Assembly: GCF_005047355.1 (NCBI RefSeq)
Contig: NZ_SUMC01000018.1
Coordinates: forward strand, 1-64,000
Source of the DNA: Actinacidiphila oryziradicis
GTDB taxonomy: Bacteria; Actinomycetota; Actinomycetes; Streptomycetales; Streptomycetaceae
Length of the DNA stretch: 64,000 nt
Direction: 5' to 3'
Part shown: positions 1-64,000 of the stretch, one piece after another
Position numbering within the stretch: the first letter of the stretch is position 1
Layout: each line of letters starts with the position of its first letter
Position numbers and translations under genes: made by a program
Notes under the pieces: model-generated
What the model saw: the letters and a program-made list of their open reading frames with translations, nothing else
Told to the model about the DNA's origin: nothing
Databases searched by the model: none

Positions 1-1
1 G

Positions 2-100
2 TGGCGGCCCCTCCAACGCTGGATCGGACGCCGCGAGTACTTCGACCAGACCTACCAAGCCATCGCCGGCCTGGTCTCCGACCGCGCGGCCATGCGGTAA
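2..100 (+). CDS. 3' end of an unidentified protein (partial)
   Basis: An open frame enters from outside the window and stops at TAA 98-100, giving 32 residues that end in DRAAMR. The composition (RREYFDQTYQAIAGL) is typical of a folded, helical protein end rather than a GC-rich shadow frame. I do not recognise the family; a transposase or integrase tail is possible but unsupported. The upstream part is outside the window. Confidence 0.35.
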   Translation, partial: WRPLQRWIGRREYFDQTYQAIAGLVSDRAAMR

Positions 101-403
101 TCAACCACCAGCCAACCCGCCAGGCCAGCACAGCCCGACCTCAATCGAGCACCACGTCGTTAGCACGCTCCGCAGCCCGGGCGGGCTGGGCCGACAGCCG
201 GAGCCCAGATTCGCGGCGATGGCAAGAGGGGCCGAATCGTCTGGATCAGCATGTATCAACACAAGACCGCCTATATCTCTAAATGGTGTATTTTTGAACG
301 ATGATCTCTGAGCGCGCGTTGCCGGCCGATTGGCTGGACCGCCTGGCCGACGCGAACGACGCCATTTCGGCTGTCCGGAACACACCTCGCAGGCGGGACG
401 GCC
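101..403. other. Gap without a recognisable gene
   Basis: About 300 bases follow the partial gene. I see no convincing reading frame. Positions 255-300 are clearly more AT-rich than the surroundings, which fits a promoter region for the downstream SpoIIE-type regulator or the scar of older recombination. Confidence 0.4.
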
Positions 404-2878
404 ATGGTGGACAGCCCTGAGGACGTGGTGCCCAACGCAGCGCGGGGGTCCATGGAGATGACCGGTGCGGCGATAGCGGTGGTCGACGCGGATGGCATGG
501 TGGTTGGGTGGACGCAGGCCGCTGAGCGGCTGGTCGGCTACTCGGCCGCGGAGGTGGTGGGCCGGCCGGCCGCGGTCATGCTGCCCTCTGCCGAAGACCG
601 GGCGAAGGCATCCGCCTTCGCGCGGCGGTGCCGTGCCCGCGGCCGCTGGTCCGGCCTTGCGGCACTGCGCCACCGCGACGGCCGCAGGCTCGATGTGAGC
701 CTGCGGGTCTCCCCGCTGTCCGGGCAGGACGGCCGGGCGCAGTGGCTGGTCTCGGCGACCGGCATGGCCACGGTCTCCTCCTGGGCGGCGAACGGATCGG
801 TGCTGGAGTCGCTGCTCACCCGCGCACCGATCGGCATCGGCGTCCGCGACCTGCAACTGCGCTGCACCTGGGTGAACGACACCATGGAAGTCCAGGACGG
901 CATCCCCCGCGAAGAGCGGCTGGGACGCCGGCTGGCGGAGGTACTGCCCGGCGGAGAGTCCCAAGGAGAGGCCGAAGCGTGCGAGGGGGTGATGCGGCGG
1001 GTGCTGAACAGCGGCACCCCGGCGGTCGACCACCCGTACCGGGCATGGCCGCCGGCGGATCGGCACCGGGAACACGCGTTCTCGGTCTCCTTCTTCCGCA
1101 TCGAGGACGCGGACGGCCACGCGCTGGGCGTGTGCATCATGAGCGTGGACGTCACCAGCAGGCAGCGGGCGCGTGAGCGCCTGGCGGTCCTCAGTGAGGC
1201 CAGCACCCGTATCGGCAGCACCCTGGACGTCATGCGGACCGGGCAGGAACTGGCCGACCTCGCGGTGCCCCTCCTCGCCGACATCGTCACCGTCGACCTG
1301 GCGGAATCGGTCCCGCTCGGCGAGGAGCCCCTGGCCCGGCTGGGCCCGGACGCCGGGCGCATCCCCGCCTTCCGCCGCGCGGGCCTGGCATCGATCCGCC
1401 CCGGGGCCCCGGATGCCTGGTGGACACGGGGCGAGACGGTCTTCGTCCCGCCGACCTCGCCCTTCCTCCGCGTCCTGTCCTCCGGGAAGTCCCACCTGGA
1501 ACCGGTCATAGACACCTCCCCCGGCACATGGTTCGACCACCACCCGGCACGGGCGGAGAAGATCCGCGAGTGCGGGATTCACTCCTGGATGATCGTTCCG
1601 ATCCACGCGCGCGGCACCGTGCTGGGCATAGCGGTCTTCGTCCGCACGGAGGACCCGGTGCCGTTCGAGCAGGACGACCTGCTCCTGGCCGAGGAACTCG
1701 TCACCCGGGCCGCACTGTCCCTGGACAACGCCAACCGGTACACCCGCGAGCGCGCCGCGGCCCTCGCCCTCCAGCGCAACCTGCTGCCCCAGCATCTGAC
1801 GGGCGGATCCGCCGTCGAGGTGGCCTCGCGCTACCTGCCGGCCGACCTCCACTACGGCGCCGGGGGTGACTGGTTCGACGTGATCCCGCTGTCCGGGGCC
1901 CGGGTGGCGCTGGTCGTCGGCGACGTGGTCGGGCACGGCATCAACGCCGCGGCCACCATGGGCAGGCTCCGCACCGCCGTGCACACCCTCGCCGACATGG
2001 ACCTGCCCCCCGACGAACTCCTGGCCCACCTCGACGACCTGGCCATCCGCCTCATCGAGGAGGACGCCGACGCGAAGGACAAGGAGGGCATCGCCGCCGC
2101 GGTCCTGGGTGTCACCTGCCTGTACGCCGTCTACGACCCCGTCACCCGGCGCTGCACGATGGCACGCGCCGGCCACCCCCCGCCCGCCATCGTCGACCCG
2201 CACGGCCACGTCACCTTCCCCGACCTCCCCGCCGGAACCCCCCTCGGCCTCGGCATGGTCCCCTTCGAATCCGTCGAGCTGGAACTGCCCGAGGGAAGCG
2301 TGCTCGCCTTCTACACCGACGGCCTGGTCGAATCCCGCGACCAGGACATCGACACCGGGATGCACCGCCTGGCCACCGCCCTGGCCCACCCCCGCCTCCC
2401 GCTGGAAGACCTCTGCTCGGCCCTGCTGGACACGCTGCCGGCCGCAGCGCCCTACGACGACGTCACCCTGCTCCTCGCCCGGACCCGCACCCTCAGCCCG
2501 GACCAGGTGGTCTCCTGGGACCTGCCCACCGACCCGGCCGTCGTCAGCACCGCCCGGTCCCTGGCCCTCCGCCAACTCACCCAGTGGGCACTGCAGGAGC
2601 TGGTCACGACCACGGAGCTGATCGTCAGCGAACTGGTCACCAACGCCATCCGCCACGGCACCGGCCCCATCCGCCTGCGCCTGATCCGCCACCAGCTCCT
2701 GACCTGCGAAGTCTCCGACACCAGCAACAGCCTCCCCCGCCTGCGCCACGCCCGCACCACCGATGAGAGCGGCCGCGGACTCTTCCTCATCGCCCAGCTC
2801 TCCCACCGACGGGGCACCCGCCACACAACGGACGGCAAAACCGTCTGGGCCGAACAGGAACTGCCACCCGGGACCTGA
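404..2878 (+). CDS. PAS-GAF-SpoIIE phosphatase with C-terminal HATPase domain
   Basis: This 824-residue cytoplasmic multidomain regulator should dephosphorylate an anti-sigma-factor antagonist and may also phosphorylate one. A PAS domain occupies about 15-130 (DADGMVVGWTQAAERLVGY), with a second PAS-like block at 135-255. A GAF domain lies at about 270-440. A PP2C/SpoIIE phosphatase follows from about 450, with the metal-binding stretch GAGGDWFDV near 485-493 and GDVVGHG near 506. The end is an RsbW-like GHKL ATPase with the N-box SELVTNAIRHG near 740-750 and a GRGLF motif. This order is common in Streptomyces. Partner proteins are not adjacent, so its sigma pathway is unknown. ATG at 404 begins just before the PAS fold. 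Confidence 0.93.
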   Translation: MVDSPEDVVPNAARGSMEMTGAAIAVVDADGMVVGWTQAAERLVGYSAAEVVGRPAAVMLPSAEDRAKASAFARRCRARGRWSGLAALRHRDGRRLDVSLRVSPLSGQDGRAQWLVSATGMATVSSWAANGSVLESLLTRAPIGIGVRDLQLRCTWVNDTMEVQDGIPREERLGRRLAEVLPGGESQGEAEACEGVMRRVLNSGTPAVDHPYRAWPPADRHREHAFSVSFFRIEDADGHALGVCIMSVDVTSRQRARERLAVLSEASTRIGSTLDVMRTGQELADLAVPLLADIVTVDLAESVPLGEEPLARLGPDAGRIPAFRRAGLASIRPGAPDAWWTRGETVFVPPTSPFLRVLSSGKSHLEPVIDTSPGTWFDHHPARAEKIRECGIHSWMIVPIHARGTVLGIAVFVRTEDPVPFEQDDLLLAEELVTRAALSLDNANRYTRERAAALALQRNLLPQHLTGGSAVEVASRYLPADLHYGAGGDWFDVIPLSGARVALVVGDVVGHGINAAATMGRLRTAVHTLADMDLPPDELLAHLDDLAIRLIEEDADAKDKEGIAAAVLGVTCLYAVYDPVTRRCTMARAGHPPPAIVDPHGHVTFPDLPAGTPLGLGMVPFESVELELPEGSVLAFYTDGLVESRDQDIDTGMHRLATALAHPRLPLEDLCSALLDTLPAAAPYDDVTLLLARTRTLSPDQVVSWDLPTDPAVVSTARSLALRQLTQWALQELVTTTELIVSELVTNAIRHGTGPIRLRLIRHQLLTCEVSDTSNSLPRLRHARTTDESGRGLFLIAQLSHRRGTRHTTDGKTVWAEQELPPGT

Positions 2879-2899
2879 GGAGGGGCGGCGCGCGGCCGC

Positions 2900-3009
2900 G
2901 GCCCGGGATTCGGGCACGTGCACGGCGGTCAGCACGATGGCGGCCACGCCGATCGGGATGTTGATCCAGAACACCGACCGCCAGCCGGCGGAGGCGACCA
3001 GCAGGCCGC
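2900..3009 (-). pseudogene. Remnant of a DHA2-type MFS drug exporter
   Basis: Read on the minus strand, 3009-2900 encodes GGLLVASAGWRSVFWINIPI, then GVAAIVLTAVHVPESRA. This is the very conserved TM5-TM6 segment of EmrB/QacA-like drug-proton antiporters. Neither the first 160 residues nor the following 300 are present. The frame downstream stays open only because it is antisense to the SpoIIE gene. It is therefore a fragment left after deletion, not a functional gene. Confidence 0.6.
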
Positions 3010-3068
3010 CGGACCCGCCGCGCGCCGGGGCCTCACGGCTCCGGCGCGGCGGGGGGGGACTTGGTGGA

Positions 3069-3160
3069 TCAGGCGGTCACGGGCGGCTGCGCGGGCTTCA
3101 CGACGGTGTTGACGAAGGCGCCGAGGGCGCGCCCCATCTGCTCCGGGAGGTGCTGGGGGC
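3069..3160 (-). pseudogene. Possible C-terminal remnant of an alpha/beta-hydrolase
   Basis: The minus-strand frame ending at TGA (3071-3069) reads HLPEQMGRALGAFVNTVVKP before the stop. The pattern H-x-PEQ-x3-L-x2-F resembles the last helix of alpha/beta-hydrolases, where the catalytic His precedes it. A stop codon about 40 codons upstream prevents a full-length protein. It lies beside the MFS fragment, so the two may be one decayed locus. The assignment is weak. Confidence 0.25.
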
Positions 3161-3377
3161 GGTGGGGGCGGTCACGATGCGGAATCCCTTTCGCAAGAGC
3201 GAACTCTCAGGAATGCAGAGGACTCTCGCCAGTTTATGCAAGTCCACTCTCTCCATGAGAGTCAACCCGCCGCAGCGGCCCGTCCGTGCTCCATGACGCC
3301 ATCGGTCCACCTCTCATCCGCGATGGATAGCGAGTTCGCTCCCATGATGATAGTGAACTTGCGCGAGTGACGCCATT

Positions 3378-3611
3378 GTGCCGGGCACAGTGGCCATCTC
3401 CTGCGGCAAGCTGCTTCCTTGGAACAGAGACCACGTCGTGTCTCCGCGCATATGGGGTGTCGGCGCCATCATGCTGGGGCTTGGAGCCACGATCGGGATG
3501 ACCGCTTCGCGCACGTTCATGCTTGGACCGGTCGCGGCCGTGTGTGTGGCACTCTGCGGCATCGGTCTTATGGGTTTGTCCACGCGCCCCGGTCCTATCA
3601 GCCGTCCCTGA
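3378..3611 (+). CDS. Small predicted membrane protein, unknown function
   Basis: Up to 77 residues from a GTG start. Two hydrophobic helices are visible at about 27-43 (GVGAIMLGLGATIGM) and 49-67 (LGPVAAVCVALCGIGLMGL), separated by a short TASRTF loop. Such short two-helix proteins are frequent in Streptomyces. The start is uncertain: GTG 3378 or 3390, or the internal ATG-containing region near 3450, are all possible, and no strong ribosome-binding site decides. The codon bias is weaker than in neighbours, so it could also be part of the decayed region just upstream. Confidence 0.4.
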   Translation: MPGTVAISCGKLLPWNRDHVVSPRIWGVGAIMLGLGATIGMTASRTFMLGPVAAVCVALCGIGLMGLSTRPGPISRP

Positions 3612-3641
3612 CGAAGGCCGTCGCACCGGCCGGCGCCGAAC

Positions 3642-4418
3642 CTAAGGTTGGTAGACGTAGGCAGTGGTGGTGCTCAGGGGTACGAAGCCGAGCCGGTGCA
3701 GGATCGGGCGGCTCTGGTCGGAGGCGTCTACCTGTAGATAGCGGTAGCCGCGTTCGGCGGCGATGCGGGCGCGGAAGGCGATCAGGGCCCGGTAGATGCC
3801 CCGGCCGCGCCAGGGCGCCACGGTGCCGCCGCCCCAGAGGCTGGCGAATGGGGTGCCGGGGTGCAATTCCATCCGTGCGGCGCATACCGGCAGGTCACCG
3901 GCGATGGCGACGACCGCGGCGATCGTGTCCGGACCCTCGGCGAGCTGGGCGAGGAGTTGATGCCTGAGCCGGGAGCTGTCCGTACCGAACGCCTGCTCGT
4001 GGACGTCGGCCATGAGATCCACGCCGGCCGGGTCGGTCACGGGGCGGAGGTGGACGCCCTCGGGTGGTTCGGCGTCGGTGGGCAGGTCTTGGATCCGGGC
4101 GACCATCAGCGTTTCCTCGGGCTCGGGCGTGAACCCGGCCGCCCGTAGCCGTCCCGCGAGGTCGGCGGGTCGGTCGTGGGCGTAGAGCTTCCACTCGAAC
4201 TCATGTCCCAGTGAGGTGAAATGCCGCACCTGTGCCGCGATCGCCTTGTCGGCGGTGTCGTGGTCCAGGTCCGACCAGACGACGCCGTTCCAGTCGCGGT
4301 CCGTGCCAACCTGCCGCACCACATCACCGACCCGCTCGACCCGGACCCCTGGGCCATCGGGCCGCGCGCCCCGCCGCATCTGGCGGTCGAACATCCCCAG
4401 CACCGCGTCCATGTCCAT
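3642..4418 (-). CDS. GNAT-family N-acetyltransferase
   Basis: A 258-residue protein with a C-terminal GNAT fold. The acetyl-CoA loop is visible as WRGRGIYRALIAFR, followed by the strand GYRYLQVDAS and the typical end HRLGFVPL. The N-terminal half (about 1-110) is a less conserved GNAT-like repeat, as in many two-domain actinobacterial acetyltransferases. The start is taken at ATG 4418 because GGAG lies about 8 bases upstream; the longer frame begins in poorly conserved sequence. The acceptor substrate is unknown. It stands alone, divergent from the amidase gene. Confidence 0.85.
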   Translation of the reverse strand: MDMDAVLGMFDRQMRRGARPDGPGVRVERVGDVVRQVGTDRDWNGVVWSDLDHDTADKAIAAQVRHFTSLGHEFEWKLYAHDRPADLAGRLRAAGFTPEPEETLMVARIQDLPTDAEPPEGVHLRPVTDPAGVDLMADVHEQAFGTDSSRLRHQLLAQLAEGPDTIAAVVAIAGDLPVCAARMELHPGTPFASLWGGGTVAPWRGRGIYRALIAFRARIAAERGYRYLQVDASDQSRPILHRLGFVPLSTTTAYVYQP

Positions 4419-4637
4419 CCGCCCACTCCAGCAGCGGACGGGCAGACACGGCAACCGGATTTCCGCGCCGCCGCGGGGGAGCAGCCTCGTGCCCGCAACG
4501 GGGTGCCTGCGATGGGGCAAAAGGTGGGAAGTCATCTTGTCAGCCCAATGGCGCGTACCCAGACGCTTTCCGCTGCGGTTACGTACGTATGACCAGGAAT
4601 CAGAAGCCGGTCATACGGACGGAAACGGAGCTGCAGC

Positions 4638-5330
4638 ATGGACGACACGCCGATGAGGAACGTAAGCCGCCGCATTGTGCTGGGAAGCGCACTCGCTTTG
4701 GGCGCGTCGGGCGCCGGGCTGGTGCGGCCCGCGTATGCCGCCCCAGGGGAGACGGGGCCGGAAATCGCGGCGTGCGCGGATTGGGGGGCGCGGGAGCCGA
4801 AAGGGGAGGTGCAGATGCTGGAGTGGCGTCCGGAGAAGATCATCGTGCACCACACGGCGACGGCGAACACCGACGACTACTCGCTGGACCGCGCCTACAC
4901 GCTCGCCCGGGCGATGCAGAAGAATCAGATGGATGTACGGGGGTGGCTCGACACCGGCCAGCACTTCACGATCAGCCGTGGAGCGTATGTGATGGAGGGT
5001 CGCCACGAGAGCCTGACGGCACTGCGGCGCGGTTCGCGGATGGTGGAGGGCGCGCACTGCTCGGGGCAGAACTCGGTCGCGATCGGGATCGAGAACGAGG
5101 GGACCTACGTCGAGGAGGAGCCGCCCGTGGAGCAGTACGCGGCGCTGGTGGGGCTGTGCGTGCACATCTGCCGGCAGTACGAGGTGGCTGCCCAGGAGAT
5201 CTACGGCCATCGGGACTTCAACACCACCCAGTGCCCGGGCGATCAGCTCTACGCGCTGCTGCCGAGGCTGCGCCGCGACGTGGCGGATCGAGTGGGGGGC
5301 GGACCGGGGTTGGGGAGGCCGCTGGGCTGA
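4638..5330 (+). CDS. Tat-exported N-acetylmuramoyl-L-alanine amidase (PGRP fold)
   Basis: 230 residues. The N-terminus has a twin-arginine signal (SRRIVLGSALALGASGAG, about 10-27) with a likely AxA site at PAYAA, so export is folded and extracellular. The mature part is a type-2 amidase/PGRP domain that cuts the muramoyl-alanine bond of peptidoglycan. The zinc ligands are visible as H71 or H72 in IIVHHTA, H191 in YGHRDF, and C199 in TQCPG; the spacing of the last two is that of T7 lysozyme. GAHCSGQN and IGIENEG are also conserved. It probably acts in wall turnover. No cell-wall binding domain is present. Confidence 0.92.
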   Translation: MDDTPMRNVSRRIVLGSALALGASGAGLVRPAYAAPGETGPEIAACADWGAREPKGEVQMLEWRPEKIIVHHTATANTDDYSLDRAYTLARAMQKNQMDVRGWLDTGQHFTISRGAYVMEGRHESLTALRRGSRMVEGAHCSGQNSVAIGIENEGTYVEEEPPVEQYAALVGLCVHICRQYEVAAQEIYGHRDFNTTQCPGDQLYALLPRLRRDVADRVGGGPGLGRPLG

Positions 5331-5352
5331 ATATGCCGCGCCACTGAGCGTA

Positions 5353-5369
5353 ATACCCCTAGGGGGTAT
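5353..5369. promoter_or_regulatory. CsoR-type copper operator
   Basis: The sequence ATACCCCTAGGGGGTAT has perfect 7-bp arms (ATACCCC / GGGGTAT) around TAG. This matches the known actinobacterial CsoR box. It sits 60 bases before copZ, where copper-free CsoR would repress and Cu(I) would release. The csoR gene itself is not in the window. Confidence 0.88.
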
Positions 5370-5428
5370 ATCGTGGTAGATCCGTGGGAACACTCACATG
5401 GCACACCTGCCCGAAGGAGAGCAACACC

Positions 5429-5637
5429 ATGACCGTCACCTACTCCGTCTCCGGCATGAGCTGCGGTCACTGCGAGTCCGCCGTCACCAAGGAGGTCGCG
5501 TCCCTGCCCGGCGTTACGGAGATCAAGGCGGATGCCAAGGCGGGCACCGTGACCGTCGACTCCGAGCAGCCGCTCGACGACGAGGCGGTGCGCGCCGCCG
5601 TCGACGAGGCCGGGTACGAACTGGTCGGGAGGGCGTG

Positions 5638-5638
<1 letters not shown>
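5429..5638 (+). CDS. copZ: Copper chaperone CopZ (HMA domain)
   Basis: A 69-residue single heavy-metal-associated domain. The Cu(I) site is MSCGHC at residues 9-14, followed by the ferredoxin-like fold ending in AGYELVGRA. It should carry Cu(I) to the ATPase encoded next. The start is ATG 5429, with AAGGAG about 10 bases upstream. A longer frame from 5384 would add a non-conserved leader lying inside the promoter region. The stop overlaps the copA start (TGATG), so the two are translationally coupled under the CsoR box. Confidence 0.93.
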
Positions 5639-7875
<2,237 letters not shown>

Positions 7876-8026
7876 CGTCGAGGGCGGTCGGCTCCTGCCG
7901 GGCGGCGGCATGAAAGGCACGCCGCAGGCCGGCGGCGGTGCGCGACACGCCCGGGCGGCTGCCGTGGGCACCGCATATGAGCGCGCGAGGGCCGGCCGGG
8001 AAGGCGGCCAACGGCACGAGGAGCCC

Positions 8027-8443
8027 TCAAATCTCCCCGTCGAGAAGGGCCGTCAGCGCCACGTCGACGTCAAAGTCGTGTACTTCGCGCCCGGCGGGCA
8101 CGGCCTCGTACGCCCGCGAGAGGAACGCGCTGACGGCCGCGCTGGCTATCTGGACCAGCGCGGTGCCCTCCGGCGCCCGCAGCTCGATCATGGTGCTGTC
8201 GGGGCCGCAGGGCCAGACATGCACGTCCCCGTCCCCGGCCGGCCCGCGCAGCCCGGCTGCGAGCAGGTTGCGGGCGAAGGTCCAGGTGACCTCCGCGCCG
8301 TCCGCCGAGACGGCGGCAGGGAAGGTGACGTAGGCCGCGAGCGGGTCGTCATGGTGGTAGCGCAGCGTTGCCGTGACGTCGTGGTCGCGCGCGCCAGGTG
8401 CGCAGATCCGGGCCTGGACGGACTGATCGATGTCAGTGAGCAT
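8027..8443 (-). CDS. SsgA-like sporulation / cell-division regulator
   Basis: 138 residues, the usual size of SsgA-like proteins, which occur only in sporulating actinomycetes and guide septum placement and peptidoglycan handling. Family features are VTATLRYHHDDPLAAYVTF, ELRAPEGTALVQI and the tail DVDVALTALLDGEI. ATG 8443 is chosen because AGGGGTG lies just upstream; the 15 extra codons of the longer frame are not conserved. Which paralogue (SsgA to SsgG) cannot be decided by eye. It is divergent from the sigma-factor gene. Confidence 0.9.
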   Translation of the reverse strand: MLTDIDQSVQARICAPGARDHDVTATLRYHHDDPLAAYVTFPAAVSADGAEVTWTFARNLLAAGLRGPAGDGDVHVWPCGPDSTMIELRAPEGTALVQIASAAVSAFLSRAYEAVPAGREVHDFDVDVALTALLDGEI

Positions 8444-8606
8444 GTCTGGCACCCCTTTATGTGGCCTCATGGACTTGCTACTGACCACTAAGACTTGGAA
8501 TCACTCCAACTCATTACGCGACTGTGACAACCATTTTGTGTGATGTGCGCCATAGCCTGCTTGGCTTTTGCCGCGTTGAATCCCACCGTTCGGAAGGGGA
8601 TGTGCC

Positions 8607-10103
8607 ATGACCGCAGTCGAGGCCGGAGACACCGACGCATACGCCCTTGTCTACGCGGAGCAGCATCCGCGTCTGGTGGCCTACGCGCGAACCCTGACCG
8701 GGAACTCCTGGCAGGCCGAGGACCTCGTCGCCGAGGCCCACTTCCGGGTCTGGCGGCGGCTCTCCGCCGGCCACCGGGTCGACAACGCACCCGCGTACCT
8801 GGCGGCGACGGTACGGAACCTCGCCGCGACGGTGGGCCCGGCGGCGGCCCGTGAGATACCCGACGGCGATCTCGCGGCCGTAGCCGCCGTCGGCCAGCAG
8901 CAGAGAGGCGCCGACGACCCGGCGCAACGCGTCGCCAATGTGGACCTGCTGGGCGCCGTACTCAAGCAGCTCCCTGAGCGGTGGGTGCGGGCCCTGTGGC
9001 TTTCGGAGGCGGAGGACCAGCCCCTGGAGGCGGTCGGGCGGCGGCTCGGTACGAATCCCAACGCCACGGCCGTACTCCTCAACCGGGCCCGGGAGGGCCT
9101 GCGGCAGGCCTTCCTGCGGGCCCATCCCGGCGCTCCGGCCGATCCGGCCTGCGCCGACTTCTGGAACCGGCTGCCCGCACATGTACGGGACGCCGACTCG
9201 CCGCGCTATGCGACGGTGGTGCGGGCGCACACGGAGGAGTGCGCAGACTGCCACACCCGGATGCTGGTGCTGATGCAGGCCAACAACCGGCTGCCGGCGC
9301 TGGTCGGCCCGGCGCTGCTGATCGCCTCCACGGGTGGCGCACTGCGCTTCTTGGTGCCGACGGCAGCGGGAGCAGGGGCGGGTGCGAGCGCGGGGACCGT
9401 TGCGTCTGCGAAGGCCACGGGTGTCGGGGCGGGGGCGGCCGCCGGGGGCGGTACCGCCGGGGTGGCCGGGACGGCGGGGATCGCCGTGATCGGCGCGGCC
9501 ATCGCGGTCGCCGCGATGATGGCGGGCGGGAGCCCGGCGAAGACGGACGCGAAGACACATGTGCGGCCCGCCGGCGCCGGCCGGCCCTCCCTCGCGGCGA
9601 AAGCGATGCCGTCCGCGACGGCGACCGATGGGGCCGCGTCCCCTGCCACGGTCGCTGCCACGAGCCCTGCCACGCCCCCTCCCGCGACACGAACGCCGAC
9701 AGCAACGCGGTCCGAGTCCGCGAGCCTGGCAGCCGCCGTCACGGCCCTGCCCACCTTGACGGCCGTTTCCGTCCCGCCTGTCATCGCCGCCACAGCCGCC
9801 CTGCCGTCGGTCTCCACGACGGCCCTCGTGCCGAGCCCGGACCCCACGGTGGCTCCGGCCAGGACTCCGGCCCGGGCATCGACGCCCACTCAGACGCCCA
9901 CTCAGACGCCCGAGCCGAGGCCCACGGCTACGGCTACGGCCGAGCCGGAACCGACTCCCGAGCCCAGCGTCCCGCCGACTCCGACTCCGACTCCGACGCC
10001 CACTCCCCCGCCGACGCAACCACCGTCACCGTCACCGACGCCGCCACCGACGCCGCCCACTCCCCGGCCGCCCTGCTTCATCCCGGCGCCGCGCAAGGGC
10101 TGA
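8607..10103 (+). CDS. ECF sigma factor fused to zinc-finger, membrane helix and Pro/Thr tail
   Basis: 498 residues. Sigma region 2 lies at about 5-75 (AYARTLTGNSWQAEDLVAEA) and region 4 at about 112-172 (LPERWVRALWLSEAE). Then comes an anti-sigma-like zinc motif H208-x3-C212-x2-C215 (HTEECADC). Ala/Gly-rich sequence leads to a helix at about 283-306. From about 430 the protein is almost only Pro/Thr/Glu repeats. ECF sigma factors with this kind of C-terminal extension are known in actinobacteria and are thought to be controlled in cis at the membrane, with the tail outside. No separate anti-sigma gene is adjacent. The Pro/Thr tail length is likely variable between strains. Confidence 0.85.
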   Translation: MTAVEAGDTDAYALVYAEQHPRLVAYARTLTGNSWQAEDLVAEAHFRVWRRLSAGHRVDNAPAYLAATVRNLAATVGPAAAREIPDGDLAAVAAVGQQQRGADDPAQRVANVDLLGAVLKQLPERWVRALWLSEAEDQPLEAVGRRLGTNPNATAVLLNRAREGLRQAFLRAHPGAPADPACADFWNRLPAHVRDADSPRYATVVRAHTEECADCHTRMLVLMQANNRLPALVGPALLIASTGGALRFLVPTAAGAGAGASAGTVASAKATGVGAGAAAGGGTAGVAGTAGIAVIGAAIAVAAMMAGGSPAKTDAKTHVRPAGAGRPSLAAKAMPSATATDGAASPATVAATSPATPPPATRTPTATRSESASLAAAVTALPTLTAVSVPPVIAATAALPSVSTTALVPSPDPTVAPARTPARASTPTQTPTQTPEPRPTATATAEPEPTPEPSVPPTPTPTPTPTPPPTQPPSPSPTPPPTPPTPRPPCFIPAPRKG

Positions 10104-10244
10104 GCCGCCGTCAGCGGCTCGTGTGAGCCTCGACACAGTCTGGCGGCCGGTCAACGTCGAGGTGCTGGGCGGCTGGTTGGGGCTGGGCGGCATACGCGGG
10201 AACTCAGCGCGTAGTGCACGCCCGGTGGATAACGGGGGCTCTGG

Positions 10245-10266
10245 TCACAGCCCCCGGGGGCTGTGA
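10245..10266. terminator. 22-bp perfect palindrome between convergent genes
   Basis: The arms TCACAGCCCCC / GGGGGCTGTGA pair perfectly without a loop. It sits between the convergent sigma-factor and carboxypeptidase genes, so a bidirectional terminator is the simplest reading. There is no U-tract, as is usual in Streptomyces. Binding by a dimeric protein is the alternative. Confidence 0.5.
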
Positions 10267-10301
10267 TGTGCGGGAGGTGCGCCCCCACAACGGCGGTAAT
10301 T

Positions 10302-10375
10302 TCAGCCCGTCCGGCGTTTGAGAACCGGAGTCCGGGGCGGAGCCCCCCGTGGCGCCAGCCGCATATTGGACGCCG
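10302..10375. repeat. Streptomyces intergenic repeat (CAGCCCGTCCGGCGTTTGAG family)
   Basis: CAGCCCGTCCGGCGTTTGAG is followed by a CCGGGGCGGAGCCCC hairpin and GCGCCAGCCGCAT. Related copies occur at 25297-25330, 29899-30060 and, inverted, 48250-48345. The element is non-coding and palindromic, always between genes. Its core is familiar from many Streptomyces intergenic regions. The gap 10104-10433 holds only this repeat and the palindrome just before it. Confidence 0.7.
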
Positions 10376-10433
10376 TCGCGACGGACGCCCGCCGGGCGGA
10401 CCCGGCGAGCGCCTCCGCGTTACCGCGCGAACG

Positions 10434-12782
10434 TCAGCCGACGCGTGTCAGCTTCGATCCGAACGACGGCGCGGACAGCCCAGACTTCAACGCCACCGGC
10501 ACGCTGGTCTGCCCCTGGCCGCTGCCAAAGCTCAGCGTGCCGACCTCGGTGCCCGCCTTCGCGGAGTGCGGGAGGCCGCCACTCACAGCGGCGAGGGTGA
10601 GCTTGGCCTTCAGACCCGCCCAGCCGATCGCCGTCAGGTCCTTCGTGGTGACGACGGGGGTCTTCCCGCCGAGCCCGTCGTCGACGTAACCGACGACCTC
10701 GCCCTGCTTGACGACGGTGGCGGAGGTGAGCCCCTGCTGCGCCGCGGTGATCAGGTTGTAGCTGTTGGTGAGCGCGAGCTGCAGGCTGTCGTAGACCCGC
10801 GCGCCGCTCTGCTGCTCCAGCACGACGCCGAGGATCAATTGCGTCTTGCCGTCGACGGTCTTCGTCGCCCCCCACATCAGGGCGCCGCCGGCCGGGGTAC
10901 TGGAGCCGGTCTTGATGCCTATGACGTTGGGCTTCACCAGCAGATTGTTGTTGTTGTAGATGAGCCCGACACCCGGGATCTTCATGTTGGGGGTGGCCAC
11001 GATCTGACGGAAGACATCATTCTTCATGACCTGTTGCGCCAGCTTCAGCTGGTCCGTCGCGGTGCTTTTCGTGGTGTCCTGGATGCCGCTGGCTCCGGTG
11101 TAGGTCGTGTTCTTCATTCCCAGACCGGCGGCGGCCGTGGTCATCTTCTTCACGAACGCGGCCTCGGTGCCGGAGTCCCAGCGAGCCAGCAGCCGGGCGA
11201 TGTTGTTGCCCGAGGGAATCAGCAGCATCGAGAGCAGCTGACGCTCGGTGAACGACTGGCCCTCGCTTACCGTCGCGATGGACTCGTCCGGGGACTTGGA
11301 CTCCTTCGCGGCCGTCGCGTCCACCTTGATCGTCGGGCCGTTGGCGCTGCCATTCAGCGGGTGATCCTTCAGTATGACGTAGGCCGTCATGACCTTGGTC
11401 ACGCTTGCGATCGGCACCGGCTTCTGCGCACCCTCGCTCCCCAGACTGCCCAACCCCTCGACCTCGACGACAGACTGGCCCTTGCCGGGCCAAGGCAGCG
11501 TCAGCACGCTCCCCTGGAAACGGTACGACGGCGCGCTCGTCAGTGTCAGCACCGGATCCGGCAGCGGGCGCAGCGCCTGTGCCACCGCCACCACGATCAG
11601 GAGCAGCACCACCAGCGGCGTCCAGATCTTGAATCGCCGCACCACGCTGCGCAGCACTGTCTGCCGGGGCGGCGGCGTATTCGTCAGCTCCGCCAGGAGC
11701 TTCAGCGACTCCTCCGGCACCGGCGGCACCGGCATCTGCTTCGTCTGCTCCCGCGGCTCGGGCACGGGCTGGCTCGTCGTCGCCGACATCCCACCGCCGC
11801 TCGCCCGCTCCGCCGTCACCAACGGCACGAATGTCCCCAGCCCGGAGACCGCGGGCTTCTTCTCGCCCTCGGCGGTGCCGTAAGGGGCGCTTGCCGTACC
11901 GGCCTTGGCGCCCTTGCCCGGCTCGCCGTCCGCCCTCCGGCCGGATTCCTCGGTGGTGGTGCCGCCGGTATCGCGGGAGGCGGCGGCTGCCGCGTTCCCG
12001 GGCGCGTCCTTGCCGGGCGCGTCCTTGCCGGGCGCGTCCTTGGGTTCGGCATCCTCGCTGTCCGCCGCCGGCTCAGGGAGGCCCGAAGGTGCGGCCACCT
12101 CATCCGCGATCTCGTCGTCGGCCTCGGCCTCGGCAGTATCGGCGTCGCCAGAGGCTTCAGAGGCGCCCTCAGCGGCAGTTGGCGGCTCCGGCGCATCCGA
12201 GAGCGCCGGAGCCTCGTCGGAGGCGCCTGCGGGCGCTGAGGCGGCTTCCGAGGCGTCGGGGACGACGGAGGGGGACTCCCCCGGCTCATCGGTGGGCTTA
12301 TCACCGGCCGATACGGGTTCCGGCTCCGGGTCCGACACGGCATCCGGCGCAGCCGGGGCACGTTCCCGACCCGCCTCGTCCTCCGCGGCATCCGGGGCGT
12401 CCGAAGTGGCCTCCACGTGGGCGCCCGCGTCGGCTCCCGGGTCCGGCTCCAACTCCATCTCCGGGTCCGGGGCAGGCTTGGCGTCCGGGGCGGGCTTGGC
12501 GTCCGGGGCGGGGCTCGACTCGGGGTCCGGAGCCGAATCGGCTGCCGGGTCCGGGTCGGTGTCCCGGCGAGCCTCCGTTTCACCCGCGCCCGCGTCCTCG
12601 CCCCCGTCCCCGTCCCCGTCCCCGCCCGCGTCCCCGTCCGCGTCCGTGCCGGAAGGCTCTTCCGCACCGTTCGTATGCTGCGCGCCCCTCGTGCCCGCGA
12701 GCCTGGGATCTGCCACCTTTTCCTCGGTGGCCACCCCCGACGATTCCTGCTGCTCCGCCCTGCCGGGGGACTCGCCCGCCAC
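10434..12782 (-). CDS. Membrane D-alanyl-D-alanine carboxypeptidase (S11) with long acidic N-terminal tail
   Basis: 782 residues. A peptidase S11 domain follows one membrane helix (about 388-406, VVLLLIVVAVAQAL). The active-site motifs are S460-V-T-K463, S524GN and K624TG, so it should trim D-Ala from peptidoglycan stem peptides outside the cell. The first 387 residues are a disordered Glu/Asp/Pro/Ala-rich tail predicted to be cytoplasmic, containing repeats such as GKDAPGKDAPG and DAKPAPDAKPAPD. GTG 12782 is preferred because AAGGAGG sits 5 bases upstream; the longer frame would place that ribosome-binding site inside the gene. The S11 part is of normal length, so the tail is an addition. 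Confidence 0.92.
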   Translation of the reverse strand: MAGESPGRAEQQESSGVATEEKVADPRLAGTRGAQHTNGAEEPSGTDADGDAGGDGDGDGGEDAGAGETEARRDTDPDPAADSAPDPESSPAPDAKPAPDAKPAPDPEMELEPDPGADAGAHVEATSDAPDAAEDEAGRERAPAAPDAVSDPEPEPVSAGDKPTDEPGESPSVVPDASEAASAPAGASDEAPALSDAPEPPTAAEGASEASGDADTAEAEADDEIADEVAAPSGLPEPAADSEDAEPKDAPGKDAPGKDAPGNAAAAASRDTGGTTTEESGRRADGEPGKGAKAGTASAPYGTAEGEKKPAVSGLGTFVPLVTAERASGGGMSATTSQPVPEPREQTKQMPVPPVPEESLKLLAELTNTPPPRQTVLRSVVRRFKIWTPLVVLLLIVVAVAQALRPLPDPVLTLTSAPSYRFQGSVLTLPWPGKGQSVVEVEGLGSLGSEGAQKPVPIASVTKVMTAYVILKDHPLNGSANGPTIKVDATAAKESKSPDESIATVSEGQSFTERQLLSMLLIPSGNNIARLLARWDSGTEAAFVKKMTTAAAGLGMKNTTYTGASGIQDTTKSTATDQLKLAQQVMKNDVFRQIVATPNMKIPGVGLIYNNNNLLVKPNVIGIKTGSSTPAGGALMWGATKTVDGKTQLILGVVLEQQSGARVYDSLQLALTNSYNLITAAQQGLTSATVVKQGEVVGYVDDGLGGKTPVVTTKDLTAIGWAGLKAKLTLAAVSGGLPHSAKAGTEVGTLSFGSGQGQTSVPVALKSGLSAPSFGSKLTRVG

Positions 12783-13019
12783 GCAGACCTCCTTCACAGT
12801 TCACGCACATCACGCGAGGTCGTCGTATGACGCCCCGTTCACCCAACACCAGTGTCCAGCCCCCAGCTGAGAAGGCCATAAGAGACCCGCCGCTGTCCCC
12901 CGCTCCCGGGGGAGACGAGAACGACATACCTACCGGTTCCCACCGATAAGACAAAGGCGCCCTCGACAGGCACCTGTGAGAGGCGTCACCCTGTCTGTCA
13001 TCCACGCGGGGAGGCTTGG

Positions 13020-13718
13020 ATGGGCAGGAGCCGCAGAAGTATTCCGGAGGAGCTATTGCTGCTCGCCTTGGACCCGACAACGGGCACCACGGCGCAGCCG
13101 CAGTCGCTCGACCTAGGTCTCGCCGGGGCCCAGCTAGTAGAGCTGACCCTGGCCGGACGGATAGCCCCTGACGGGGATCGTATCGCCGTGGTGCACCCAC
13201 GGCCGACAGGAGATCCGACTTTGGACTCCGCGCTCGAACTGCTGCGCCGTCGTGGCAGTCCGGTCCGCGCCGTCCACTGGATTGGCGGGCCCCGGCTGGG
13301 GCTGCGTCAGACATATCTCGCGCATTTGGAGCGATGCGGCATGGTGCATGCCGTACCGGGACAGATGTGCGGGGTGCTGCCGACGACTCGCTATCAGGCG
13401 AGCGACAGCGAGGTCAGCCGGGATATCAGAGCCCGGCTCGACAACGCGATCCGCACCGGCGTACCGCCGGACCCGCGGACCGCGGCGCTGGCCGCTCTCG
13501 CCCACGCGGTGGGGCTCGGAAAGCACCTTTACCCGGGTAACGAAGGCCGGTCGTCTCGATCGCGCCTGCGTGACCTCATTCGGTACGACCCCATGGGCGG
13601 CCTTGTGGCACACGCCGTCATGGACGTACAGAACGGAGCCGCGGCACAACCGAAACGCCCCGCCGCCCAGGGGCGGCCAACCGCCGGACAGGGCATGGCC
13701 CGGGCCGGTGCCCGCTGA
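13020..13718 (+). CDS. GPP34/GOLPH3-family protein
   Basis: 232 residues beginning with SIPEELLLLALDP, the signature of the GPP34 (GOLPH3/Vps74) fold, and LGLAGAQLVELTLAGRI. In eukaryotes this fold binds phosphoinositides on Golgi membranes. In actinobacteria the role is unknown, but many paralogues exist. The middle section (RDIRARLDNAIRTGVPPDPR) and LIRYDPMGGL also fit the family. ATG 13020 has GGGGAGG about 5 bases upstream. The last 30 residues (Pro/Ala/Gly) look disordered. Confidence 0.88.
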   Translation: MGRSRRSIPEELLLLALDPTTGTTAQPQSLDLGLAGAQLVELTLAGRIAPDGDRIAVVHPRPTGDPTLDSALELLRRRGSPVRAVHWIGGPRLGLRQTYLAHLERCGMVHAVPGQMCGVLPTTRYQASDSEVSRDIRARLDNAIRTGVPPDPRTAALAALAHAVGLGKHLYPGNEGRSSRSRLRDLIRYDPMGGLVAHAVMDVQNGAAAQPKRPAAQGRPTAGQGMARAGAR

Positions 13719-13882
13719 GCATTGGCGGCACAAGCCAGAGCCGTAACGATCGCAAAACCCGCATGAAGGGCAACAACAAGCCTCACCAGCCACTTGGTAC
13801 CAGGACGGACCGGTGTCCGGCAGCAGGGCCCGGACACCGAGCAAGTACCCGTCCCCAGCGACCTGGTCACGGGAGCCGCTGT

Positions 13883-13935
13883 AACGCGCGGGGCAGGTGG
13901 ACCCGGATTCACCCGGGTCCACCGCCCCGCGCGTT
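13883..13935. terminator. Very strong hairpin after the GPP34 gene
   Basis: AACGCGCGGGGC plus GGTGGACCCGG pair with CCGGGTCCACC plus GCCCCGCGCGTT around a short ATTCA-containing loop. This gives about 23 pairs with a single bulged A. It is the likely end of the GPP34 transcript. The gap 13719-14109 holds this hairpin and the two possible operator repeats listed next; I see no gene in it. Confidence 0.75.
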
Positions 13936-13974
13936 CGGCGTGCCCGAAGCGGTAGGAGAAGCTGGTAAACCTGA

Positions 13975-14011
13975 GGTCGTACACGAAGTTCATACCTGAG
14001 TTCGTACGACC
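13975..14011. promoter_or_regulatory. Inverted repeat upstream of the XRE gene
   Basis: GGTCGTAC-AC-GAA and TTCGTACGACC form an interrupted inverted repeat around a 13-base centre. It lies about 100 bases before the XRE start and could be its operator. No known consensus is recognised. Confidence 0.35.
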
Positions 14012-14056
14012 GTTTTCCAGCGCAGCGATGACCAAGGGTGGCAGTCTGCTGACCAG

Positions 14057-14084
14057 TAGTACTCGTCACGTAGTACTCGTCACG
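14057..14084. repeat. Exact tandem 14-bp repeat before the XRE gene
   Basis: TAGTACTCGTCACG occurs twice, back to back, 25 bases before the GTG of the XRE regulator. Directly repeated sites at this distance suggest autoregulation or the -10/-35 region, but this is inference. Confidence 0.45.
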
Positions 14085-14109
14085 CCCCTGAACCGGAGGT
14101 GCACTTCCC

Positions 14110-14967
14110 GTGGCCGCCAACGCGAACCCCACCGTCAGGCGACGCCGACTCGGGTCGGAGCTGCGCAAACTGCGCGAGCAGAAGGGGATGACAGCCGAGG
14201 AAGTCGCGGCCCGGCTGCTCGTTTCCCAGTCCAAGATCAGCCGCTTGGAAAACGGCCGGCGCAGTATCAGCCAACGCGATGTGCGCGACCTGTGCGGTGT
14301 GTACGAGGTGGCGGACAGCCGCCTCGTCGAATCGCTGATGAACATGGCCAAGGAGTCCCGTCAGCAGGGCTGGTGGCACGCCTTCGGCGATGTGCCGTAC
14401 AGCGTCTACATCGGCCTTGAGACGGACGCGGATTCGCTGCGCGTCTATGAGCCGCAGGTAGTGCCCGGGCTGCTGCAGACCCCCGCCTATGCCACCGCGG
14501 TCAACCACGGCACGCTGCCCGAGGCGACGCCCGAGGAGGTGGAGAAGCGCGTCCAGGTCCGTATGAAGCGGCAGGACCGGATCACGGATCCGGAAAATCC
14601 GCTGCGCCTTTGGGCCGTCGTGGACGAGGGCGCCTTGCGCAGAGTCGTCGGCGATCGCCAGATCATGAGTGAACAGCTCGAACATGTCGCCAAGCTGAGT
14701 CTGCTGCCGCACGTCACGGTCCAGGTCCTGCCGTACAGCGTGGGGGCGCATCCCGGGATGTTCGGCAAGTTCGCGATCCTGGAGTTCCTCGACACCTCCG
14801 ATGCCAGCGTGGTGTATCTGGAAGGCGTGACCAGCGATCTCTATCTGGAGAAACCGAATGATGTGCAGAGTTACGGCGTCATGTACGAGCACCTACGGGC
14901 CACGGCGCTGAACGCCGAGCAGTCGCGGCAGTTCATCCTCGATTTGGCCAAGGAGTACGCCCGCTGA
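14110..14967 (+). CDS. WhiJ/BldB-type XRE regulator (HTH + DUF5753)
   Basis: 285 residues. The N-terminal helix-turn-helix lies at about 15-70 (LRKLREQKGMTAEEVAARL, VSQSKISRLENGRRSIS). The rest is the DUF5753/Scr1 domain with YEPQVVPGLLQTPAYA. Streptomyces carries dozens of these, each usually next to a small DUF397 protein, and several affect development or antibiotic onset. GTG 14110 follows GGAGG by about 9 bases. The DUF397 partner lies 180 bases downstream. By analogy with other such pairs the small protein may antagonise the DNA-binding one. Confidence 0.93.
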   Translation: MAANANPTVRRRRLGSELRKLREQKGMTAEEVAARLLVSQSKISRLENGRRSISQRDVRDLCGVYEVADSRLVESLMNMAKESRQQGWWHAFGDVPYSVYIGLETDADSLRVYEPQVVPGLLQTPAYATAVNHGTLPEATPEEVEKRVQVRMKRQDRITDPENPLRLWAVVDEGALRRVVGDRQIMSEQLEHVAKLSLLPHVTVQVLPYSVGAHPGMFGKFAILEFLDTSDASVVYLEGVTSDLYLEKPNDVQSYGVMYEHLRATALNAEQSRQFILDLAKEYAR

Positions 14968-15149
14968 CATACATCGTCGGGGCGAGCGGGCGGTAAGGTA
15001 CACCCTCCCCACCTGTCGGCGGAAGTATCCTTTGGAATATGCCACCCGATAGTGTGAGCGAGTAGCTCGCCCGGCGATGTTGCGGCGTAGCGTCAGTGGG
15101 GCCAGAAGCATTCAACGCTTCTGTACAACTCATTGAAACTGGAGCAAGT

Positions 15150-15359
15150 ATGGCGATCCGTCAGGGGAAGCAAGCAGACTGGAAGAAGTCTTCGTACTCC
15201 AAGGGCGACAGCGAGTGCGTGGAGGTGGCGTCGCCCACATATGCGGCAATCGCCGTGCGCGACTCCAAGGACCCGCATGGGCCCGTGCTCGCGTTCTCGC
15301 CGGAGTCCTGGTCGGCCTTCGTCGCCGACGTAGAAAACGGCCAGTACAACATCGGCTGA
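15150..15359 (+). CDS. DUF397 protein, partner of the XRE regulator
   Basis: 69 residues with the full DUF397 pattern: WKKSSYSKGDSECVEVA, VRDSKDPHGPVLAFSPESW and F-V near the end. ATG 15150 is chosen because the conserved region begins right there; the 18 upstream codons of the longer frame are not family-like. Such proteins lie next to DUF5753 regulators and are proposed to act as their antagonists. Direct function here is inferred only from this pairing. Confidence 0.9.
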   Translation: MAIRQGKQADWKKSSYSKGDSECVEVASPTYAAIAVRDSKDPHGPVLAFSPESWSAFVADVENGQYNIG

Positions 15360-15446
15360 CAGCCGCACGCAGCAGCACAGCAGCACAGCAGCACCATGGA
15401 AGCCCTCTCGACCGGCTCGCCGTCGTGGCCGAGGGGGCTCGCCCCT

Positions 15447-15540
15447 CGGAAGCCGCGCGAATGGGTGGGGCGGCGTCGCGGGCCGAGCCGCGGCATCAGC
15501 CGACTCCGTCGCCACCCGGCCCACCTATTTGCGCTGCCCC
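15447..15540. repeat. Degenerate short copy of the MITE-like element
   Basis: GCCGCGCGAATGGGTGGGGC near the left and CCCACCTATTTGCGCTGCCCC at the right resemble the terminal inverted repeats of the two longer copies (17446-17660 and 37489-37749). The GTCGCGGGCC block next to the left arm matches the inner right end of those copies, inverted. It looks like an old deletion derivative. Confidence 0.4.
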
Positions 15541-15630
15541 TTGATTGATTGGTGTGGCGAATATCAACAACTCGATGTTCGTTATTGATCAAATGGCATC
15601 GATCTTGTCATTGGCGGGTCGTGGTCCGTG

Positions 15631-16470
15631 TCAGCGCAGCTGATCCGCATAAGTGTCGGTGCCGGGAATCGTCGGAATGAAGGGCGCCACCAGCTCGATC
15701 CGTCCCGGCCCGGCGTCCAGCCCGGTGAAGTGCTCGTCCCACACCTCACGCGGATCCCGTTGCAGGAACCAGAGCAGCGTCAGGCGGGTGTCGACGCCCT
15801 CGACCTGATTGACGTAAGACATGCGGTCCAGCGGCAGCGGCGTGGGCCGGAAAACGGTCACCATGGCGGCCGGTGAGCCGGCGCCGAGCTGCTTGGGTAG
15901 GTGCTTGACGCGCAGCCACTCCAGCAGTTCCGCCCGCTGCTCCGTCGATTCGGCGTCGATGACCTCGACGACCAGCCCGGTGTAGGGGTGGTCGAGGGCG
16001 TGGATGTCGCGCGGTCCGGCGGCGCCGTCGCGGTAGACGGTGACGGCGTGGTCGTGGAAGGCGGTGAAGACGTGGGTGCGGTCGCGGTATACGCGGGCGT
16101 CACGGTTGAGGCGTTTGTTGATGGCGACGGTCCAGCGCATGTGCTCCTCGTACCGCCCGGCGGTGAGCCAGTACAGGGAGAGGTAGCAGCCGGCGGTGAC
16201 GGGCTGGGCCACGGCGGACTTCTCGGGGTAGCGGAGCAGCTGGAGTTCGCGGGGGGCGACCCAGCGGCGGCCGGCGAAGATCCAGGGCATGGCCATGGCT
16301 CCGGCGATGAAGTGATCGTCTTCGTACCAACGGTGGTAGCCGTGCTCATGCCCAGGATGGGGCTCAACCATGGTGATCAGGGCATGCCCCACCCCCGGCC
16401 CGTACGGGCCCACGGAGGCCAGCTTCGCATACAGGCCCGCATAGGTATCCGCCTGTCCGTCGTCAGCCAT
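15631..16470 (-). CDS. EthD-like dimeric alpha/beta-barrel protein, unknown substrate
   Basis: 279 residues, not assigned to a characterised enzyme. HEHGYHRWYEDDHFIAGAMA near the start and LLEWLRVKHLPKQL further on look like two copies of the EthD/dimeric alpha-beta barrel pattern, in which a Trp/His pair lies on the substrate face. Such proteins help oxidative catabolism of ethers, terpenes and aromatics in other bacteria. ATG 16470 has GGGAGGG about 6 bases upstream. The perfect operator CTGACGATACGTCAG lies 29 bases before the start, and the gene is divergent from an SDR gene. I place it in the catabolic regulon by that site. Confidence 0.7.
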   Translation of the reverse strand: MADDGQADTYAGLYAKLASVGPYGPGVGHALITMVEPHPGHEHGYHRWYEDDHFIAGAMAMPWIFAGRRWVAPRELQLLRYPEKSAVAQPVTAGCYLSLYWLTAGRYEEHMRWTVAINKRLNRDARVYRDRTHVFTAFHDHAVTVYRDGAAGPRDIHALDHPYTGLVVEVIDAESTEQRAELLEWLRVKHLPKQLGAGSPAAMVTVFRPTPLPLDRMSYVNQVEGVDTRLTLLWFLQRDPREVWDEHFTGLDAGPGRIELVAPFIPTIPGTDTYADQLR

Positions 16471-16498
16471 GCACACCCTCCCACCGAAACCCATTCAT

Positions 16499-16513
16499 CT
16501 GACGATACGTCAG
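16499..16513. promoter_or_regulatory. Operator A, CTGACGATACGTCAG
   Basis: Perfect palindrome (6-bp arms, ATA centre), 29 bases before the EthD-like gene. It belongs to the 15-bp motif family repeated across the window. Confidence 0.75.
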
Positions 16514-16615
16514 GGAACCACTCGCGCGGAATACGCGGGCGACGCACGAGGCGACGCGGATGCGGGGGCACGCGGCTGTCCAAGGCGCTGGCTTTCCGTG
16601 GTGCGCGTCCCTACT

Positions 16616-16630
16616 CTGACGGACAGTCAG
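16616..16630. promoter_or_regulatory. Operator B, CTGACGGACAGTCAG
   Basis: Arms CTGAC/GTCAG match with one change from the consensus. It lies 22 bases before the SDR start and shares the divergent promoter region with operator A. Confidence 0.6.
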
Positions 16631-16651
16631 ACTTATCAGGGGGTGTCGATC

Positions 16652-17446
16652 GTGCCGATCATGCTGCTGCGGGACAGGACAGTCGTGGTGTCGGGCGTCG
16701 GCCCAGGGCTCGGACAGCGGATCGGGGCCGCGGTCGTACGGGACGGCGGAAACGCCGTACTCGGCGCCCGGACGGAGGCGAACCTCGCCAAGGCGGCGCA
16801 GGAGATCGACCCGCAGGGCGCGCACACCGCCTGGCGGGTGACCGATATCGCCGACGAGGCGCAGTGCGCCGCGCTCGCCGCGCTGGCGGTCGAGCGGTTC
16901 GGCGGGATCGACGCCGTTGTGCATGTCGCCGCCTGGGACTCGTACTTCGGCGGGGTGGAGGACGCGGACTTCACATCCTGGGCGGGCGTGATCGACGTCA
17001 ACCTGCTCGGTACGCTGCGGATGACCAAAGCCTGCCTGCCCGCCCTCAAGGAGCGCGGCGGCGGCTCGGTGGTCTTCATCGGGACGCAATCCGCCGTCGC
17101 GGCGCCGACCCAGGTGCGGCAGGCGGCGTACGCGGCGTCGAAGGGCGCACTGACCTCCGCGATGTACTCGCTCGCCCGCGAGGTGGGACCTTACCGGGTC
17201 CGCGTCAACACGGTGCTGCCCGGCTGGATGTACGGGCCGCCTGTGCAGGCGTACGTACAGTTCACCGCGCACACCGAGGGCGTGCCCGAGGACGAGGTGC
17301 TGAGCCGGCTCACCGAGCGGATGGCGCTGCCCGAGCTGGCGACGGACGGCGATGTGGCGGAGGCCGTGGTCTTCCTCGCCTCCGACCGGGCGCGCGCGAT
17401 CACCGGGCAGTCGCTGCTGGTGAACGCGGGCGAGCTGATGCGTTAG
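16652..17446 (+). CDS. Short-chain dehydrogenase/reductase (SDR)
   Basis: 264 residues. The Rossmann loop is SGVGPGLG near the N-terminus, and the catalytic set is S in IGTQSAVAAP with Y and K in AYAASKGA. The usual NNAG is HVAAW, a variation seen in divergent SDRs. LPGWMYGPPVQAY follows the active site. NAD(P)-dependent oxidation of a hydroxyl group is expected. GTG 16652 is preferred, with AGGGGG 8 bases upstream; ATG 16661 is possible. The stop codon TAG is formed across the left junction of a MITE-like element, so the insertion may have set the C-terminus. Confidence 0.85.
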   Translation: MPIMLLRDRTVVVSGVGPGLGQRIGAAVVRDGGNAVLGARTEANLAKAAQEIDPQGAHTAWRVTDIADEAQCAALAALAVERFGGIDAVVHVAAWDSYFGGVEDADFTSWAGVIDVNLLGTLRMTKACLPALKERGGGSVVFIGTQSAVAAPTQVRQAAYAASKGALTSAMYSLAREVGPYRVRVNTVLPGWMYGPPVQAYVQFTAHTEGVPEDEVLSRLTERMALPELATDGDVAEAVVFLASDRARAITGQSLLVNAGELMR

Positions 17447-17660
17447 AGGCCGCGCGAATAGGCGGGGCGGGTGAAGGTAGGGGCACCTCCTGGGGGCACC
17501 TCCCGGCCGAGGGCTGGGGGAGGTAGCTGGGAGTGGGGGCACCTCCCGGCCGAAGGCTGGGGGCGAGGCGACGCGGAGCGTCGTCGACCGACACCGACGA
17601 CAACACTTCCAGGCGAGAGCCATCGGCCCGCGACGCCGCCCCACCTATTCTCGCGGCCTC
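17446..17660. mobile_element. MITE-like element, copy 1 (215 bp)
   Basis: The ends are 25-bp inverted repeats starting GAGGCCGCG(C/A)GAATAGG and matching at 23 of 25 positions. TTA flanks both sides (17443-17445, 17661-17663), as a 3-bp target duplication would. No transposase is encoded. Inside are palindromic GGGGGCACCTCCCGGCCG units and a block GTCGTCGACCGACACCGACG shared with copy 2. Confidence 0.65.
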
Positions 17661-17917
17661 TTAGCTGGGCGCGTTTACTGGACGTCGTAACCGGCGAAGT
17701 ACCCGCTCATCGTGGGTCGCTGGTCATGCCCACGGCAACACCAAAGAAGGTCAAGTGCGAGTAAAATCGTTCGCCTTCCTGATCCTCGTTCACATTGCTG
17801 AACGCAGGAGCTCTTGACCGTCCCCCCTCACAGGCTGTTCAATCTGGGGCGCCGCCCCAAGGACGCGCGTACCGGCGAAGTACGTATCCGTTCACAAGGC
17901 GGACCCCTGGAGGGGCC

Positions 17918-19471
17918 ATGAACAGTCTCGACTGGACCGTGCTCATCGGCTACTTCGGCGTGATGGTCGCCATTGGCCTCTGGTCCCACAAACGCGTCGA
18001 CAACGTCAGCGACTTCTTCACCGCCGGCGGCAAGATGCCCTGGTGGCTGTCCGGCATCTCCCACCACATGTCCGGCTACAGCGCCGTCATGTTCACCGGC
18101 TACGCCGGTATCGCGTACAAATACGGCGTCACCTCCTACGTCACCTGGTCGTTCCCGATCGCGATCGGCATCGCCATCGGCTCCGGCCTCTTCGCCCCGC
18201 GGCTGAACCGGCTGCGGTCGCGGCTGCACGTCGCCTCACCCCTGGAATACCTCAAGACCCGTTACAACGTGCCGACACAGCAGGCGCTGGCGGCCTCCGG
18301 CATACTGCTGAAGATCGTGGACGTCGGCGCCAAATGGGCGGCGATCGCCACCTTGTTGTCGGTCTTCACCGGCGTCTCCCTCAACCAGGGCATCCTCATC
18401 ACCGGTGCGATCACCGCCATCTATTGCACGGTGGGCGGCCTGTGGGCGGACGCGCTCACCGAACTCGGACAGTTCATCATCCAGCTGGCGGCCGGGGTGG
18501 CGATGCTCATCGCCGTACTGGGCAAGATCGGCGGCCTCAGCGGGCTGTGGACGGTGTGGGACAAACTGCCGCACGGGCACACGCACCCCACAGCCGGGCC
18601 GTACACCGTCACCTTCCTGCTGGCCTATCTGTTCATCAAGACCTTCGAGTACAACGGCGGCATGTGGAACCAGGCCCAGCGCTACATGGCCACGTCCGGC
18701 CCCCGAGAGGCGACCCGCTCGGCCCGGCTCTCCTCGGCCCTCTGGCTCGTCTGGCCGCTGGTGCTCTTCTTCCCCATGTGGGTCGCCCCGCTGCTCGTGC
18801 ACCCGCAGAAGCCGGACGCCTCCGACTCCTACGCCCTTCTTACGGAGCAGCTGCTGCCGCACGGTCTGCTGGGGCTGGTCGTTGTCGGCTTCTTCTCCCA
18901 CACGATGGCGATGTGTTCCTCGGACGCCAACGCCATCGCGGCGGTCTTCACCCGGGATGTCGCGCCGGTGGTCTCCAAGGCGGCGCGTGCGTGGACAGCG
19001 CGGGCCGGGCTCGTGGCGGCGCGGGTGGCTACGGTCTCCTTCCTGGCGCTGTCGATGGCGGTCGCGACGCAGGTCAACTCGCCGACGTTCAAGGACATCA
19101 TCACCATCGTCATCAAGTGGGTGGCCGGGCTCATGGGCCCGATCGCCATTCCCTTCATGCTCGGGCTGCTCAGGCCGTTCCGTAAGTCCGGCCCGACGGC
19201 CGCACTCGTCAGCTGGGCACTGGGCCTGTTCGCCTTCTGGCTGACCAACTACGGCCTGGACGGGGTCTCGCTGCAGATCCAGATCGTCACGCCGCTGGCC
19301 ACCTCCCTCGTGCTGTACATCCTTATCGGCTTCATCAAGCCCGAGGACACACCTGAGCGCGATGCCGTTCTGGCGGTCATCAACTCCGACGGTGATGATT
19401 CCGCAGCGGTCTCCGTCCCGGCGCAGACGGACACCGGCGAGACCGTTGCCCATCCGGCGGCGAAGGACTGA
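17918..19471 (+). CDS. Sodium/solute symporter (SSS family)
   Basis: 517 residues with about 13 hydrophobic segments. The SSS signature region is DFFTAGGKMPWWLSGISHHM followed by SGYSAVMFTGYAGIAYKYG. It should import an organic solute with Na+ across the plasma membrane; the substrate is not readable from sequence. ATG 17918 has CTGGAGGGG directly before it, and the 41 upstream codons of the longer frame are Pro/Arg-rich non-membrane sequence. The C-terminal tail of about 40 residues is acidic. It is monocistronic, between the MITE copy and a strong terminator. Confidence 0.92.
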   Translation: MNSLDWTVLIGYFGVMVAIGLWSHKRVDNVSDFFTAGGKMPWWLSGISHHMSGYSAVMFTGYAGIAYKYGVTSYVTWSFPIAIGIAIGSGLFAPRLNRLRSRLHVASPLEYLKTRYNVPTQQALAASGILLKIVDVGAKWAAIATLLSVFTGVSLNQGILITGAITAIYCTVGGLWADALTELGQFIIQLAAGVAMLIAVLGKIGGLSGLWTVWDKLPHGHTHPTAGPYTVTFLLAYLFIKTFEYNGGMWNQAQRYMATSGPREATRSARLSSALWLVWPLVLFFPMWVAPLLVHPQKPDASDSYALLTEQLLPHGLLGLVVVGFFSHTMAMCSSDANAIAAVFTRDVAPVVSKAARAWTARAGLVAARVATVSFLALSMAVATQVNSPTFKDIITIVIKWVAGLMGPIAIPFMLGLLRPFRKSGPTAALVSWALGLFAFWLTNYGLDGVSLQIQIVTPLATSLVLYILIGFIKPEDTPERDAVLAVINSDGDDSAAVSVPAQTDTGETVAHPAAKD

Positions 19472-19500
19472 CCTGCGGCGGGGAGCGCAGGACAGGCGAC

Positions 19501-19532
19501 GGCCACCCACCGGTGCGAACCGGTGGGTGGCC
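19501..19532. terminator. Bidirectional terminator hairpin
   Basis: A perfect 14-bp stem GGCCACCCACCGGT / ACCGGTGGGTGGCC with a GCGA loop. It lies between the convergent symporter and secreted-protein genes. Confidence 0.88.
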
Positions 19533-19548
19533 GTGGTGCGAAGACGCC

Positions 19549-20415
19549 TCAGCTCTTGGTGAGACGCCAGGTCTTGCTGTCGATCAGGATGCAGATGCTG
19601 GGCGACATGACGATGGTCCGCAGGACCCCGGTGCGGGTGTCGTAGTCGATGCCCTCGACCTCGAAGGTGCCCGTACAACCGCTGGTCAGCGGGAGTTGAC
19701 GCAGGGAGGTGACATGCCCGGTGACGGTCTGGCCGGACAGGGAGGCGGACAGGTCGATCTGCAGGAGCGGCTTGGTGATGCCGAAGAGCGTGCCGTCGGG
19801 ATCGTCGGAGTCGCACAGCAGGGTGGTCGCGGAGGAAAAGTCGCAGCCCTGGACGTCCCGTACGGCGTGGTCGAGGTTGATGGTCGCGGCGAGCGGGAGG
19901 TTGGCGGAGGGGGAGGTGCTCGCGTTCTCGCCCGGCGTGGGGTAGACGAGGAGACGGGTCATCGTGCCGTACTCACCGGAGACCATCCACTGCCCGTCCG
20001 GCGAGATCGCGGCGAAGGAGTTGTTGAGGGCTTCCCCGGTCGCCAGGGTGTGGGTGTATTCGGAGTAGGTGCCGTCCGGGGCCTGGACCCGGAACATCTT
20101 CGCGGTGCCGGAGTCCTCCTGGTAGGGCTCGATGTAGTAGCCCTTCGCGGAGGCGTCCGGGTCGCCCACATGGTTCCATCCCTCGGCGCTGACGCCGGCG
20201 GGGATGGTGCCGATGCCGGTGTACCGGTTCGCGCTGCCCGTCGGTAGGTAGATGGACGCGAGCCCCTGGCTCTCGGTCAGCGGGTCGGCCCGGTCCGAGC
20301 CGACCGTTGTCCAGGTGTCCGCCGCGGAGGCCGGTGCGCCGGCTGCCAGGACCATGGTCAGTGTGGTGAGGACGCCGAGCGCCATCCCGCGTTGCAGTAA
20401 CCGCCTTATTCGCAT
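19549..20415 (-). CDS. Secreted protein of unknown function, possible beta-propeller
   Basis: 288 residues with a Sec signal peptide (MRIRRLLQRG, then ALGVLTTLTMVLAAGAPASA, cut near AS-A/AD). The mature protein has repeated strand-rich blocks around Asp/Gly turns: AAISPDGQWMVSGEYGTMTR, CDFSSATTLLCDSDDPDGTL and VEGIDYDTRTGVL. These recall WD/YVTN-type propellers or arylesterase-like secreted proteins. Two Cys pairs may form disulfides. I do not recognise a catalytic motif. It is separated from its neighbours by a terminator and a decayed region, so there is no operon context. Confidence 0.75.
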   Translation of the reverse strand: MRIRRLLQRGMALGVLTTLTMVLAAGAPASAADTWTTVGSDRADPLTESQGLASIYLPTGSANRYTGIGTIPAGVSAEGWNHVGDPDASAKGYYIEPYQEDSGTAKMFRVQAPDGTYSEYTHTLATGEALNNSFAAISPDGQWMVSGEYGTMTRLLVYPTPGENASTSPSANLPLAATINLDHAVRDVQGCDFSSATTLLCDSDDPDGTLFGITKPLLQIDLSASLSGQTVTGHVTSLRQLPLTSGCTGTFEVEGIDYDTRTGVLRTIVMSPSICILIDSKTWRLTKS

Positions 20416-20517
20416 GGGCGACTTCTATCGCACGGGCCCCACCATGAACAGTCATGTACCGGTCAGGCTGATGACGGGAGCCGGAATTAGCGGTCACCGG
20501 AGCATACGCGCCGCGCA

Positions 20518-20594
20518 GGGCCGGTGCCCGGGTCGTTTCCATGGCGAAGTCGACCGCCGTCGCTGTCGCCGGAGTGGTCGACGGCCAGTAGGCC
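20518..20594 (-). pseudogene. Decayed partial duplicate of the ADP-ribosylglycohydrolase gene
   Basis: 20519-20555 matches 21019-21056 (TTTCCATGGCGAAGTCG core), and 20559-20594 matches 21170-21209 (CTGTCGCCGGAGTGGT, then GACGGCCAG). About 110 bases between these blocks are missing, which breaks the frame. On the minus strand LAVDHSGDSD is still readable, as is FAMETTRAPALRG in another frame, against LAVNHSGDSD and FAMEMTQAPALHG in the intact gene. Confidence 0.65.
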
Positions 20595-20963
20595 GGGCGG
20601 GGGCCGGCGTCACCGTACGCGAACAGCGCCGCCGGATCATGACGCGCACCTTCCGGGTCGTCCGCAGCGACCGCGAACGGCCCATCGAAGTGTCGGTCAT
20701 GGCCAAGGCTGGACATCTGTACGAGCTGCAGTACGAATTCTCATAGCGCTTGGAACGTGATCGCGATCCGGTGGACACCCCGTGCCGAAAATTGACAGGA
20801 TCTGTTGGTTACGTGGGGTGCTGGCTCGGCTTCCCACCGAAGTCAGATGGATGTCGAGGTCCTGGTGACGACCGCCGGAGTGGAGCCGCATACGGTCGAG
20901 CTCTGCGGGAGGACCGGCGCCAAGGTGATCATCGCCTGAGGGTTTGCCGCGGGCCGTACGGCT
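20595..20963. other. Gap with two very short frames, probably remnants
   Basis: A 35-codon plus-strand frame at 20639-20746 (MTRTFRVVRSDRERPIEVSV, then MAKAGHLYELQYEFS) and a 30-codon frame at 20847-20939 (MDVEVLVTTAGVEPHTVELC, then GRTGAKVIIA) look protein-like in composition. Both lack clear ribosome-binding sites and relatives that I know. Next to the decayed glycohydrolase copy they are best read as gene fragments. Confidence 0.3.
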
Positions 20964-22067
20964 CTATGCGTTCGGGTACCGTTCCAGCCACGCCGATGAG
21001 GCGCCGGCCGGGCCGTGCAGGGCCGGGGCCTGGGTCATTTCCATGGCGAAGTCGTCCGCGATCTGCAGGATCGTGCCGCGTCCCTCCAGCTCGGCGACCC
21101 ACGCCGGGGGCAGCGCGGTTTCGCCGTGCTGGACGCCGAGGAGGTTGCCGCAGACCGAGCCCGTCGAATCACTGTCGCCGGAGTGGTTGACGGCCAGCAG
21201 CAGGCCGTGGCGGACGTCTTCGGCGACGAGGGCGCAGTAGACGGCGATGGCGAGGGCTTCGTCGGCGGTCCAGCCTTCGCCGAGGGCCTCGACACGGTTC
21301 GCTGTGGGGAGCCCCTGGCGTACGGCGCCGAGGGCGCGGCGGAGGGCGTCGGTGGTCTCCTCGTGGCCGGGGCGGGAGCCGAGGACGGCGAGGGATTGCT
21401 GGACAGCGTGGTCGAGGGCTTCGCCGCGGGCCAGGGCGTGGATGATGACGGCGAAGGCGCCGGCGGCGAGCATGCCGGTGGCGTGGCCATGGGTCTGGGC
21501 GGCGCACTCGATGGCGAGCTGGAAGACGAGCTGGGGCTCCCAGCCGACGAGGAGGCCGAAGGGGGCGGAGCGCATGACGGTGCCGCAGCCCTTGGAATTG
21601 GGGTTCTTGGGCTGGTCCACGGTGCCCATGCGGTCGTCGCCGAGGCCGGCGAGGCAGGCGCGGCCGGGGGCCCGGCGTGAGTAGAGCCATTCTTCGCGGG
21701 CGAGCCAGCCGGTGTCCTTGCGGCGTTCGTCGGGGCCCCAGTCGCTCTGGGTGGCGGCCCAGCGGAGGTAGGCGCGGTGGACGTCGGTGGGCGGGTGCCA
21801 GGCGCCGGAGTCGCGGCGGACCTGGGCGCGGATGAGGCCCTCGGCGGTGAAGAGGGTCATCTGGGTGTCGTCGGTGATGGCGCCGCGGCGGCCGAAGGCG
21901 GGCACGTAGTCGGTGACGCCCTCGGCGCCGTATGCCTGGCGGATGGCTTCGAGCGAGTCGAACTCGATGCCGGCGCCGAGCGCGTCACCGACGGCGCCGC
22001 CGAGCAGACAGCCTCGTACCCGGCTGCGGAAGTCCTGTTGCTGAGCCCGTCCCCACACTGCGGTCAT
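20964..22067 (-). CDS. ADP-ribosylglycohydrolase family protein
   Basis: 367 residues of the DraG/ADP-ribosylhydrolase fold. Both di-metal motifs are present: ITDDTQMTLFTAEG near the N-terminus and NHSGDSDSTGSVCGNLLG near the C-terminus, along with GCLLGGAVGDALGAGIEFDS. It should remove ADP-ribose from a protein or small molecule using Mg2+ or Mn2+; the substrate is unknown. ATG 22067 is chosen because GAGGAGG lies 8 bases upstream, whereas the longer frame at 22088 would include that site as coding. A damaged duplicate of its 3' part lies about 400 bases downstream. Confidence 0.92.
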   Translation of the reverse strand: MTAVWGRAQQQDFRSRVRGCLLGGAVGDALGAGIEFDSLEAIRQAYGAEGVTDYVPAFGRRGAITDDTQMTLFTAEGLIRAQVRRDSGAWHPPTDVHRAYLRWAATQSDWGPDERRKDTGWLAREEWLYSRRAPGRACLAGLGDDRMGTVDQPKNPNSKGCGTVMRSAPFGLLVGWEPQLVFQLAIECAAQTHGHATGMLAAGAFAVIIHALARGEALDHAVQQSLAVLGSRPGHEETTDALRRALGAVRQGLPTANRVEALGEGWTADEALAIAVYCALVAEDVRHGLLLAVNHSGDSDSTGSVCGNLLGVQHGETALPPAWVAELEGRGTILQIADDFAMEMTQAPALHGPAGASSAWLERYPNA

Positions 22068-22167
22068 GGTGGCGACCTCCTCGGACATGCCAGTACTTCC
22101 CCCGTCAGACGCAGCACTTTAATTGACTGCGTTCGGCCATAGGCGAGCAAAAGGTGAAAGTTCGCTG

Positions 22168-24741
22168 CTACGCGTCGAGGACTGGTAGCAGCTCCGGGAG
22201 GTGCCCGTCCGAGGCCAGCCCCGCCGCCTGGCGCTCCGCCGACACCTCACCGTAGGTCGTGCCGCGCTGCCGGGCCGGGCGGCCGGCGAGGTCGGCGATG
22301 GCGACGAGGTCCTGGATGGAGCGGTACGAACCGTAGCTCGACCCCGCCATACGGGAGATGGTCTCCTCCATCAGCGTCCCGCCCAGGTCGTTGGCGCCGG
22401 AGCGGAGCATCTCGGCGGCGCCCTCGGTGCCCAGCTTGACCCAGCTCGTCTGGATGTTGGGGATGTGGGTGTGCAGAAGCAGTCGGGCCATGGCCGTCAC
22501 TGCGCGGTTGTCGCGGGCGGTCGGGCCGGGGCGGGCGATGCCGGCGAGGTAGACCGGCGCGTTGGTGTGGATGAAGGGGAGCGTCACGAATTCGGTGAAA
22601 CCGCCGGTCTCCTGTTGGATCTCGGCGAGGAGCCGCAGATGGCCGAGCCAGTGGTGGGGCTGGTCGACATGGCCGTACATCATCGTGGAGGAGGAGCGGA
22701 TGCCGAGTTCATGGGCGGTCTTGATGACTTCCACCCAGGTCGCGGTCGGCAGCTTGCCCTTGGTCAGGATCCACCGCACCTCGTCGTCCAGGATCTCGGC
22801 GGCCGTGCCGGGCATGGAGTCGAGACCGGCCTCCTTGGCTGCCGCCAGCCATTCGCGGATCGACATGCCGGTGCGGGTGGCGCCGTTGACGACCTCCATC
22901 GGCGAGAAGGCGTGCACATGCATGCCCGGGACCCGCTCCTTCACCGCCCGCGCGATGTCGAAGTACGCCGTGCCGGGCAGGTCCGGGTGGATGCCGCCCT
23001 GCATGCACACCTCGGTCGCGCCGACCTCCCACGCCTGCTCGGCCCGGTCGGCGACCTGAGAAAGGGAGAGCGTGTAGGCGTCGGCGTCGGTGCGGCGCTG
23101 GGCGAAGGCACAGAAGCGGCAGCCGGTGTAGCAGACATTGGTGAAGTTGATATTCCGCGTGACGATGTACGTGACGTCGTCCCCGACGGCGTCCCGGCGT
23201 ACGTCGTCCGCGATACGGCACAGCGCGTCCAGCGCCGCGCCGTCGGCGTGCAGGAGCGCCAGCGCCTCTGCGTCGGTGAGCTTCGTCGGGTCGTCGGCGG
23301 CCGTGACCAGGGCGGTACGGACGTCGGCTTCGATCCGGTCGGGGACCATGCCGGGGGCGGCCTGCTCCCGCAGTGCCTCCCAGTCGCCGTAGACGTCGTC
23401 GAAGTCGTCGCGGCGGTCGGTGGTACGGCCGGTGGTGTCGATCGTACGGTGCAGATCGGTACGGCCGGTGGCGGAGAAACCTTCCTCCGGCTCCTGCCAG
23501 GGCAGGCCCTCCGGCTTGGCGGCCTCGTCGGCGAGCGCGCTGTCGGCGTCGGCCAGCGCCCGTACGTGCGGCACCAGGCGGGGGTCGAGCCAGGGCTCGC
23601 CGCGCTGGATGAACTCCGGGTAGATGGTGAGCCGTTCGCGGAGCGCGAAGCCGGACTTCGCCGTCTGCGCGGCGAGTTCGTCGATGTGCGGCCACGGGCG
23701 CTCGGGGTTGACGTGATCCGGGGTGAGCGGGGAGACGCCGCCCCAGTCGTCGATGCCGGCCTCGATGAAACGCGCGTACTCGCCGTCCACGAGGTTGGGC
23801 GGCGCCTGGACCCGGGCCGACGGCCCCAGGATGAGGCGGGCGACGGCGATCGCGGCGGCCAGCTCGTCCAGTTCGGCGTCGGGCATCCCGCGCATCGCCG
23901 TGTCCGGCTTGGCACGGAAGTTCTGGACGATCACCTCCTGGATGCCGTGGTACTGGCGGGCGATCTTGCGGATCGCGAAGAGGGATTCGGCGCGCTCGTC
24001 ATAGCTCTCGCCGATGCCGATCAGGATCCCGGTGGTGAACGGGACGTTCGAGCGGCCCGCATCCTCCAGCACACGCAGCCGGACCGCCGGGTCCTTGTCC
24101 GGCGACCCGTAGTGCGGGCCGCCCGGCTCGGACCACAGGCGGGTCGCGGTGGTCTCCAGCATCATGCCCATCGAGGGGGCGACGGGCTTGAGGCGCTGCA
24201 GGTCCGTCCACGACAGCACCCCGGGGTTGAGGTGCGGGAGCAGGCCTGTCTCTTCGAGGACGCGGATCGCCATCGCACGTACGTAGGCGAGAGTGTCGTC
24301 GTAGCCCTCGGCCGCCAGCCACTCTTTGGCCTCCGGCCAGCGGTCCTCGGGGCGGTCGCCGAGCGTGAACAGGGCTTCCTTGCAGCCCATTTCCGCTCCG
24401 CGGCGCGCGATGTCCAGGACCTCGTCCGGGGACAGATACATGCCGTGGCCGGCGCTGCGGAGCTTGCCGGGGACCGTCACGAACGTGCAGTAATGGCACT
24501 TGTCCCGGCACAGCCGGGTAAGCGGGATGAAGACCTTCCGGCTGTACGTGATCACGCCGGGGCGGCCGGCGGAGGTCAGTCCCGCGTCCCGGATGCGGGC
24601 GGCAGTGGCGGTGAGGTCGGTGAGGTCGCTGCCTTTTGCTTGCAGCAGCACCGCGGCTTCGGCCGTGTCGAGTGCGACTCCGTCGCGGGCGCGCTTGAGC
24701 GCGCGGCGCATTCCGTTGGCTGTGGGCGGTGTCTGCGTCAT
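22168..24741 (-). CDS. fbiC: FO synthase FbiC (CofG-CofH fusion), F420 biosynthesis
   Basis: 857 residues with two radical-SAM domains. The N-terminal CofG half binds its 4Fe-4S cluster through C78-x3-C82-x2-C85 (LCRDKCHYC). The C-terminal CofH half uses C537-x3-C541-x2-C544 (VCYTGCRFC). The fusion makes 7,8-didemethyl-8-hydroxy-5-deazariboflavin (FO), the chromophore of coenzyme F420, from a pyrimidine dione and tyrosine. ATG 24741 begins at [15 protein letters not shown], the usual start of the family; GTG 24792 would add 17 poorly conserved residues, and neither has a clear ribosome-binding site. The same window encodes luciferase-like and deazaflavin reductase-type enzymes that may consume F420. 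Confidence 0.95.
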
Positions 24742-24792
24742 GCCCAGAGCATAGGTCGGGGGTCGCTCTACGGTGGTTGTTGACTGCGTCAC

Positions 24793-25448
24793 GGTGCGCC
24801 TGCAGCACTAGCTCTGCTGGGGTTGCCGATCCGTTTTGGCGCCCTGCGCCGTTGCGCGGGGCGCGCTTGTTCGGTGGTTGGGTCGGTGTCGCCTCCGGGG
24901 TGACTCTCCCCCAACCTTCGGCCGGGAGGTGCCCCCACGACAGTGTCGCCAGCACCCCCCGCACCATGCGCCATCGCCACCGGCATACGGCGACGAAGTC
25001 TGCGGGGACACCCCTGCACCGCCCCCTCCGGCCGTCACGGCGCCTCACGGTGGGTTGTGTCCCGCGGTCACCCCGGGGGTTGCCCGGCGCGCGGTGCCTT
25101 TGGTCTTACGGTCTCCGCCCTGAGCGGCCGTCACGCGCCCATGCGGCCGGGCGGGGACGCGCCGGGGTGTCCCCGCAGGGGACGAGCACATGCACCCCGG
25201 GTGCGTTTCCTGCGGACCCGCACGTGCGAGCCCCGAGGAGATCACCCCACAGCGGCCCCGACCCCGCGACGGACATGGCGCGCCGGCACGCACGACCACC
25301 CAGCCCGTCCGGCGCTTGAGGACGGAGCGGCAACCATCGCAGAGGGGGCGGAACCCGCACGCCCGCAGCCGGGACAACCTGCCGCGCCGGTCCGGCCGGA
25401 CAAACCGCACCGGGGGTACCCGGTACCGTTGCGGCCGGGCCGGCGAGG
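24793..25448. other. 656-bp gap: repeats only, no gene seen
   Basis: Two intergenic repeat types occur: CTCCCCCAACCTTCGGCCGG with GAGGTGCCCCCA (about 24906-24938), and the CAGCCCGTCCGGCGCTTGAG type (about 25303-25322). The remainder is rich in short GTCCCCGC/GGGGAC palindromes. Cvn clusters usually continue here with a DUF742 gene and a GTPase gene after the roadblock gene. Neither can be found on either strand. Confidence 0.6.
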
Positions 25449-25865
25449 TTAACCCATTACGGGGGACTGCCTGAGCTCGACGACGAGCTGAGGGGTGAGC
25501 AGTTCGCCGGTACGGTCCGCGAGGACGGCCATTTCGTAGCCGACGAGACCGACATCGCACCCTTCGCCGGTGAGGACGCCGAGGCAGCTGCCGTCGCGGA
25601 TGCGGGTGACCATCATGAAGCCGCCGAGCATTTCGATCATGACGAGCTTCATGCCGCGGTAACCGTGGGTGCTGGCGGCGTTCTGGGCGAGAGCGGTGAT
25701 GCCCGAGACGACCGCGGACAGATGGTCGGCACGATCACGTCCGAGGCCGTCGGAGGCGGCCATGAGGAGACCGTCGGAGGAGACGGCGACGGCGTTGGTG
25801 ACGCCGTCGGTGGTGCGGACGAAATCGGAGATCAGCCAGCCGAAGTTCTGTACTGCGGTGGTCAC
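25449..25865 (-). CDS. Roadblock/LC7 protein (CvnB-like)
   Basis: 138 residues of the roadblock/LC7 fold: FGWLISDFVRTTDGVTNAVA, VSSDGLLMAASDGLGR and LVMIEMLGGFMMVTRI. In Streptomyces conservons this protein binds a small GTPase and the CvnA kinase at the membrane. Here it follows the kinase gene by 12 bases, the usual cvnA-cvnB order. The DUF742 (CvnC) and GTPase (CvnD) genes that normally follow are absent, so it may serve another conservon in trans. Confidence 0.92.
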   Translation of the reverse strand: MTTAVQNFGWLISDFVRTTDGVTNAVAVSSDGLLMAASDGLGRDRADHLSAVVSGITALAQNAASTHGYRGMKLVMIEMLGGFMMVTRIRDGSCLGVLTGEGCDVGLVGYEMAVLADRTGELLTPQLVVELRQSPVMG

Positions 25866-25877
25866 GTGGGTGCGTCC

Positions 25878-27905
25878 CTATCTGGATTCGCCACGGGCCA
25901 CGCCCGCGCGGAAGCCGTTGAGCATGGAGGAGACCTGTTGCGGAGTGCGCGGCTTGGCGGCCGCCGCCGCAGCGGCGGCGAAGGAGGGTTCGGCGGCGTC
26001 AGCGGTGAGGAGCCGGGCCGGGAGGGTGACGAGGGCGGAGACGCCGCCGCCGGGGGTGTCGGAGAGCAGTACCTCGACGCCGAGGCGGCCGGCGAGGCGG
26101 CCGACGACGTAGTGGCCGAGGAAACGGGTGGGTGCTACAAGAAACGCCTCCTCGCCGGCGAGCCGGGCGTTGGAGCGGGCGAGATCGGCGGGGTTCATGC
26201 CGACGCCGTGATCGATGACAGCAAGACAGTACTCGGCGCCGTCGCGCCAGCCGTGGATATCGACGGACTCGTCGGGCGGGCTGAAGGAGAGCGCGTTCTC
26301 GACGAGCTCGGCGAGGAGGTGCGAGAGTTCGGCGACGGCGTGGCCGCGCACCCGGCAGCCGTCGATGTCGGCGACGGCGACGCGGCGGTACTGCTCGACC
26401 TCGCCGAGGGCGGACTGGACGAGTTCGAGGCTGCTGGCGGTGCCGGTGCGCGGGCGCGGGGTGCGCTCGTCGACCAGCACGAGCAGGCTCTCGGCGTTGC
26501 GGCGCATACGGGTGGCGAGGTGGTCGAGCTCGAAGAGCTCGCCCAGCGCTTCGGGGTCGAGTTCCTTGTTCTCCAGGGTGGTGATGAGGCCGAGCTGACG
26601 GCGGATGAGGCCCTGGTTGCGGCGGCCGAGGTTGGCGAGGGACTCGGAGGTGTTGCGGCGTAGCACGGCCTGTTCGGTGGCGAGTCCGACGGCGGTGCGC
26701 TCGACGTTGCGCAGGGCGGCAACGACTTCAGTGATCTCCCGGGCACCCCGGCGCGGTGCGGCGCCGGGTTCGGGTGGCGTCGGGATCTCGCCGGACTGGA
26801 TTCGAACCACGGTGTCCGGGAGCCTGTTGCGGGCGATCTCGTCGGCTTCCTGGGCGAGCGCGTCGAGCGGGCGGGTGATGGAACGGGCGGCGAGCAGAGT
26901 GGCGGCGGCGACGAGTGCGGCGGCGAGGAAGGCGTAGACGTGGAAGAGGATGAGGCTGCGGGTGGCCTGGTCGCTGAGGGTCTGGGCGCGGGCGCTCACG
27001 TCGCCGGCGACCCCCAGCTGGACGCCGTACAGGTCGTTGTCGAGCGCGCCGGTCGCCAGCCACCAATTCGCCGGGTCGACGTTCAGCGCCGAGCCGTCTG
27101 CGCCGCCCTCGGCCTCGGTCTCGGCGGCGTCGACGCGCTTGGCGGAGGGGGTGCTGAAGGCCTTGTCGAGGGCGGTGCGCTCGGCGGCGGTGGCGGCCTT
27201 GCGGTAGCGGTCGATGGCGGCGACGCGGACAGCGCGGGCCTCGGTGAATTGGAGGAATTCGGAGCGCCGGAAGCTCCCGACGGCGAAGACGCCGTTGAGC
27301 AGGCTGCGTTCGAGGGCCGCGGACTCCTTGGCCTGGGCGAGTGCCTGGACGGCGGCGAGGCCGTCGCGCAGCTGGCGGTCACCGCGGGTGGTCGTGTCGG
27401 CGGCGGGGTCGGCGTTGATGAGGGCGGTGATCGCCGTCGTGTAGAAGCGCAGAGTTTTCGCGCGGTCGGCGATGTTGGAGTCGACGTCGGCGCGGGTGCC
27501 GGAGAGCAGGTTGAACTGCTGGAGTGTGCTCTGGACGACGGGCTCGTTGCGCAGCTGGCGGCGGAGAGCGTCCACGCGCTCACGGGCGCTGACCATTTGC
27601 GAACGGTAGCGTTCGTCGCCGCCCAGCAGGCCATTGGTCGTGCCGCGTTCGGCCTGCAGTTCATGGACCAGGCTCTGGATGTCCAGCGACACGCCGATCT
27701 CGGCGCGGGTCTGGCTGGCGTCGCGGTACAAGGCGACCTGGCTCTTCACGGCCAGGACGAAGATCACCAGAAGCAGGCATGTCGGCACGGCGAGGACGAC
27801 GGCCATCCGGCCCCGGATGGTACGCCAGCCGAATACCGTACGTACGTTCCTCACCGTGCGGCCCCGGACGAGGGACGATATCTGCGGCTTCCCCCACCTC
27901 GTCAT
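25878..27905 (-). CDS. Nitrate-sensing-type sensor histidine kinase (CvnA-like)
   Basis: 675 residues. A membrane helix near 35-52 (MAVVLAVPTCLLLVIFVLAV) precedes an extracellular NIT domain (about 55-300, LQAERGTTNGLLGG). A second helix near 310-335 leads into HAMP (ITRPLDALAQEADEIA) and a GHKL ATPase (about 430-620) with the N-box LAELVENALSFSPP and GVGMNP. The phosphoacceptor region is unusual, as in other CvnA proteins, so true kinase activity is uncertain. The C-terminal 60 residues are Ala-rich. It forms a two-gene operon with the roadblock protein. The signal is unknown. Confidence 0.9.
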   Translation of the reverse strand: MTRWGKPQISSLVRGRTVRNVRTVFGWRTIRGRMAVVLAVPTCLLLVIFVLAVKSQVALYRDASQTRAEIGVSLDIQSLVHELQAERGTTNGLLGGDERYRSQMVSARERVDALRRQLRNEPVVQSTLQQFNLLSGTRADVDSNIADRAKTLRFYTTAITALINADPAADTTTRGDRQLRDGLAAVQALAQAKESAALERSLLNGVFAVGSFRRSEFLQFTEARAVRVAAIDRYRKAATAAERTALDKAFSTPSAKRVDAAETEAEGGADGSALNVDPANWWLATGALDNDLYGVQLGVAGDVSARAQTLSDQATRSLILFHVYAFLAAALVAAATLLAARSITRPLDALAQEADEIARNRLPDTVVRIQSGEIPTPPEPGAAPRRGAREITEVVAALRNVERTAVGLATEQAVLRRNTSESLANLGRRNQGLIRRQLGLITTLENKELDPEALGELFELDHLATRMRRNAESLLVLVDERTPRPRTGTASSLELVQSALGEVEQYRRVAVADIDGCRVRGHAVAELSHLLAELVENALSFSPPDESVDIHGWRDGAEYCLAVIDHGVGMNPADLARSNARLAGEEAFLVAPTRFLGHYVVGRLAGRLGVEVLLSDTPGGGVSALVTLPARLLTADAAEPSFAAAAAAAAKPRTPQQVSSMLNGFRAGVARGESR

Positions 27906-27974
27906 GCGGCCCGAAGATAGCGGTTCTGCGGCGAAGTGTGGTTTCTGATCAATAAAGGTTCGGTTGCGACCTCA

Positions 27975-29720
27975 TCACCCTCCGGCAGTGGACACGGTGC
28001 GGGTGTGCCGGCCGGACCGCAGTACGGTGCCGGGGATCGCGCCAGTGACCTTGTCGTCGCGAATGGTTTCGACGCCGTTGACCCTGACGCTATGGATTCC
28101 CTGTGCCCGCGAATCCAAACGCGGGCTGTCCCCGGGCAGGTCGTGGACCAGCGTCGCTGTCCCCGCCGCTATCCGCTCGGGGTCGAACAGCACCAGGTCC
28201 GCGTGGTACCCCTCCGTGAGCCGGCCCCGGCCGCGCAGCCCGAACAGCCGCGCCGGGTCGTCCGTCAGCATCCGTACCGCGCGCTCCAGCGGGACCAGTT
28301 TCCGGCCGCGCAGGCAGTCGCCCAGGAACCGGGTCGTGTACGGCGCGCCGCACATCCGGTCCAGATGGGCACCCGCGTCGGAGCCGCCGAGCAGCACATC
28401 CTCGTGTTCCCAGGTGCGGCGGCGCAGTTCCCAGCTGTCCGGGTCGTTGTCGGACGGCATCGGCCAGAGGATCGTGCGGAGGTTGTCGTTGGCGCAGATC
28501 TCGGTGAGGGTGTGGAAGGGCTCCTGGCCGCGCTCGGCGGCGATGTCCCGTACGACGCGGCCGCTCAGGCCGTTGTTGACCTGGGAGTACGTGTCCCCGA
28601 TGACGTATCGGCCGAAGTCGGCGAGGCGCCGGAAGACTCCTGCCTCCGGGCTGTTCGCGCGGCGCAGCATCTCCGCCCGCACGGCCGGGTCGCGGAGCTT
28701 CGCGATGCGGTCGGGGACGGGGAGGGCGAGGATGTCGCCCCAGCCGGGGATGAGGTTCAGCGCGCAGAAGGTGCCGAGCGACATGTTCATGGGGGTCAGG
28801 ATCGGCATCGTCAGCGCGACGATCCTGCCTCCCTCGGCGCGGGCCCGCTCGGAGGCGGCGAGTTGGCGCGGGACGCGCTGCGGGACGGCGGCGTCGATGG
28901 TCAGGACGTTCCAGTTGAGGGGCCGGCGGGCGGCGGTCGTCATGCCTACGAGGAGGTCGATCTCGGCGTCGGCGAACTGGTCGAGGCAGCCCGCCGTGAT
29001 CGCTTCTATCTGGGTGCCCTCGTGCTCGCCGACCGCCCGGGACAGGGCCAGCAGTTCGCCGGGGCGGGCGTGCCGGGACGCCACGGGCTTGCCGTCGCCG
29101 TCGGAGTGGGTGGAGGACTGCGTCGTCGACAGGCCCCAGCCGCCGGCCGCCATCGACTCGTGGAAGAGGGCCAGCATCTGGTCGAGTTGGGCGGGGCTCG
29201 GCTGCCCGCCGACCGCGTCCGGGCCCATGACGTGGCGGCGCAGCGCGCAGTGGCCCACCATGAAGCCCGCGTTGACCGCGATCCGGCCCTCGAGGGCGTC
29301 GAGGTACTCGGCGAACGATGTCCAGCTCCAGTCCACGCCGTCTTCGAGGGCCTTGAGGGACATCCCCTCGACCTTCGACATCATCCGGCGGGTGTAGTCG
29401 GCGTCCTTGGGGCGGGCGGGGTTCAACGGTGCCAGGGTGAAGCCGCAGTTGCCGCCCGCGACGGTCGTCACTCCGTGGTTCATGGACGGGGTCGCGAAGG
29501 GGTCCCAGAACAGCTGGGCGTCGTAGTGCGTGTGCGGGTCCACGAATCCGGGGGTGAGGATCAGCCCGGTCGCGTCCTGTGTGGTCTTCGCGGTGCCGGC
29601 CGCGCCGGGCTGCTGGGTGATGGCGGCGATCAGGCCGTCCCGTAGGCCGACGTCGGCGGTGTACGGGGGCGCGCCGGTGCCGTCCACCACGGTCGCGCCC
29701 TTGATCAGGTGGTCGAGCAT
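27975..29720 (-). CDS. N-acyl-D-amino-acid deacylase-type amidohydrolase
   Basis: 581 residues of the amidohydrolase superfamily. The metal motif HxH is H63-T-H65 in GFVDPHTHYDAQLFWDP; GGNCGFTLAP and GGSDAGAHLDRMCGA (metal Asp) are also seen, as is the C-terminal beta-sandwich LTEGYHADLVLFDPE. Members cleave N-acyl groups from D-amino acids, but many catabolic paralogues have unknown cyclic amide or lactone substrates. ATG 29720 has GGAGAGGAAA upstream. It follows the LLM gene after a 515-bp repeat-filled gap and has no copy of the 15-bp operator, so membership in that regulon is doubtful. Confidence 0.85.
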   Translation of the reverse strand: MLDHLIKGATVVDGTGAPPYTADVGLRDGLIAAITQQPGAAGTAKTTQDATGLILTPGFVDPHTHYDAQLFWDPFATPSMNHGVTTVAGGNCGFTLAPLNPARPKDADYTRRMMSKVEGMSLKALEDGVDWSWTSFAEYLDALEGRIAVNAGFMVGHCALRRHVMGPDAVGGQPSPAQLDQMLALFHESMAAGGWGLSTTQSSTHSDGDGKPVASRHARPGELLALSRAVGEHEGTQIEAITAGCLDQFADAEIDLLVGMTTAARRPLNWNVLTIDAAVPQRVPRQLAASERARAEGGRIVALTMPILTPMNMSLGTFCALNLIPGWGDILALPVPDRIAKLRDPAVRAEMLRRANSPEAGVFRRLADFGRYVIGDTYSQVNNGLSGRVVRDIAAERGQEPFHTLTEICANDNLRTILWPMPSDNDPDSWELRRRTWEHEDVLLGGSDAGAHLDRMCGAPYTTRFLGDCLRGRKLVPLERAVRMLTDDPARLFGLRGRGRLTEGYHADLVLFDPERIAAGTATLVHDLPGDSPRLDSRAQGIHSVRVNGVETIRDDKVTGAIPGTVLRSGRHTRTVSTAGG

Positions 29721-30235
29721 GTCGCGGTTTCCTCTCCGAGGGGGTGGTGTGCGGGGGTGCCGGTGGCTCTGCCCGGGCCCCGGTGTGCATGTGCGGGCCG
29801 GTGGTCGGGTTGTGCCCGCCCTCCCCCAGCTACCTGGGAGGTGCCCCCATCTCGCTTCGCTCGGCCCTGCGGAACGCCTGCCCACAACGTGGGTAATTCC
29901 AGCCCGTCCGGCGTTTGAGGACCTTGGGGGTCCCTCCCACGCCCGCCAGGGCGTAGGGGGCGGGTCCCCCCACGCCCGCAGGGCGTAGGGGCGGGTCCCT
30001 CCCACGCCCGCCCAGGGCGTAGGGAGCGAGTCTGGGGCGGAGCCCCCCACGCGGCGCCGGCCGCAGTCGGACGCGGTCGGGAAGGGGCGGGGAGGGGAAA
30101 GCGCCGCAGGCGGTCGGGTACGGCCCCCGGCCGGGGCGTGCCGGCAGGCCGCTGCCGGGTGAGGCCCCGTCCCGGCCGGGGGCCAGGGCGACGGTCCGGG
30201 AAGGCGCCGCCCAGCCAGGGAGCGCCGGCGCGCCG
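29721..30235. repeat. Repeat-filled gap with about three 34-bp tandem units
   Basis: A CTCCCCCAGCTACCTGGGAG hairpin (29821-29845) is followed by a CAGCCCGTCCGGCGTTTGAG element (29900-29919). This element is expanded by about three tandem units of 33-36 bp (29929-30027, GGTCCCTCCCACGCCCGCC core). It ends with GGGGCGGAGCCCC and GCGGCGCCGGCCGCAG. There is no gene. Tandem expansion inside the intergenic element suggests replication slippage. Confidence 0.65.
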
Positions 30236-31363
30236 TTATGCCCCCGCTGCCGCGCGGAAGCGGGTGGTGCGGTGGACGGGGTCGGTGTCGATCTCGGGGA
30301 TGACGTGCTCGCCGATGAGGCGGATCGTGCGGAGCGTGTCCTCGTAGGGGACACCGACCGGCAGCCCGAAGGAGAGCTGGTCGGCACCGGCCGCCTCCCA
30401 GCGCTTGCACTGGGCGAGCACTTCGTCCGGGTCGCCGCAGATCATGAGTTCCTCGGCGATGAGGAACTCGATGATCTCCTCGTTGTAGTCGGGGAGCAGT
30501 TCGGGCCACTGCGGGATCCCCTCGGGACGAGGGAACGTGTCGTGGTAGCGGAAGAGCAGCGACTGCAGGTAGTTGAGGTTGGAGCTCGCCGCGATCTGCC
30601 GTGCCTTCTTGCCCGTCTCGGCGCAGATCGCGGTCGAGGTCACCATCACGTTGTCGTTGACGTAGTCACCGATCGGCTCGGCGTCCCGTACCGCTGTCTT
30701 GTACGAGTCGACGACCCATTCCATGTCGGAGACCTTCTGCACGCTGAAGCCGAGCACCCCGAGCCCCTTCTTGGCCGCCATGGCGTACGAGGACGGCGAC
30801 CCGGCGGCGTACCACATGGCCGGGTGGGACTTCCCGTACGGCTTCGGGAGGATCTTGCGCGGCGGCAGGGACCAGTGCTTGCCCTGGAAGCCTTCGTAGG
30901 TGTCCTGGAGCCACATCTTGGGGAATTCGGCGATGGTCTCTTCCCAGATCTCCTTGGTGTCGTTCATGTCGCTGATGCCGGGCAGGAAGCCGAGGATCTC
31001 GTGGCTGCCGGCGCCGCGCCCGGTGCCGAATTCGAAGCGGCCGGAGGAGAGGTGGTCGAGCATGGCGACGCGCTCGGCGACCTTGACGGGGTGGTTGACC
31101 TGCGGGAGCGGGTTGAAGATCCCGGAGCCGAGGTGGATGCGTTCGGTGGCGTGGGTCAGGTAGCCGAGGTAGACGTCGTTGGCGGAGAGGTGCGAGTACT
31201 CCTCCAGGAAGTGGTGCTCGCTGGCCCAGGCGTACTTGAAGCCCGACCGGTCGGCCTGGATGACGTACTCCGTCTCCTCCATCAACGCGTGGTGCTCGGC
31301 CTGCGGATCGGTCCTGGCCCGGCTGGCGGGCACGTATCCCTGTACGAAGATCCCGAATTCCAC
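30236..31363 (-). CDS. Luciferase-like (LLM) flavin-dependent oxidoreductase
   Basis: 375 residues of the bacterial-luciferase TIM barrel: MEFGIFVQGYVP, YAWASEHHFLEEYSHLSAND, IHLGSGIFNPLPQVNHPVKV and FEFGTGRGAGSHE. The cofactor may be FMNH2 or F420; sequence alone does not decide. It probably oxygenates or dehydrogenates a lipophilic carbonyl compound. Operator C lies 42 bases upstream, so it has its own regulated promoter, separate from the SDR/LLM pair transcribed toward it. The C-terminus (EIDTDPVHRTTRFRAA) is normal for the family. Confidence 0.9.
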   Translation of the reverse strand: MEFGIFVQGYVPASRARTDPQAEHHALMEETEYVIQADRSGFKYAWASEHHFLEEYSHLSANDVYLGYLTHATERIHLGSGIFNPLPQVNHPVKVAERVAMLDHLSSGRFEFGTGRGAGSHEILGFLPGISDMNDTKEIWEETIAEFPKMWLQDTYEGFQGKHWSLPPRKILPKPYGKSHPAMWYAAGSPSSYAMAAKKGLGVLGFSVQKVSDMEWVVDSYKTAVRDAEPIGDYVNDNVMVTSTAICAETGKKARQIAASSNLNYLQSLLFRYHDTFPRPEGIPQWPELLPDYNEEIIEFLIAEELMICGDPDEVLAQCKRWEAAGADQLSFGLPVGVPYEDTLRTIRLIGEHVIPEIDTDPVHRTTRFRAAAGA

Positions 31364-31404
31364 GGGCGTTCACCTTCCCTGGCTTCTTCCCGGCTTCCTT
31401 CTAT

Positions 31405-31419
31405 CTGACGCATCGTCAG
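31405..31419. promoter_or_regulatory. Operator C, CTGACGCATCGTCAG
   Basis: Perfect 15-bp palindrome that extends to TATCTGACG/CGTCAGATA. It lies in the 66-bp gap before the LLM gene. Confidence 0.78.
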
Positions 31420-31429
31420 ATATGAGACT

Positions 31430-32185
31430 CTAGACCACCTGCACCCCGGCCAGCCAGCCCCCGTCAATGACGAACGGCTGCCCTGTGATGTACGAGGAGT
31501 CCTCACTCGTCAGGAACAGCGCCAGCCGCGCGACCTCCTCCGGCCGCCCGATCCGGCCGAGCGGCACGAGCTTGGCGTAGAACGCGTCCAGCGACTCGCT
31601 CGGTCCGGCCTCGGCGGGGTTGGTCATGGGGGTATCGATGGCTCCCGGGCACATCGCGTTGACCCGGATGCCCTTCGGCGCCAGCTCCAGCGCCGCGACC
31701 CGGGTCATGCCGACGACCGCGGCCTTCGTCGCCGCGTACGAGGTGAGCAGAGTCATGCCGCTCAGCGCGGCATATGACGCGGTGTTCACGATCGTGCCCC
31801 CGCCGGCCGCCTCCAGGGCCGGGACGACGGTACGCATCCCGAGGAACGCACCGGTCTGGTTGACCCGCACGACCTCCTCGTACTCCTCCAGGGGCGTGCG
31901 GGCCAGCTCATTGAAACGCAGGATCCCGGCGTTGTTGACGAGACCGTCGAGCCGCCCGAAGGCCTCGGTGGCGGCGGTGAGCGCCGCAGCCCAGTCCGCC
32001 TCCCGGCTCACGTCCAGGTGGACGTACCGGCCGCCCACCTCCTCCGCGACCGCCGCGCCCCGCTCGTCCAGCACATCCGCCAGGACGACTCCCGCACCCT
32101 CCGCGGCGAACAGCCGCGCCTCCTGCTCACCCTGGCCGCGCGCCGCGCCGGTGATCAGCACAACCCGGCCGTCCAGCTTGCCCAT
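31430..32185 (-). CDS. SDR, similar to 3alpha/20beta-hydroxysteroid dehydrogenase
   Basis: 251 residues. The NAD loop is TGAARGQG, and the Asp of VVLADVLDE selects NAD+. NNAG, the catalytic Ser in [11 protein letters not shown] and Tyr/Lys in SYAATKAA complete the active site. [15 protein letters not shown] and [13 protein letters not shown] recall the Streptomyces 3alpha,20beta-hydroxysteroid dehydrogenase, so oxidation of an alicyclic secondary alcohol is likely. It follows the second LLM gene by 9 bases, so the pair is an operon driven from operator D. Confidence 0.88.
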
Positions 32186-32194
32186 GGCTCTCCC

Positions 32195-33115
32195 CTACTC
32201 GGTGAGGTACGGCGCCACCCCATCGGCGAACGCCTCCATCTGGTCCGTCAGCTCATCCCTGCTCCGGCTCCGGAACCGCACCTGGATCTGGTCCACCCCC
32301 ATCGCGCCATAGGCACGCAGCGATTCCGCGAGCCTTTCCGCCTTACCGCGCAGCGTCCGGCGGCCGGTGTCCCAGTCGGGCTCCCCGACATACAGCGGCT
32401 CCGCGATCGCCCCGATCGTGAGGGGCCGCACCTCCCCGCGCAGCTCCCTGAGCTCCCGCAGCCGCGCGATCTGCCCCGGCAACCGATGCCTCGGGTCGCC
32501 CTGCGGCAACCACCCGTCCCCCTTCAAGGCCGCCCGCCGCACCGCCGCCGGGGACGAGCCGCCGACCCATACGGGCGGGGCCGGCTGCGCGGGGCGGGGC
32601 CGCTGCCCCAGGTCCCTGAACGCGAAGAACTCGCCCTCGTGGGAGGGGAACTCATCGGCGAAGGCCGCCCTGAGTGCGTCGATCACCTCATCCAGCACCG
32701 CCCCTCTCCTTTCGAAGTCCGCCCCCAGCGCCTGGAACTCCTCCGGTACGTGACCCGCCCCGACCCCGAGGATCAGCCGTCCGCCGGAGAGGTGGTCCAG
32801 CGTCGCGTACTGCTTGGCCGTCGCCAGGGGGTGCCGCAGCCCGGCCACGGCCACATGGCTCAGCAGGCGTACGTTCACGGTCGCCGCGGCGAGGTAGGCG
32901 AGCGTCGCCACCGGGTCGTACCAGGTGGTGCCCATCGCGGCGGCGAGCCTGCGCGGGATCGCGACGTGGTCGCAGCAGGCGATGTAGTCAAAGCCGAGGC
33001 GGTCCGCCGCGCGGGCGACGGCGAGCAGGTCTGCGGGGGTCGCCGAGGCTTCCCACGGCTCCGCGAAGAGGGTGCTGAGTGACTGGACCGGCAGCTGGAT
33101 CCCGTAGGCGGTCAT
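32195..33115 (-). CDS. LLM-class, probably F420-dependent oxidoreductase
   Basis: 306 residues with the compact LLM barrel of F420-dependent enzymes: FDYIACCDHVAIPRR, VNVRLLSHVAVAGLRHPLAT, LDHLSGGRLILGVGAGHVPEE and PPVWVGGSSPAAVRRAA. It should transfer hydride to or from F420 on a hydroxy, keto or unsaturated substrate. It is the first gene of an operon with the SDR downstream. Operator D lies 17 bases before the start. Confidence 0.88.
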   Translation of the reverse strand: MTAYGIQLPVQSLSTLFAEPWEASATPADLLAVARAADRLGFDYIACCDHVAIPRRLAAAMGTTWYDPVATLAYLAAATVNVRLLSHVAVAGLRHPLATAKQYATLDHLSGGRLILGVGAGHVPEEFQALGADFERRGAVLDEVIDALRAAFADEFPSHEGEFFAFRDLGQRPRPAQPAPPVWVGGSSPAAVRRAALKGDGWLPQGDPRHRLPGQIARLRELRELRGEVRPLTIGAIAEPLYVGEPDWDTGRRTLRGKAERLAESLRAYGAMGVDQIQVRFRSRSRDELTDQMEAFADGVAPYLTE

Positions 33116-33131
33116 GCCGCCATCGTCATAC

Positions 33132-33146
33132 CTGACAGACCGTCAG
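33132..33146. promoter_or_regulatory. Operator D, CTGACAGACCGTCAG
   Basis: One arm change (CTGACA/CGTCAG) from the consensus, 17 bases before the LLM-SDR operon. Confidence 0.68.
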
Positions 33147-33391
33147 ACAAGGGGTATGCCCGCCGGTTCCGTCCCGGGCCGGCGCCAAGCCGCCCGGACC
33201 CCTTCGTGGCACCGGTCGCCACCCGCCACGAAAGAGCGTCGCCGCGGCGAATCGGAAATGAGCCATTAACATAAATTTACATGTGAGAAACAACACCTTC
33301 ACGACCGACCGCCTCCAGTGGCCCCCTGTAGCACATCGATAGATAGTTGCCTTAGGCACCTTGAACCCCCACTTCAGAGGAGCTGATCACT

Positions 33392-35227
33392 ATGTGCGGC
33401 ATCACCGGATGGGTGTCCTACCGCAGGGACCTCACCACCCACTCCCCCGCCCTCGAGGCGATGACCCGGACCATGGCCTGCCGTGGCCCCGATGCCCATG
33501 CCACCTGGACCGATCACCACGCGGCCCTCGGGCACCGTCGGCTCGCGGTGATCGACCTGCCGGGCGGCAGCCAGCCGATGACGGCGGAGACCCCCGACGG
33601 CACCGTCGCGATGGTGTACTCCGGCGAGGCCTACAACTACACCGAACTGCGGGCCGAGCTGCGCGGCCGAGGCCACCGTTTCGGCACGGACTCCGACACC
33701 GAGGTCGTGCTGCGCGGCTACCTGGAATGGGGCGAGGGCCTGGCCGACCGGCTCAACGGAATGTATGCATTCGCCATCTGGGACACCCGTACCCAGAAGC
33801 TGGTCATGATCCGGGACCGGATGGGCATCAAGCCCTTCTACTACTACGAGACCGACGACGGCATCCTCTTCGGCTCCGAGCCCAAGGCGATCCTCGCCAA
33901 TCCGCTCGCCGCCCCCGTCGTCGGCCCCGACGGCCTGCGGGAGATCTTCACCTTCGCCAAGACCCCCGGCGCGGCCGTCTGGGACGGCATGCGCGAACTG
34001 CGCCCCGGGCACTTGGCCGTCCTCGACGCCGGCGGTCTGCGGGAGCACGCCTACTGGCGACTGGAGGCCACCGAGCACACCGACGACCAGGCGGCCACCG
34101 TCGCCCACGTACGCGAACTGCTCGATGACATCGTCGCCCGCCAGATGGTGGCCGACGTGCCGCGCTGCACCCTCCTGTCCGGCGGACTGGACTCCTCCGC
34201 GATGACCGCGATCGCGGCCCGGCAGCTGTCCGCCCAGGGCGAAACCGTACGGACCTTCGCGGTCGACTTCGCCCAGCAGTCCGAGAACTTCCGGCCCGAG
34301 GACATCAGCCCGACCCAGGACACGCCCTACGTCCACGCCATGGCCGAGCACATCGTCTGCGAACACCGCGACATCGTGCTCGACGGCTCCGCGATGGCCG
34401 ACCCGGCGCTGCGACGCAAGGTGATCGCCGCCCGCGACATGCCCACCGGCGCCGGGGACCGGGACCACTCCCTCTATCTGCTCTTCGCCGCGATCCGCGA
34501 GGAGTCCACCGTGGCCCTGTCCGGGGAATCCGCCGACGAGGTCTTCGGCGGCTACCCCTGGTTCCACGACGAGCGGGCCCTCCAGGCCGACACCTTCCCC
34601 TGGCTCGCCGGGGAGAGCCTGGCCAACGGCTTCCGGGAGATCCTCCCGGACGACCTCGCCGCCCGGCTCGACCTGGACGCCCATCTGCACGAGAGCTACC
34701 TGTCGGCCCTCGCCGAGACCCCCTTGAAGGACGGCGAGAGCGGGCTGGAGAAGCGCATGCGGCAGATCTGCTATCTGCACCTCACCCGCATGGTGCAAGC
34801 CCTCCTCGACCGCAAGGACCGGATGAGCATGGCCGTCGGCCTGGAAGTGCGGGTGCCCTTCTGCGACCACCGGCTGGTGCAATACGTCTTCAACACCCCC
34901 TGGTCCCTCAAGACCTTCGACGGCCGCGAGAAGAGCATCCTCCGCGCCGCCACCCGCGACCTCCTCCCCCACTCCGTCGCCGAGCGCAAGAAGAGCGGCT
35001 ACCCCGCCAGCTTCGACCCCCGCTACATCGGCGCCGTCCAGTCCCAGGCCCGTGACCTCCTCGCCGACGGCCACCCCGCCCTGGAGCTCTGCCACCGCGA
35101 ACGGCTCACCGCCGCGGCCTCGGCCGGTCTGGACAGCATCACCTCCCGGCAGCGGCATCTGCTGGAGCGGGCCCTGGACCTGGCGGTGTGGTTCGACCTG
35201 TACAACCCGGTCGTCAAGACGGGCTGA
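33392..35227 (+). CDS. asnB: Asparagine synthetase, glutamine-hydrolysing
   Basis: 611 residues. Processing would expose catalytic Cys2 (MCGITGW) of the glutaminase domain, which contains SGEAYNYTELR and RDRMGIKPFYY. The synthetase domain has the PP-loop LLSGGLDSSAM and SGESADEVFGGYPW. It makes Asn from Asp, Gln and ATP in the cytoplasm. GAGGAG lies about 9 bases before ATG 33392. It stands alone between the catabolic operons and the Uma2 gene. The 240 bases before it include operator D for the opposite gene and an AT-rich stretch (33255-33290) that may hold its promoter. Confidence 0.94.
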   Translation: MCGITGWVSYRRDLTTHSPALEAMTRTMACRGPDAHATWTDHHAALGHRRLAVIDLPGGSQPMTAETPDGTVAMVYSGEAYNYTELRAELRGRGHRFGTDSDTEVVLRGYLEWGEGLADRLNGMYAFAIWDTRTQKLVMIRDRMGIKPFYYYETDDGILFGSEPKAILANPLAAPVVGPDGLREIFTFAKTPGAAVWDGMRELRPGHLAVLDAGGLREHAYWRLEATEHTDDQAATVAHVRELLDDIVARQMVADVPRCTLLSGGLDSSAMTAIAARQLSAQGETVRTFAVDFAQQSENFRPEDISPTQDTPYVHAMAEHIVCEHRDIVLDGSAMADPALRRKVIAARDMPTGAGDRDHSLYLLFAAIREESTVALSGESADEVFGGYPWFHDERALQADTFPWLAGESLANGFREILPDDLAARLDLDAHLHESYLSALAETPLKDGESGLEKRMRQICYLHLTRMVQALLDRKDRMSMAVGLEVRVPFCDHRLVQYVFNTPWSLKTFDGREKSILRAATRDLLPHSVAERKKSGYPASFDPRYIGAVQSQARDLLADGHPALELCHRERLTAAASAGLDSITSRQRHLLERALDLAVWFDLYNPVVKTG

Positions 35228-35321
35228 CGGTTCCCTCGTCCGGACGAACGGCATCGGTGGACCTGCGGCGGTCTCGTTCGGCATGCTGGGATCGGTGACG
35301 TACCGAGCAAGGAGACCACCC

Positions 35322-35918
35322 ATGAGCGCGCTCACCGTCGACCACGAGCCGGACAACGGCCACGGCTACGACTGGGACGAGCTCGTCCGGATCTGGGAAG
35401 AGACGGACGGGCCCGAGGGCTGGAAGGTGGAGGTCATCGAGGGGATCGTCACCATGGCTCCGCCGCCAGCCAGCGACCACAACGACACGATTGATGAGCT
35501 GCAGCGTCTGCTGTACACCGTCATCCCCAGGGACTGGGGTATCTACCAGACACAGGGAGTATCCGTCCCCGGACGCAGCGGGCTGTACATCCCGGATCTC
35601 GCGGTCATCCCCAAGACAGCCCTCAAGGCCCCGAACAACCGAGTACCGGCCGGCGAAGCCCGACTGGTCGTGGAGGTCACCTCGAAGGGCAATGCTGCCC
35701 AGGACCGGGTCGCGAAGCTGCGCGGCTACGCCCACGCCGGGGTGCCGCTGTATCTGCTGCTGGACGCCTGGCACTCCAGCAGCCCCACGGCCTCCCTCTA
35801 CGGGCAGCCGGAAGCCGGTACGTACCGGCTGCTCTGCACCGTCGTATACGGCGAGGAGATCCGGCTGCCCGAACCGTTCGAGCTGACGATCGACACGGCG
35901 CTCTTCCCGATCAGCTGA
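35322..35918 (+). CDS. Uma2-family (DUF820) putative endonuclease
   Basis: 198 residues with the PD-(D/E)XK-like pattern of Uma2 proteins: WKVEVIEGIVTMAPPPASDH, YIPDLAVIP and ARLVVEVTSKGNAAQDRVAK, then YAHAGVPLYLLLD. These occur in large numbers in Streptomyces and cyanobacteria; nuclease activity is predicted, but the role is unknown. ATG 35322 has AAGGAG 8 bases upstream. The 90 upstream codons of the longer frame overlap asnB and are not family-like. Confidence 0.9.
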   Translation: MSALTVDHEPDNGHGYDWDELVRIWEETDGPEGWKVEVIEGIVTMAPPPASDHNDTIDELQRLLYTVIPRDWGIYQTQGVSVPGRSGLYIPDLAVIPKTALKAPNNRVPAGEARLVVEVTSKGNAAQDRVAKLRGYAHAGVPLYLLLDAWHSSSPTASLYGQPEAGTYRLLCTVVYGEEIRLPEPFELTIDTALFPIS

Positions 35919-35963
35919 CGCGCGTCCGCGTGACCCAGCGGCTCAGGACGAACGAGCGGCTGT

Positions 35964-36440
35964 TCACGACGCTCTTCGCGCTGCCTGATCCGGGATCGTC
36001 ACCGCCAGCCGTGGAAGCATCCGCCCCGGGATGGCACCGGAGGGGGCTGTTCCGATTCGGACGGCCCCCATCGCCAGGTAGAACGGTTCGGCGTTCGGGT
36101 CGGCATCGATGGTGAAGCGTTCAAAGCCGAGCTCCCGGGCGGTGGCCACGGCGTGTTCGAACAGGCGGCGGCCGACGCCCCGGCCGATGGCGTCGGGTTC
36201 GACGAACATCATGCCCAGGATCCCCTCGGGCGGGCTGCCTTCCAGGGTGACGAAGCCCAGGATGCTGCCGCTTCGCTCCGCCACTGTGGTGCGGCAGGGC
36301 TCGAGCTCGTGCGGCAGCATGGTCAGCTCGTCCCGGCAGGCGGCCATGAATGTCTCGTCGTACCCCCAGTGGGCTTTGGAACGCATTGCGAGCTCGGTCA
36401 GTAATTCCGCTTCGGCCAGTGCGGCAGCTCTGATCAACAT
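35964..36440 (-). CDS. GNAT-family N-acetyltransferase
   Basis: 158 residues, a single GNAT domain. The acetyl-CoA site is VEPDAIGRGVGRRLFEHAVA, followed by FTIDADPNAEPFYLAMGAV. The substrate is unknown. It is convergent with the Uma2 gene and divergent from the membrane-protein gene, so it has no operon partner. Confidence 0.9.
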   Translation of the reverse strand: MLIRAAALAEAELLTELAMRSKAHWGYDETFMAACRDELTMLPHELEPCRTTVAERSGSILGFVTLEGSPPEGILGMMFVEPDAIGRGVGRRLFEHAVATARELGFERFTIDADPNAEPFYLAMGAVRIGTAPSGAIPGRMLPRLAVTIPDQAARRAS

Positions 36441-36522
36441 GCTCAGATCCTTTCCTGCTCTCGCTCGTTTCGTCAGGTGAGCCGTTCACCAACGTCCGGC
36501 ATACGAGGGAAGCACCACACCC

Positions 36523-37056
36523 ATGCACGCACAAACGCTCCGCGCCGGACTCGGCCGCCTGCTCCGGCGGCCCGCACGGCCCAACACCGTCTTCGGCGGC
36601 GTCTACGGCGCCGTCCTGGCCAGCTCGATGGCGGCGGCGCTCACGCAGCACGGCGAGACGGCGCGGTCCGACCGGCTGTACGACGCCGCCTGGCTGCTCA
36701 TCACCGCGACCGTCTCCGCCGTCGCGCATGGCTACGCCCGCGTCATCGCCGAACGCGGGGAAGAGCAGAGCGGCCACGGGCACGGCCGCACCGCACTGCG
36801 GGTGATGCTGACCGAGTGGCCCCTGGTGCTGGCCACGCTGCCCACCGTAGGGCTGTTCGCGGGCGCCGGATGGGGCTGGTGGCCGTCCGGGGGCATCAAA
36901 TCCGTCGCCTTCGCCGTCAACATCGTGCAGCTGATGGGCTGGGGCCTGTTCACCGCCCTCTCGGCGGGGCGGAGATGGGGATCCGCGCTGGTCATTGGTG
37001 CCGGGGACGCGCTGGTCGGGGTGTTCGTGGTGGTGGCCAACGCGTTCGTGAAGTAG
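36523..37056 (+). CDS. Four-helix integral membrane protein, unknown function
   Basis: 177 residues with hydrophobic segments at about 23-41, 55-73, 97-117 and 127-172 (the last long enough for two helices). A cytoplasmic or external EERGEEQSGHGHGR loop lies between helices two and three. ATG 36523 is used. No family motif is recognised; similar small membrane proteins are common in actinobacteria. Confidence 0.75.
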   Translation: MHAQTLRAGLGRLLRRPARPNTVFGGVYGAVLASSMAAALTQHGETARSDRLYDAAWLLITATVSAVAHGYARVIAERGEEQSGHGHGRTALRVMLTEWPLVLATLPTVGLFAGAGWGWWPSGGIKSVAFAVNIVQLMGWGLFTALSAGRRWGSALVIGAGDALVGVFVVVANAFVK

Positions 37057-37099
37057 GGCCTGTCCGGCTGATCTCCGTGGAAGAACGAGCGGCCCGCCG

Positions 37100-37158
37100 C
37101 GCTGGGGGCACCTCTGGGGGCACCCCCGGCCGGAGGTTGGAGAAGATAGCTGGGGGAG
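37100..37158. repeat. GGGGGCACCTC-type palindromic repeats
   Basis: Two GGGGGCACC units and AGCTGGGGGAGG make an imperfect hairpin. The same unit appears in both MITE copies and at 24906 and 29821. It is non-coding. Confidence 0.55.
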
Positions 37159-37199
37159 GCATATCAGCTGCAGCGGCCGGAAAGGCCTAGCGCGCCGGG

Positions 37200-37289
37200 T
37201 CAGGCCGCGGCGTCGAGGAGGGCGCGGTGGGCCGGGTCCAGGGTCAGGTCCATGGCGGCGACGGTCTCGTCGAGCTGGGCGTCAGCCAC
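37200..37289 (-). pseudogene. C-terminal remnant, possibly of an aldo/keto reductase
   Basis: The minus strand reads VADAQLDETVAAMDLTLDPA before HRALLDAAA and a stop. The pattern QL-x-ETVAA-x-DLTL-x-P-x4-LD resembles the last helix of aldo/keto reductases. Upstream the frame runs into a CCCTG tandem repeat (37290-37320) and non-coding sequence, so only about 30 codons survive. Confidence 0.4.
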
Positions 37290-37488
37290 CCTGCCCTGCC
37301 CTGCCCTACCCTGCCCTGCGCTCGGCGGGGGTGGGGCGGGGCGGGCCCGTACGGGCACTAAAGCGACGCAGTCCGCCCAGTTCCGAGCTGGCGAGGAAGG
37401 CGGACGACCACGCGGCGGCAGCCGCAAATCGACCGCAGCGCCGCCCGCTAGGGCCCACCCCGACCCACCCGCACACGTGGGCGCCTTA

Positions 37489-37749
37489 GAGGCCGCGCGA
37501 ATAGGTGGGGTGGAGGAAGGAGCGGGGCGAGGGGCAAGTCTGGCAAGGCGGAGGTGGGGGCACCTCCCAGCGGTAGCTGGGGGAGGAGGCGACGCGATGG
37601 GGGTGCCCCCTGCTCGAGCGGAGCCGAGAGCTTGGTGGGGGCACCTCCCGGACGGAGTCTGGGGGAGAGTCGTCGACCGACACCGACGGCAACACTTCCA
37701 GGCGCCGCCCATCGGCACGCGACGCCGCCCCACCTATTCGCGCGGCCTC
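37489..37749. mobile_element. MITE-like element, copy 2 (261 bp)
   Basis: 25-bp terminal inverted repeats (GAGGCCGCGCGAATAGGTGG start) match at 24 of 25 positions. TTA flanks both ends (37486-37488, 37750-37752). The inner right half is closely similar to copy 1; the left half carries more GGGGGCACCTCCC palindromes. It has no coding capacity. Confidence 0.68.
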
Positions 37750-37775
37750 TTACGGCGCCGAGCAACGGGCAGGCG

Positions 37776-39014
37776 CTACGGGCGGGCAAACAGCCCGTCA
37801 GCCGTGAGCCCCAGCAACTCGATCGCGTTCGTGCGGACGATGCGCTCGACGACGTCGGGCGAAAGGTGCGCCATCTGGGCCTCGCCGACCTCGCGGGACT
37901 TGGGCCAGGTGGAGTCGGAGTGGGGGTAGTCGGTCTCGTAGAGGACGTTCCCGGCCCCGATGGCGTCGAGGTTCCGCAGCCCGAAGGCGTCGTCGAAGAA
38001 GCAGCCGTAGACGTGCTCACTGAAGAGCTCGGAGGGGGGCCGGAGGACCTTGTCGGCGACGCCGCCCCAGCCGCGGTTCTCCTCCCAGACCACGTCGGCG
38101 CGCTCCAGGATGTAGGGGATCCAGCCGATCTGGCCCTCGGCGTACATGATCTTGAGCCCGGGGAAGCGGTCGAACTTGCCGGACATCAGCCAGTCGACCA
38201 TCGAGAAGCAGCAGTTGGCGAAGGTGATGGTGGAACCGACGGCCGCCGGGGCGTCGGCCGAGGTGGAGGGCATGCGGGAGGAGGAGCCGATATGCATGGC
38301 GATGACGGTGCCGGTCTCCTCGCAGGCGCGGAGGAAGGGGTCCCAGTCGTCGGAGTGGATGGACGGCAGGCCCAGATTCGGGGGGATCTCGCTGAAGCAG
38401 ACGGCGCGCACGCCGCGTGCGGCGCTGCGGTGTACTTCCGCGGCCGCGAGCCGCGCGTCCCAGAGCGGGATGAGGGTGAGGGGTATGAGCCGCCCCTGCG
38501 CGGCGGGGCCGCACCATTCCTCGACCATCCAGTCGTTGTAGGCGCGGAGGCAGAGCAGGCCCAGGTCGTGGTCCTTGGCCTCGGTGAAGGTCTGGCCGCA
38601 GAAGCGGGGGAAGGAGGGGAAGCAGAGGGAGGACTGGACGTGGTTGACGTCCATGTCGGCCAGCCGCTCCGGTACGGAGTACGAGCCGGGCCGCATCTGC
38701 TCGTAGGTGATGGCCTCCAGCCGCACCTCGTCCCTGCTGTAGCCGACGGCGGTGTCGAGCCGGGTGAGGGGGCGGCGCAGCTCCTCGTAGACCCACCAGT
38801 CGGCGAGCGGGCCGCCGTCGCCGGGGGCGCCCATGCGGGGCGCGAACCGGCCGCCGACGTAGCTGATCGACTCCAGGGGGGCGCGGACGATGCGGGGGGC
38901 GGTGTCGTGGTACTTCGACGGGAGCCGGTCCCGCCAGACATTGGGGGGCTCGACCGTGTGGTCGTCCACCGAGATGATCCTGGGAAAGGTGGTCTCTATG
39001 GCGTCAGCGTCCAT
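37776..39014 (-). CDS. Amidohydrolase_2-family hydrolase/decarboxylase
   Basis: 412 residues of the amidohydrolase_2 (ACMSD-like) TIM barrel. The metal ligands appear as VDDHTVEPPNVW (D-x-H type), H in IAMHIGSSSRMPS, and D in YETDYPHSDSTWP. Close relatives are frequent in actinobacterial catabolic clusters with acyl-CoA enzymes; the reaction (C-C hydrolysis or decarboxylation) is not known. ATG 39014 is used because the 13 codons before it overlap operator E. The stop lies 26 bases from the MITE copy. Confidence 0.87.
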   Translation of the reverse strand: MDADAIETTFPRIISVDDHTVEPPNVWRDRLPSKYHDTAPRIVRAPLESISYVGGRFAPRMGAPGDGGPLADWWVYEELRRPLTRLDTAVGYSRDEVRLEAITYEQMRPGSYSVPERLADMDVNHVQSSLCFPSFPRFCGQTFTEAKDHDLGLLCLRAYNDWMVEEWCGPAAQGRLIPLTLIPLWDARLAAAEVHRSAARGVRAVCFSEIPPNLGLPSIHSDDWDPFLRACEETGTVIAMHIGSSSRMPSTSADAPAAVGSTITFANCCFSMVDWLMSGKFDRFPGLKIMYAEGQIGWIPYILERADVVWEENRGWGGVADKVLRPPSELFSEHVYGCFFDDAFGLRNLDAIGAGNVLYETDYPHSDSTWPKSREVGEAQMAHLSPDVVERIVRTNAIELLGLTADGLFARP

Positions 39015-39035
39015 GGAGACCACGCTAGCGCTAAT

Positions 39036-39050
39036 CTGACGATGCGTCAG
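39036..39050. promoter_or_regulatory. Operator E, CTGACGATGCGTCAG
   Basis: Perfect palindrome, 22 bases before the amidohydrolase. Its right part overlaps the stop codon of the FAAL fragment. Confidence 0.78.
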
Positions 39051-39805
39051 CAATGCACCGGCAGCAGGATCCGCCAGACCGCCTCCTCGATGCCGTGGAC
39101 GGCGGCGATCCAGCCCACGCTCTCCTGCGACGTGCCCAGCCGCGCCGCGTGGGCGAGTTCAGCCAGCACGACACCGAGGTCGCCATGGCGGATCGGGGGC
39201 TCGAGGCGGCCGTCGAGGGTGCCGTCGGGGACGTACCGCTGATAGGCGTCAGCCGTACGGAGCACGCCGACCGGCTGCCAGGACTCGGCGAGCCGCCAGA
39301 GCGGGTCGCCGCCGACCCGGCGCCCGTCGGCCTCGACGACCGGGGTGCGGCGGCGGTCGAGGCCCAGCGACTTCAAGGAATCGCCGCCGGTGAGCACCGC
39401 GTGGACGTTGGTTCGCTCGGCGGCGTGCTTGACGGCAACCGCACCACCGGACGGGTCGGCACCCGCCGGGCCGAGGGGCACGAACGGCACCGCGGTCATA
39501 CCGGCGTAGAGGCACCCGTACAGGGCCCCGGCCAGATCGGTGCCGGGCGGGTAGGCGAGCATGACCCGGCTGCCGGGCGGCAGCAGGACCCCGAGCCGGG
39601 CGGCGACCGCGCGGGCGCGCAGGTCGAGGTCGGCGTAGCTGCACGTCGGGTGGTACTCGGAGCACCCCGGGTACGGCATCCCGGTGGGCTGCCGGGCGGC
39701 CCGCCGGCGGAGCATCGGCCCGGGGAGCCGGCGCACACTCACCGGCGAGCCGCCGGGGCCGTTTTCGTCGTCGGTCACGGCCTGCGGCGCGCACAGTGAG
39801 CACAT
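39047..39805 (-). CDS. Truncated fatty-acyl-AMP ligase-like protein
   Basis: 252 residues. The N-terminal 150 match the FAAL subdomain: CSYADLDLRARAVAARLGVL, PPGSRVMLAYPPGTDLAGAL and LYAGMTAVPFVPLGP. The ATP-binding YTSGSTG loop is missing. The next segment jumps to LGTSQESVGWIAAVHGIEEA, which resembles VGWLPLYHDMGLIGG of intact FAALs with key residues changed, and then stops where 300 more residues should follow. GGGAGTGAGGGG precedes the ATG, so it is probably expressed. Adenylation is unlikely; it may be a decaying gene or a stand-alone binding domain. Confidence 0.65.
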   Translation of the reverse strand: MCSLCAPQAVTDDENGPGGSPVSVRRLPGPMLRRRAARQPTGMPYPGCSEYHPTCSYADLDLRARAVAARLGVLLPPGSRVMLAYPPGTDLAGALYGCLYAGMTAVPFVPLGPAGADPSGGAVAVKHAAERTNVHAVLTGGDSLKSLGLDRRRTPVVEADGRRVGGDPLWRLAESWQPVGVLRTADAYQRYVPDGTLDGRLEPPIRHGDLGVVLAELAHAARLGTSQESVGWIAAVHGIEEAVWRILLPVHC

Positions 39806-39953
39806 GAGCGGCCCCTCACTCCCTTCCGGGCACGAATCGAACTGGATCGATCAACACAGCACAGCCCCCGCGGCAGCACAGATGGAACCTCAAATTCCCG
39901 ACAACAATCGGTGCAGCGCCCCCCGAAGGCCCCCTACTGATGACCCGGAACGG

Positions 39954-39983
39954 TTGACAATGCAAACTGGCACAGGCGGTAAT
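39954..39983 (+). promoter_or_regulatory. Candidate afsR promoter
   Basis: TTGACA (39954-39959) and GGTAAT (39978-39983) are spaced by 18 bases, a reasonable vegetative sigma match, about 120 bases before afsR. The rest of the 296-bp gap contains nothing else I recognise. Confidence 0.4.
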
Positions 39984-40101
39984 GCCGGACCGGCCGGCAC
40001 GACCGCCATGCGGACACTCTTCCGGTTCGCGATGAACGATCGATATACGGCGCCGGATACGCCACCAGTCGCGATCACCGGCACCACACAGGGGGCAGGA
40101 G

Positions 40102-43100
40102 ATGACCAGCGGAACGGAGCCCGGACTGCGATTCGCAGTTCTCGGCCCGGTAAGGGCATGGCGCGACGATCAGCCGATCCCGCCTGGCTCCCCGCAGCAA
40201 CGCGCCCTGCTGGCAGCGCTGCTGCTGCGGCGCGGCCGTCCCGCCACCCCCTCAGAGCTCCTCAGCGCGGTATGGGGCGACGACCCGCCCGCCACCGCGC
40301 TGGCCGCGCTGCGCTCGTACGCCTTCCGGCTGCGCAAGGCACTCGGCGCCGACTCCCTGACCACGGTGGACGGTGGCTACGCCCTCCACCCCGGACCCGG
40401 GTTCGACCTCGCGCTGGCCGAGCAGTACACCGCCGAGGCCGAGCAGGCCAGGGGCGCCGCCGACCTCAACAAGGCCCGCGCCAACCTGGTCCGGGCCCTG
40501 GCGCTGTGGGACGGCGAGCCGCTCGCCGGGCTGCCGGGCCCCTACGCGGAGACCCAGCGCACCTGGCTCGCCGAATGGCGGGTCCAGCTCGCCGAGACCC
40601 GCCTCGATCTGGACCTGCAGGTCGGCTGCCACGCGGAGGCGGTGTCGGAACTGACCGCCCTGTCCGCCGAACACCCGCTGCGGGAACGGCTGCGGGCGCT
40701 GCTGATGCTCGCTCTCTACCGCAGCGGACGCCAGGCCGAAGCCCTCGGGGTCTACGCCGACACCCGCCGCCTCCTCGGCGAGGAGCTCGGCGTCGACCCC
40801 GGCGCCGAGCTGCGCGACCTCCACCAGCGCATCCTCGAAGTCGACCCGGACCTGCTGATCCCGCCCGCCCCGCAGACCGAGTCCGTTTCCGAGCCGGTAC
40901 ACCCCGCCCAACTCCCGGCGACCGTTCCCGACTTCACCGGCCGCGACGCCTTCGCCACCGAGCTGAGCGAACAGCTGGCGCTCGCCGCGGACGGCGGCCC
41001 GGCCCCGGCCCCGGCACGCCCGGCCATCGCGGGCACCCAGGGGACCCAGCGCGGCCTGGTCGGGCGACAGCGCACGCCCGGCGCCGGCGTGAGCGGCGGC
41101 ATCATGTCCGTCTCCGCCGTCGCGGGCATCGGCGGCGTCGGCAAGACGACGCTCGCCGTACACGTCGCCCACGCGGCGTGCGACGCCTTCCCGGACGGGC
41201 AGTTGTACGTCGACCTGCAAGGCACCGACGCCCGCCCCGCCGAGCCGGAGACGGTGCTGGCCTCCTTCCTCCGCGCACTCGGCGTCGCCGACTCCGCCAT
41301 CCCGGACAGCCTCGCCGACCGCTCGGCCCTCTACCGCTCCACCCTCGCCGGACGCCGCGTCCTGGCCCTGCTCGACAACGCCTACGACGCCGCCCAGGTC
41401 CGCCACCTCCTGCCCGGCACCCCCGGCTGCGCGGCGCTGATCACGAGCCGGGTCCGCATGGTGGACCTGGCGGGCGCCCATCTGGTCGACCTCGATGTCA
41501 TGAGCCCCGAGGAGGCCCTGCAGCTCTTCACGAGGATCGTCGGCGAGGAGCGCGTCACCAGCGAGCGCCAGGCCGCCCTCGATGTCGTCGCAGCCTGCGG
41601 GTTTCTCCCGCTCGCCATCCGTATCGCCGCCTCCCGCCTGGCCACCCGTCGCACCTGGACCGTCTCCTTCCTGGCCGGCAAACTCGCCGACGAGCGACGG
41701 CGCCTGGACGAGCTCAAGGCGGGCGACCTCGCCGTCAAGGCAACCTTCGAGCTCGGCTACGGCCACCTCGACCCGGCCCAGGCCCGCGCCTTCCGCCTCC
41801 TCGCCCTCCCCGACGGCCCCGACATCTCCCTCTACGCGGCCGCCGCCGTCCTCGACATGGACCCGTACGACGCCGAAGAGCTCCTCGAGGGGCTGGTCGA
41901 CATCAGCCTCATAGAGTCCGCCGCCCCCGCCCGCTACCGCTTCCACGACCTCCTGCGGCTCTTCGCCCGAGACTGCGCCGAGCGCCACGAGACTTCCGAG
42001 TCACGCTGCGCGGCGCTGTCCCGGCTGCTCAACTTCTACCTGGCGTCGGCGTCGGCCGTGTACGAGCTGGGGAATCCCGGCGACCGCATGCTGGACCACC
42101 TGGCGCCGGTCAGCCGGTCGGGGCTGTCTTTCGCCAGCTCCGACAAGGCCCTGGAATGGCTGTTCTCGGAGGCCCCCGGCCTGCTCGGGGCCGTCCAGCA
42201 GGCCGCGAGCGGCGGCTGCGATGGGCCGCTGCATCATGCGGCGGACCTGCTGCTGGTGATGCAGGACCTCATGGAATCCGGCATCTACACCCGCCAGTCG
42301 GAACGTGTCACACGTGCCGTCGTGACCGCGGCCACCGACTGCGGCCACGTGCTCGCCGAAGGCCGGGCCCGGACGTTCCTCGCGATGCTGCTGAACATTT
42401 CGGGCCGGTTCGCGGAGGCGGAGGCGGAGGCGCAACGGGCACTGTCCCTCGGACAGGCCGCGCAGGACCCCCTGACCTGTGCCTACGCGCCCAACCTGCG
42501 TGGGATATTCGCGCACAAGGGGCACCGGTTCCGGGAGAGCGCGCAGTTCCACTCGGAGGCCCTCGAAGCATTCCGTGCGGACGGCAACAAGCACGGCGAG
42601 GCCGCCGCCCTCAGCAATCTGTCCCGCCCCCAGCTGGAACTGGGTGACACGGCAGCCGCGGTGCTCACCACCGAGCAGGTGGTGGCGATCTACCGGGACC
42701 TGGGTGCCGGCTTCCGGCTCGGCAACGGCCTGTATGCCATGGGTATAGCGCTGACCGCCACCGACCGTCTGGACGAGGCACAGTCCTGCCTGACCGAGGC
42801 GCTGGGCATCTTCCGCGAAGCGCGGCAGCGCTTCTGGGAGGGGATGACGCTGTACCGGCTGGCCAAGGTGCACCTGGCGGCGGGCCGGTGGCGCGAGTCG
42901 GCGTCTCTTGCGGAGCAGGCGGTGGTCATCATCAGCGAGACCGGTGGCGAGTGGCGCAAGGCGAACGCGCTGACCGTACTGGGCCACGCTCTGACGGGTA
43001 TCGGGCAGTCCCTGCGTGCTCGGGCGTGCTGGCAGGACGCGCTCAGCGTCTTCACGGCCCTGGGCTCGCCGGAGACCGACGAAGTCCGTCGGTTCATCGG

Positions 43101-43131
43101 CGACGGGCCGTCTTCCGCCATCGCGGTCTGA
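40102..43131 (+). CDS. afsR: Global antibiotic regulator AfsR (SARP-NB-ARC-TPR)
   Basis: 1009 residues. A SARP DNA-binding domain (about 8-100, LRFAVLGPVRAW) is followed by the BTAD domain (100-260, ALYRSGRQAEALGVYADTRR). An NB-ARC ATPase has the P-loop GIGGVGKTT at 342-350 and LVTSRVRMVDL-like sensor sequence (LITSRVRMVDLAGAHLVDLD). TPR repeats fill about 700-1000. AfsR is phosphorylated on Ser/Thr by AfsK and then activates afsS, linking signals to pigment and antibiotic synthesis. The order afsR, then the afsS-like gene 180 bases on, with afsK nearby, is that of S. coelicolor and supports the call over other SARP paralogues. Confidence 0.93.
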   Translation: MTSGTEPGLRFAVLGPVRAWRDDQPIPPGSPQQRALLAALLLRRGRPATPSELLSAVWGDDPPATALAALRSYAFRLRKALGADSLTTVDGGYALHPGPGFDLALAEQYTAEAEQARGAADLNKARANLVRALALWDGEPLAGLPGPYAETQRTWLAEWRVQLAETRLDLDLQVGCHAEAVSELTALSAEHPLRERLRALLMLALYRSGRQAEALGVYADTRRLLGEELGVDPGAELRDLHQRILEVDPDLLIPPAPQTESVSEPVHPAQLPATVPDFTGRDAFATELSEQLALAADGGPAPAPARPAIAGTQGTQRGLVGRQRTPGAGVSGGIMSVSAVAGIGGVGKTTLAVHVAHAACDAFPDGQLYVDLQGTDARPAEPETVLASFLRALGVADSAIPDSLADRSALYRSTLAGRRVLALLDNAYDAAQVRHLLPGTPGCAALITSRVRMVDLAGAHLVDLDVMSPEEALQLFTRIVGEERVTSERQAALDVVAACGFLPLAIRIAASRLATRRTWTVSFLAGKLADERRRLDELKAGDLAVKATFELGYGHLDPAQARAFRLLALPDGPDISLYAAAAVLDMDPYDAEELLEGLVDISLIESAAPARYRFHDLLRLFARDCAERHETSESRCAALSRLLNFYLASASAVYELGNPGDRMLDHLAPVSRSGLSFASSDKALEWLFSEAPGLLGAVQQAASGGCDGPLHHAADLLLVMQDLMESGIYTRQSERVTRAVVTAATDCGHVLAEGRARTFLAMLLNISGRFAEAEAEAQRALSLGQAAQDPLTCAYAPNLRGIFAHKGHRFRESAQFHSEALEAFRADGNKHGEAAALSNLSRPQLELGDTAAAVLTTEQVVAIYRDLGAGFRLGNGLYAMGIALTATDRLDEAQSCLTEALGIFREARQRFWEGMTLYRLAKVHLAAGRWRESASLAEQAVVIISETGGEWRKANALTVLGHALTGIGQSLRARACWQDALSVFTALGSPETDEVRRFIGDGPSSAIAV

Positions 43132-43232
43132 CACCGCTGACCGGACCGCCGCCTTCGGCGGACACCACCCGGATCCGCTGTTTATCGATTGATTATCGTC
43201 GACTGCCACGATTCCATCATTGCGAGGGCAGT

Positions 43233-43267
43233 CCACCTGGTGGCGTACGGGGGTCGCCACCAGGTGG
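43233..43267 (+). promoter_or_regulatory. Perfect 13-bp inverted repeat in the afsS leader
   Basis: CCACCTGGTGGCG and CGCCACCAGGTGG pair perfectly across a 9-base centre. It ends about 33 bases before the ribosome-binding site of the afsS-like gene. It could be an RNA hairpin acting on afsS expression or a dimer operator. Confidence 0.6.
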
Positions 43268-43311
43268 GCACCCACGCAGGCACGTCTCAATCACCCACGG
43301 GGAGGAACAAC

Positions 43312-43479
43312 ATGACTACTGAAGTACCGGCGGGCTCGGACCCGGCAGAGGACACAGGCACCATCACGCCCGACAACAGCCACAACGACGGGACCACCGG
43401 GTCCGAGACGATCCTCGCCGCTGACGAGGGGACAGTGGTCAAGCCGAACAACAGCCACAACGACTCCGAGCCCGTCTGA
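43312..43479 (+). CDS. afsS: AfsS-like small activator protein
   Basis: 55 residues, acidic and without Cys, from ATG 43312 preceded by GGGGAGG. Two similar blocks are visible: TPDNSHND at 19-26 and KPNNSHND at 44-51. AfsS proteins are short, start just after afsR, and carry repeats around a TPDNH core; expression stimulates antibiotic synthesis by an unknown mechanism. Length, place and repeat agree, although the repeat is diverged (NSHND). It is transcribed with or just after afsR and ends before a strong terminator. A longer in-frame start at 43189 would cover the leader hairpin and is rejected. Confidence 0.72.
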   Translation: MTTEVPAGSDPAEDTGTITPDNSHNDGTTGSETILAADEGTVVKPNNSHNDSEPV

Positions 43480-43541
43480 TCGGCGACGAGCCGCGATAGG
43501 GGGGAGCGGGGGAACACACTGCAACCCTGAGGGCTCCAGAG

Positions 43542-43578
43542 GACCGGCCGTGACGCGGAGGGGGCGTCACGGCCGGTC
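43542..43578 (+). terminator. Terminator after the afsS-like gene
   Basis: Perfect 15-bp stem GACCGGCCGTGACGC / GCGTCACGGCCGGTC with a 7-base purine loop. Confidence 0.85.
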
Positions 43579-43759
43579 GTTCGTGCGTTGCGAATTGGCC
43601 GGTTCTCGACTCAGGGAAACACTTGCGCAGCCGGGGGGGGTGGCCGTTAGCGTCGAGCTGTCCCTGCGGCCACATCGGCATCGGGAGCAACACAGGTCGA
43701 GTACGTGCGCCCGGCGGCTTCTGAGCTGTCAGAAATCTGCTCCCCACCTTGGAGAAGAC

Positions 43760-43903
43760 ATGAAACTTGCACAGAAAACCGCCATCGTCCTCGCAGCCCT
43801 GCTAGCCGCCGCCGCAGCCACAGCGATCCCGGCCGCTGCGGCCGCTAGTCCGGACAACAACCACGTCGACATCGTCATCCCGGACAACAACCACGTCGAC
43901 TGA
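43760..43903 (+). CDS. 47-residue secreted peptide with duplicated PDNNHVD motif
   Basis: The ATG follows GGAGAAG by 3 bases. Residues 1-29 form a clear Sec signal peptide (MKLAQKTAIVLAALLAAAAA, then TAIPAAAAA). The predicted mature part is SPDNNHVDIVIPDNNHVD, that is two exact PDNNHVD units (31-37 and 41-47) joined by IVI. The core PDN-x-H is shared with the AfsS-like protein encoded 280 bases upstream, but this copy is directed outside the cell. No modification or export genes are adjacent. Function is unknown; an extracellular signal or metal-binding peptide is conceivable (His/Asp/Asn-rich). Confidence 0.72.
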   Translation: MKLAQKTAIVLAALLAAAAATAIPAAAAASPDNNHVDIVIPDNNHVD

Positions 43904-44085
43904 CGCAGGTCTCGGGGCGGCCCCAGCGACCACCGCTGCGGCCGCCCTGCCGCACTCCCCGGACCCACACAAGCAGGCCGGGTCAGGCGCACCGCCTTCC
44001 CACGAACGGCCACAACAAGCCGGACGACGCGTCGATCTGCGGGACGTGGAGCGGCTCGTAGGATATGCCTCGCGAACTGGGGCAC

Positions 44086-45693
44086 TCACTGGATCACCCC
44101 ACCCGGAGCCCCCCGCCCGCGCAGCTCGCCCTTGAGCACCTTGCCGCTCGCGTTGCGCGGCAGCTCGGGCACGAACTCCACGACGCGCGGCACCTTGTAG
44201 TTGGCCATTTCGCGCCGGGCCCAGGCGATGACCTCGTCCGCCGTCAGAGCGGAATCGGCCCGGCGGACGACATAGGCCTTGCCCGCCTCCCCCAGCCGCC
44301 GGTCCGGGATGCCGACTACGGCGGCATCGGCCACATCCGGATGACGCAACAGGGATCGCTCGATCTCCGCCGGATAGGCGTTGAAGCCGCCGACGATGAA
44401 CATGTCCTTCAGCCGGTCGGTGATCCGTAGATTTCCGTCGGCGTCCATGACACCGACATCGCCGGTGTGGAGCCAGCCGTCGGGGTCGACCGCCTCAGCC
44501 GTCTCCTCCTCGTCCTCGTAGTAGCCGGACATGACGTTGTAGCCGCGCACAAGCACCTCACCGGGCTCTCCGGGGCCCGGTGCCGCGACCTTGACCTCGG
44601 TGCCGGGGATGGCGCGTCCGGAGGTGGAGGCGACGACCTCGGCGGCGTCGGTGCGGCGGCACATGGTGACGGTGCCGGAGGCTTCGGTGAGGCCGTAGGC
44701 GGTCAGGACAGTGGTGATCTTGAGCTCGTCGCGGAGCCGCTCGACGAGTTCGAGGGGGACGACGGCGGCGCCGGTGACGACCAGGCGCAGGGCGCTCAGA
44801 TCGTAGGACGCGCGCGCCGGATGGTCGAGGACGGCCTGGTGGAGGGTGGGCGGGCCGGGGAGTACGGAGACTCGCTCGGTGGCGATGTTGGCCAGTGCCG
44901 TGCCTACGTCGAAGACGGGCTGAGGGATCATCGTCGCGCCGCGCATCAGGCAGGCGATGATGCCGGCCTTGTAGCCGAAAGTGTGGAAGAACGGGTTGAC
45001 GATGAGATAGCGGTCGCCCTCCGTCAGGCCCACCACCTCGCTCCAGGTCTCGTAGACCCGGAGAGTCTGGGCATGGGTGATGACCACGCCCTTTGGGTGG
45101 CCGGTGGTGCCGGAGGTGAAGGTGAGGTCGGAGGGGTCCGCGGAACGGACGGCGTCTGCCCGGGCCCGTACGGTCTCCGGGGGTATCGCGTCCCCGTCCG
45201 CGAGGAAGTCCTTCCAGGTCCGGTAGGCCGGGCTGCCCCCCGGGGCGGGCGCGGGCGCGGCGTCGGACAGTACGACGACCTGCTCCAGATCCGGCAGCGG
45301 CCGCTCGGCGACCACCCGCCGCAGCGAGGCGACGTACGAGGTGCCGAGGAAAGTGCCGGTGATGAACAGCAGCTTCGCCCGGGTACGGCGCAGGACATAC
45401 GCCGCTTCCGCGCCCTTGAAGCGGGTGTTGAGGGGTACGAGGACGGCTCCCGCCGACACCGCGCCGAGCGCCGCCGTGATCCAGTCCGCCGTGTTCGGTG
45501 CCCAGACGGCGACCCGGTCGCCCGGTGCGACACCCGCCGCGATGGTGGCGGCCGAAGCCCGCTCCACTCGCTCGCCAAGTGCGGCGTAGGAGATCCGGGT
45601 CCGGCCGTCGACGACCGCTTCTCGGCCGGGGAAGCGGTCGGCGGCCGACCGTACCAGCCGTGGAATGCTGCCCCACTCCAGGTCACCGCGCAT
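44086..45693 (-). CDS. FadD3-like acyl-CoA ligase
   Basis: 535 residues of the ANL superfamily with the ATP motif TFTSGTTGHPKG near 190, TAYGLTEASGTVTMCR and GWLHTGDVG, and the catalytic Lys in RNASGKVLKGEL. NPFFHTFGYKAGIIACLMRG, VLPGPPTLHQAVLDHPAR and LKDMFIVGGFNAYPAEIE closely resemble mycobacterial FadD3, which loads CoA onto HIP, the C/D-ring remnant of steroids. I infer a bulky alicyclic acid as substrate. It is divergent from the Ltp2-like operon, with operators F1 and F2 between them. Confidence 0.88.
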   Translation of the reverse strand: MRGDLEWGSIPRLVRSAADRFPGREAVVDGRTRISYAALGERVERASAATIAAGVAPGDRVAVWAPNTADWITAALGAVSAGAVLVPLNTRFKGAEAAYVLRRTRAKLLFITGTFLGTSYVASLRRVVAERPLPDLEQVVVLSDAAPAPAPGGSPAYRTWKDFLADGDAIPPETVRARADAVRSADPSDLTFTSGTTGHPKGVVITHAQTLRVYETWSEVVGLTEGDRYLIVNPFFHTFGYKAGIIACLMRGATMIPQPVFDVGTALANIATERVSVLPGPPTLHQAVLDHPARASYDLSALRLVVTGAAVVPLELVERLRDELKITTVLTAYGLTEASGTVTMCRRTDAAEVVASTSGRAIPGTEVKVAAPGPGEPGEVLVRGYNVMSGYYEDEEETAEAVDPDGWLHTGDVGVMDADGNLRITDRLKDMFIVGGFNAYPAEIERSLLRHPDVADAAVVGIPDRRLGEAGKAYVVRRADSALTADEVIAWARREMANYKVPRVVEFVPELPRNASGKVLKGELRGRGAPGGVIQ

Positions 45694-45716
45694 GAGGTCC
45701 CTTCCCGTACCGGTTA

Positions 45717-45731
45717 CTGACTATCCGTCAG
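45717..45731. promoter_or_regulatory. Operator F1, CTGACTATCCGTCAG
   Basis: One arm change from the consensus. It lies 24 bases before the FadD3-like gene in the divergent promoter. Confidence 0.68.
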
Positions 45732-45743
45732 ATTAACGGTAAC

Positions 45744-45758
45744 CTGACGGAATGTCAG
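45744..45758. promoter_or_regulatory. Operator F2, CTGACGGAATGTCAG, over a start codon
   Basis: It contains the ATG (45752) of the Ltp2-like gene, so bound repressor would cover the start of the message. Centre to centre it is 27 bases from F1. Confidence 0.68.
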
Positions 45759-46900
45759 CCTTGAAGGATGCGACAGCCATCGTCGGCATAGGGCAGACCG
45801 CCTTCGCCAAGCACCTGCCCGAGTCCGAGAAGACCCTCGCCTGCCGAGCCGTCCTGGCCGCCCTCGACGACGCCGGAATCGACCCCTCGGAAGTCGACGC
45901 CCTCGCCTCGTACACCATGGAGGAGACCGACGAGGTCGAGCTCGCGAAAGCCGTCGGCACCGGCGACCTCACCTTCTTCAGCCGCGTCGGCTATGGAGGC
46001 GGCGGCTCCTGCGCCACCATCGCCCATCTCGCCGCCGCCATCGCCACCGGCCAGGCGAGCGTCGGCGTCGCCTGGCGCTCCCGTAAACGCGGCTCCGGCC
46101 CCCGCCCCTGGACGAACACGGTGACCCAGCTCCCCACCCCCGCCCAATGGACCCGGCCCTTCGGACTGTTGCGCCCATCCGACGAGATCGCGATGCTCAC
46201 CCGCCGCTATATGCACGAATACGGGGCGACCCGGGACCACCTCTTCAACGTCGCCCTCGCCTGCCGCAACCGCGCCAACCAGAACCCCGCGGCCACGATG
46301 TACGAGCGGCCGATGACCCGTGAGATGTATATGACCGCCCGCTGGATCAGCGAGCCCCTCTGCCTCTTCGACAACTGCCTGGAGACGGACGGCGCCCTCG
46401 CCTGCGTCGTCGTCGGCGCGGGACGCGCCCGGGACTGCCGCCAACCGCCCGTATATGTGCACGCCGCCGCGCAGGGACTGCCCGCCCAGCACCACGGCAT
46501 GGTCAACTACTGGACCGACGACCCGCTGTCCGGCCCTTCCTGGGCAGCCGCCCGGCACCTGTGGAAGTCCGCCGACTTCGGGCCGCAGGACATACATGTC
46601 GCGCAGATATACGACGCGTTCACCCCCCTCATCCCGCTCTCTCTCGAGGGCTACGGATTCTGCGGACGTGGTGAGGGCGCCGCCTTCACCGAGGGCGGCG
46701 CCCTGGAAACCGGCGGCCGGCTCCCCATCAACACCAGCGGCGGAGGACTCTCCGAGGCCTACGTCCACGGCTTCAACCTCATCAATGAGGGCGTCAGGCA
46801 GCTTCGCGGCACCTCCACCGCGCAGATCCCGGGCGCCGCCACCTGCCTGGTCACCGCCGGCGAAGGCGTGCCCACCTCCGCATTCCTCCTGAGGAACTGA
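45752..46900 (+). CDS. Ltp2-like thiolase-fold aldolase
   Basis: 382 residues of the lipid-transfer/thiolase group without thiolase Cys chemistry. AAIVGIGQT-type start (ATAIVGIGQTAF), GELTFFS-like DLTFFSRVGYGGGGSCATI, LFDNCLETDGALACVVVGAG, QIYDAFTPLIPLSLEGYGFC and GGRLPINTSGGGLSEAYVHG follow mycobacterial Ltp2 segment by segment. Ltp2 with its DUF35 partner cleaves the steroid side chain by retro-aldol reaction; the conserved Tyr in YDAFTP and EAYVHG are the active-site positions. The partner DUF35 gene begins one base after the stop. The ATG lies inside operator F2, so the mRNA may be leaderless. Confidence 0.88.
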   Translation: MSALKDATAIVGIGQTAFAKHLPESEKTLACRAVLAALDDAGIDPSEVDALASYTMEETDEVELAKAVGTGDLTFFSRVGYGGGGSCATIAHLAAAIATGQASVGVAWRSRKRGSGPRPWTNTVTQLPTPAQWTRPFGLLRPSDEIAMLTRRYMHEYGATRDHLFNVALACRNRANQNPAATMYERPMTREMYMTARWISEPLCLFDNCLETDGALACVVVGAGRARDCRQPPVYVHAAAQGLPAQHHGMVNYWTDDPLSGPSWAAARHLWKSADFGPQDIHVAQIYDAFTPLIPLSLEGYGFCGRGEGAAFTEGGALETGGRLPINTSGGGLSEAYVHGFNLINEGVRQLRGTSTAQIPGAATCLVTAGEGVPTSAFLLRN

Positions 46901-46901
46901 C

Positions 46902-47315
46902 ATGCTGCGACCAGTGGCCGACCCCGACGGCACCCCCTTCTGGGAGTACGCCCGCGCCGGCGAACTCCGCGTCCAGGCCTGCACTCCCTGCGGACGGCTC
47001 CGCTTCCCGCCCCGCCCCTGCTGCCCGCACTGCCACTCCTTCGACAGCCACTGGCGGCACCTGAGCGGCCACGGCCGCGTCTGGTCCTACGTCATCGCCC
47101 ATCCCCCGCTCCTCCCCGAGTACGCCGACCAGGCCCCGTACAACGTGGTCATCGTGGAACTGGCCGAAGACCCCGCCATCCGCCTCGTCGGCAACCTCGT
47201 CGCCCGGCCCGACGCACGGCTCGACTCCGTCGACCCCGCCCGGATCCATATCGGTGCCCGCGTACGGGCCGTCTTCCACGACGGGCTGCCCCGCTGGCTG
47301 CTGGAGCGGCCATGA
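46902..47315 (+). CDS. DUF35 OB-fold zinc-ribbon protein, aldolase partner
   Basis: 137 residues. The zinc ribbon is C-x2-C then C-x2-C (CTPCGRLRFPPRPCCPHCHS), followed by an OB fold (GRVWSYVIAHPPLLPEYADQ, then PYNVVIVELAEDP). Proteins of this type bind Ltp2-like aldolases and thiolases and complete their active site or channel the CoA substrate. One base separates it from the Ltp2-like gene and its end overlaps the next start by 4 bases, so the three are co-translated. Confidence 0.9.
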   Translation: MLRPVADPDGTPFWEYARAGELRVQACTPCGRLRFPPRPCCPHCHSFDSHWRHLSGHGRVWSYVIAHPPLLPEYADQAPYNVVIVELAEDPAIRLVGNLVARPDARLDSVDPARIHIGARVRAVFHDGLPRWLLERP

Positions 47316-48079
47316 CCGTCCGGTGCGAGAAGAGCGACGACGGCGTCGCGATCGTCACCCTCGACCGTCCCGAACGCCACAACGCCATCGACCTCGCCGG
47401 CGCCCGCGAACTCACCGCTCTGTGGCGGGAACTCCGGATGACCGACGACATCCGCGCCATCGTCCTCACCGGCGCCGGCCGGCACGCCTTCTGTACGGGC
47501 ATCGACCGCTCCGCCGTCGTCCCCCAGCCCGCCTCCCCGTACTCCATCGACGATCCCCTCCTGCGCATAGGCCCCAAATCCAACGACCTCTGGAAGCCCG
47601 TCATCGCCGCCGTCAACGGCATGGCCTGCGGCGGGGCCTTCTACCTCCTCGGCGAAAGCGAATTCCTCATCGCCGCCGAACACGCCACCTTCTTCGACCC
47701 CCACACCACCTACGGCATGGTCAGCGCCTACGAAGCCATCCACATGGCCCAGCTCATGCCCTACGGCGAAGTCATGCGCATGTCCCTCATGGGCACCGCC
47801 GAACGACTCGGCGCCGCTCGCGCCTATCAGACCGGCCTCGTCAGCGAAGTCGTCCCGGGTCCCGAGCTGCTGAGCGCGGCCCTCCGCTCGGCCGAGGTCC
47901 TCGCCTCCTACCCCACGGACGCGGTGCAGGGCACCGTACGCGCCGTCTGGTCCGCCCGCGAAGCCGCCCGGACCCAGGCCCTGGCCCACGCCCCGCACCT
48001 CATAGCCCTCGGCAGTCTGTCGGCCGAGCAGCAGGCCGGGCTCTTCGCCGTGCGCCGCCCGGATTTCCGGGTGCGGTGA
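47312..48079 (+). CDS. Enoyl-CoA hydratase/isomerase family protein
   Basis: 255 residues of the crotonase fold: DRPERHNAIDLAGARELTAL, VLTGAGRHAFCTGIDRSAV, the oxyanion loop VNGMACGGAFYLL and FFDPHTTYGMVSAYEAIHM. Hydration or isomerisation of a 2-enoyl-CoA made in the same pathway is expected; the catalytic acid positions differ from classical EchA, so the exact reaction is open. It overlaps the DUF35 stop by 4 bases and is the last gene of the operon. Confidence 0.87.
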   Translation: MTVRCEKSDDGVAIVTLDRPERHNAIDLAGARELTALWRELRMTDDIRAIVLTGAGRHAFCTGIDRSAVVPQPASPYSIDDPLLRIGPKSNDLWKPVIAAVNGMACGGAFYLLGESEFLIAAEHATFFDPHTTYGMVSAYEAIHMAQLMPYGEVMRMSLMGTAERLGAARAYQTGLVSEVVPGPELLSAALRSAEVLASYPTDAVQGTVRAVWSAREAARTQALAHAPHLIALGSLSAEQQAGLFAVRRPDFRVR

Positions 48080-48398
48080 ACGGGCGGCTCGCGGTCCGGT
48101 CAGGACTCGCGGTCCGGTCAGGACTCGCGGTCCGATCGCCGTAACTTCACACCAACGTGGTCGTTGCACCTTACGACCGGCCGGCATTCCGTTCTCCCCG
48201 CCGGCCGGTCCATTCATGCCCCGCGCCTCCGGCGGGCTTCGCGTGGGGGCCCCAGGTCCTCAAACGCGGACGGCCCGCACGTAGAACCCGGGCCCGGGAC
48301 AGCGCCCCCCCACGCGGCGCCAGCCGCATATCGGACGGAGCCGGGAACGGGCGGGTCAAACAGCCAACAGCAACGGGTGGGCCGGCTGGCAAAACCCC
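48080..48398. repeat. Gap with 18-bp tandem repeats and an inverted intergenic element
   Basis: GGACTCGCGGTCCGGTCA is repeated about two and a half times at 48088-48138. From about 48250 the CAAACGCGGACGG element (inverted form of the CCGTCCGGCGTTTG family) is followed by GGCGCCAGCCGCATATCGGA. There is no gene. Confidence 0.6.
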
Positions 48399-50858
48399 TC
48401 AAGCGCGCCGTGCAGCGGCGCCCGTTCCCTTCACGGCGTCCAACGCGTAGACACACCGGTCCTTGCTGCTCGCGTACACCACACCCCCCATGACCACCGG
48501 GGACCCGGTGATCTCACCGCCCGTCTCCAGCTTCCACCGCAATTGGCCGCCCCCGGCGTCCACCGTGTACAGACAGTGGTCCTTGGACCCGAAATGCACG
48601 CGCCCATCGGCCGTGACCGGCGCCCCGACGATCTCTCCCTGAGCCGCGAAGCGCCACTTCGGCGTGCCTGAGACCGCGTCAAGGGTGTACAGGGCAGACC
48701 CCGCCCCGAGCATGACGGAGCCGCCCGCGACGAGCACAGGCTCGACGGACTGCCGTTGCTCGGTGGCGACCCGCCACCGGTCCCTGCCATCGACCGGATC
48801 GAGGGCATACACGGTCCCGAGGTAGTCGGCGACGTAGATTCCGCCGCCGGTCACGCCAGGCCCGGGCACGTAGGCGGGCGGCCCGAACATGACCGCGGGC
48901 GCGTCGAAACGCCAGCGCTCACCGCCGGTGCGGGCGTCAAGCGCGAGGACACGGTTGCCGGCCGTCACATATACGGCGCCGTCCGCGACGACCGGGCGTG
49001 TCGGCATGCTGCCGGGCGCACCGGTCTCGCTGGTGGGGTACGACCAGTGCTCGGCGCCGGTAGTGGCGTCGAGGGCGTGGAGCCGGCCGCCGCCGTGGAA
49101 GTAGACGACACCGTCGACTACGCCGGGGCCGGACTCGGGGGTCTCGAAGTCGGTCTGCGCGCCGCCGCGCTCCCAGAGCAGCCGGCCGCCGGCGGCGTCC
49201 CAGACCTGGACACCGCCGCCGCGCGTGCCGGTGACGACGGCGCCGGCGTCCGCCCGCAGGGAGTAGATCCAGCCGTCGACCGCGGTACGCCATCGCTCGG
49301 TGCCGTCGGAGGCGTCGAGGGCGTAGACGCTGGGCCCGTCCGAGGCGTGGATGCGGCCGCTGTCGACGGTCATGGTCCAGGCGACGTCACGGGTCTTGAA
49401 CTGCCGCCGGCCGGTGGCGACGTCGAGCGCGTGTACCTCGAAGGAGGTGACGTAGAGCCGCCCGCCGGAGACAACGGGGGTGCCCCACACATCGTTCGAC
49501 ATGCGGAACCGCCAGGGCCGCCACTCCCCGCCGGGGGGCTGTGCCTGCCCGGGCAAGGCCTTGGGGGGCGGGTTGCCGACGGCATGAGCACCACCGCCAC
49601 CACCGCCGGCCCCACCCTGGTCACCGGGCGGACCGCCACCGGCTCCGCCGCCCCGGTGGGTCCAGCCGAGGTCCGGTGCGGGCCCCGCCGCCTTCGCCGT
49701 GTGGTCCTTGCGGTCGGCGACCCGCAGGCCGGGCCCGATCGGCGCGGAGCCGGCCAGTTGCACCGGCCCGGCTTCGGCGGCGTTGCCGGCGTGCCTGCCG
49801 CCACCGCCCTCGGGGACCCGCGGCGAGGCCGGAGCCGCGGCCGAAGCAACCGGCGGGGCGGCCGGCAGGGCAGCCGGAACCGGCGGCGGCAGCTGTGGCA
49901 TGGGCGGCACCACTGCGCCCTTGGCCGCCGCGGCGGCGCCCGCACCCGCCGCGGCCACCGCCGACCGGCCGCTGCGGCGCTCCTCTATCATCGCCACCGC
50001 CCCGGCCGGCAGCCACGCGGAGGCCGTACCGGTGTCGTCACCGGCCGAGGAGAAGAGGTGCGGCGCGAGCTGCGCCTGGAGCTCGGCGGGGCTCGGCCGC
50101 TGGTCGGCCTCCATCCGCATGCAGGACTCGATGAGCGGCCGCAGCTCGCCCGGCAGCCCGGCCAGGTCCGGGCCTTCCCGGAGCAGCATGAAGACGGTCT
50201 CGACCGGGTTGGCGCCGTGGAACGGCGCGTGCCCGGTCGCCGCGAAGACCAGCGTCGACCCGAGTGAGAAGACATCACTCGCGCCAGTGACGCTCCGCGA
50301 GTCCCGCGCCTGCTCGGGCGACATATATGCGGGCGTTCCGACCGCCACGTTCGTCATTGTGAGCCGAGTGTTGGAGACCCCGGACGCGATACCGAAGTCG
50401 ATCACGCGGGGCCCGTCCTCGACCACCAGTACGTTGGACGGCTTGAGGTCACGGTGCACGAGCCCGGCCCCGTGGATGGACTGCAGGGCCTCCGCGACCC
50501 CGGCCGCGAGCCAGCGCACCGCCTGGGCGGGCATCGGCCCGGAATCGTTGACGATCTCCTCCAGCGAGGGCGCCGGCACATACGCCGTGGCGAGCCACGG
50601 CACCGCCGCGCGCGGGTCGGCGTCCACGACGGCAGCCGTATAGAAGCCGCTGACCGCGCGGGCCGCCTCCACCTCGCGGGTGAAGCGGACCCGGAAAAGC
50701 TGGTCCTCCGCCAGCTCGGCGCGCACCGTCTTGATCGCCACTCGCCGGCCGGACGCCGAGCGGGCGAGATAGACCAGCCCCATGCCGCCCGAGCCGAGCC
50801 GCGCGAGCACCTCGAACGGGCCGATCCGTCTTGGATCGTGCTGCGTCAGCTGCTGCAC
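48399..50858 (-). CDS. afsK: Ser/Thr protein kinase AfsK with PQQ-type propeller
   Basis: 819 residues. The kinase domain lies at about 12-275: glycine loop [10 protein letters not shown]43 (VAIKTV), HRDLKPSN (D137), DFG at 154-156 and [10 protein letters not shown] Pro/Ala/Gly linker (about 300-480) joins a C-terminal seven-to-eight-blade PQQ-like propeller with repeated [23 protein letters not shown] units. AfsK autophosphorylates and phosphorylates AfsR; it also affects apical growth through DivIVA in S. coelicolor. GTG 50858 is used: it begins [18 protein letters not shown], close to the known N-terminus, with GGAGG upstream. The linker is Gly-rich and unusually repetitive. Confidence 0.93.
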
Positions 50859-51008
50859 TGCCCTGCCACCTCCCCGTGGGTTCCCCCCAGTCCCGGGGTA
50901 CGGAACTGATTCTTCCTGGGATGAGTATCCGTTGCGAACCCGGGGCCGTGTCGACACGCTCTTAATGAGACACGTCACCAGTGGATACGCGTGGTAGCGA
51001 AGCGTTGT

Positions 51009-51812
51009 TCAAGCGGGTTTCTCACCCCTGGTGGTGCTTGTGTCGATGACCGCGAAGTTCGCCCCTTGATTGTCGACCACGGTCGCCAGGCGGCCGAACG
51101 GCGAGTCCACCGGGCCCATGGTCACCCGGCCCTCCAGCCGGCTGACGGTCTCTGCGGCCCGGTCGGCATCCTCGACGCCGAAGTAGACCAGGAAGTGGGC
51201 CGGCAGCTCTTCGGGGAAGCCCTCCCCCATCTCGAAGCGCCCGGCGACCGCGCTCCGCGGTCCGGGCGGCGAGCCCGGCGGCGAGTAGATCTTGTAGTCC
51301 ATGCCGGGGGTGCCCTCGAGCTGCTTGCCGTTGAAGCCGAAGACGCTCTCGTAGAAGGCGTCGACGGCTTTCGCGTCCCGCGTGTAGACCTCGGTCCAGC
51401 TGTACGAGCCGGGTGCGCCGGTCACCCCGAAACCGGTGTGCGTGCCCGCCTGCCAGACGCCGAAGACGGCGCCGCCCGGATCGGCGGCCATCATCATCGT
51501 CCCGTACGGCCCGACGGCCATCGGGTCCATGATCACCTGGCCGCCGGCGTCGCGGACCTTGGCCGCCGTCGCGGCGGCGTCGGACGAGGCGAAGTAAATG
51601 TTCCAGACGGTCGGCATCCGGCCGTCGGGCTTGGGCGCGAGCGCCGCGACGTTCTTTCCGTCCCGGCGGAACACCTGGGTGTAGTAGCCGTAATCCTTCT
51701 CGCCGTCCTGGAAGGTCCAGCCGAACAATTCTCCGTAGAACCGCTTGCCGGCCTCCAGGTCGGGGAGCATGGCGTCCGCCCAACAGGGCACACCATCGGC
51801 GTATCTCGCCAT
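51009..51812 (-). CDS. Two-domain VOC (glyoxalase-like) protein
   Basis: 267 residues made of two vicinal-oxygen-chelate halves (about 8-120 and 135-255): MLPDLEAGKRFYGELFGWTF and, in the second half, VYTRDAKAVDAFYESVFGFN. Metal-binding residues are only partly kept, so it may bind a ligand rather than catalyse. Its start is about 150 bases from the divergent TetR gene. A different inverted repeat, GTGTC-x6-GACAC (51846-51861), sits in its own leader. Confidence 0.85.
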   Translation of the reverse strand: MARYADGVPCWADAMLPDLEAGKRFYGELFGWTFQDGEKDYGYYTQVFRRDGKNVAALAPKPDGRMPTVWNIYFASSDAAATAAKVRDAGGQVIMDPMAVGPYGTMMMAADPGGAVFGVWQAGTHTGFGVTGAPGSYSWTEVYTRDAKAVDAFYESVFGFNGKQLEGTPGMDYKIYSPPGSPPGPRSAVAGRFEMGEGFPEELPAHFLVYFGVEDADRAAETVSRLEGRVTMGPVDSPFGRLATVVDNQGANFAVIDTSTTRGEKPA

Positions 51813-51960
51813 GGCTCGATCCTCTCGATTGACGGAGTTAGACGGAGTGTCTGACTTGACACGCTATCGGGTGATCTCGCCAGGCGCGCAGGCTAAATTC
51901 GAACACTTATCCTTCCCCATTTGCAGCCGCCGAATCGCGCGCTGATCAACAGCCCGTAAA

Positions 51961-51975
51961 CTGACGGCATGACAG
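51961..51975. promoter_or_regulatory. Weak operator match at the TetR start, CTGACGGCATGACAG
   Basis: The left arm is perfect and the right has two changes. The ATG sits at the same position inside the site as in operator F2. It is a candidate autoregulatory site. Confidence 0.42.
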
Positions 51976-52616
51976 GACAAGTTCGCACCGTCGACGGCCG
52001 TGTGGCAGGGCGTCGAGGACAGGCGACGCGGCAGAAGCTGCTCGACTGCCTCGGCGAAATGCTGAGCACGTCCCCGTACCGGGACGTCAAGGTCATCGAC
52101 GTAGCCCGGATGGCAGGTACCTCCCCCGCAACGTTCTACCAGTACTTCCCGGACGTCGAGGGCGCAGTCCTCGAACTCGCCGAGGAAATGGCCACGGAAG
52201 GCACCGGTCTGGCCACTCTCGTAGCCGGTCGCTCGTGGGTCGGCAAGTCCGGCGCTCAAGCGGCCGAGGAGCTGGTGGACGGCTTCCTCTCCTTCTGGCG
52301 CAAGCACGACGCGATTCTGCGCGTCGTCGACCTCGGTGCGGCGGAAGGGGACAAGCGGTTCTACAAGATCCGCATGAAGGTCCTCAACCCCGTCACCAAT
52401 TCCCTTACCGACTCCATCAAGGAACTCCAGGCCAAGGGCCGCGTCGACAAGGAGGTCAGCCCTGCCGCCATCGCGGGCTCGCTGGTCGCCATGCTCGCCG
52501 CCGTGGCCGCCCACCAAAAGGGCTTCACCAGCTGGGGCGTCAAACAGGCCGAGCTCAAACCCAATCTCGCCCTGCTCGTGCATCTCGGCGTCACCGGCAA
52601 AAAGCCGCCCCGATAA
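51969..52616 (+). CDS. TetR-family regulator
   Basis: 215 residues. The HTH lies at about 20-66: TRQKLLDCLGEMLSTSPYRD, VKVIDVARMAGTSPATFYQY and FPDVEGAVLELAEEMA. The ligand domain (about 75-205) contains FLSFWRKHDAILRVVDLGAA and MLAAVAAHQKGF. The ATG lies inside a weak copy of the 15-bp palindrome. As the only TetR gene in the window, between regulated catabolic operons, it is my candidate regulator of that motif, with an acyl-CoA-type ligand as the likely inducer. This is inference from position and operator shape. It is followed by 260 bases without a recognisable gene. Confidence 0.9.
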   Translation: MTGQVRTVDGRVAGRRGQATRQKLLDCLGEMLSTSPYRDVKVIDVARMAGTSPATFYQYFPDVEGAVLELAEEMATEGTGLATLVAGRSWVGKSGAQAAEELVDGFLSFWRKHDAILRVVDLGAAEGDKRFYKIRMKVLNPVTNSLTDSIKELQAKGRVDKEVSPAAIAGSLVAMLAAVAAHQKGFTSWGVKQAELKPNLALLVHLGVTGKKPPR

Positions 52617-52878
52617 GTGATGACGCCACTCTTAGCCAGTCCCAGCCGCCCACAGGTCCTGCCTGCAACGACGCGGGCGCCGACCGGCCCTCGGGGGAGG
52701 TCGCCGATTTGGTGCCCGCGTCTACTTCTTGCTGCCGCAATCACGCACAAGAGGATCCCCACCGGCGCGCACAGGACTGGCGACGCTGAGCCCGCCGCAG
52801 TCGCGAACGCAGGCCGCACCCGGCGCCAAACCGCACCCCGGCCAGTGGCAGCCACACCGGACTCCCGCCGGACAGGCC

Positions 52879-53364
52879 CTAGCGCGGCGTGAGCCGGAAG
52901 AGCCGGATCTCCCGGGCAACCCGGGCCGCGTAGGCAGCGTACGGCGGCCAGAAGCGCAGTAGCGCCTCCCAGGCGGCCTCGCGCTCGGCCCCGCGCAGGA
53001 GCTCGGCGCGCACAGGGATGTCGCGGCCTTTCCAGCTGATCTCAGCGTCCGGATGCTTCAGCAGGTTCGCTGTCCAGGCAGGATGGTCCGGCTGCCCGAA
53101 GTTGCTGCCGACCAGCACAAACGTGCCGTCGGCCACGGGCATGCACGCCAAGGGCGTACGGCGTGGCAGCCCGCTCTTCGCGCCTGTGGCGGTCAGCACG
53201 ACGCCTGGCAGCAGCTGCGCGCTGATCAGCACCTTTCCGCGAGTGAGGCGGTGCACGAACACGTCCATCGCGGGTAGGACGTGCGGCGCCACCTTGGCGA
53301 AGCCGCGCGTCGAGGACACCCTCTGCACAAGCCGCACGAGTCCTGCCGGCTTCCTCATGCTCAT
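52879..53364 (-). CDS. Deazaflavin(F420)-dependent nitroreductase-family protein
   Basis: 161 residues of the FDOR-A (Ddn-like) split-barrel: VLTATGAKSGLPRRTPLACM, GTFVLVGSNFGQPDHPAWTA and NLLKHPDAEISWKGRDIPVR. Ddn relatives reduce activated C=C bonds, including quinones and enones, with F420H2. The start overlaps the acyl-CoA dehydrogenase stop by 4 bases, so it is the second gene of an operon controlled by operator G. Confidence 0.9.
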   Translation of the reverse strand: MSMRKPAGLVRLVQRVSSTRGFAKVAPHVLPAMDVFVHRLTRGKVLISAQLLPGVVLTATGAKSGLPRRTPLACMPVADGTFVLVGSNFGQPDHPAWTANLLKHPDAEISWKGRDIPVRAELLRGAEREAAWEALLRFWPPYAAYAARVAREIRLFRLTPR

Positions 53365-54659
53365 GCTGCCACCAACCCCAACCCCAGATTCTCGAAGAGC
53401 CGCGCCTGCCCGGCAGCCCGGGCCCGCAGGGCATACCCGGGGCCGAACAGCAGTTCGTCCGAAACCGCCCTCTTGAAGTACAGGTGGGCATGGTGCTCCC
53501 AGGTGAAACCGACTCCGCCGTGCAGCTGGATCGCCTCGCCCGCGACAGCACGCAGTGCCGCCAGCGCCTCCGCCAGCGCGAGCGGGCCACTGACGGCTCT
53601 GCCGTCGTCCGTGTCGCACCCGGCGTAGTACGCCGTCGAACGCGCGGCCTGTAGCCGTACGTAAAGATCGGCCAAACGGTGCTTGACCGCCTGGAAGGAG
53701 CCGACAGGCCGCCCGAACTGCTCCCTGGCCCGGACATATGCCAGGGTCGTGGCAAGCGCCTGGTCCGCCGCGCCGACCGCTTCGGCGGCGATCGCAGCCG
53801 CCGCGAGAGCACCCGTAAGGGCGAGGGCGGGCCCCGGATCGGGACCGTCGGCCGCATCCGCCGCCACGTCCGCCGCCGCGTCCGCCGCCTCGACGCCGCC
53901 GAGGGGCTCCGCGGGCACGTCCCGGAGTTGGATCCGCGCCTGGGCCCGGGTCTCGTCGAGGGCGGTCAGCCTGGCGCGTACGAGGCCGGGCGCGCCGCCG
54001 TCGACCAGGAAGAGCCGGATCCGGCTGCGGGCGTAGCCGCCGGTGTGCGCGGCGACCAGCAGCAGCCCGGCGGTATGGCCGCCGAGGACCTGCCCGGCCT
54101 CGCCGTAGAGCCGCCAGGGGGCGCCTGGGGCATGCCTCGCCTGGATGCCGCCCGCACGGCCGTCTCCGGCCCAGTCGCCGCTGACCCGGTCGCCTCCGGC
54201 CCAGTCGCCGCTGACCCGGTCGCCACCGGCCCCGTCGCCGCTCGGAGCGGTGAGGCCGAGGGCGGCACCCAGGGGGCAGGGCACCGCGAGGGCAGCGGTG
54301 ACCGCGCCGGAGGCGATACGCGGGAGCAGGGCGCGCCGCTGGGCGTCGGTGCCGAGCGCTTCGATCAGGGGGGCGGCCAGCACGGCCGTGGGAAACAGCG
54401 GGGAGGGCAACAGGGCTCGCCCGGTTTCCTCGCAGGCCAGCACCAGCTCCGTGGGCCCGAAGCCGGCGCCGCCGTACTCCGCCGGAAGGGCCATCCCGGG
54501 CAGGCCGAGCGGCCCGGCGAGCGAGCGCCACAGGGCCTCGTCGTAGCCGGCGGCGGTGCGCACCGCCGCCTTGACCTCGTCGGGGCCGCAGCGTTTGCGG
54601 AGCAGTTCGCGCAGAGTGCGCCGGATCTCTTGCTGCTCATCGGTGAACGCGGCATCCAT
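53361..54659 (-). CDS. Acyl-CoA dehydrogenase with low-complexity insertions
   Basis: 432 residues of the FAD-dependent acyl-CoA dehydrogenase fold: FTDEQQEIRRTLRELLRKR, PAEYGGAGFGPTELVLACEE, REQFGRPVGSFQAVKHRLAD and LHGGVGFTWEHHAHLYFKRA. It resembles the FadE proteins that work as heterotetramers in steroid side-chain degradation, though no second subunit gene is next to it. Near residues 140-170 lies GGDRVSGDWA in near-tandem copies, encoded by a 30-bp DNA repeat (54170-54240), and a second Ala/Asp run (ADAAADVAADAADG) lies near 260; both are absent from typical members. ATG 54659 has GGAGGAG upstream. Confidence 0.86.
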   Translation of the reverse strand: MDAAFTDEQQEIRRTLRELLRKRCGPDEVKAAVRTAAGYDEALWRSLAGPLGLPGMALPAEYGGAGFGPTELVLACEETGRALLPSPLFPTAVLAAPLIEALGTDAQRRALLPRIASGAVTAALAVPCPLGAALGLTAPSGDGAGGDRVSGDWAGGDRVSGDWAGDGRAGGIQARHAPGAPWRLYGEAGQVLGGHTAGLLLVAAHTGGYARSRIRLFLVDGGAPGLVRARLTALDETRAQARIQLRDVPAEPLGGVEAADAAADVAADAADGPDPGPALALTGALAAAAIAAEAVGAADQALATTLAYVRAREQFGRPVGSFQAVKHRLADLYVRLQAARSTAYYAGCDTDDGRAVSGPLALAEALAALRAVAGEAIQLHGGVGFTWEHHAHLYFKRAVSDELLFGPGYALRARAAGQARLFENLGLGLVAA

Positions 54660-54684
54660 CGGTGGGCTCCTCCCCGGCACAAAT

Positions 54685-54699
54685 CTGATGTACCGTCAG
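54685..54699. promoter_or_regulatory. Operator G, CTGATGTACCGTCAG
   Basis: One arm change. It lies between the divergent acyl-CoA dehydrogenase and thiolase-like genes, ending 4 bases before the latter's ATG. Confidence 0.68.
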
Positions 54700-54703
54700 A
54701 TAC

Positions 54704-55906
54704 ATGTCCCAGGGTAGCCGCAGTGGCCGCGAACGCAGCCGTACGGGAAGCCGCAAAGTCGCGGTCGTAGGAGTCGCGCTGTCGGACTGCGGGCGGGTCG
54801 ACGACGCGACGCCGTACGCACTGCACGCGCAGGCCGCCCGCCGGGTGCTCGCGGACTGCGGACTGCCGCGCCACGCCATCGACGGCTTCGCCTCCGCGGG
54901 ACTCGGCACCCTCGCGCCCGCTGAGGTCGCCGACTATCTGGGCCTCCGTCCCACCTGGGTCGACTCGACGTCCGTCGGTGGCGCCACCTGGGAGGTCATG
55001 GCGGCGCACGCCGCCGACGCGATAGCCGCGGGCCATGCCCGCGCCGTCCTGCTCGTCTACGGATCCACCGCCCGCGCCGACCTCAAGGCGGGCCGCCGCA
55101 CCGCGAACCTCTCCTTCGGCACGCGCGGGCCGCTGCAATTCGAGACGCCTTACGGCCACACGCTGATCGCCAAGTACGCCATGGCCGCCCGGCGCCATAT
55201 GCACCAGTACGGCACGACACTCCCGCAGCTCGCGGAGATCGCCGTCCAGGCACGCGCGAACGCGGCCCGCAACCCCGAAGCCATGTATCGGGCCCCGGTC
55301 ACCGTCGACGACGTACTGTCCGGCCCGGTGATCGCCGACCCGTTCACCAAACTGCACTGCTGCATCCGCTCCGACGGCGGCTGCGCGGTGCTGCTGGCCG
55401 CCGAGGACTACGTGGCCGACACCGCGAAGGCGCCGGTGTGGGTCCTCGGTTCCGGCAGCGCCGTCTCGCACACCGCCATGTCGGAGTGGGAGGACTTCAC
55501 GGTCTCCCCGGCCGCCGTTTCGGGCCGGGCCGCCTTCGCCCGCGCGGGCGTCTCCCCCGCCGACATCGATTTCGCCGAGATATATGACGCGTTCACATAC
55601 ATGACCCTGGTGACCCTTGAGGATCTCGGCTTCTGCCCCAAGGGCGAGGGCGGCGCCTTCGTGGAGAAGGGCCGCCTCACTATCGACGGCGAGCTGCCTG
55701 TCAACACCGACGGCGGCGGGCTCTCCGCCTGCCATCCTGGCATGCGCGGGCTGTTCCTGCTGGTCGAGGCGGTCCGCCAGCTGCGCGGCGAGGCGGGTGA
55801 GCGGCAGGTGCGGCGGGCCGGCGGCGGGCTCCCGGAGCTCGCGGTCGCTTCCGGCACGGGGGGTTGGTTCTGCTCTTCCGGCACTCTGGTGCTGGGCCGG
55901 GGCTGA
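54704..55906 (+). CDS. Second thiolase-like lipid-transfer protein
   Basis: 400 residues of the SCP-x/Ltp group, distinct from the Ltp2-like protein: VAVVGVALSDCGRVDDATPY, WVDSTSVGGATWEVMAAHAA, KLHCCIRSDGGCAVLLAAED, EIYDAFTYMTLVTLEDLGFC and PVNTDGGGLSACHPG. Thiolytic or retro-aldol cleavage of a CoA thioester is expected; the HCC stretch and YDAFT are conserved in steroid-associated Ltp3/Ltp4-like proteins. The ATG lies 4 bases after operator G with no room for a ribosome-binding site, which suggests a leaderless message. Confidence 0.85.
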   Translation: MSQGSRSGRERSRTGSRKVAVVGVALSDCGRVDDATPYALHAQAARRVLADCGLPRHAIDGFASAGLGTLAPAEVADYLGLRPTWVDSTSVGGATWEVMAAHAADAIAAGHARAVLLVYGSTARADLKAGRRTANLSFGTRGPLQFETPYGHTLIAKYAMAARRHMHQYGTTLPQLAEIAVQARANAARNPEAMYRAPVTVDDVLSGPVIADPFTKLHCCIRSDGGCAVLLAAEDYVADTAKAPVWVLGSGSAVSHTAMSEWEDFTVSPAAVSGRAAFARAGVSPADIDFAEIYDAFTYMTLVTLEDLGFCPKGEGGAFVEKGRLTIDGELPVNTDGGGLSACHPGMRGLFLLVEAVRQLRGEAGERQVRRAGGGLPELAVASGTGGWFCSSGTLVLGRG

Positions 55907-55969
55907 GACTCGTACAAGTTGAGTATCACTACTCATGCCGCACCGGGCGGGCGCTGCGACGCTCAGCAC

Positions 55970-56302
55970 ATGGACGACAACCTGGGCTCCGCCCGCAAGA
56001 TCGTCGCGACAACCGTCGGCAACCGGGCATCGGCGGTCTACCTGGCCATCGTCTTCGCCGGTCTCGCGTACGCCGGGATCGCCATGTTCGTATACGGTCC
56101 GGACGCCGCGATGGCCGGAGTCGTACCGGCGCTGCTGACAGCTCCGACCAGCCTCGCTCTGATCGGGCTGCCGATCGTCGAAGCGCACGCAAACGGCCTG
56201 GTCATCGTCATCGTCGCTGCCCTGGTCAACTCCACGGCGATCGGACTCCTCGCGCGCCGGCTGGGTCGCCCCGGCCGGGCGATGACGCTCCCGCATCGTT
56301 AG
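55970..56302 (+). CDS. Small three-helix membrane protein, unknown function
   Basis: 110 residues with hydrophobic helices at about 22-44 (AVYLAIVFAGLAYAGIAMFV), 51-69 and 76-95 (LVIVIVAALVNSTAIGLLA). The N-terminus MDDNLGSARKIVATTVGNRA is charged. ATG 55970 matches the start of the ordered sequence; a longer frame at 55919 overlaps poor sequence. The family is not recognised. It is likely independent of the preceding catabolic gene. Confidence 0.65.
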   Translation: MDDNLGSARKIVATTVGNRASAVYLAIVFAGLAYAGIAMFVYGPDAAMAGVVPALLTAPTSLALIGLPIVEAHANGLVIVIVAALVNSTAIGLLARRLGRPGRAMTLPHR

Positions 56303-56353
56303 CCACGGGCGTAACGACCGCCCATACACGGCGACGCTCGTTATTCTGTCCGC

Positions 56354-57187
56354 ATGCTCAAACGGCTCGCCCCGCTCCTGGCTTGCGCGGTCATGCTCGC
56401 GACGTTCCTCAACGGTCGCGAGGAGCCCGCCGCCACCCCCGCCTGGACCAACAGCGCCGCTGCCCGCTTCTGGACCGCCGACCGCATGGCGGACGCCATA
56501 CCGGCCTCCTCCGGTACCGCCGCCCACTTCGAGGGCATCCCCACTGTCGGCGTGCTCTTCTCCGTCGACGACGACATGCACGCCCACTACTGCACCGCCA
56601 GCGTCGTCCACAGCCCCAACCGGGACCTGATCCTCACCGCCGCGCACTGCGCCCCCGGCACCAACACCGCCTTCGTGCCGCAATACACCTCCGGTGCGAA
56701 GCTCCAGCCTTTCGGCGCCTGGGCCGTCGCCCAGGTCTACTCCGACTCCCGCTGGACCTACTCCGGCTCCGGCTCCGACTACGACGTCGCCTTCGCCCGC
56801 GTCCAGGCCGACGCCAACGGCGACCGCATAGAGGACCTCACCGGCGCCAACCTCCTCACCCCGACACCCTCCTACCGGAACAAGGTCACCGTCGTCGGCT
56901 ACGCCGACGAGGACGCCGACGCCGACCCGTCCGGCGAGGCCATCGCCTGCACCACCACAACCTCGCAACTCGCCGACCACGATCAGCTCCGCATCGACTG
57001 CGGCGGCTTCTACAGCGGCACCTCCGGCAGTCCCTGGCTCCTCGGCTACAACCCCCTGACCCACACCGGCGAAGTCATCGGTCTCATCGGCGGCCTCAAC
57101 GGTGGCGGCCCTGACGACCGCACCTCCTACAGCCCCCGCTTCGGCACAGCCGTCCAGCAGCTCTACGCCCAGGCCACCAAGGACTAG
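56354..57187 (+). CDS. Secreted trypsin-like serine protease
   Basis: 277 residues. The N-terminal stretch LAPLLACAVMLATFLNG is a signal peptide or membrane anchor. The catalytic triad is visible: His in ILTAAHCAPG, Asp in DYDVAFARV and Ser in YSGTSGSPWLLG. Cys pairs flank the His and Ser. The V8/trypsin-like fold acts outside the cell; the substrate and any propeptide removal (residues about 25-60) are unknown. Confidence 0.88.
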   Translation: MLKRLAPLLACAVMLATFLNGREEPAATPAWTNSAAARFWTADRMADAIPASSGTAAHFEGIPTVGVLFSVDDDMHAHYCTASVVHSPNRDLILTAAHCAPGTNTAFVPQYTSGAKLQPFGAWAVAQVYSDSRWTYSGSGSDYDVAFARVQADANGDRIEDLTGANLLTPTPSYRNKVTVVGYADEDADADPSGEAIACTTTTSQLADHDQLRIDCGGFYSGTSGSPWLLGYNPLTHTGEVIGLIGGLNGGGPDDRTSYSPRFGTAVQQLYAQATKD

Positions 57188-57205
57188 ACAAGGGCCGGAC
57201 AAAGG

Positions 57206-57793
57206 CTAGGCACGAGGCGCGGGTGCCGGGTCGGTGGAAAGGCGGGCGTGGAGGTGAATGTCGCGCATGCCCCCGGCAGGGTCGATCATCGCGCCGCGAA
57301 GCAGACCCTCGAAGGCGTAGACGCAGCGGTGGGCGACCCCGCAGGAGGCCTCGTTGCCCACCGCGTGACCCAGTTCCAGGCGGTGCAGGCCGAGGTCGCG
57401 GAAGGCCCAGCGACTGACCGCCTCCAGGGCCCTGGAGGCCACCCGGCGGCCCCTTGCCTCGGGGAGCACCCAGTAGCCGACCCGGCCGCAGCGCATCCTG
57501 AAGTCGATCATCGCGACACCGATGTGGCCGAGGACGATCCCGCCCTCGGCTCCTTCCCCGTCTCCGTTCCCGTCCCCCGTGACGGCGTACGTCGCCATGG
57601 TGCCGCGTTCCCAGCCCTCGGCCCGCTCGCGGATGAACCGGATCGCGTCGTCCTCGTCGTGAACGGGGTGCAACGGGCTGTTCCAGCGGCGGAAGTCCGG
57701 GTCCGTGAGCCCTCGGAGGGCAGCGTGGCGATCCGTCTCCTCCCATGGCCGCAGCAACAGTCCGTACGCCTTGAGCTCAACAGGAGTCAGCAC
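57206..57793 (-). CDS. GNAT-family (RimJ-like) acetyltransferase
   Basis: 195 residues: LLLRPWEETDRHAALRGLTD, GHIGVAMIDFRMRCGRVGYW, VLPEARGRRVASRALEAVSR and LGLHRLELGHAVGNEASCGV, the order of RimJ/RimL-type transferases. A short Gly/Asp insertion (TGDGNGDGEGAEGG) lies in the middle. GTG 57793 is chosen as the last start before the conserved fold, 8 bases after the DUF35 stop, without a clear ribosome-binding site. The upstream part of the longer frame is antisense-like sequence over the DUF35 gene. Confidence 0.82.
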   Translation of the reverse strand: MLTPVELKAYGLLLRPWEETDRHAALRGLTDPDFRRWNSPLHPVHDEDDAIRFIRERAEGWERGTMATYAVTGDGNGDGEGAEGGIVLGHIGVAMIDFRMRCGRVGYWVLPEARGRRVASRALEAVSRWAFRDLGLHRLELGHAVGNEASCGVAHRCVYAFEGLLRGAMIDPAGGMRDIHLHARLSTDPAPAPRA

Positions 57794-57801
57794 ACAATCA
57801 T

Positions 57802-58212
57802 TCAAACAGTCGGCCGGAAGACCCGGAAGACGGGGACGGCCGTGCCGTCGGCTCCTCCGGGGCGGAAGTGAACGTACAGGTCCATGCCGACGCGCAGCGC
57901 GAACCCGGGGCATCCGACAACCTCGGTCATCATGCGGGGCCCCTCCGCGAGGTCGACGACGGCGGCGGTGTACGGCAAGCGCCCGGAGAAGGGCGAAAGA
58001 TCGTTCATGTGTACGACTGACCACGTGTAGAGCGAGGCGCGGCCACTCGCCCGCTCCCAGTGGACGTCCTCGCTCCAGCAGCGCGGGCAGAATTCGCGCG
58101 GGTAGTGGTGCGCGGCTCCGCAGCCGGCGGCGTGGCAGCGGCGGATGAGAAGCCGGCCCTGGTTCGCGGCGTCCCAGTAGGGGCGGGTGAAGGCGTCGGC
58201 GTCGCGGGTCAC
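57802..58212 (-). CDS. Second DUF35 OB-fold zinc-ribbon protein
   Basis: 136 residues. The zinc ribbon uses C-x4-C and C-x2-C (CHAAGCGAAHHYPREFCPRC), and the OB fold follows (ASLYTWSVVHMNDLSPFSGR, then PYTAAVVDLAEGPRM). It probably pairs with the second thiolase-like protein (54704-55906), whose gene has no adjacent DUF35. It overlaps the DoxX stop by 4 bases and so is expressed from operator H. Confidence 0.88.
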   Translation of the reverse strand: MTRDADAFTRPYWDAANQGRLLIRRCHAAGCGAAHHYPREFCPRCWSEDVHWERASGRASLYTWSVVHMNDLSPFSGRLPYTAAVVDLAEGPRMMTEVVGCPGFALRVGMDLYVHFRPGGADGTAVPVFRVFRPTV

Positions 58213-58661
58213 AGGAAGAGCTCCCAGGCTCTGTCGAGGGACCAGGTCTGCCAGCTCATGGCGAGGAGGGCGACGAGCGAGATGAGCGCCATCATCGCGT
58301 TCTGCCCCTGCTCGGCCCAGTCGTGGATCATCAGCACGAGGTAGAGAAGGTTGAGTGCGAGGCCGCCGGCCAGGGCGATGGGGGTGAGCAGACCGCCCGT
58401 CAGCCCGAGGCCGATGGCCAGTTCGGCGTAGACCACGACATACGCCATCACCCTGGGGCGCGGTGCGACCACCGCCCCGAAGCCGCCCTGGACGAAGCTC
58501 CAGCGGTGCTTCGCAGCGACATCAGCCGCCCACGCGATCCCGGTGCCGCGCCGGAGCCAGCCCTTCTTGTCCTTGTGCCGCCAGCTCTCCAGCCACCACA
58601 GGCCGAGGCCGATGCGCAGCACGGCAAGCCATTCGGCTCCGGTCAGCCAGATCGTCCGCAT
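58209..58661 (-). CDS. DoxX-family membrane protein
   Basis: 150 residues, four helices. The family pattern is LRIGLGLWWLESWRHK at the start, then VVVYAELAIGLGLTGGLLTP and ALNLLYLVLMIHDWAEQGQN. DoxX-like proteins link to quinone or thiol redox in membranes; the role here is unknown. It is the first gene of an operon with the DUF35 gene. Operator H ends 5 bases before the ATG. Confidence 0.88.
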   Translation of the reverse strand: MRTIWLTGAEWLAVLRIGLGLWWLESWRHKDKKGWLRRGTGIAWAADVAAKHRWSFVQGGFGAVVAPRPRVMAYVVVYAELAIGLGLTGGLLTPIALAGGLALNLLYLVLMIHDWAEQGQNAMMALISLVALLAMSWQTWSLDRAWELFL

Positions 58662-58665
58662 TCAT

Positions 58666-58680
58666 CTGACGATACGTCAG
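58666..58680. promoter_or_regulatory. Operator H, CTGACGATACGTCAG
   Basis: Perfect palindrome, identical to operator A. It immediately precedes DoxX and lies 158 bases before the flavin monooxygenase on the other strand. Confidence 0.78.
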
Positions 58681-58837
58681 TCAATCGGATGCGGAAAGCC
58701 CGGTGCGAAAAAGCCCGGTGCGGAAAAGCCCGGCACGGAAAGCCCTCAGCGCAGACGGCAGCCGCCGCTGGCTACGCTCACCTCCAGCACCACGCCCGCC
58801 CCTCACCCTTCACCTTCGAAACGCCCCGGGAGTCTCC

Positions 58838-59983
58838 ATGACCGGCACCAACACCGCATCCCCTGACGCGATCGTCATCGGCGCCGGGCCCGGCGGGCTC
58901 GCCACCGCGGCCGCACTCCAGGGACTCGGCGTACGCACGCTCGTCCTGGAGCGGGCCGAGGCCGTCGCCGCGTCATGGCGGAAGCACTACGACCGCTTGC
59001 ACCTGCACACCACGAGACGGTTGTCCGGGCTGCCCGGATTCGCGATCCCGCGCGCCTACGGCCGCTGGGTCGGGCGGGACGACGTGATCCGCTACCTGGA
59101 GCAGTACACGGCCTTCCACGGCCTGGACATAGCCACCGGCATCGAGGCCTCCCGGATCGAGCGGGCGGAGGACGGGACCTGGCTCCTCCCGGCCACCGGC
59201 GGCCGCCGGCTGACCGCCCGCGCCGTGGTTGTGGCCACCGGCAACAACCACACCCCGCACGTGCCGGAATGGCCCGGCCGGGACACGTACAGCAGGGAGC
59301 TGCTGCACGCGGCCCGTTACCGCAACGGGCAGCCCTACGAGGGCCGGGACGTGCTGGTCGTCGGCGTCGGGAACACGGGAGCCGAGATCGCGGTCGATCT
59401 CGTCGAGGCGGGTGCGGCCCGGGTGCGGCTGGCGGTGCGGACAGCGCCGCACATCATGCGGCGGGCCACGGCCGGGTGGCCGGCCCAGGCGACCGGGATC
59501 CTGGTGCGGCGGCTGCCGACGCGACTGGTGGACCGGGTGGCACCGTACGTCGAGAAGATCAGTGTGCCGGACCTTTCGGAGTACGGGCTGCCCCGCCCGG
59601 ACAGCGGCCTCTACTCGCGGGTACGGGACGGGGCCATCCCGGTCCAGGACGTCGGAATCATCGCGGCGGTGCAGGCACGGAAGGTCGAGCCCGTCCCGGC
59701 CGTCGAAGGCTTCGACGGCGACAAGGTGCTGCTCGCGGACGGTTCGAGCATCGGGCCGGATGTCGTCATCGCCGCCACCGGCTACCGCCGGGGGCTGGAC
59801 GAACTGGTGGGCCACCTCGGCGTCCTCGACGGGCACGGCCGGCCCACCGTGCATGGCGCGCGCACGCCGCCCGGCGCGGCAAATCTCTACTTCACCGGCT
59901 TCACCAATCCCATCAGTGGCATGTTCCGCGAAATGGCCATCGACGCCCAGAAGATCGCCCGCGCCGTCGCCAGGGGCAAGTGA
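58838..59983 (+). CDS. Flavin-containing (Baeyer-Villiger-like) monooxygenase
   Basis: 381 residues. The FAD site is VIGAGPGGLATAAALQGLG near the start, and a second Rossmann motif VVGVGNTGAEIAVDL binds NADPH. VVVATGNNHTPHVPEWPGRD is the FMO-type linker and VIAATGYRRGLD the late ATG motif. An N- or C-oxygenation or Baeyer-Villiger step on a ketone is likely; a flavin-only oxidase cannot be excluded. ATG 58838 is chosen over a 45-codon longer frame that runs through an AAGCCCGG(T/C)GCGGAA tandem repeat (58690-58745). Confidence 0.87.
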   Translation: MTGTNTASPDAIVIGAGPGGLATAAALQGLGVRTLVLERAEAVAASWRKHYDRLHLHTTRRLSGLPGFAIPRAYGRWVGRDDVIRYLEQYTAFHGLDIATGIEASRIERAEDGTWLLPATGGRRLTARAVVVATGNNHTPHVPEWPGRDTYSRELLHAARYRNGQPYEGRDVLVVGVGNTGAEIAVDLVEAGAARVRLAVRTAPHIMRRATAGWPAQATGILVRRLPTRLVDRVAPYVEKISVPDLSEYGLPRPDSGLYSRVRDGAIPVQDVGIIAAVQARKVEPVPAVEGFDGDKVLLADGSSIGPDVVIAATGYRRGLDELVGHLGVLDGHGRPTVHGARTPPGAANLYFTGFTNPISGMFREMAIDAQKIARAVARGK

Positions 59984-60084
59984 CCCCGGCGATTACGCCC
60001 AGCCCGTACTTCCGGTCCGCGATACCGATCCGCAACCCCGGCCGGTAAACCCCGGCCGGCAGCCCGGCCCGCTCCCGCTACTTC

Positions 60085-60099
60085 CTGACTACCAGTCAG
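60085..60099. promoter_or_regulatory. Operator I1, CTGACTACCAGTCAG
   Basis: A perfect palindrome in itself (CTGACT/AGTCAG) with a one-base change in each arm from the consensus. Confidence 0.55.
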
Positions 60100-60108
60100 T
60101 TCAGTAAC

Positions 60109-60123
60109 CTGACAGTACGTCAG
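60109..60123. promoter_or_regulatory. Operator I2, CTGACAGTACGTCAG
   Basis: One arm change. It is spaced 24 bases from I1, similar to the F1-F2 pair, and precedes the ATP-grasp synthetase. Confidence 0.68.
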
Positions 60124-60158
60124 TTCTGTTGACCCTCGACCAGGAGCGGGCGGCCCCC

Positions 60159-62336
60159 ATGCTTGGATCGACCTACAGCACCCGCGATACCGGCCCCGGG
60201 CGGCCCACGCGGCACCCGGACGACCTGGATGTGAGCGGCCGCCCGTTGCACTCCGCCGTCCCGGACCTGGACCGGCTCTTCCGGCCCCGGACCGTCGCCG
60301 TCGTCGGTGCTTCCGACACCGAGGGCCGGCCGAACACCGGCATCACCCGGCAGCTGCTGGCCTGGTCCGAGCGGGTAGGCGCCCGGCTCTTCCCGGTCAA
60401 CCCAGGCCGGAAAGCCGTCTTCGGCCTGCCGTGCCACGCTTCGGTCAGCGACCTCCCGGAGGCCGTCGACCTGGCGGTGCTGCTCGTCGCCGATCCCCTT
60501 CCCGTCATCGAACAGCTCGGCGGGACCGGGACCCGCTTCGCCGTGGTCTTCGCAGCCGGGTTCGCCGAAACCGGCGAGGAGGGCGCGGCGGCCCAGGACC
60601 GGCTTGCCCAGGCCGTCGCCCGCGCCGGGCTGCGACTGCTCGGCCCGAACACCAACCTCAACGCCTTTGAGAGGTTCCGGGACGACCTGACCGGCCCGGC
60701 CATCGCCCTCATCACCCAGTCCGGCCACCAGGGCCGCCCCCTCTACACCCTCCAGGAACTCGGCATCCGGCTCAGCCACTGGGCCCCCACCGGCAATGAG
60801 GCCGATCTGGAGATCGCGGACTTCATCTCCTATTTCGCGGAGCGGCAGGAGATCGGCGCCATCGCGGTCTACGCCGAAGGCCTCAAGGACGGCCGCTCCT
60901 TCGCCCTCGCCGCCGACCGCGCCGCGCGCAACAAGGTGCCCGTCGTCATGGTCAAGGTCGGCCGCACCGAGACCGGGGCTCGGACCGCCGCCTCCCACAC
61001 CGGCAAACTGACCGGCTCCGACGCCGTCGTCGACGCCGCCCTCAGGCAGTACGGCGTGATCAGGGTCGACGGGCTCGACGAGCTTCAGGACACTGCCACG
61101 CTGCTGGCGCGGGCCCGGCCGCCGGTGAGCGACGGCGTGGTCGTCTACTCCATCTCCGGGGGCACGGGTGCCCACTTCGCCGACCTCGCTTCGGCGGCCG
61201 GGCTTCCGCTGCCGGCACTGAGCGACGCCAAGCAGGCCGAACTGCACCAGTGGATACCCTCCTACCTGAATGTCGCCAACCCCATCGACAACGGCGGCCA
61301 CCCGGTCGGCGACTGGCGCGGCCGCAAGATCATCGACGCGGTCCTCGCCGACCCGGACGTCGGTGTCCTCATCTGCCCGATCACCGGACCGTTTCCACCC
61401 ATGAGCGACAAACTCGCGCAGGACCTGGCCGATGCGGCGGAGGCGACCGACAAGCTGGTGTGCGTGGTGTGGGGCTCTCCCCTCGGCACCGAGGACGCCT
61501 ACCGCACCACTCTCCTCGGCTCCTCCCGCATCGCCACCTTCCGCACCTTCGGCAACTGCATCACCGCCGTCAAGGCCTACCTCGACCACCACCGCTTCAC
61601 CTCCTCCTACCGCTCGCCCTTCGACGACGCCCCCCGGACCCCCTCCTCCTCCGCCCGCAAAGCACACGGCCTGCTCAGCCCCGGCCGCCGGCTCAGCGAA
61701 CACGCGGCCAAACAACTCCTCCGGGCCTACGGGATCCGCGTCCCGCGCGAGCACCTCGTCACCAGCGCGGCCGGATCCGTCCGCGCCGCCGCACTCGTCG
61801 GCTACCCCGTCGTCATGAAGGCCTCCGGCCCGCACCTCACCCACAAGACAGAACTCGGCCTTGTCAAGACCGGCCTCACCTCGGCCAGCCAGGTCCGTGA
61901 CGCCTATCGCGAACTCGCCGACATCGCCCGCTACGAAGCCATCGACCTCGACGGCATCCTCGTCTGCCAAATGGTCGGACGTGGCGTCGAGATGGTCGTC
62001 GGCATCTCCCCCGACTCCCTCTTCGGCCCGACCGTCACCGCCGGACTCGGCGGCACACTCGTCGAAGTCCTCAGCGACACCACCGTCCGTGTCCCGCCCT
62101 TCAGCCCCGGCACCGCCCGCGCCATGCTCCGCGACTTGCGCGGCCGGCGGCTCCTGGACGGCGTCCGCGGCGCGCCCCCGTCCGATATCGACGCCCTCGT
62201 CGACACCATCCTCCGTGTCCAGCGCATGGCCATGGAACTCGGCGACAGCCTCGCCGAACTCGACATCAACCCCCTGATGGTGCTCCCGCACGGCCAGGGC
62301 GCGGTCGCGCTCGACGCCCTGGCCATATGCCGGTGA
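60159..62336 (+). CDS. ADP-forming-type acyl-CoA synthetase (CoA-binding + ATP-grasp)
   Basis: 725 residues. An N-terminal CoA-binding domain (about 30-160, FRPRTVAVVGASDTEGRPNT) is followed by two succinyl-CoA-ligase-like domains (ALITQSGHQGRPLYTL, KVGRTETGARTAASHTGKLT) and a C-terminal ATP-grasp_5 domain (GYPVVMKASGPHLTHKTELG, ELDINPLMVL). It activates an organic acid with CoA. ATG 60159 has AGGAG 12 bases before it; TTG 60129, six bases after operator I2, would add ten residues and remains possible. Confidence 0.87.
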   Translation: MLGSTYSTRDTGPGRPTRHPDDLDVSGRPLHSAVPDLDRLFRPRTVAVVGASDTEGRPNTGITRQLLAWSERVGARLFPVNPGRKAVFGLPCHASVSDLPEAVDLAVLLVADPLPVIEQLGGTGTRFAVVFAAGFAETGEEGAAAQDRLAQAVARAGLRLLGPNTNLNAFERFRDDLTGPAIALITQSGHQGRPLYTLQELGIRLSHWAPTGNEADLEIADFISYFAERQEIGAIAVYAEGLKDGRSFALAADRAARNKVPVVMVKVGRTETGARTAASHTGKLTGSDAVVDAALRQYGVIRVDGLDELQDTATLLARARPPVSDGVVVYSISGGTGAHFADLASAAGLPLPALSDAKQAELHQWIPSYLNVANPIDNGGHPVGDWRGRKIIDAVLADPDVGVLICPITGPFPPMSDKLAQDLADAAEATDKLVCVVWGSPLGTEDAYRTTLLGSSRIATFRTFGNCITAVKAYLDHHRFTSSYRSPFDDAPRTPSSSARKAHGLLSPGRRLSEHAAKQLLRAYGIRVPREHLVTSAAGSVRAAALVGYPVVMKASGPHLTHKTELGLVKTGLTSASQVRDAYRELADIARYEAIDLDGILVCQMVGRGVEMVVGISPDSLFGPTVTAGLGGTLVEVLSDTTVRVPPFSPGTARAMLRDLRGRRLLDGVRGAPPSDIDALVDTILRVQRMAMELGDSLAELDINPLMVLPHGQGAVALDALAICR

Positions 62337-62412
62337 CCCTCGCGGCACGGGCGCGGTCGGGTCGCACCGAGCCCGGCATGCCTTGTGTCGTACGACAAGG
62401 AGCCACATCCCC

Positions 62413-63234
62413 ATGACATCTCCCTCCGGGAAACTCTCCGTGACGACAGTTGTACTCCAAGCCACTGACAACGCCGTCTCGTGGATCACGCTGAACCGCC
62501 CCGAGGCCATGAACGCCCTCCTCCCCGAGCAGCGCGAACACATCATCGGCCTGCTGGAGGCCGCCTCCGCCGACCCGGACATCCGGGCTGTCGTCCTCAC
62601 CGCCACGGGGCGGGCGTTCTGCGCGGGCGCGGATCTGCGCGGCGGCTCGGCCGGGACCGGCGGCGAGCGCGTCCCGGGCGATGTGGCCCGTACGATCCAG
62701 CGGGGGGCGCAGCGTCTCGTCGCGGCGGTGCTGGACTGCGAGAAGCCGGTGATCGCCGCTGTCAATGGCACCGCCGCCGGGCTCGGCGCGCATCTCGCCT
62801 TCGCCTGCGACCTGGTACTCGCCGCCGAGAGCGCGAGGTTCATCGAGGTGTTCGTCCGCCGCGGCCTTGTCCCGGACGGCGGCGGTGCGTATCTGCTGCC
62901 CCGGCTGATCGGCGCGCAGCGCGCGAAGGAGCTGATGTTCTTCGGCGACGATCTTCCGGCGGCCGACGCCGAACGCCTCGGCCTGGTCAACCGCGTCGTC
63001 CCCGCCGACGATCTGAACAAGACCGCCCGCGCCTGGGCCGAGCGCCTCGCCTCGGGCCCGACTCGAGCGCTGGCACTCACCAAGCAGCTGGTCAACTCCT
63101 CGTCCGACGCAGACCGGGCGACCGCGTTCGCCGCCGAGGCGGCCGCCCAGGAGCTCAACATGACCACGGCCGACGCCCTGGAAGGCGTCCAGGCGTTCGC
63201 CGAGCGGCGTGCGCCACACTTCCGCGGCCGCTGA
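62413..63234 (+). CDS. Enoyl-CoA hydratase/isomerase family protein
   Basis: 273 residues, crotonase fold: WITLNRPEAMNALLPEQREH, VVLTATGRAFCAGADLRGGS, NGTAAGLGAHLAFACDLVLA and VFVRRGLVPDGGGAYLLPRL. The PDGG form (Asp instead of the second catalytic Glu) suggests an isomerase or a hydratase of branched or cyclic enoyl-CoA. AAGGAG precedes ATG 62413. It follows the synthetase by 76 bases and could be in the same transcript. Confidence 0.88.
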   Translation: MTSPSGKLSVTTVVLQATDNAVSWITLNRPEAMNALLPEQREHIIGLLEAASADPDIRAVVLTATGRAFCAGADLRGGSAGTGGERVPGDVARTIQRGAQRLVAAVLDCEKPVIAAVNGTAAGLGAHLAFACDLVLAAESARFIEVFVRRGLVPDGGGAYLLPRLIGAQRAKELMFFGDDLPAADAERLGLVNRVVPADDLNKTARAWAERLASGPTRALALTKQLVNSSSDADRATAFAAEAAAQELNMTTADALEGVQAFAERRAPHFRGR

Positions 63235-63288
63235 CCGCCGCCTTCCTTGCCGGCGGGCGGTACGGCCGGTGCTCGGCGGTCTTCCGAT

Positions 63289-63303
63289 CTGACGCATCGT
63301 CAG
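63289..63303. promoter_or_regulatory. Operator J, CTGACGCATCGTCAG
   Basis: Perfect palindrome, identical to operator C, ending 5 bases before the ATG of the flavin reductase. Confidence 0.78.
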
Positions 63304-63308
63304 GTTAA

Positions 63309-63917
63309 ATGGGCGATGTGATGGGACACGCAGCGATGGCGGACGCCGCTGTTCGCTACCTGAGATCGGTCGGGGCGCCCACGGCGGCGGCCCCCGTCGA
63401 GCCGATGCCGCCGCCGGAGCTGCGGGCGGTGCGGCCGGACGAACGGACGCCGGTCGGCCAGGGAGAGTTCCGGCGGGTGCTGGGAAACTTCGCGAGCGGG
63501 GTGACGGTGGTGACAGCGCCGGGACCGACGGGGTTCGCGTGCCAGTCGTTCGTCTCGTTGTCGCTCGAACCCGCGCTGGTGGCGTTCATGGTGGGCCGTA
63601 CGTCGGCGACGTGGCCGCGGATCGCCCGGGCGGGGGTCTTCTGCGTCAACGTGCTGGGAGCGGACCAGGAGGAGGCGTGCCGGGCGTTCGCGGTCAGCGG
63701 GGCGGACAAGTTCGCGGGAGTGGCGTGGGACCCGGCGCCGGTCAGCGGGTCTCCGCGCATAGTGGGTGCCCCGGCGTGGATCGACTGCGCGATCCACTCG
63801 GTGCACACAGGGGGCGACCATCTCGTCGTGGTGGGCCGGGTCGATGCTCTGGGCTGTGCCGACGACGGCGAGCCGCTGCTCTTCCACAAAGGCCGGTTCG
63901 GCCGCTTCACGCCATAG
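63309..63917 (+). CDS. HsaB-like flavin reductase
   Basis: 202 residues with a split-barrel flavin reductase domain from about 50: FRRVLGNFASGVTVVTA, GFACQSFVSLSLEPALVAFM, GVFCVNVLGADQ, ADKFAGVAWDP and GGDHLVVVGRVDAL. This follows HsaB, the reductase that supplies FMNH2 to the steroid-ring hydroxylase HsaA in mycobacteria and rhodococci. No HsaA-like oxygenase is in the window, so it may serve an LLM monooxygenase here. The N-terminal 45 residues are an extra Pro/Ala-rich extension. The ATG lies directly after operator J, so the mRNA may be leaderless. Confidence 0.86.
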   Translation: MGDVMGHAAMADAAVRYLRSVGAPTAAAPVEPMPPPELRAVRPDERTPVGQGEFRRVLGNFASGVTVVTAPGPTGFACQSFVSLSLEPALVAFMVGRTSATWPRIARAGVFCVNVLGADQEEACRAFAVSGADKFAGVAWDPAPVSGSPRIVGAPAWIDCAIHSVHTGGDHLVVVGRVDALGCADDGEPLLFHKGRFGRFTP

Positions 63918-63999
63918 CGGCGGGCGCGCCGGCCACGGTGGTCCGGCGCCGGATCACCAGCGCCATCAGTGCGGCGATCGCGCACAGGCCGCCGGAGCT
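63907..63999 (-). CDS. C-terminal end of a membrane transporter, probably MFS (partial)
   Basis: The minus strand reads in from outside the window: SSGGLCAIAALMALVIRRRT, then TVAGAPAAMA and a stop. One hydrophobic helix followed by a basic tail is the usual end of 12- or 14-helix MFS exporters. It overlaps the flavin-reductase end by 11 bases in convergent orientation. Confidence 0.5.
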   Translation of the reverse strand, partial: SSGGLCAIAALMALVIRRRTTVAGAPAAMA

Positions 64000-64000
64000 G

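Follow-up and report, generated by a model that had tools for sequence, protein, structure and literature searches.

The window, meaning the whole 64-kb stretch of DNA that was analysed, carries a TetR-family repressor gene (51969–52616, plus strand) and a dispersed set of genes whose promoters hold copies of one short palindrome. The first copy, a perfect one (16499–16513; matrix score 23.4), lies between a minus-strand gene without a Pfam family (15631–16494) and an SDR gene on the plus strand (16643–17446; PRK07890, 337.7 bits against a cut-off of 258). A copy with an exact core and one mismatch to the 12-base consensus (16616–16630; 21.7) also stands upstream of this SDR gene. In family f18, a homolog of 15631–16494 shares a motif-bearing divergent promoter with a luciferase-like monooxygenase (LLM). 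Three minus-strand genes follow in the window: an LLM (30236–31363) with a perfect copy upstream (31405–31419; 31.2), an F420-type LLM oxidoreductase (32195–33115; TIGR03619, 240 bits, cut-off 166.9) with an exact-core copy upstream (33132–33146; 25.5), and an Amidohydro_2 hydrolase (37776–39023) with a perfect copy upstream (39036–39050; 27.4). The F420-type gene probably shares its operon with a second SDR (31430–32185, minus).

The divergent promoter of a FadD3-family acyl-CoA ligase (44086–45693, minus; PRK07656, 795 bits, cut-off 657) and a thiolase/lipid-transfer protein (45752–46900, plus; PRK07855, 578.6 bits, cut-off 469) holds two copies, one with an exact core (45717–45731; 29.5) and one that overlaps the thiolase ATG (45744–45758; 24.0). 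A ChsH2-type OB/zinc-ribbon (DUF35) protein (46902–47315, plus) and an enoyl-CoA hydratase (47312–48079, plus) are probable operon members. A copy with one core mismatch (54685–54699; 26.7) lies between a divergent acyl-CoA dehydrogenase (53361–54659, minus) and thiolase (54704–55906, plus). A perfect copy (58666–58680; 25.5) serves the divergent promoter of a 150-aa protein without a Pfam family (58209–58661, minus), presumably in one operon with another ChsH2-type OB/zinc-ribbon protein (57802–58212, minus), and an FAD-dependent monooxygenase-like (FMO) gene (58703–59983, plus). Two copies (60085–60099, exact core, 23.5; 60109–60123, 28.0) precede an ATP-grasp (ADP-forming) acyl-CoA ligase (60159–62336, plus), whose predicted operon includes an enoyl-CoA hydratase (62413–63234, plus). 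A perfect copy (63289–63303; 27.7) precedes an HsaB-like flavin reductase (63309–63917, plus; 183.7 bits against an HsaB cut-off of 230). The thirteenth copy (51961–51975; 16.8), absent from the initial annotation, covers the TetR gene's own start codon.

The twelve coordinates given in the initial annotation were all exact: five copies match CTGACGNNNCGTCAG perfectly, six have one mismatch, and 60085 has two. The window holds 11 copies of the exact core CTGAC-N5-GTCAG, compared with a mean of 0.095 in 200 shuffles (maximum 2), and matches to CTGACGNNNCGTCAG with up to one mismatch also number 11, against a mean of 0.4 in 60 shuffles (maximum 2). Allowing two mismatches raises the count to 18, where shuffles average 6.95, so two-mismatch matches alone are weak evidence. 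The earlier statement that such a random 15-mer is not expected even once in 64 kb holds for perfect matches only. A symmetrical 19-bp operator with a 10-base core, A-N-CTGAC-(G/T)-NNN-C-GTCAG-N-T, emerged from 267 distinct oriented sites at promoters in other species, with divergent sites counted once per direction. The core replaces the CTGACG-anchored 12-base consensus because the inner G/C, which lies outside it, varies; one of 173 promoter cores has C at position 6 or G at 10.

When a matrix was derived solely from promoters of other species and sites were counted at a score of at least 7, the 64 kb yielded exactly 13, namely the earlier twelve and 51961–51975. All 13 stand at promoters and none inside a window gene, which is contrary to the first refuting condition of the initial annotation, equal density of the motif inside unrelated genes. 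Five other two-mismatch matches (10100, 13296, 15150, 43421, and 58389) were rejected as sites, since none scores 7 or more. A chance origin of the sites is ruled out by the shuffles, the promoter sites of other species, and the matrix scan. Distances to start codons are about as first described, apart from the 60085 copy, whose end lies 60 bp upstream of the ATG at 60159. The controlled genes in the window are mostly CoA, redox, or lipid genes, as had been claimed of all of them; the exceptions are 15631–16494 and 58209–58661, with no Pfam family, and the Amidohydro_2 gene.

For the comparison of orthologous promoters, orthologs were accepted at 45% identity or more across 60% of their length with a 250-bp promoter inside the locus, and others were dropped. 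Among 80 named Streptomyces and Actinacidiphila loci, 173 of the 177 exact cores are placed at promoters, and almost all of these promoters belong to orthologs of the window targets. The promoters of the FadD3-family ligase and its divergent thiolase (45717) retain an exact core in 41/42 and 46/46 orthologs, and those of the acyl-CoA dehydrogenase and thiolase (54685) retain the site within one mismatch in 67/67 and 70/70. The 58666 site is kept in 33/33 orthologous promoters at 58209 and in 20/29 at 58838, the ADP-forming CoA ligase site (60085) in 24 of 25, and the flavin reductase site (63289) within one mismatch in four of five. No site was found before orthologous downstream operon genes (0/51 and 0/52) or at promoters of the control neighbor gene 52879 (0/59). 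Related strains keep the sites at corresponding promoters, contrary to the second refuting condition of the initial annotation, and the description of a dispersed regulon with promoter-placed, TetR-type palindromes is supported by the cross-species comparison. One core in the 80-locus set (L154:863) stands before an AfsR-like gene. On these comparative grounds, it can be concluded that the palindrome is a real, promoter-specific operator of 19 bp that is retained before the same genes in Streptomycetaceae and in related families. It is very hard to maintain that the sequence is of another kind, such as a repeat element, terminator, or replication signal that is intergenic by coincidence: in family f15 the core reaches 232–473 copies, mostly off promoters (one genome sampled), and four exact cores of the present genome have identical 8-bp flanks, but these facts stand against the placement of 173/177 cores at promoters of largely the same genes and the lack of a site at most control promoters.

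TetR-family repressors combine an N-terminal HTH with an all-helical ligand domain. No other protein in the genome than this TetR matches PF19352 (TetR_C_38, 246.5 bits, cut-off 23.9), and its HTH scores just under the TetR_N cut-off (23.5 against 24 bits). The segment T51 S52 A54 T55 F56 Y57 Q58 Y59 F60 is invariant in 26 sequences, and the protein is present in all 60 Streptomycetaceae genomes searched. Its gene adjoins KbpA (262.5 bits, cut-off 250) and an AfsK-like kinase. The palindrome in its own promoter (51961–51975) is found with one core mismatch in 80/80 named loci, and the site is found in 133 of 134 loci; comparative evidence thus establishes that the operator is kept at the TetR promoter in most loci.

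That another regulator binds these operators, with the TetR gene as one target among many, is improbable. The site does stand before many genes far from the TetR gene, and among the 21 TetR loci beyond the named set, six lack a copy at their own TetR when up to one mismatch is allowed (L201, L205, and L206 of f3, second genus; L237 of f15; L248 of f6; L249 of f21). Three of these (L201, L205, and L206) carry a two-mismatch version over the ATG, and the f6 genome G078 has only six cores. The remaining 15 of the 21, from six families (f1, f3, f14, f15, f16, and f18), keep the site while its place relative to the ATG changes, and this argues against another binder, as do the 80/80 named loci. Core density also follows TetR presence within two families: in f16 it is 3.0–8.0 per Mb in five genomes with TetR and 0.3–1.7 in three without, and in f18 it is 1.8–3.6 in six with and 0–2.0 in 17 without, where f18 genomes with PF19352 matches below 40 bits were counted as TetR-negative. 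Raw counts over all relatives (14–154 cores in 51 TetR-positive genomes, 2–8 in 10 TetR-negative ones) were set aside for these densities because genome size differs. The sole PF19352 match in the genome and the adjoining of regulated operons to TetR orthologs point the same way. The comparative evidence supports the TetR of 51969–52616 as the binder of the palindrome.

Of the 50 exact cores in the 11.5-Mb genome, 11 are clustered in the 64 kb; the other 39 include 15 inside genes. Strong sites elsewhere precede a cholesterol oxidase (846 bits), ChsH2-like and Ltp2-like genes (the latter with 542 bits to the lipid-transfer chain of 6ok1), an acyl-CoA dehydrogenase closest to Tcur3481, and other CoA genes. 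A MaoC-like protein among these targets is a weak match. Three strong sites (C79) stand before WxL-like and unknown genes rather than CoA genes, three have no adjoining called gene, and one lies inside a gene. In the wider family, a strand-aware promoter scan covered 51 of 52 loci, leaving out a partial cholesterol-oxidase match (L300), with loci for only 30 of the 36 ChsH2-type matches. An exact core was found in 19/30 ChsH2-type loci, and no site was found within 300 bp at 11/30 ChsH2-type and 13/21 cholesterol-oxidase promoters.

The explanation preferred here, with a probability of roughly 0.77, is that the 13 sites are operators of the TetR of 51969–52616, which would be the autoregulated master repressor of a dispersed, sterol-side-chain-like CoA catabolic regulon. 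Weighing against it are the cores inside genes, the strong sites before WxL-like and unknown genes or with no adjoining gene, the core before an AfsR-like gene, the TetR loci and the ChsH2-type and cholesterol-oxidase promoters that lack the site, the missing KshA_C match, and the S. coelicolor deletion described below. A TetR dimer would bind operators that overlap or adjoin the −10 box and start site, thereby blocking transcription of its own gene and of the dispersed CoA-catabolic operons. A catabolite, probably an acyl-CoA thioester by analogy with KstR2, would then release it. The regulon would reach across the genome to the cholesterol oxidase, the ChsH2-like/MaoC-like/Ltp2-like run, the steroid-type acyl-CoA dehydrogenase, and ligase/hydratase pairs. 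With such targets, the TetR system is most likely what Streptomycetaceae use to control the breakdown of sterol or sterol-like side chains and of alicyclic lipids.

It is a serious, if less probable, alternative that the regulon is right and its substrate is not a sterol, with other cyclic isoprenoids, alicyclic acids, or branched fatty acids being degraded by recruited relatives of sterol-type enzymes. KshA_C (PF19298) had no match in the genome, although the positive control was weak (one control genome, under the cut-off), and several proteins fall below steroid-family cut-offs (IpdE2-like, 185 against 450 bits; HsaB-like, 184 against 230; EchA19-like, 366.5 against 400). Pimeloyl- and cyclohexanecarboxylate-type relatives are present. 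The TetR is also commoner across genomes than the ChsH2-type gene (33/61 in the family) or a close cholesterol oxidase (19/61), so the shared substrate is not necessarily a sterol. Steroid pathways were scored absent in 55 of 57 Streptomyces genomes, according to PMC4810484. Against this alternative, the cholesterol oxidase and the ChsH2/Ltp2-like aldolase parts carry the operator in this genome.

A bolder version of the sterol reading, which is speculative and rather unlikely, holds that the afsK-linked core TetR of Streptomycetaceae replaced both KstR and KstR2. It would command a sterol or sterol-like triterpenoid pathway without KshA, with ring oxygenation by the LLMs, HsaB-like flavin reductase, and FMO of the window. 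If so, actinobacteria would have a second way to break down steroids, this KshA-free one, and it would have escaped notice because genome surveys sought homologs of known pathway genes. Leaving this bolder version aside, a TetR found in every Streptomycetaceae genome searched for it is assigned a proposed function together with an operator sequence and a set of targets, and an inducible sterol-side-chain-type CoA pathway is predicted in the part of Streptomycetaceae that has the ChsH2-type gene. A biosensor could be built from the operator and the TetR, and the afsR/afsS/afsK neighborhood suggests a tie between lipid catabolism and antibiotic control.

The best PDB match of the TetR is EthR, through the HTH only (E = 1.3e-5, residues 16–85); this mycobacterial TetR-family protein has no match to it over the ligand-binding domain, where the window protein has TetR_C_38. 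In S. coelicolor, the TetR-family gene SCO4421 likewise lies near afsK (PMC3878966) and, matched by position alone, is the apparent ortholog. In the available text of that paper, SCO4421 is expressed in spore chains, is reduced in a whiA mutant, and has a function described as unclear; its deletion gave no detected phenotype. No operator or regulon is given for it there, whereas both are proposed here for the window TetR. SAV3818, a presumed ortholog, was reportedly found in 2009 to stimulate antibiotic production. The operator is not described in the accessible portions of PMC3878966, PMC3742746, PMC3897704, PMC12093943, PMC1995591, PMC4810484, PMC5380842, or PMC9782250. A search for the written box in a library of open-access papers returned no paper.

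The initial annotation did not recognize the box as that of KstR, and the KstR palindrome TnnAACnnGTTnnA has no match in the window; in the family it occurs at 0/30 ChsH2-type and 7/21 cholesterol-oxidase promoters. KstR controls sterol side-chain genes of the ltp2, chsH, chsE, and fadD19/echA19 type. Operators stand before genes of this type here too, identified by family and PDB matches, with the EchA19-like protein below its cut-off. The KstR regulon also takes in steroid ring-opening genes such as kshA, for which the KshA_C search of this genome, with its weak control, gave no match. The KstR2 box, CAAGNNCTTG, was rejected as the operator, its one window match (49554) lying inside a gene. 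The window TetR was also rejected as a KstR ortholog: among the best 60 of 75 matches, 3mnl, which we take to be KstR, appears only at E = 0.69 over residues 14–63 in the HTH region, and no relation beyond the HTH is detectable. According to PMC1995591, KstR of mycobacteria and rhodococci is an autoregulated TetR protein with its palindrome at its own and many sterol and lipid catabolism promoters, an arrangement that the window system has in common with it, and SCO2319 is named there as a possible S. coelicolor ortholog of KstR (32%). KstR2 is described in PMC5380842 as a TetR protein responsive to HIP-CoA; as in the system proposed here, a FadD3-family ligase and the catabolism of thioesters come under its control. 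The two differ in that the IpdE2- and HsaB-like proteins of the present genome stay below the cut-offs of their families. Of KstR2 targets of the ipdABCF and fadE30–32 kind, only the IpdE2-like protein and a nitronate-monooxygenase-family gene were seen. The window TetR regulon is best read as a counterpart of the KstR regulon with a different repressor and a different operator.

The TetR-family protein encoded at 51969-52616 on the forward strand (TetR_C_38, PF19352) is proposed, with a probability of roughly 0.77, to be an autoregulated repressor acting at a palindromic operator on sterol-like CoA catabolism. The initial annotation listed 12 operator sites between 16499 and 63289, and all of these coordinates are correct. 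It described a palindrome with 12 fixed positions, of which the arms hold and the inner G/C pair varies; the informative unit is CTGAC-N5-GTCAG. C just inside the left arm, or G just inside the right arm, is found once among 173 promoter cores and never among the 11 cores of the window. The 64 kb hold 11 exact copies of the core, where 200 dinucleotide shuffles gave 0.095 on average and never more than 2. Among all 5-mer inverted repeats with spacers of 0-11, only a G+C-rich CGCCG-N4 class exceeds it (12 copies). Genome-wide (11.53 Mb in 389 contigs, the window being the start of contig C90), there are 50 exact cores, including the 11 in the window, against 3 for the reversed pattern. A symmetrical matrix built from the promoter cores of 80 named TetR-ortholog loci (120 distinct 21-mers), with no window sequence, gave exactly 13 matches in the window at a score of at least 7, the lowest being 16.8. 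All 13 are located at promoters, as had been claimed for the 12; the extra site (51961-51975) lies at the start of the TetR gene. Among 267 distinct oriented sites, 72% have A two bases ahead of one arm and 78% have T two bases past the opposite arm. At two promoters the operators in the 80 loci are often paired, with a spacing of 24 bp (26 pairs; 60085/60109 in the window) or 27 bp (15 pairs; 45717/45744 in the window), and such pairing could permit cooperative control.

A comparison of orthologous promoters, suggested in the initial annotation, showed that most target promoters keep the core in the 80 loci (orthologs of at least 45% identity with 250 bp of promoter inside the locus). The core is exact in 46 of 46 promoters of the thiolase at 45752, 41 of 42 of FadD3, 33 of 33 of the gene at 58209, 24 of 25 of the ATP-grasp ligase and 20 of 29 of the gene at 58838, and these counts are the same when one mismatch is allowed. 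Within one mismatch, it is present in every promoter of the acyl-CoA dehydrogenase at 53361 (67 of 67, 4 exact), the thiolase at 54704 (70 of 70, 6 exact) and TetR (80 of 80, none exact), in 4 of 5 flavin reductase promoters (1 exact) and in 10 of 46 promoters of the ChsH2-type gene at 57802 (9 exact). The KbpA count (14 of 66, none exact) is ascribed to the adjoining TetR site. No core was found in the promoter regions of the downstream operon genes at 46902 (0/51), 47312 (0/52) and 62413 (0/12), or of the neighbours 52879 (0/59), 57206 (0/15), afsK (0/9) and afsR (0/7). Overall, 173 of the 177 exact cores in these loci have a promoter location; one of the 177 (L154:863) precedes a gene whose best match is an AfsR-like protein.

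Site and gene overlap at TetR: in CTGACGnCATGACAG the ATG is the start codon. Of the 134 Streptomycetaceae loci that were examined, with some genomes counted twice, 133 keep this site. GGTAAG precedes it in 77 of the 79 matches from the named loci, which places a TAAGCT hexamer six bases ahead of the ATG. The hexamer would fit a leaderless sigma-70-type promoter, whose -10 box and transcription start the site would then cover. This part of the conservation could stem from promoter and coding constraints. Sequence comparison with other families separates the site from these constraints: a core with at most one mismatch stands at TetR in 15 of the 21 further loci (L194 and L195 in family f1; L197, L199 and L203 in f3; L242 in f14; L238 and L239 in f15; L240, L241, L243 and L244 in f16; L245-L247 in f18). 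L240 has an exact core ahead of its likely ATG and L241-L244 have a one-mismatch core just inside the likely start, while the core is upstream of TetR in the f15 and f18 loci.

The remaining six of these more distant loci (L201, L205 and L206 in f3, L237 in f15, L248 in f6 and L249 in f21) have no core within one mismatch at TetR and lend some weight to the unlikely alternative that the operators are real and another regulator binds them, the TetR gene being one of many targets. Three of the six, from a second genus of f3 (L201, L205, L206), have a two-mismatch version over the TetR ATG. The TetR residues T51, S52, A54, T55, F56, Y57, Q58, Y59 and F60 do not vary across 26 aligned sequences, the most distant of which share 43% identity. 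Core density is 3.0-8.0 per Mb in five f16 genomes with TetR against 0.3-1.7 in three without, and 1.8-3.6 in six f18 genomes with TetR against 0-2.0 in 17 without. Among 61 relatives, the 51 with a close TetR ortholog hold 14-154 cores and the 10 without hold 2-8, although genome size is confounded with this comparison. A Streptomyces-group genome with TetR from the class-wide sample (G273) has only 5 cores.

An autoregulated TetR repressor would control, in the window, SDRs, LLM monooxygenases, a FadD3-family ligase, thiolases paired with ChsH2-type DUF35 proteins, enoyl-CoA hydratases, an acyl-CoA dehydrogenase, an FMO, an ADP-forming CoA ligase and a flavin reductase. The rest of the genome has 39 exact cores, of which 15 are inside called genes, 13 at most 250 bp upstream of one and 11 in neither position. 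Predicted targets there, taken as promoter cores with a matrix score of at least 19, include a cholesterol oxidase (contig C212, position 97567; 846 bits to 1b4v) and ChsH2-like, MaoC-like and thiolase genes (C368:58871). This thiolase matches the lipid-transfer chain of 6ok1, which we take to be Ltp2; the MaoC-like assignment is weak (FAS1_DH_region 25.1 bits, cut-off 22; MaoC 25.2, under the cut-off of 27). Further targets are an acyl-CoA dehydrogenase (C368:216032) nearest to Tcur3481, presumably a steroid enzyme; an aldehyde dehydrogenase/metallo-beta-lactamase-fold pair (C223:169737); and a divergent ligase/amidohydrolase pair (C90:76263). At C190:85532 a PRK07798 ligase and an EchA19-like hydratase diverge, with DUF35 and PRK07937 lipid-transfer genes next in line. 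The core at C190:76318 precedes a nitronate-monooxygenase-family gene that is accompanied by a ligase, and the one at C223:180737 an MFE-2-type hydratase, after which come an alcohol dehydrogenase and a PRK07792 SDR. A one-mismatch site (C90:71025) stands before an SDR/cyclase pair. In loci of f1 relatives, f3, f14, f15, f16 and f18, 84 of 92 flanking-gene rows had a BLAST match, mostly to target genes, in a reference set that combined the window's genes with those from seven more loci of the genome; FadD3 and thiolase showed 56-81% identity in f3.

Some sites do not fit. Contig C79 has three strong operator-like sites (L020:6024, 6790 and 8238) before consecutive genes that are not CoA genes: two have weak WxL-type matches, one has no Pfam family, and a neocarzinostatin-family gene follows. 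A strong pair on C13 (L023:3257 and 3301, 44 bp apart) and a strong site at C368:10531 have no adjoining called gene, and a strong site on C365 lies inside a gene. The genome record lists 6.25% contamination, so a few distant sites could come from another organism. Four exact cores with identical 8-bp flanks (L021, L035, L045 and L046) are probably a small repeat element and not operators. Five f15 genomes (G063, G082, G097, G110 and G123) carry 232-473 exact cores per 4.3-5.5 Mb genome. A 1.2 Mb sample of G063 (L304-L363) has 66 cores, 29 in genes and 37 others; 18 of these 37 lie at convergent gene junctions, which make up 162 of 1124 junctions, and 7 of the 18 contain both stop codons. Only spacer 5 stands out in 100 kb of f15 sequence (7 copies; other spacers 0 or 1). 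The f15 core is in most cases not a promoter operator and is possibly a chromosome-organising or termination element.

The side-chain enzymes and the cholesterol oxidase point to sterols, and a sterol or close analogue is the somewhat favoured substrate. In the family, 19 of 30 ChsH2-type promoters carry an exact core. With one mismatch allowed, 8 of 21 cholesterol-oxidase promoters have the core, against a background of 7 of 102 intragenic pieces. A KstR-type box, TnnAACnnGTTnnA, replaces the core in 7 of the 21 (L291, L292, L294, L296, L298, L299 and L301), so a KstR-type system appears to operate beside this one in some relatives; this suggests two sterol control systems within Streptomycetaceae. 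L301, also one of the 8, has a one-mismatch core at -300 that may be noise. In Streptomycetaceae, ChsH2-type genes (33/61) and a close cholesterol oxidase (19/61) are both rarer than TetR (60/60 genomes). A search of this genome for KshA_C gave no match, which leaves the known 9,10-seco route without support.

The regulon is surrounded in the window by an AfsR-like (BTAD/NB-ARC) gene (40102-43131), a short AfsS-like gene that contains AACAGCCACAACGAC repeats (43312-43479), an AfsK-like kinase (48399-50858) and KbpA (51009-51812). The claim that no site precedes the afs genes agrees with the matrix, by which these three genes have no operator of their own in the window. The same holds for KbpA; the site at 51961 sits between it and TetR.

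The operator, its positions, its conservation and its co-occurrence are established here at the level of sequence. A TetR dimer would bind the operator and repress by blocking the promoter, and through its own site it would control its own gene. By analogy with KstR2 and HIP-CoA (PMC5380842), a CoA thioester may release it. No prior description of this TetR with its box and target set was found in the portions of literature searched, and TetR-controlled catabolic regulons are an already known kind of system. SCO4421 of S. coelicolor occupies the same genomic place as the TetR gene of the window; expression in spore chains and no detected phenotype after its deletion are reported for it (PMC3878966).
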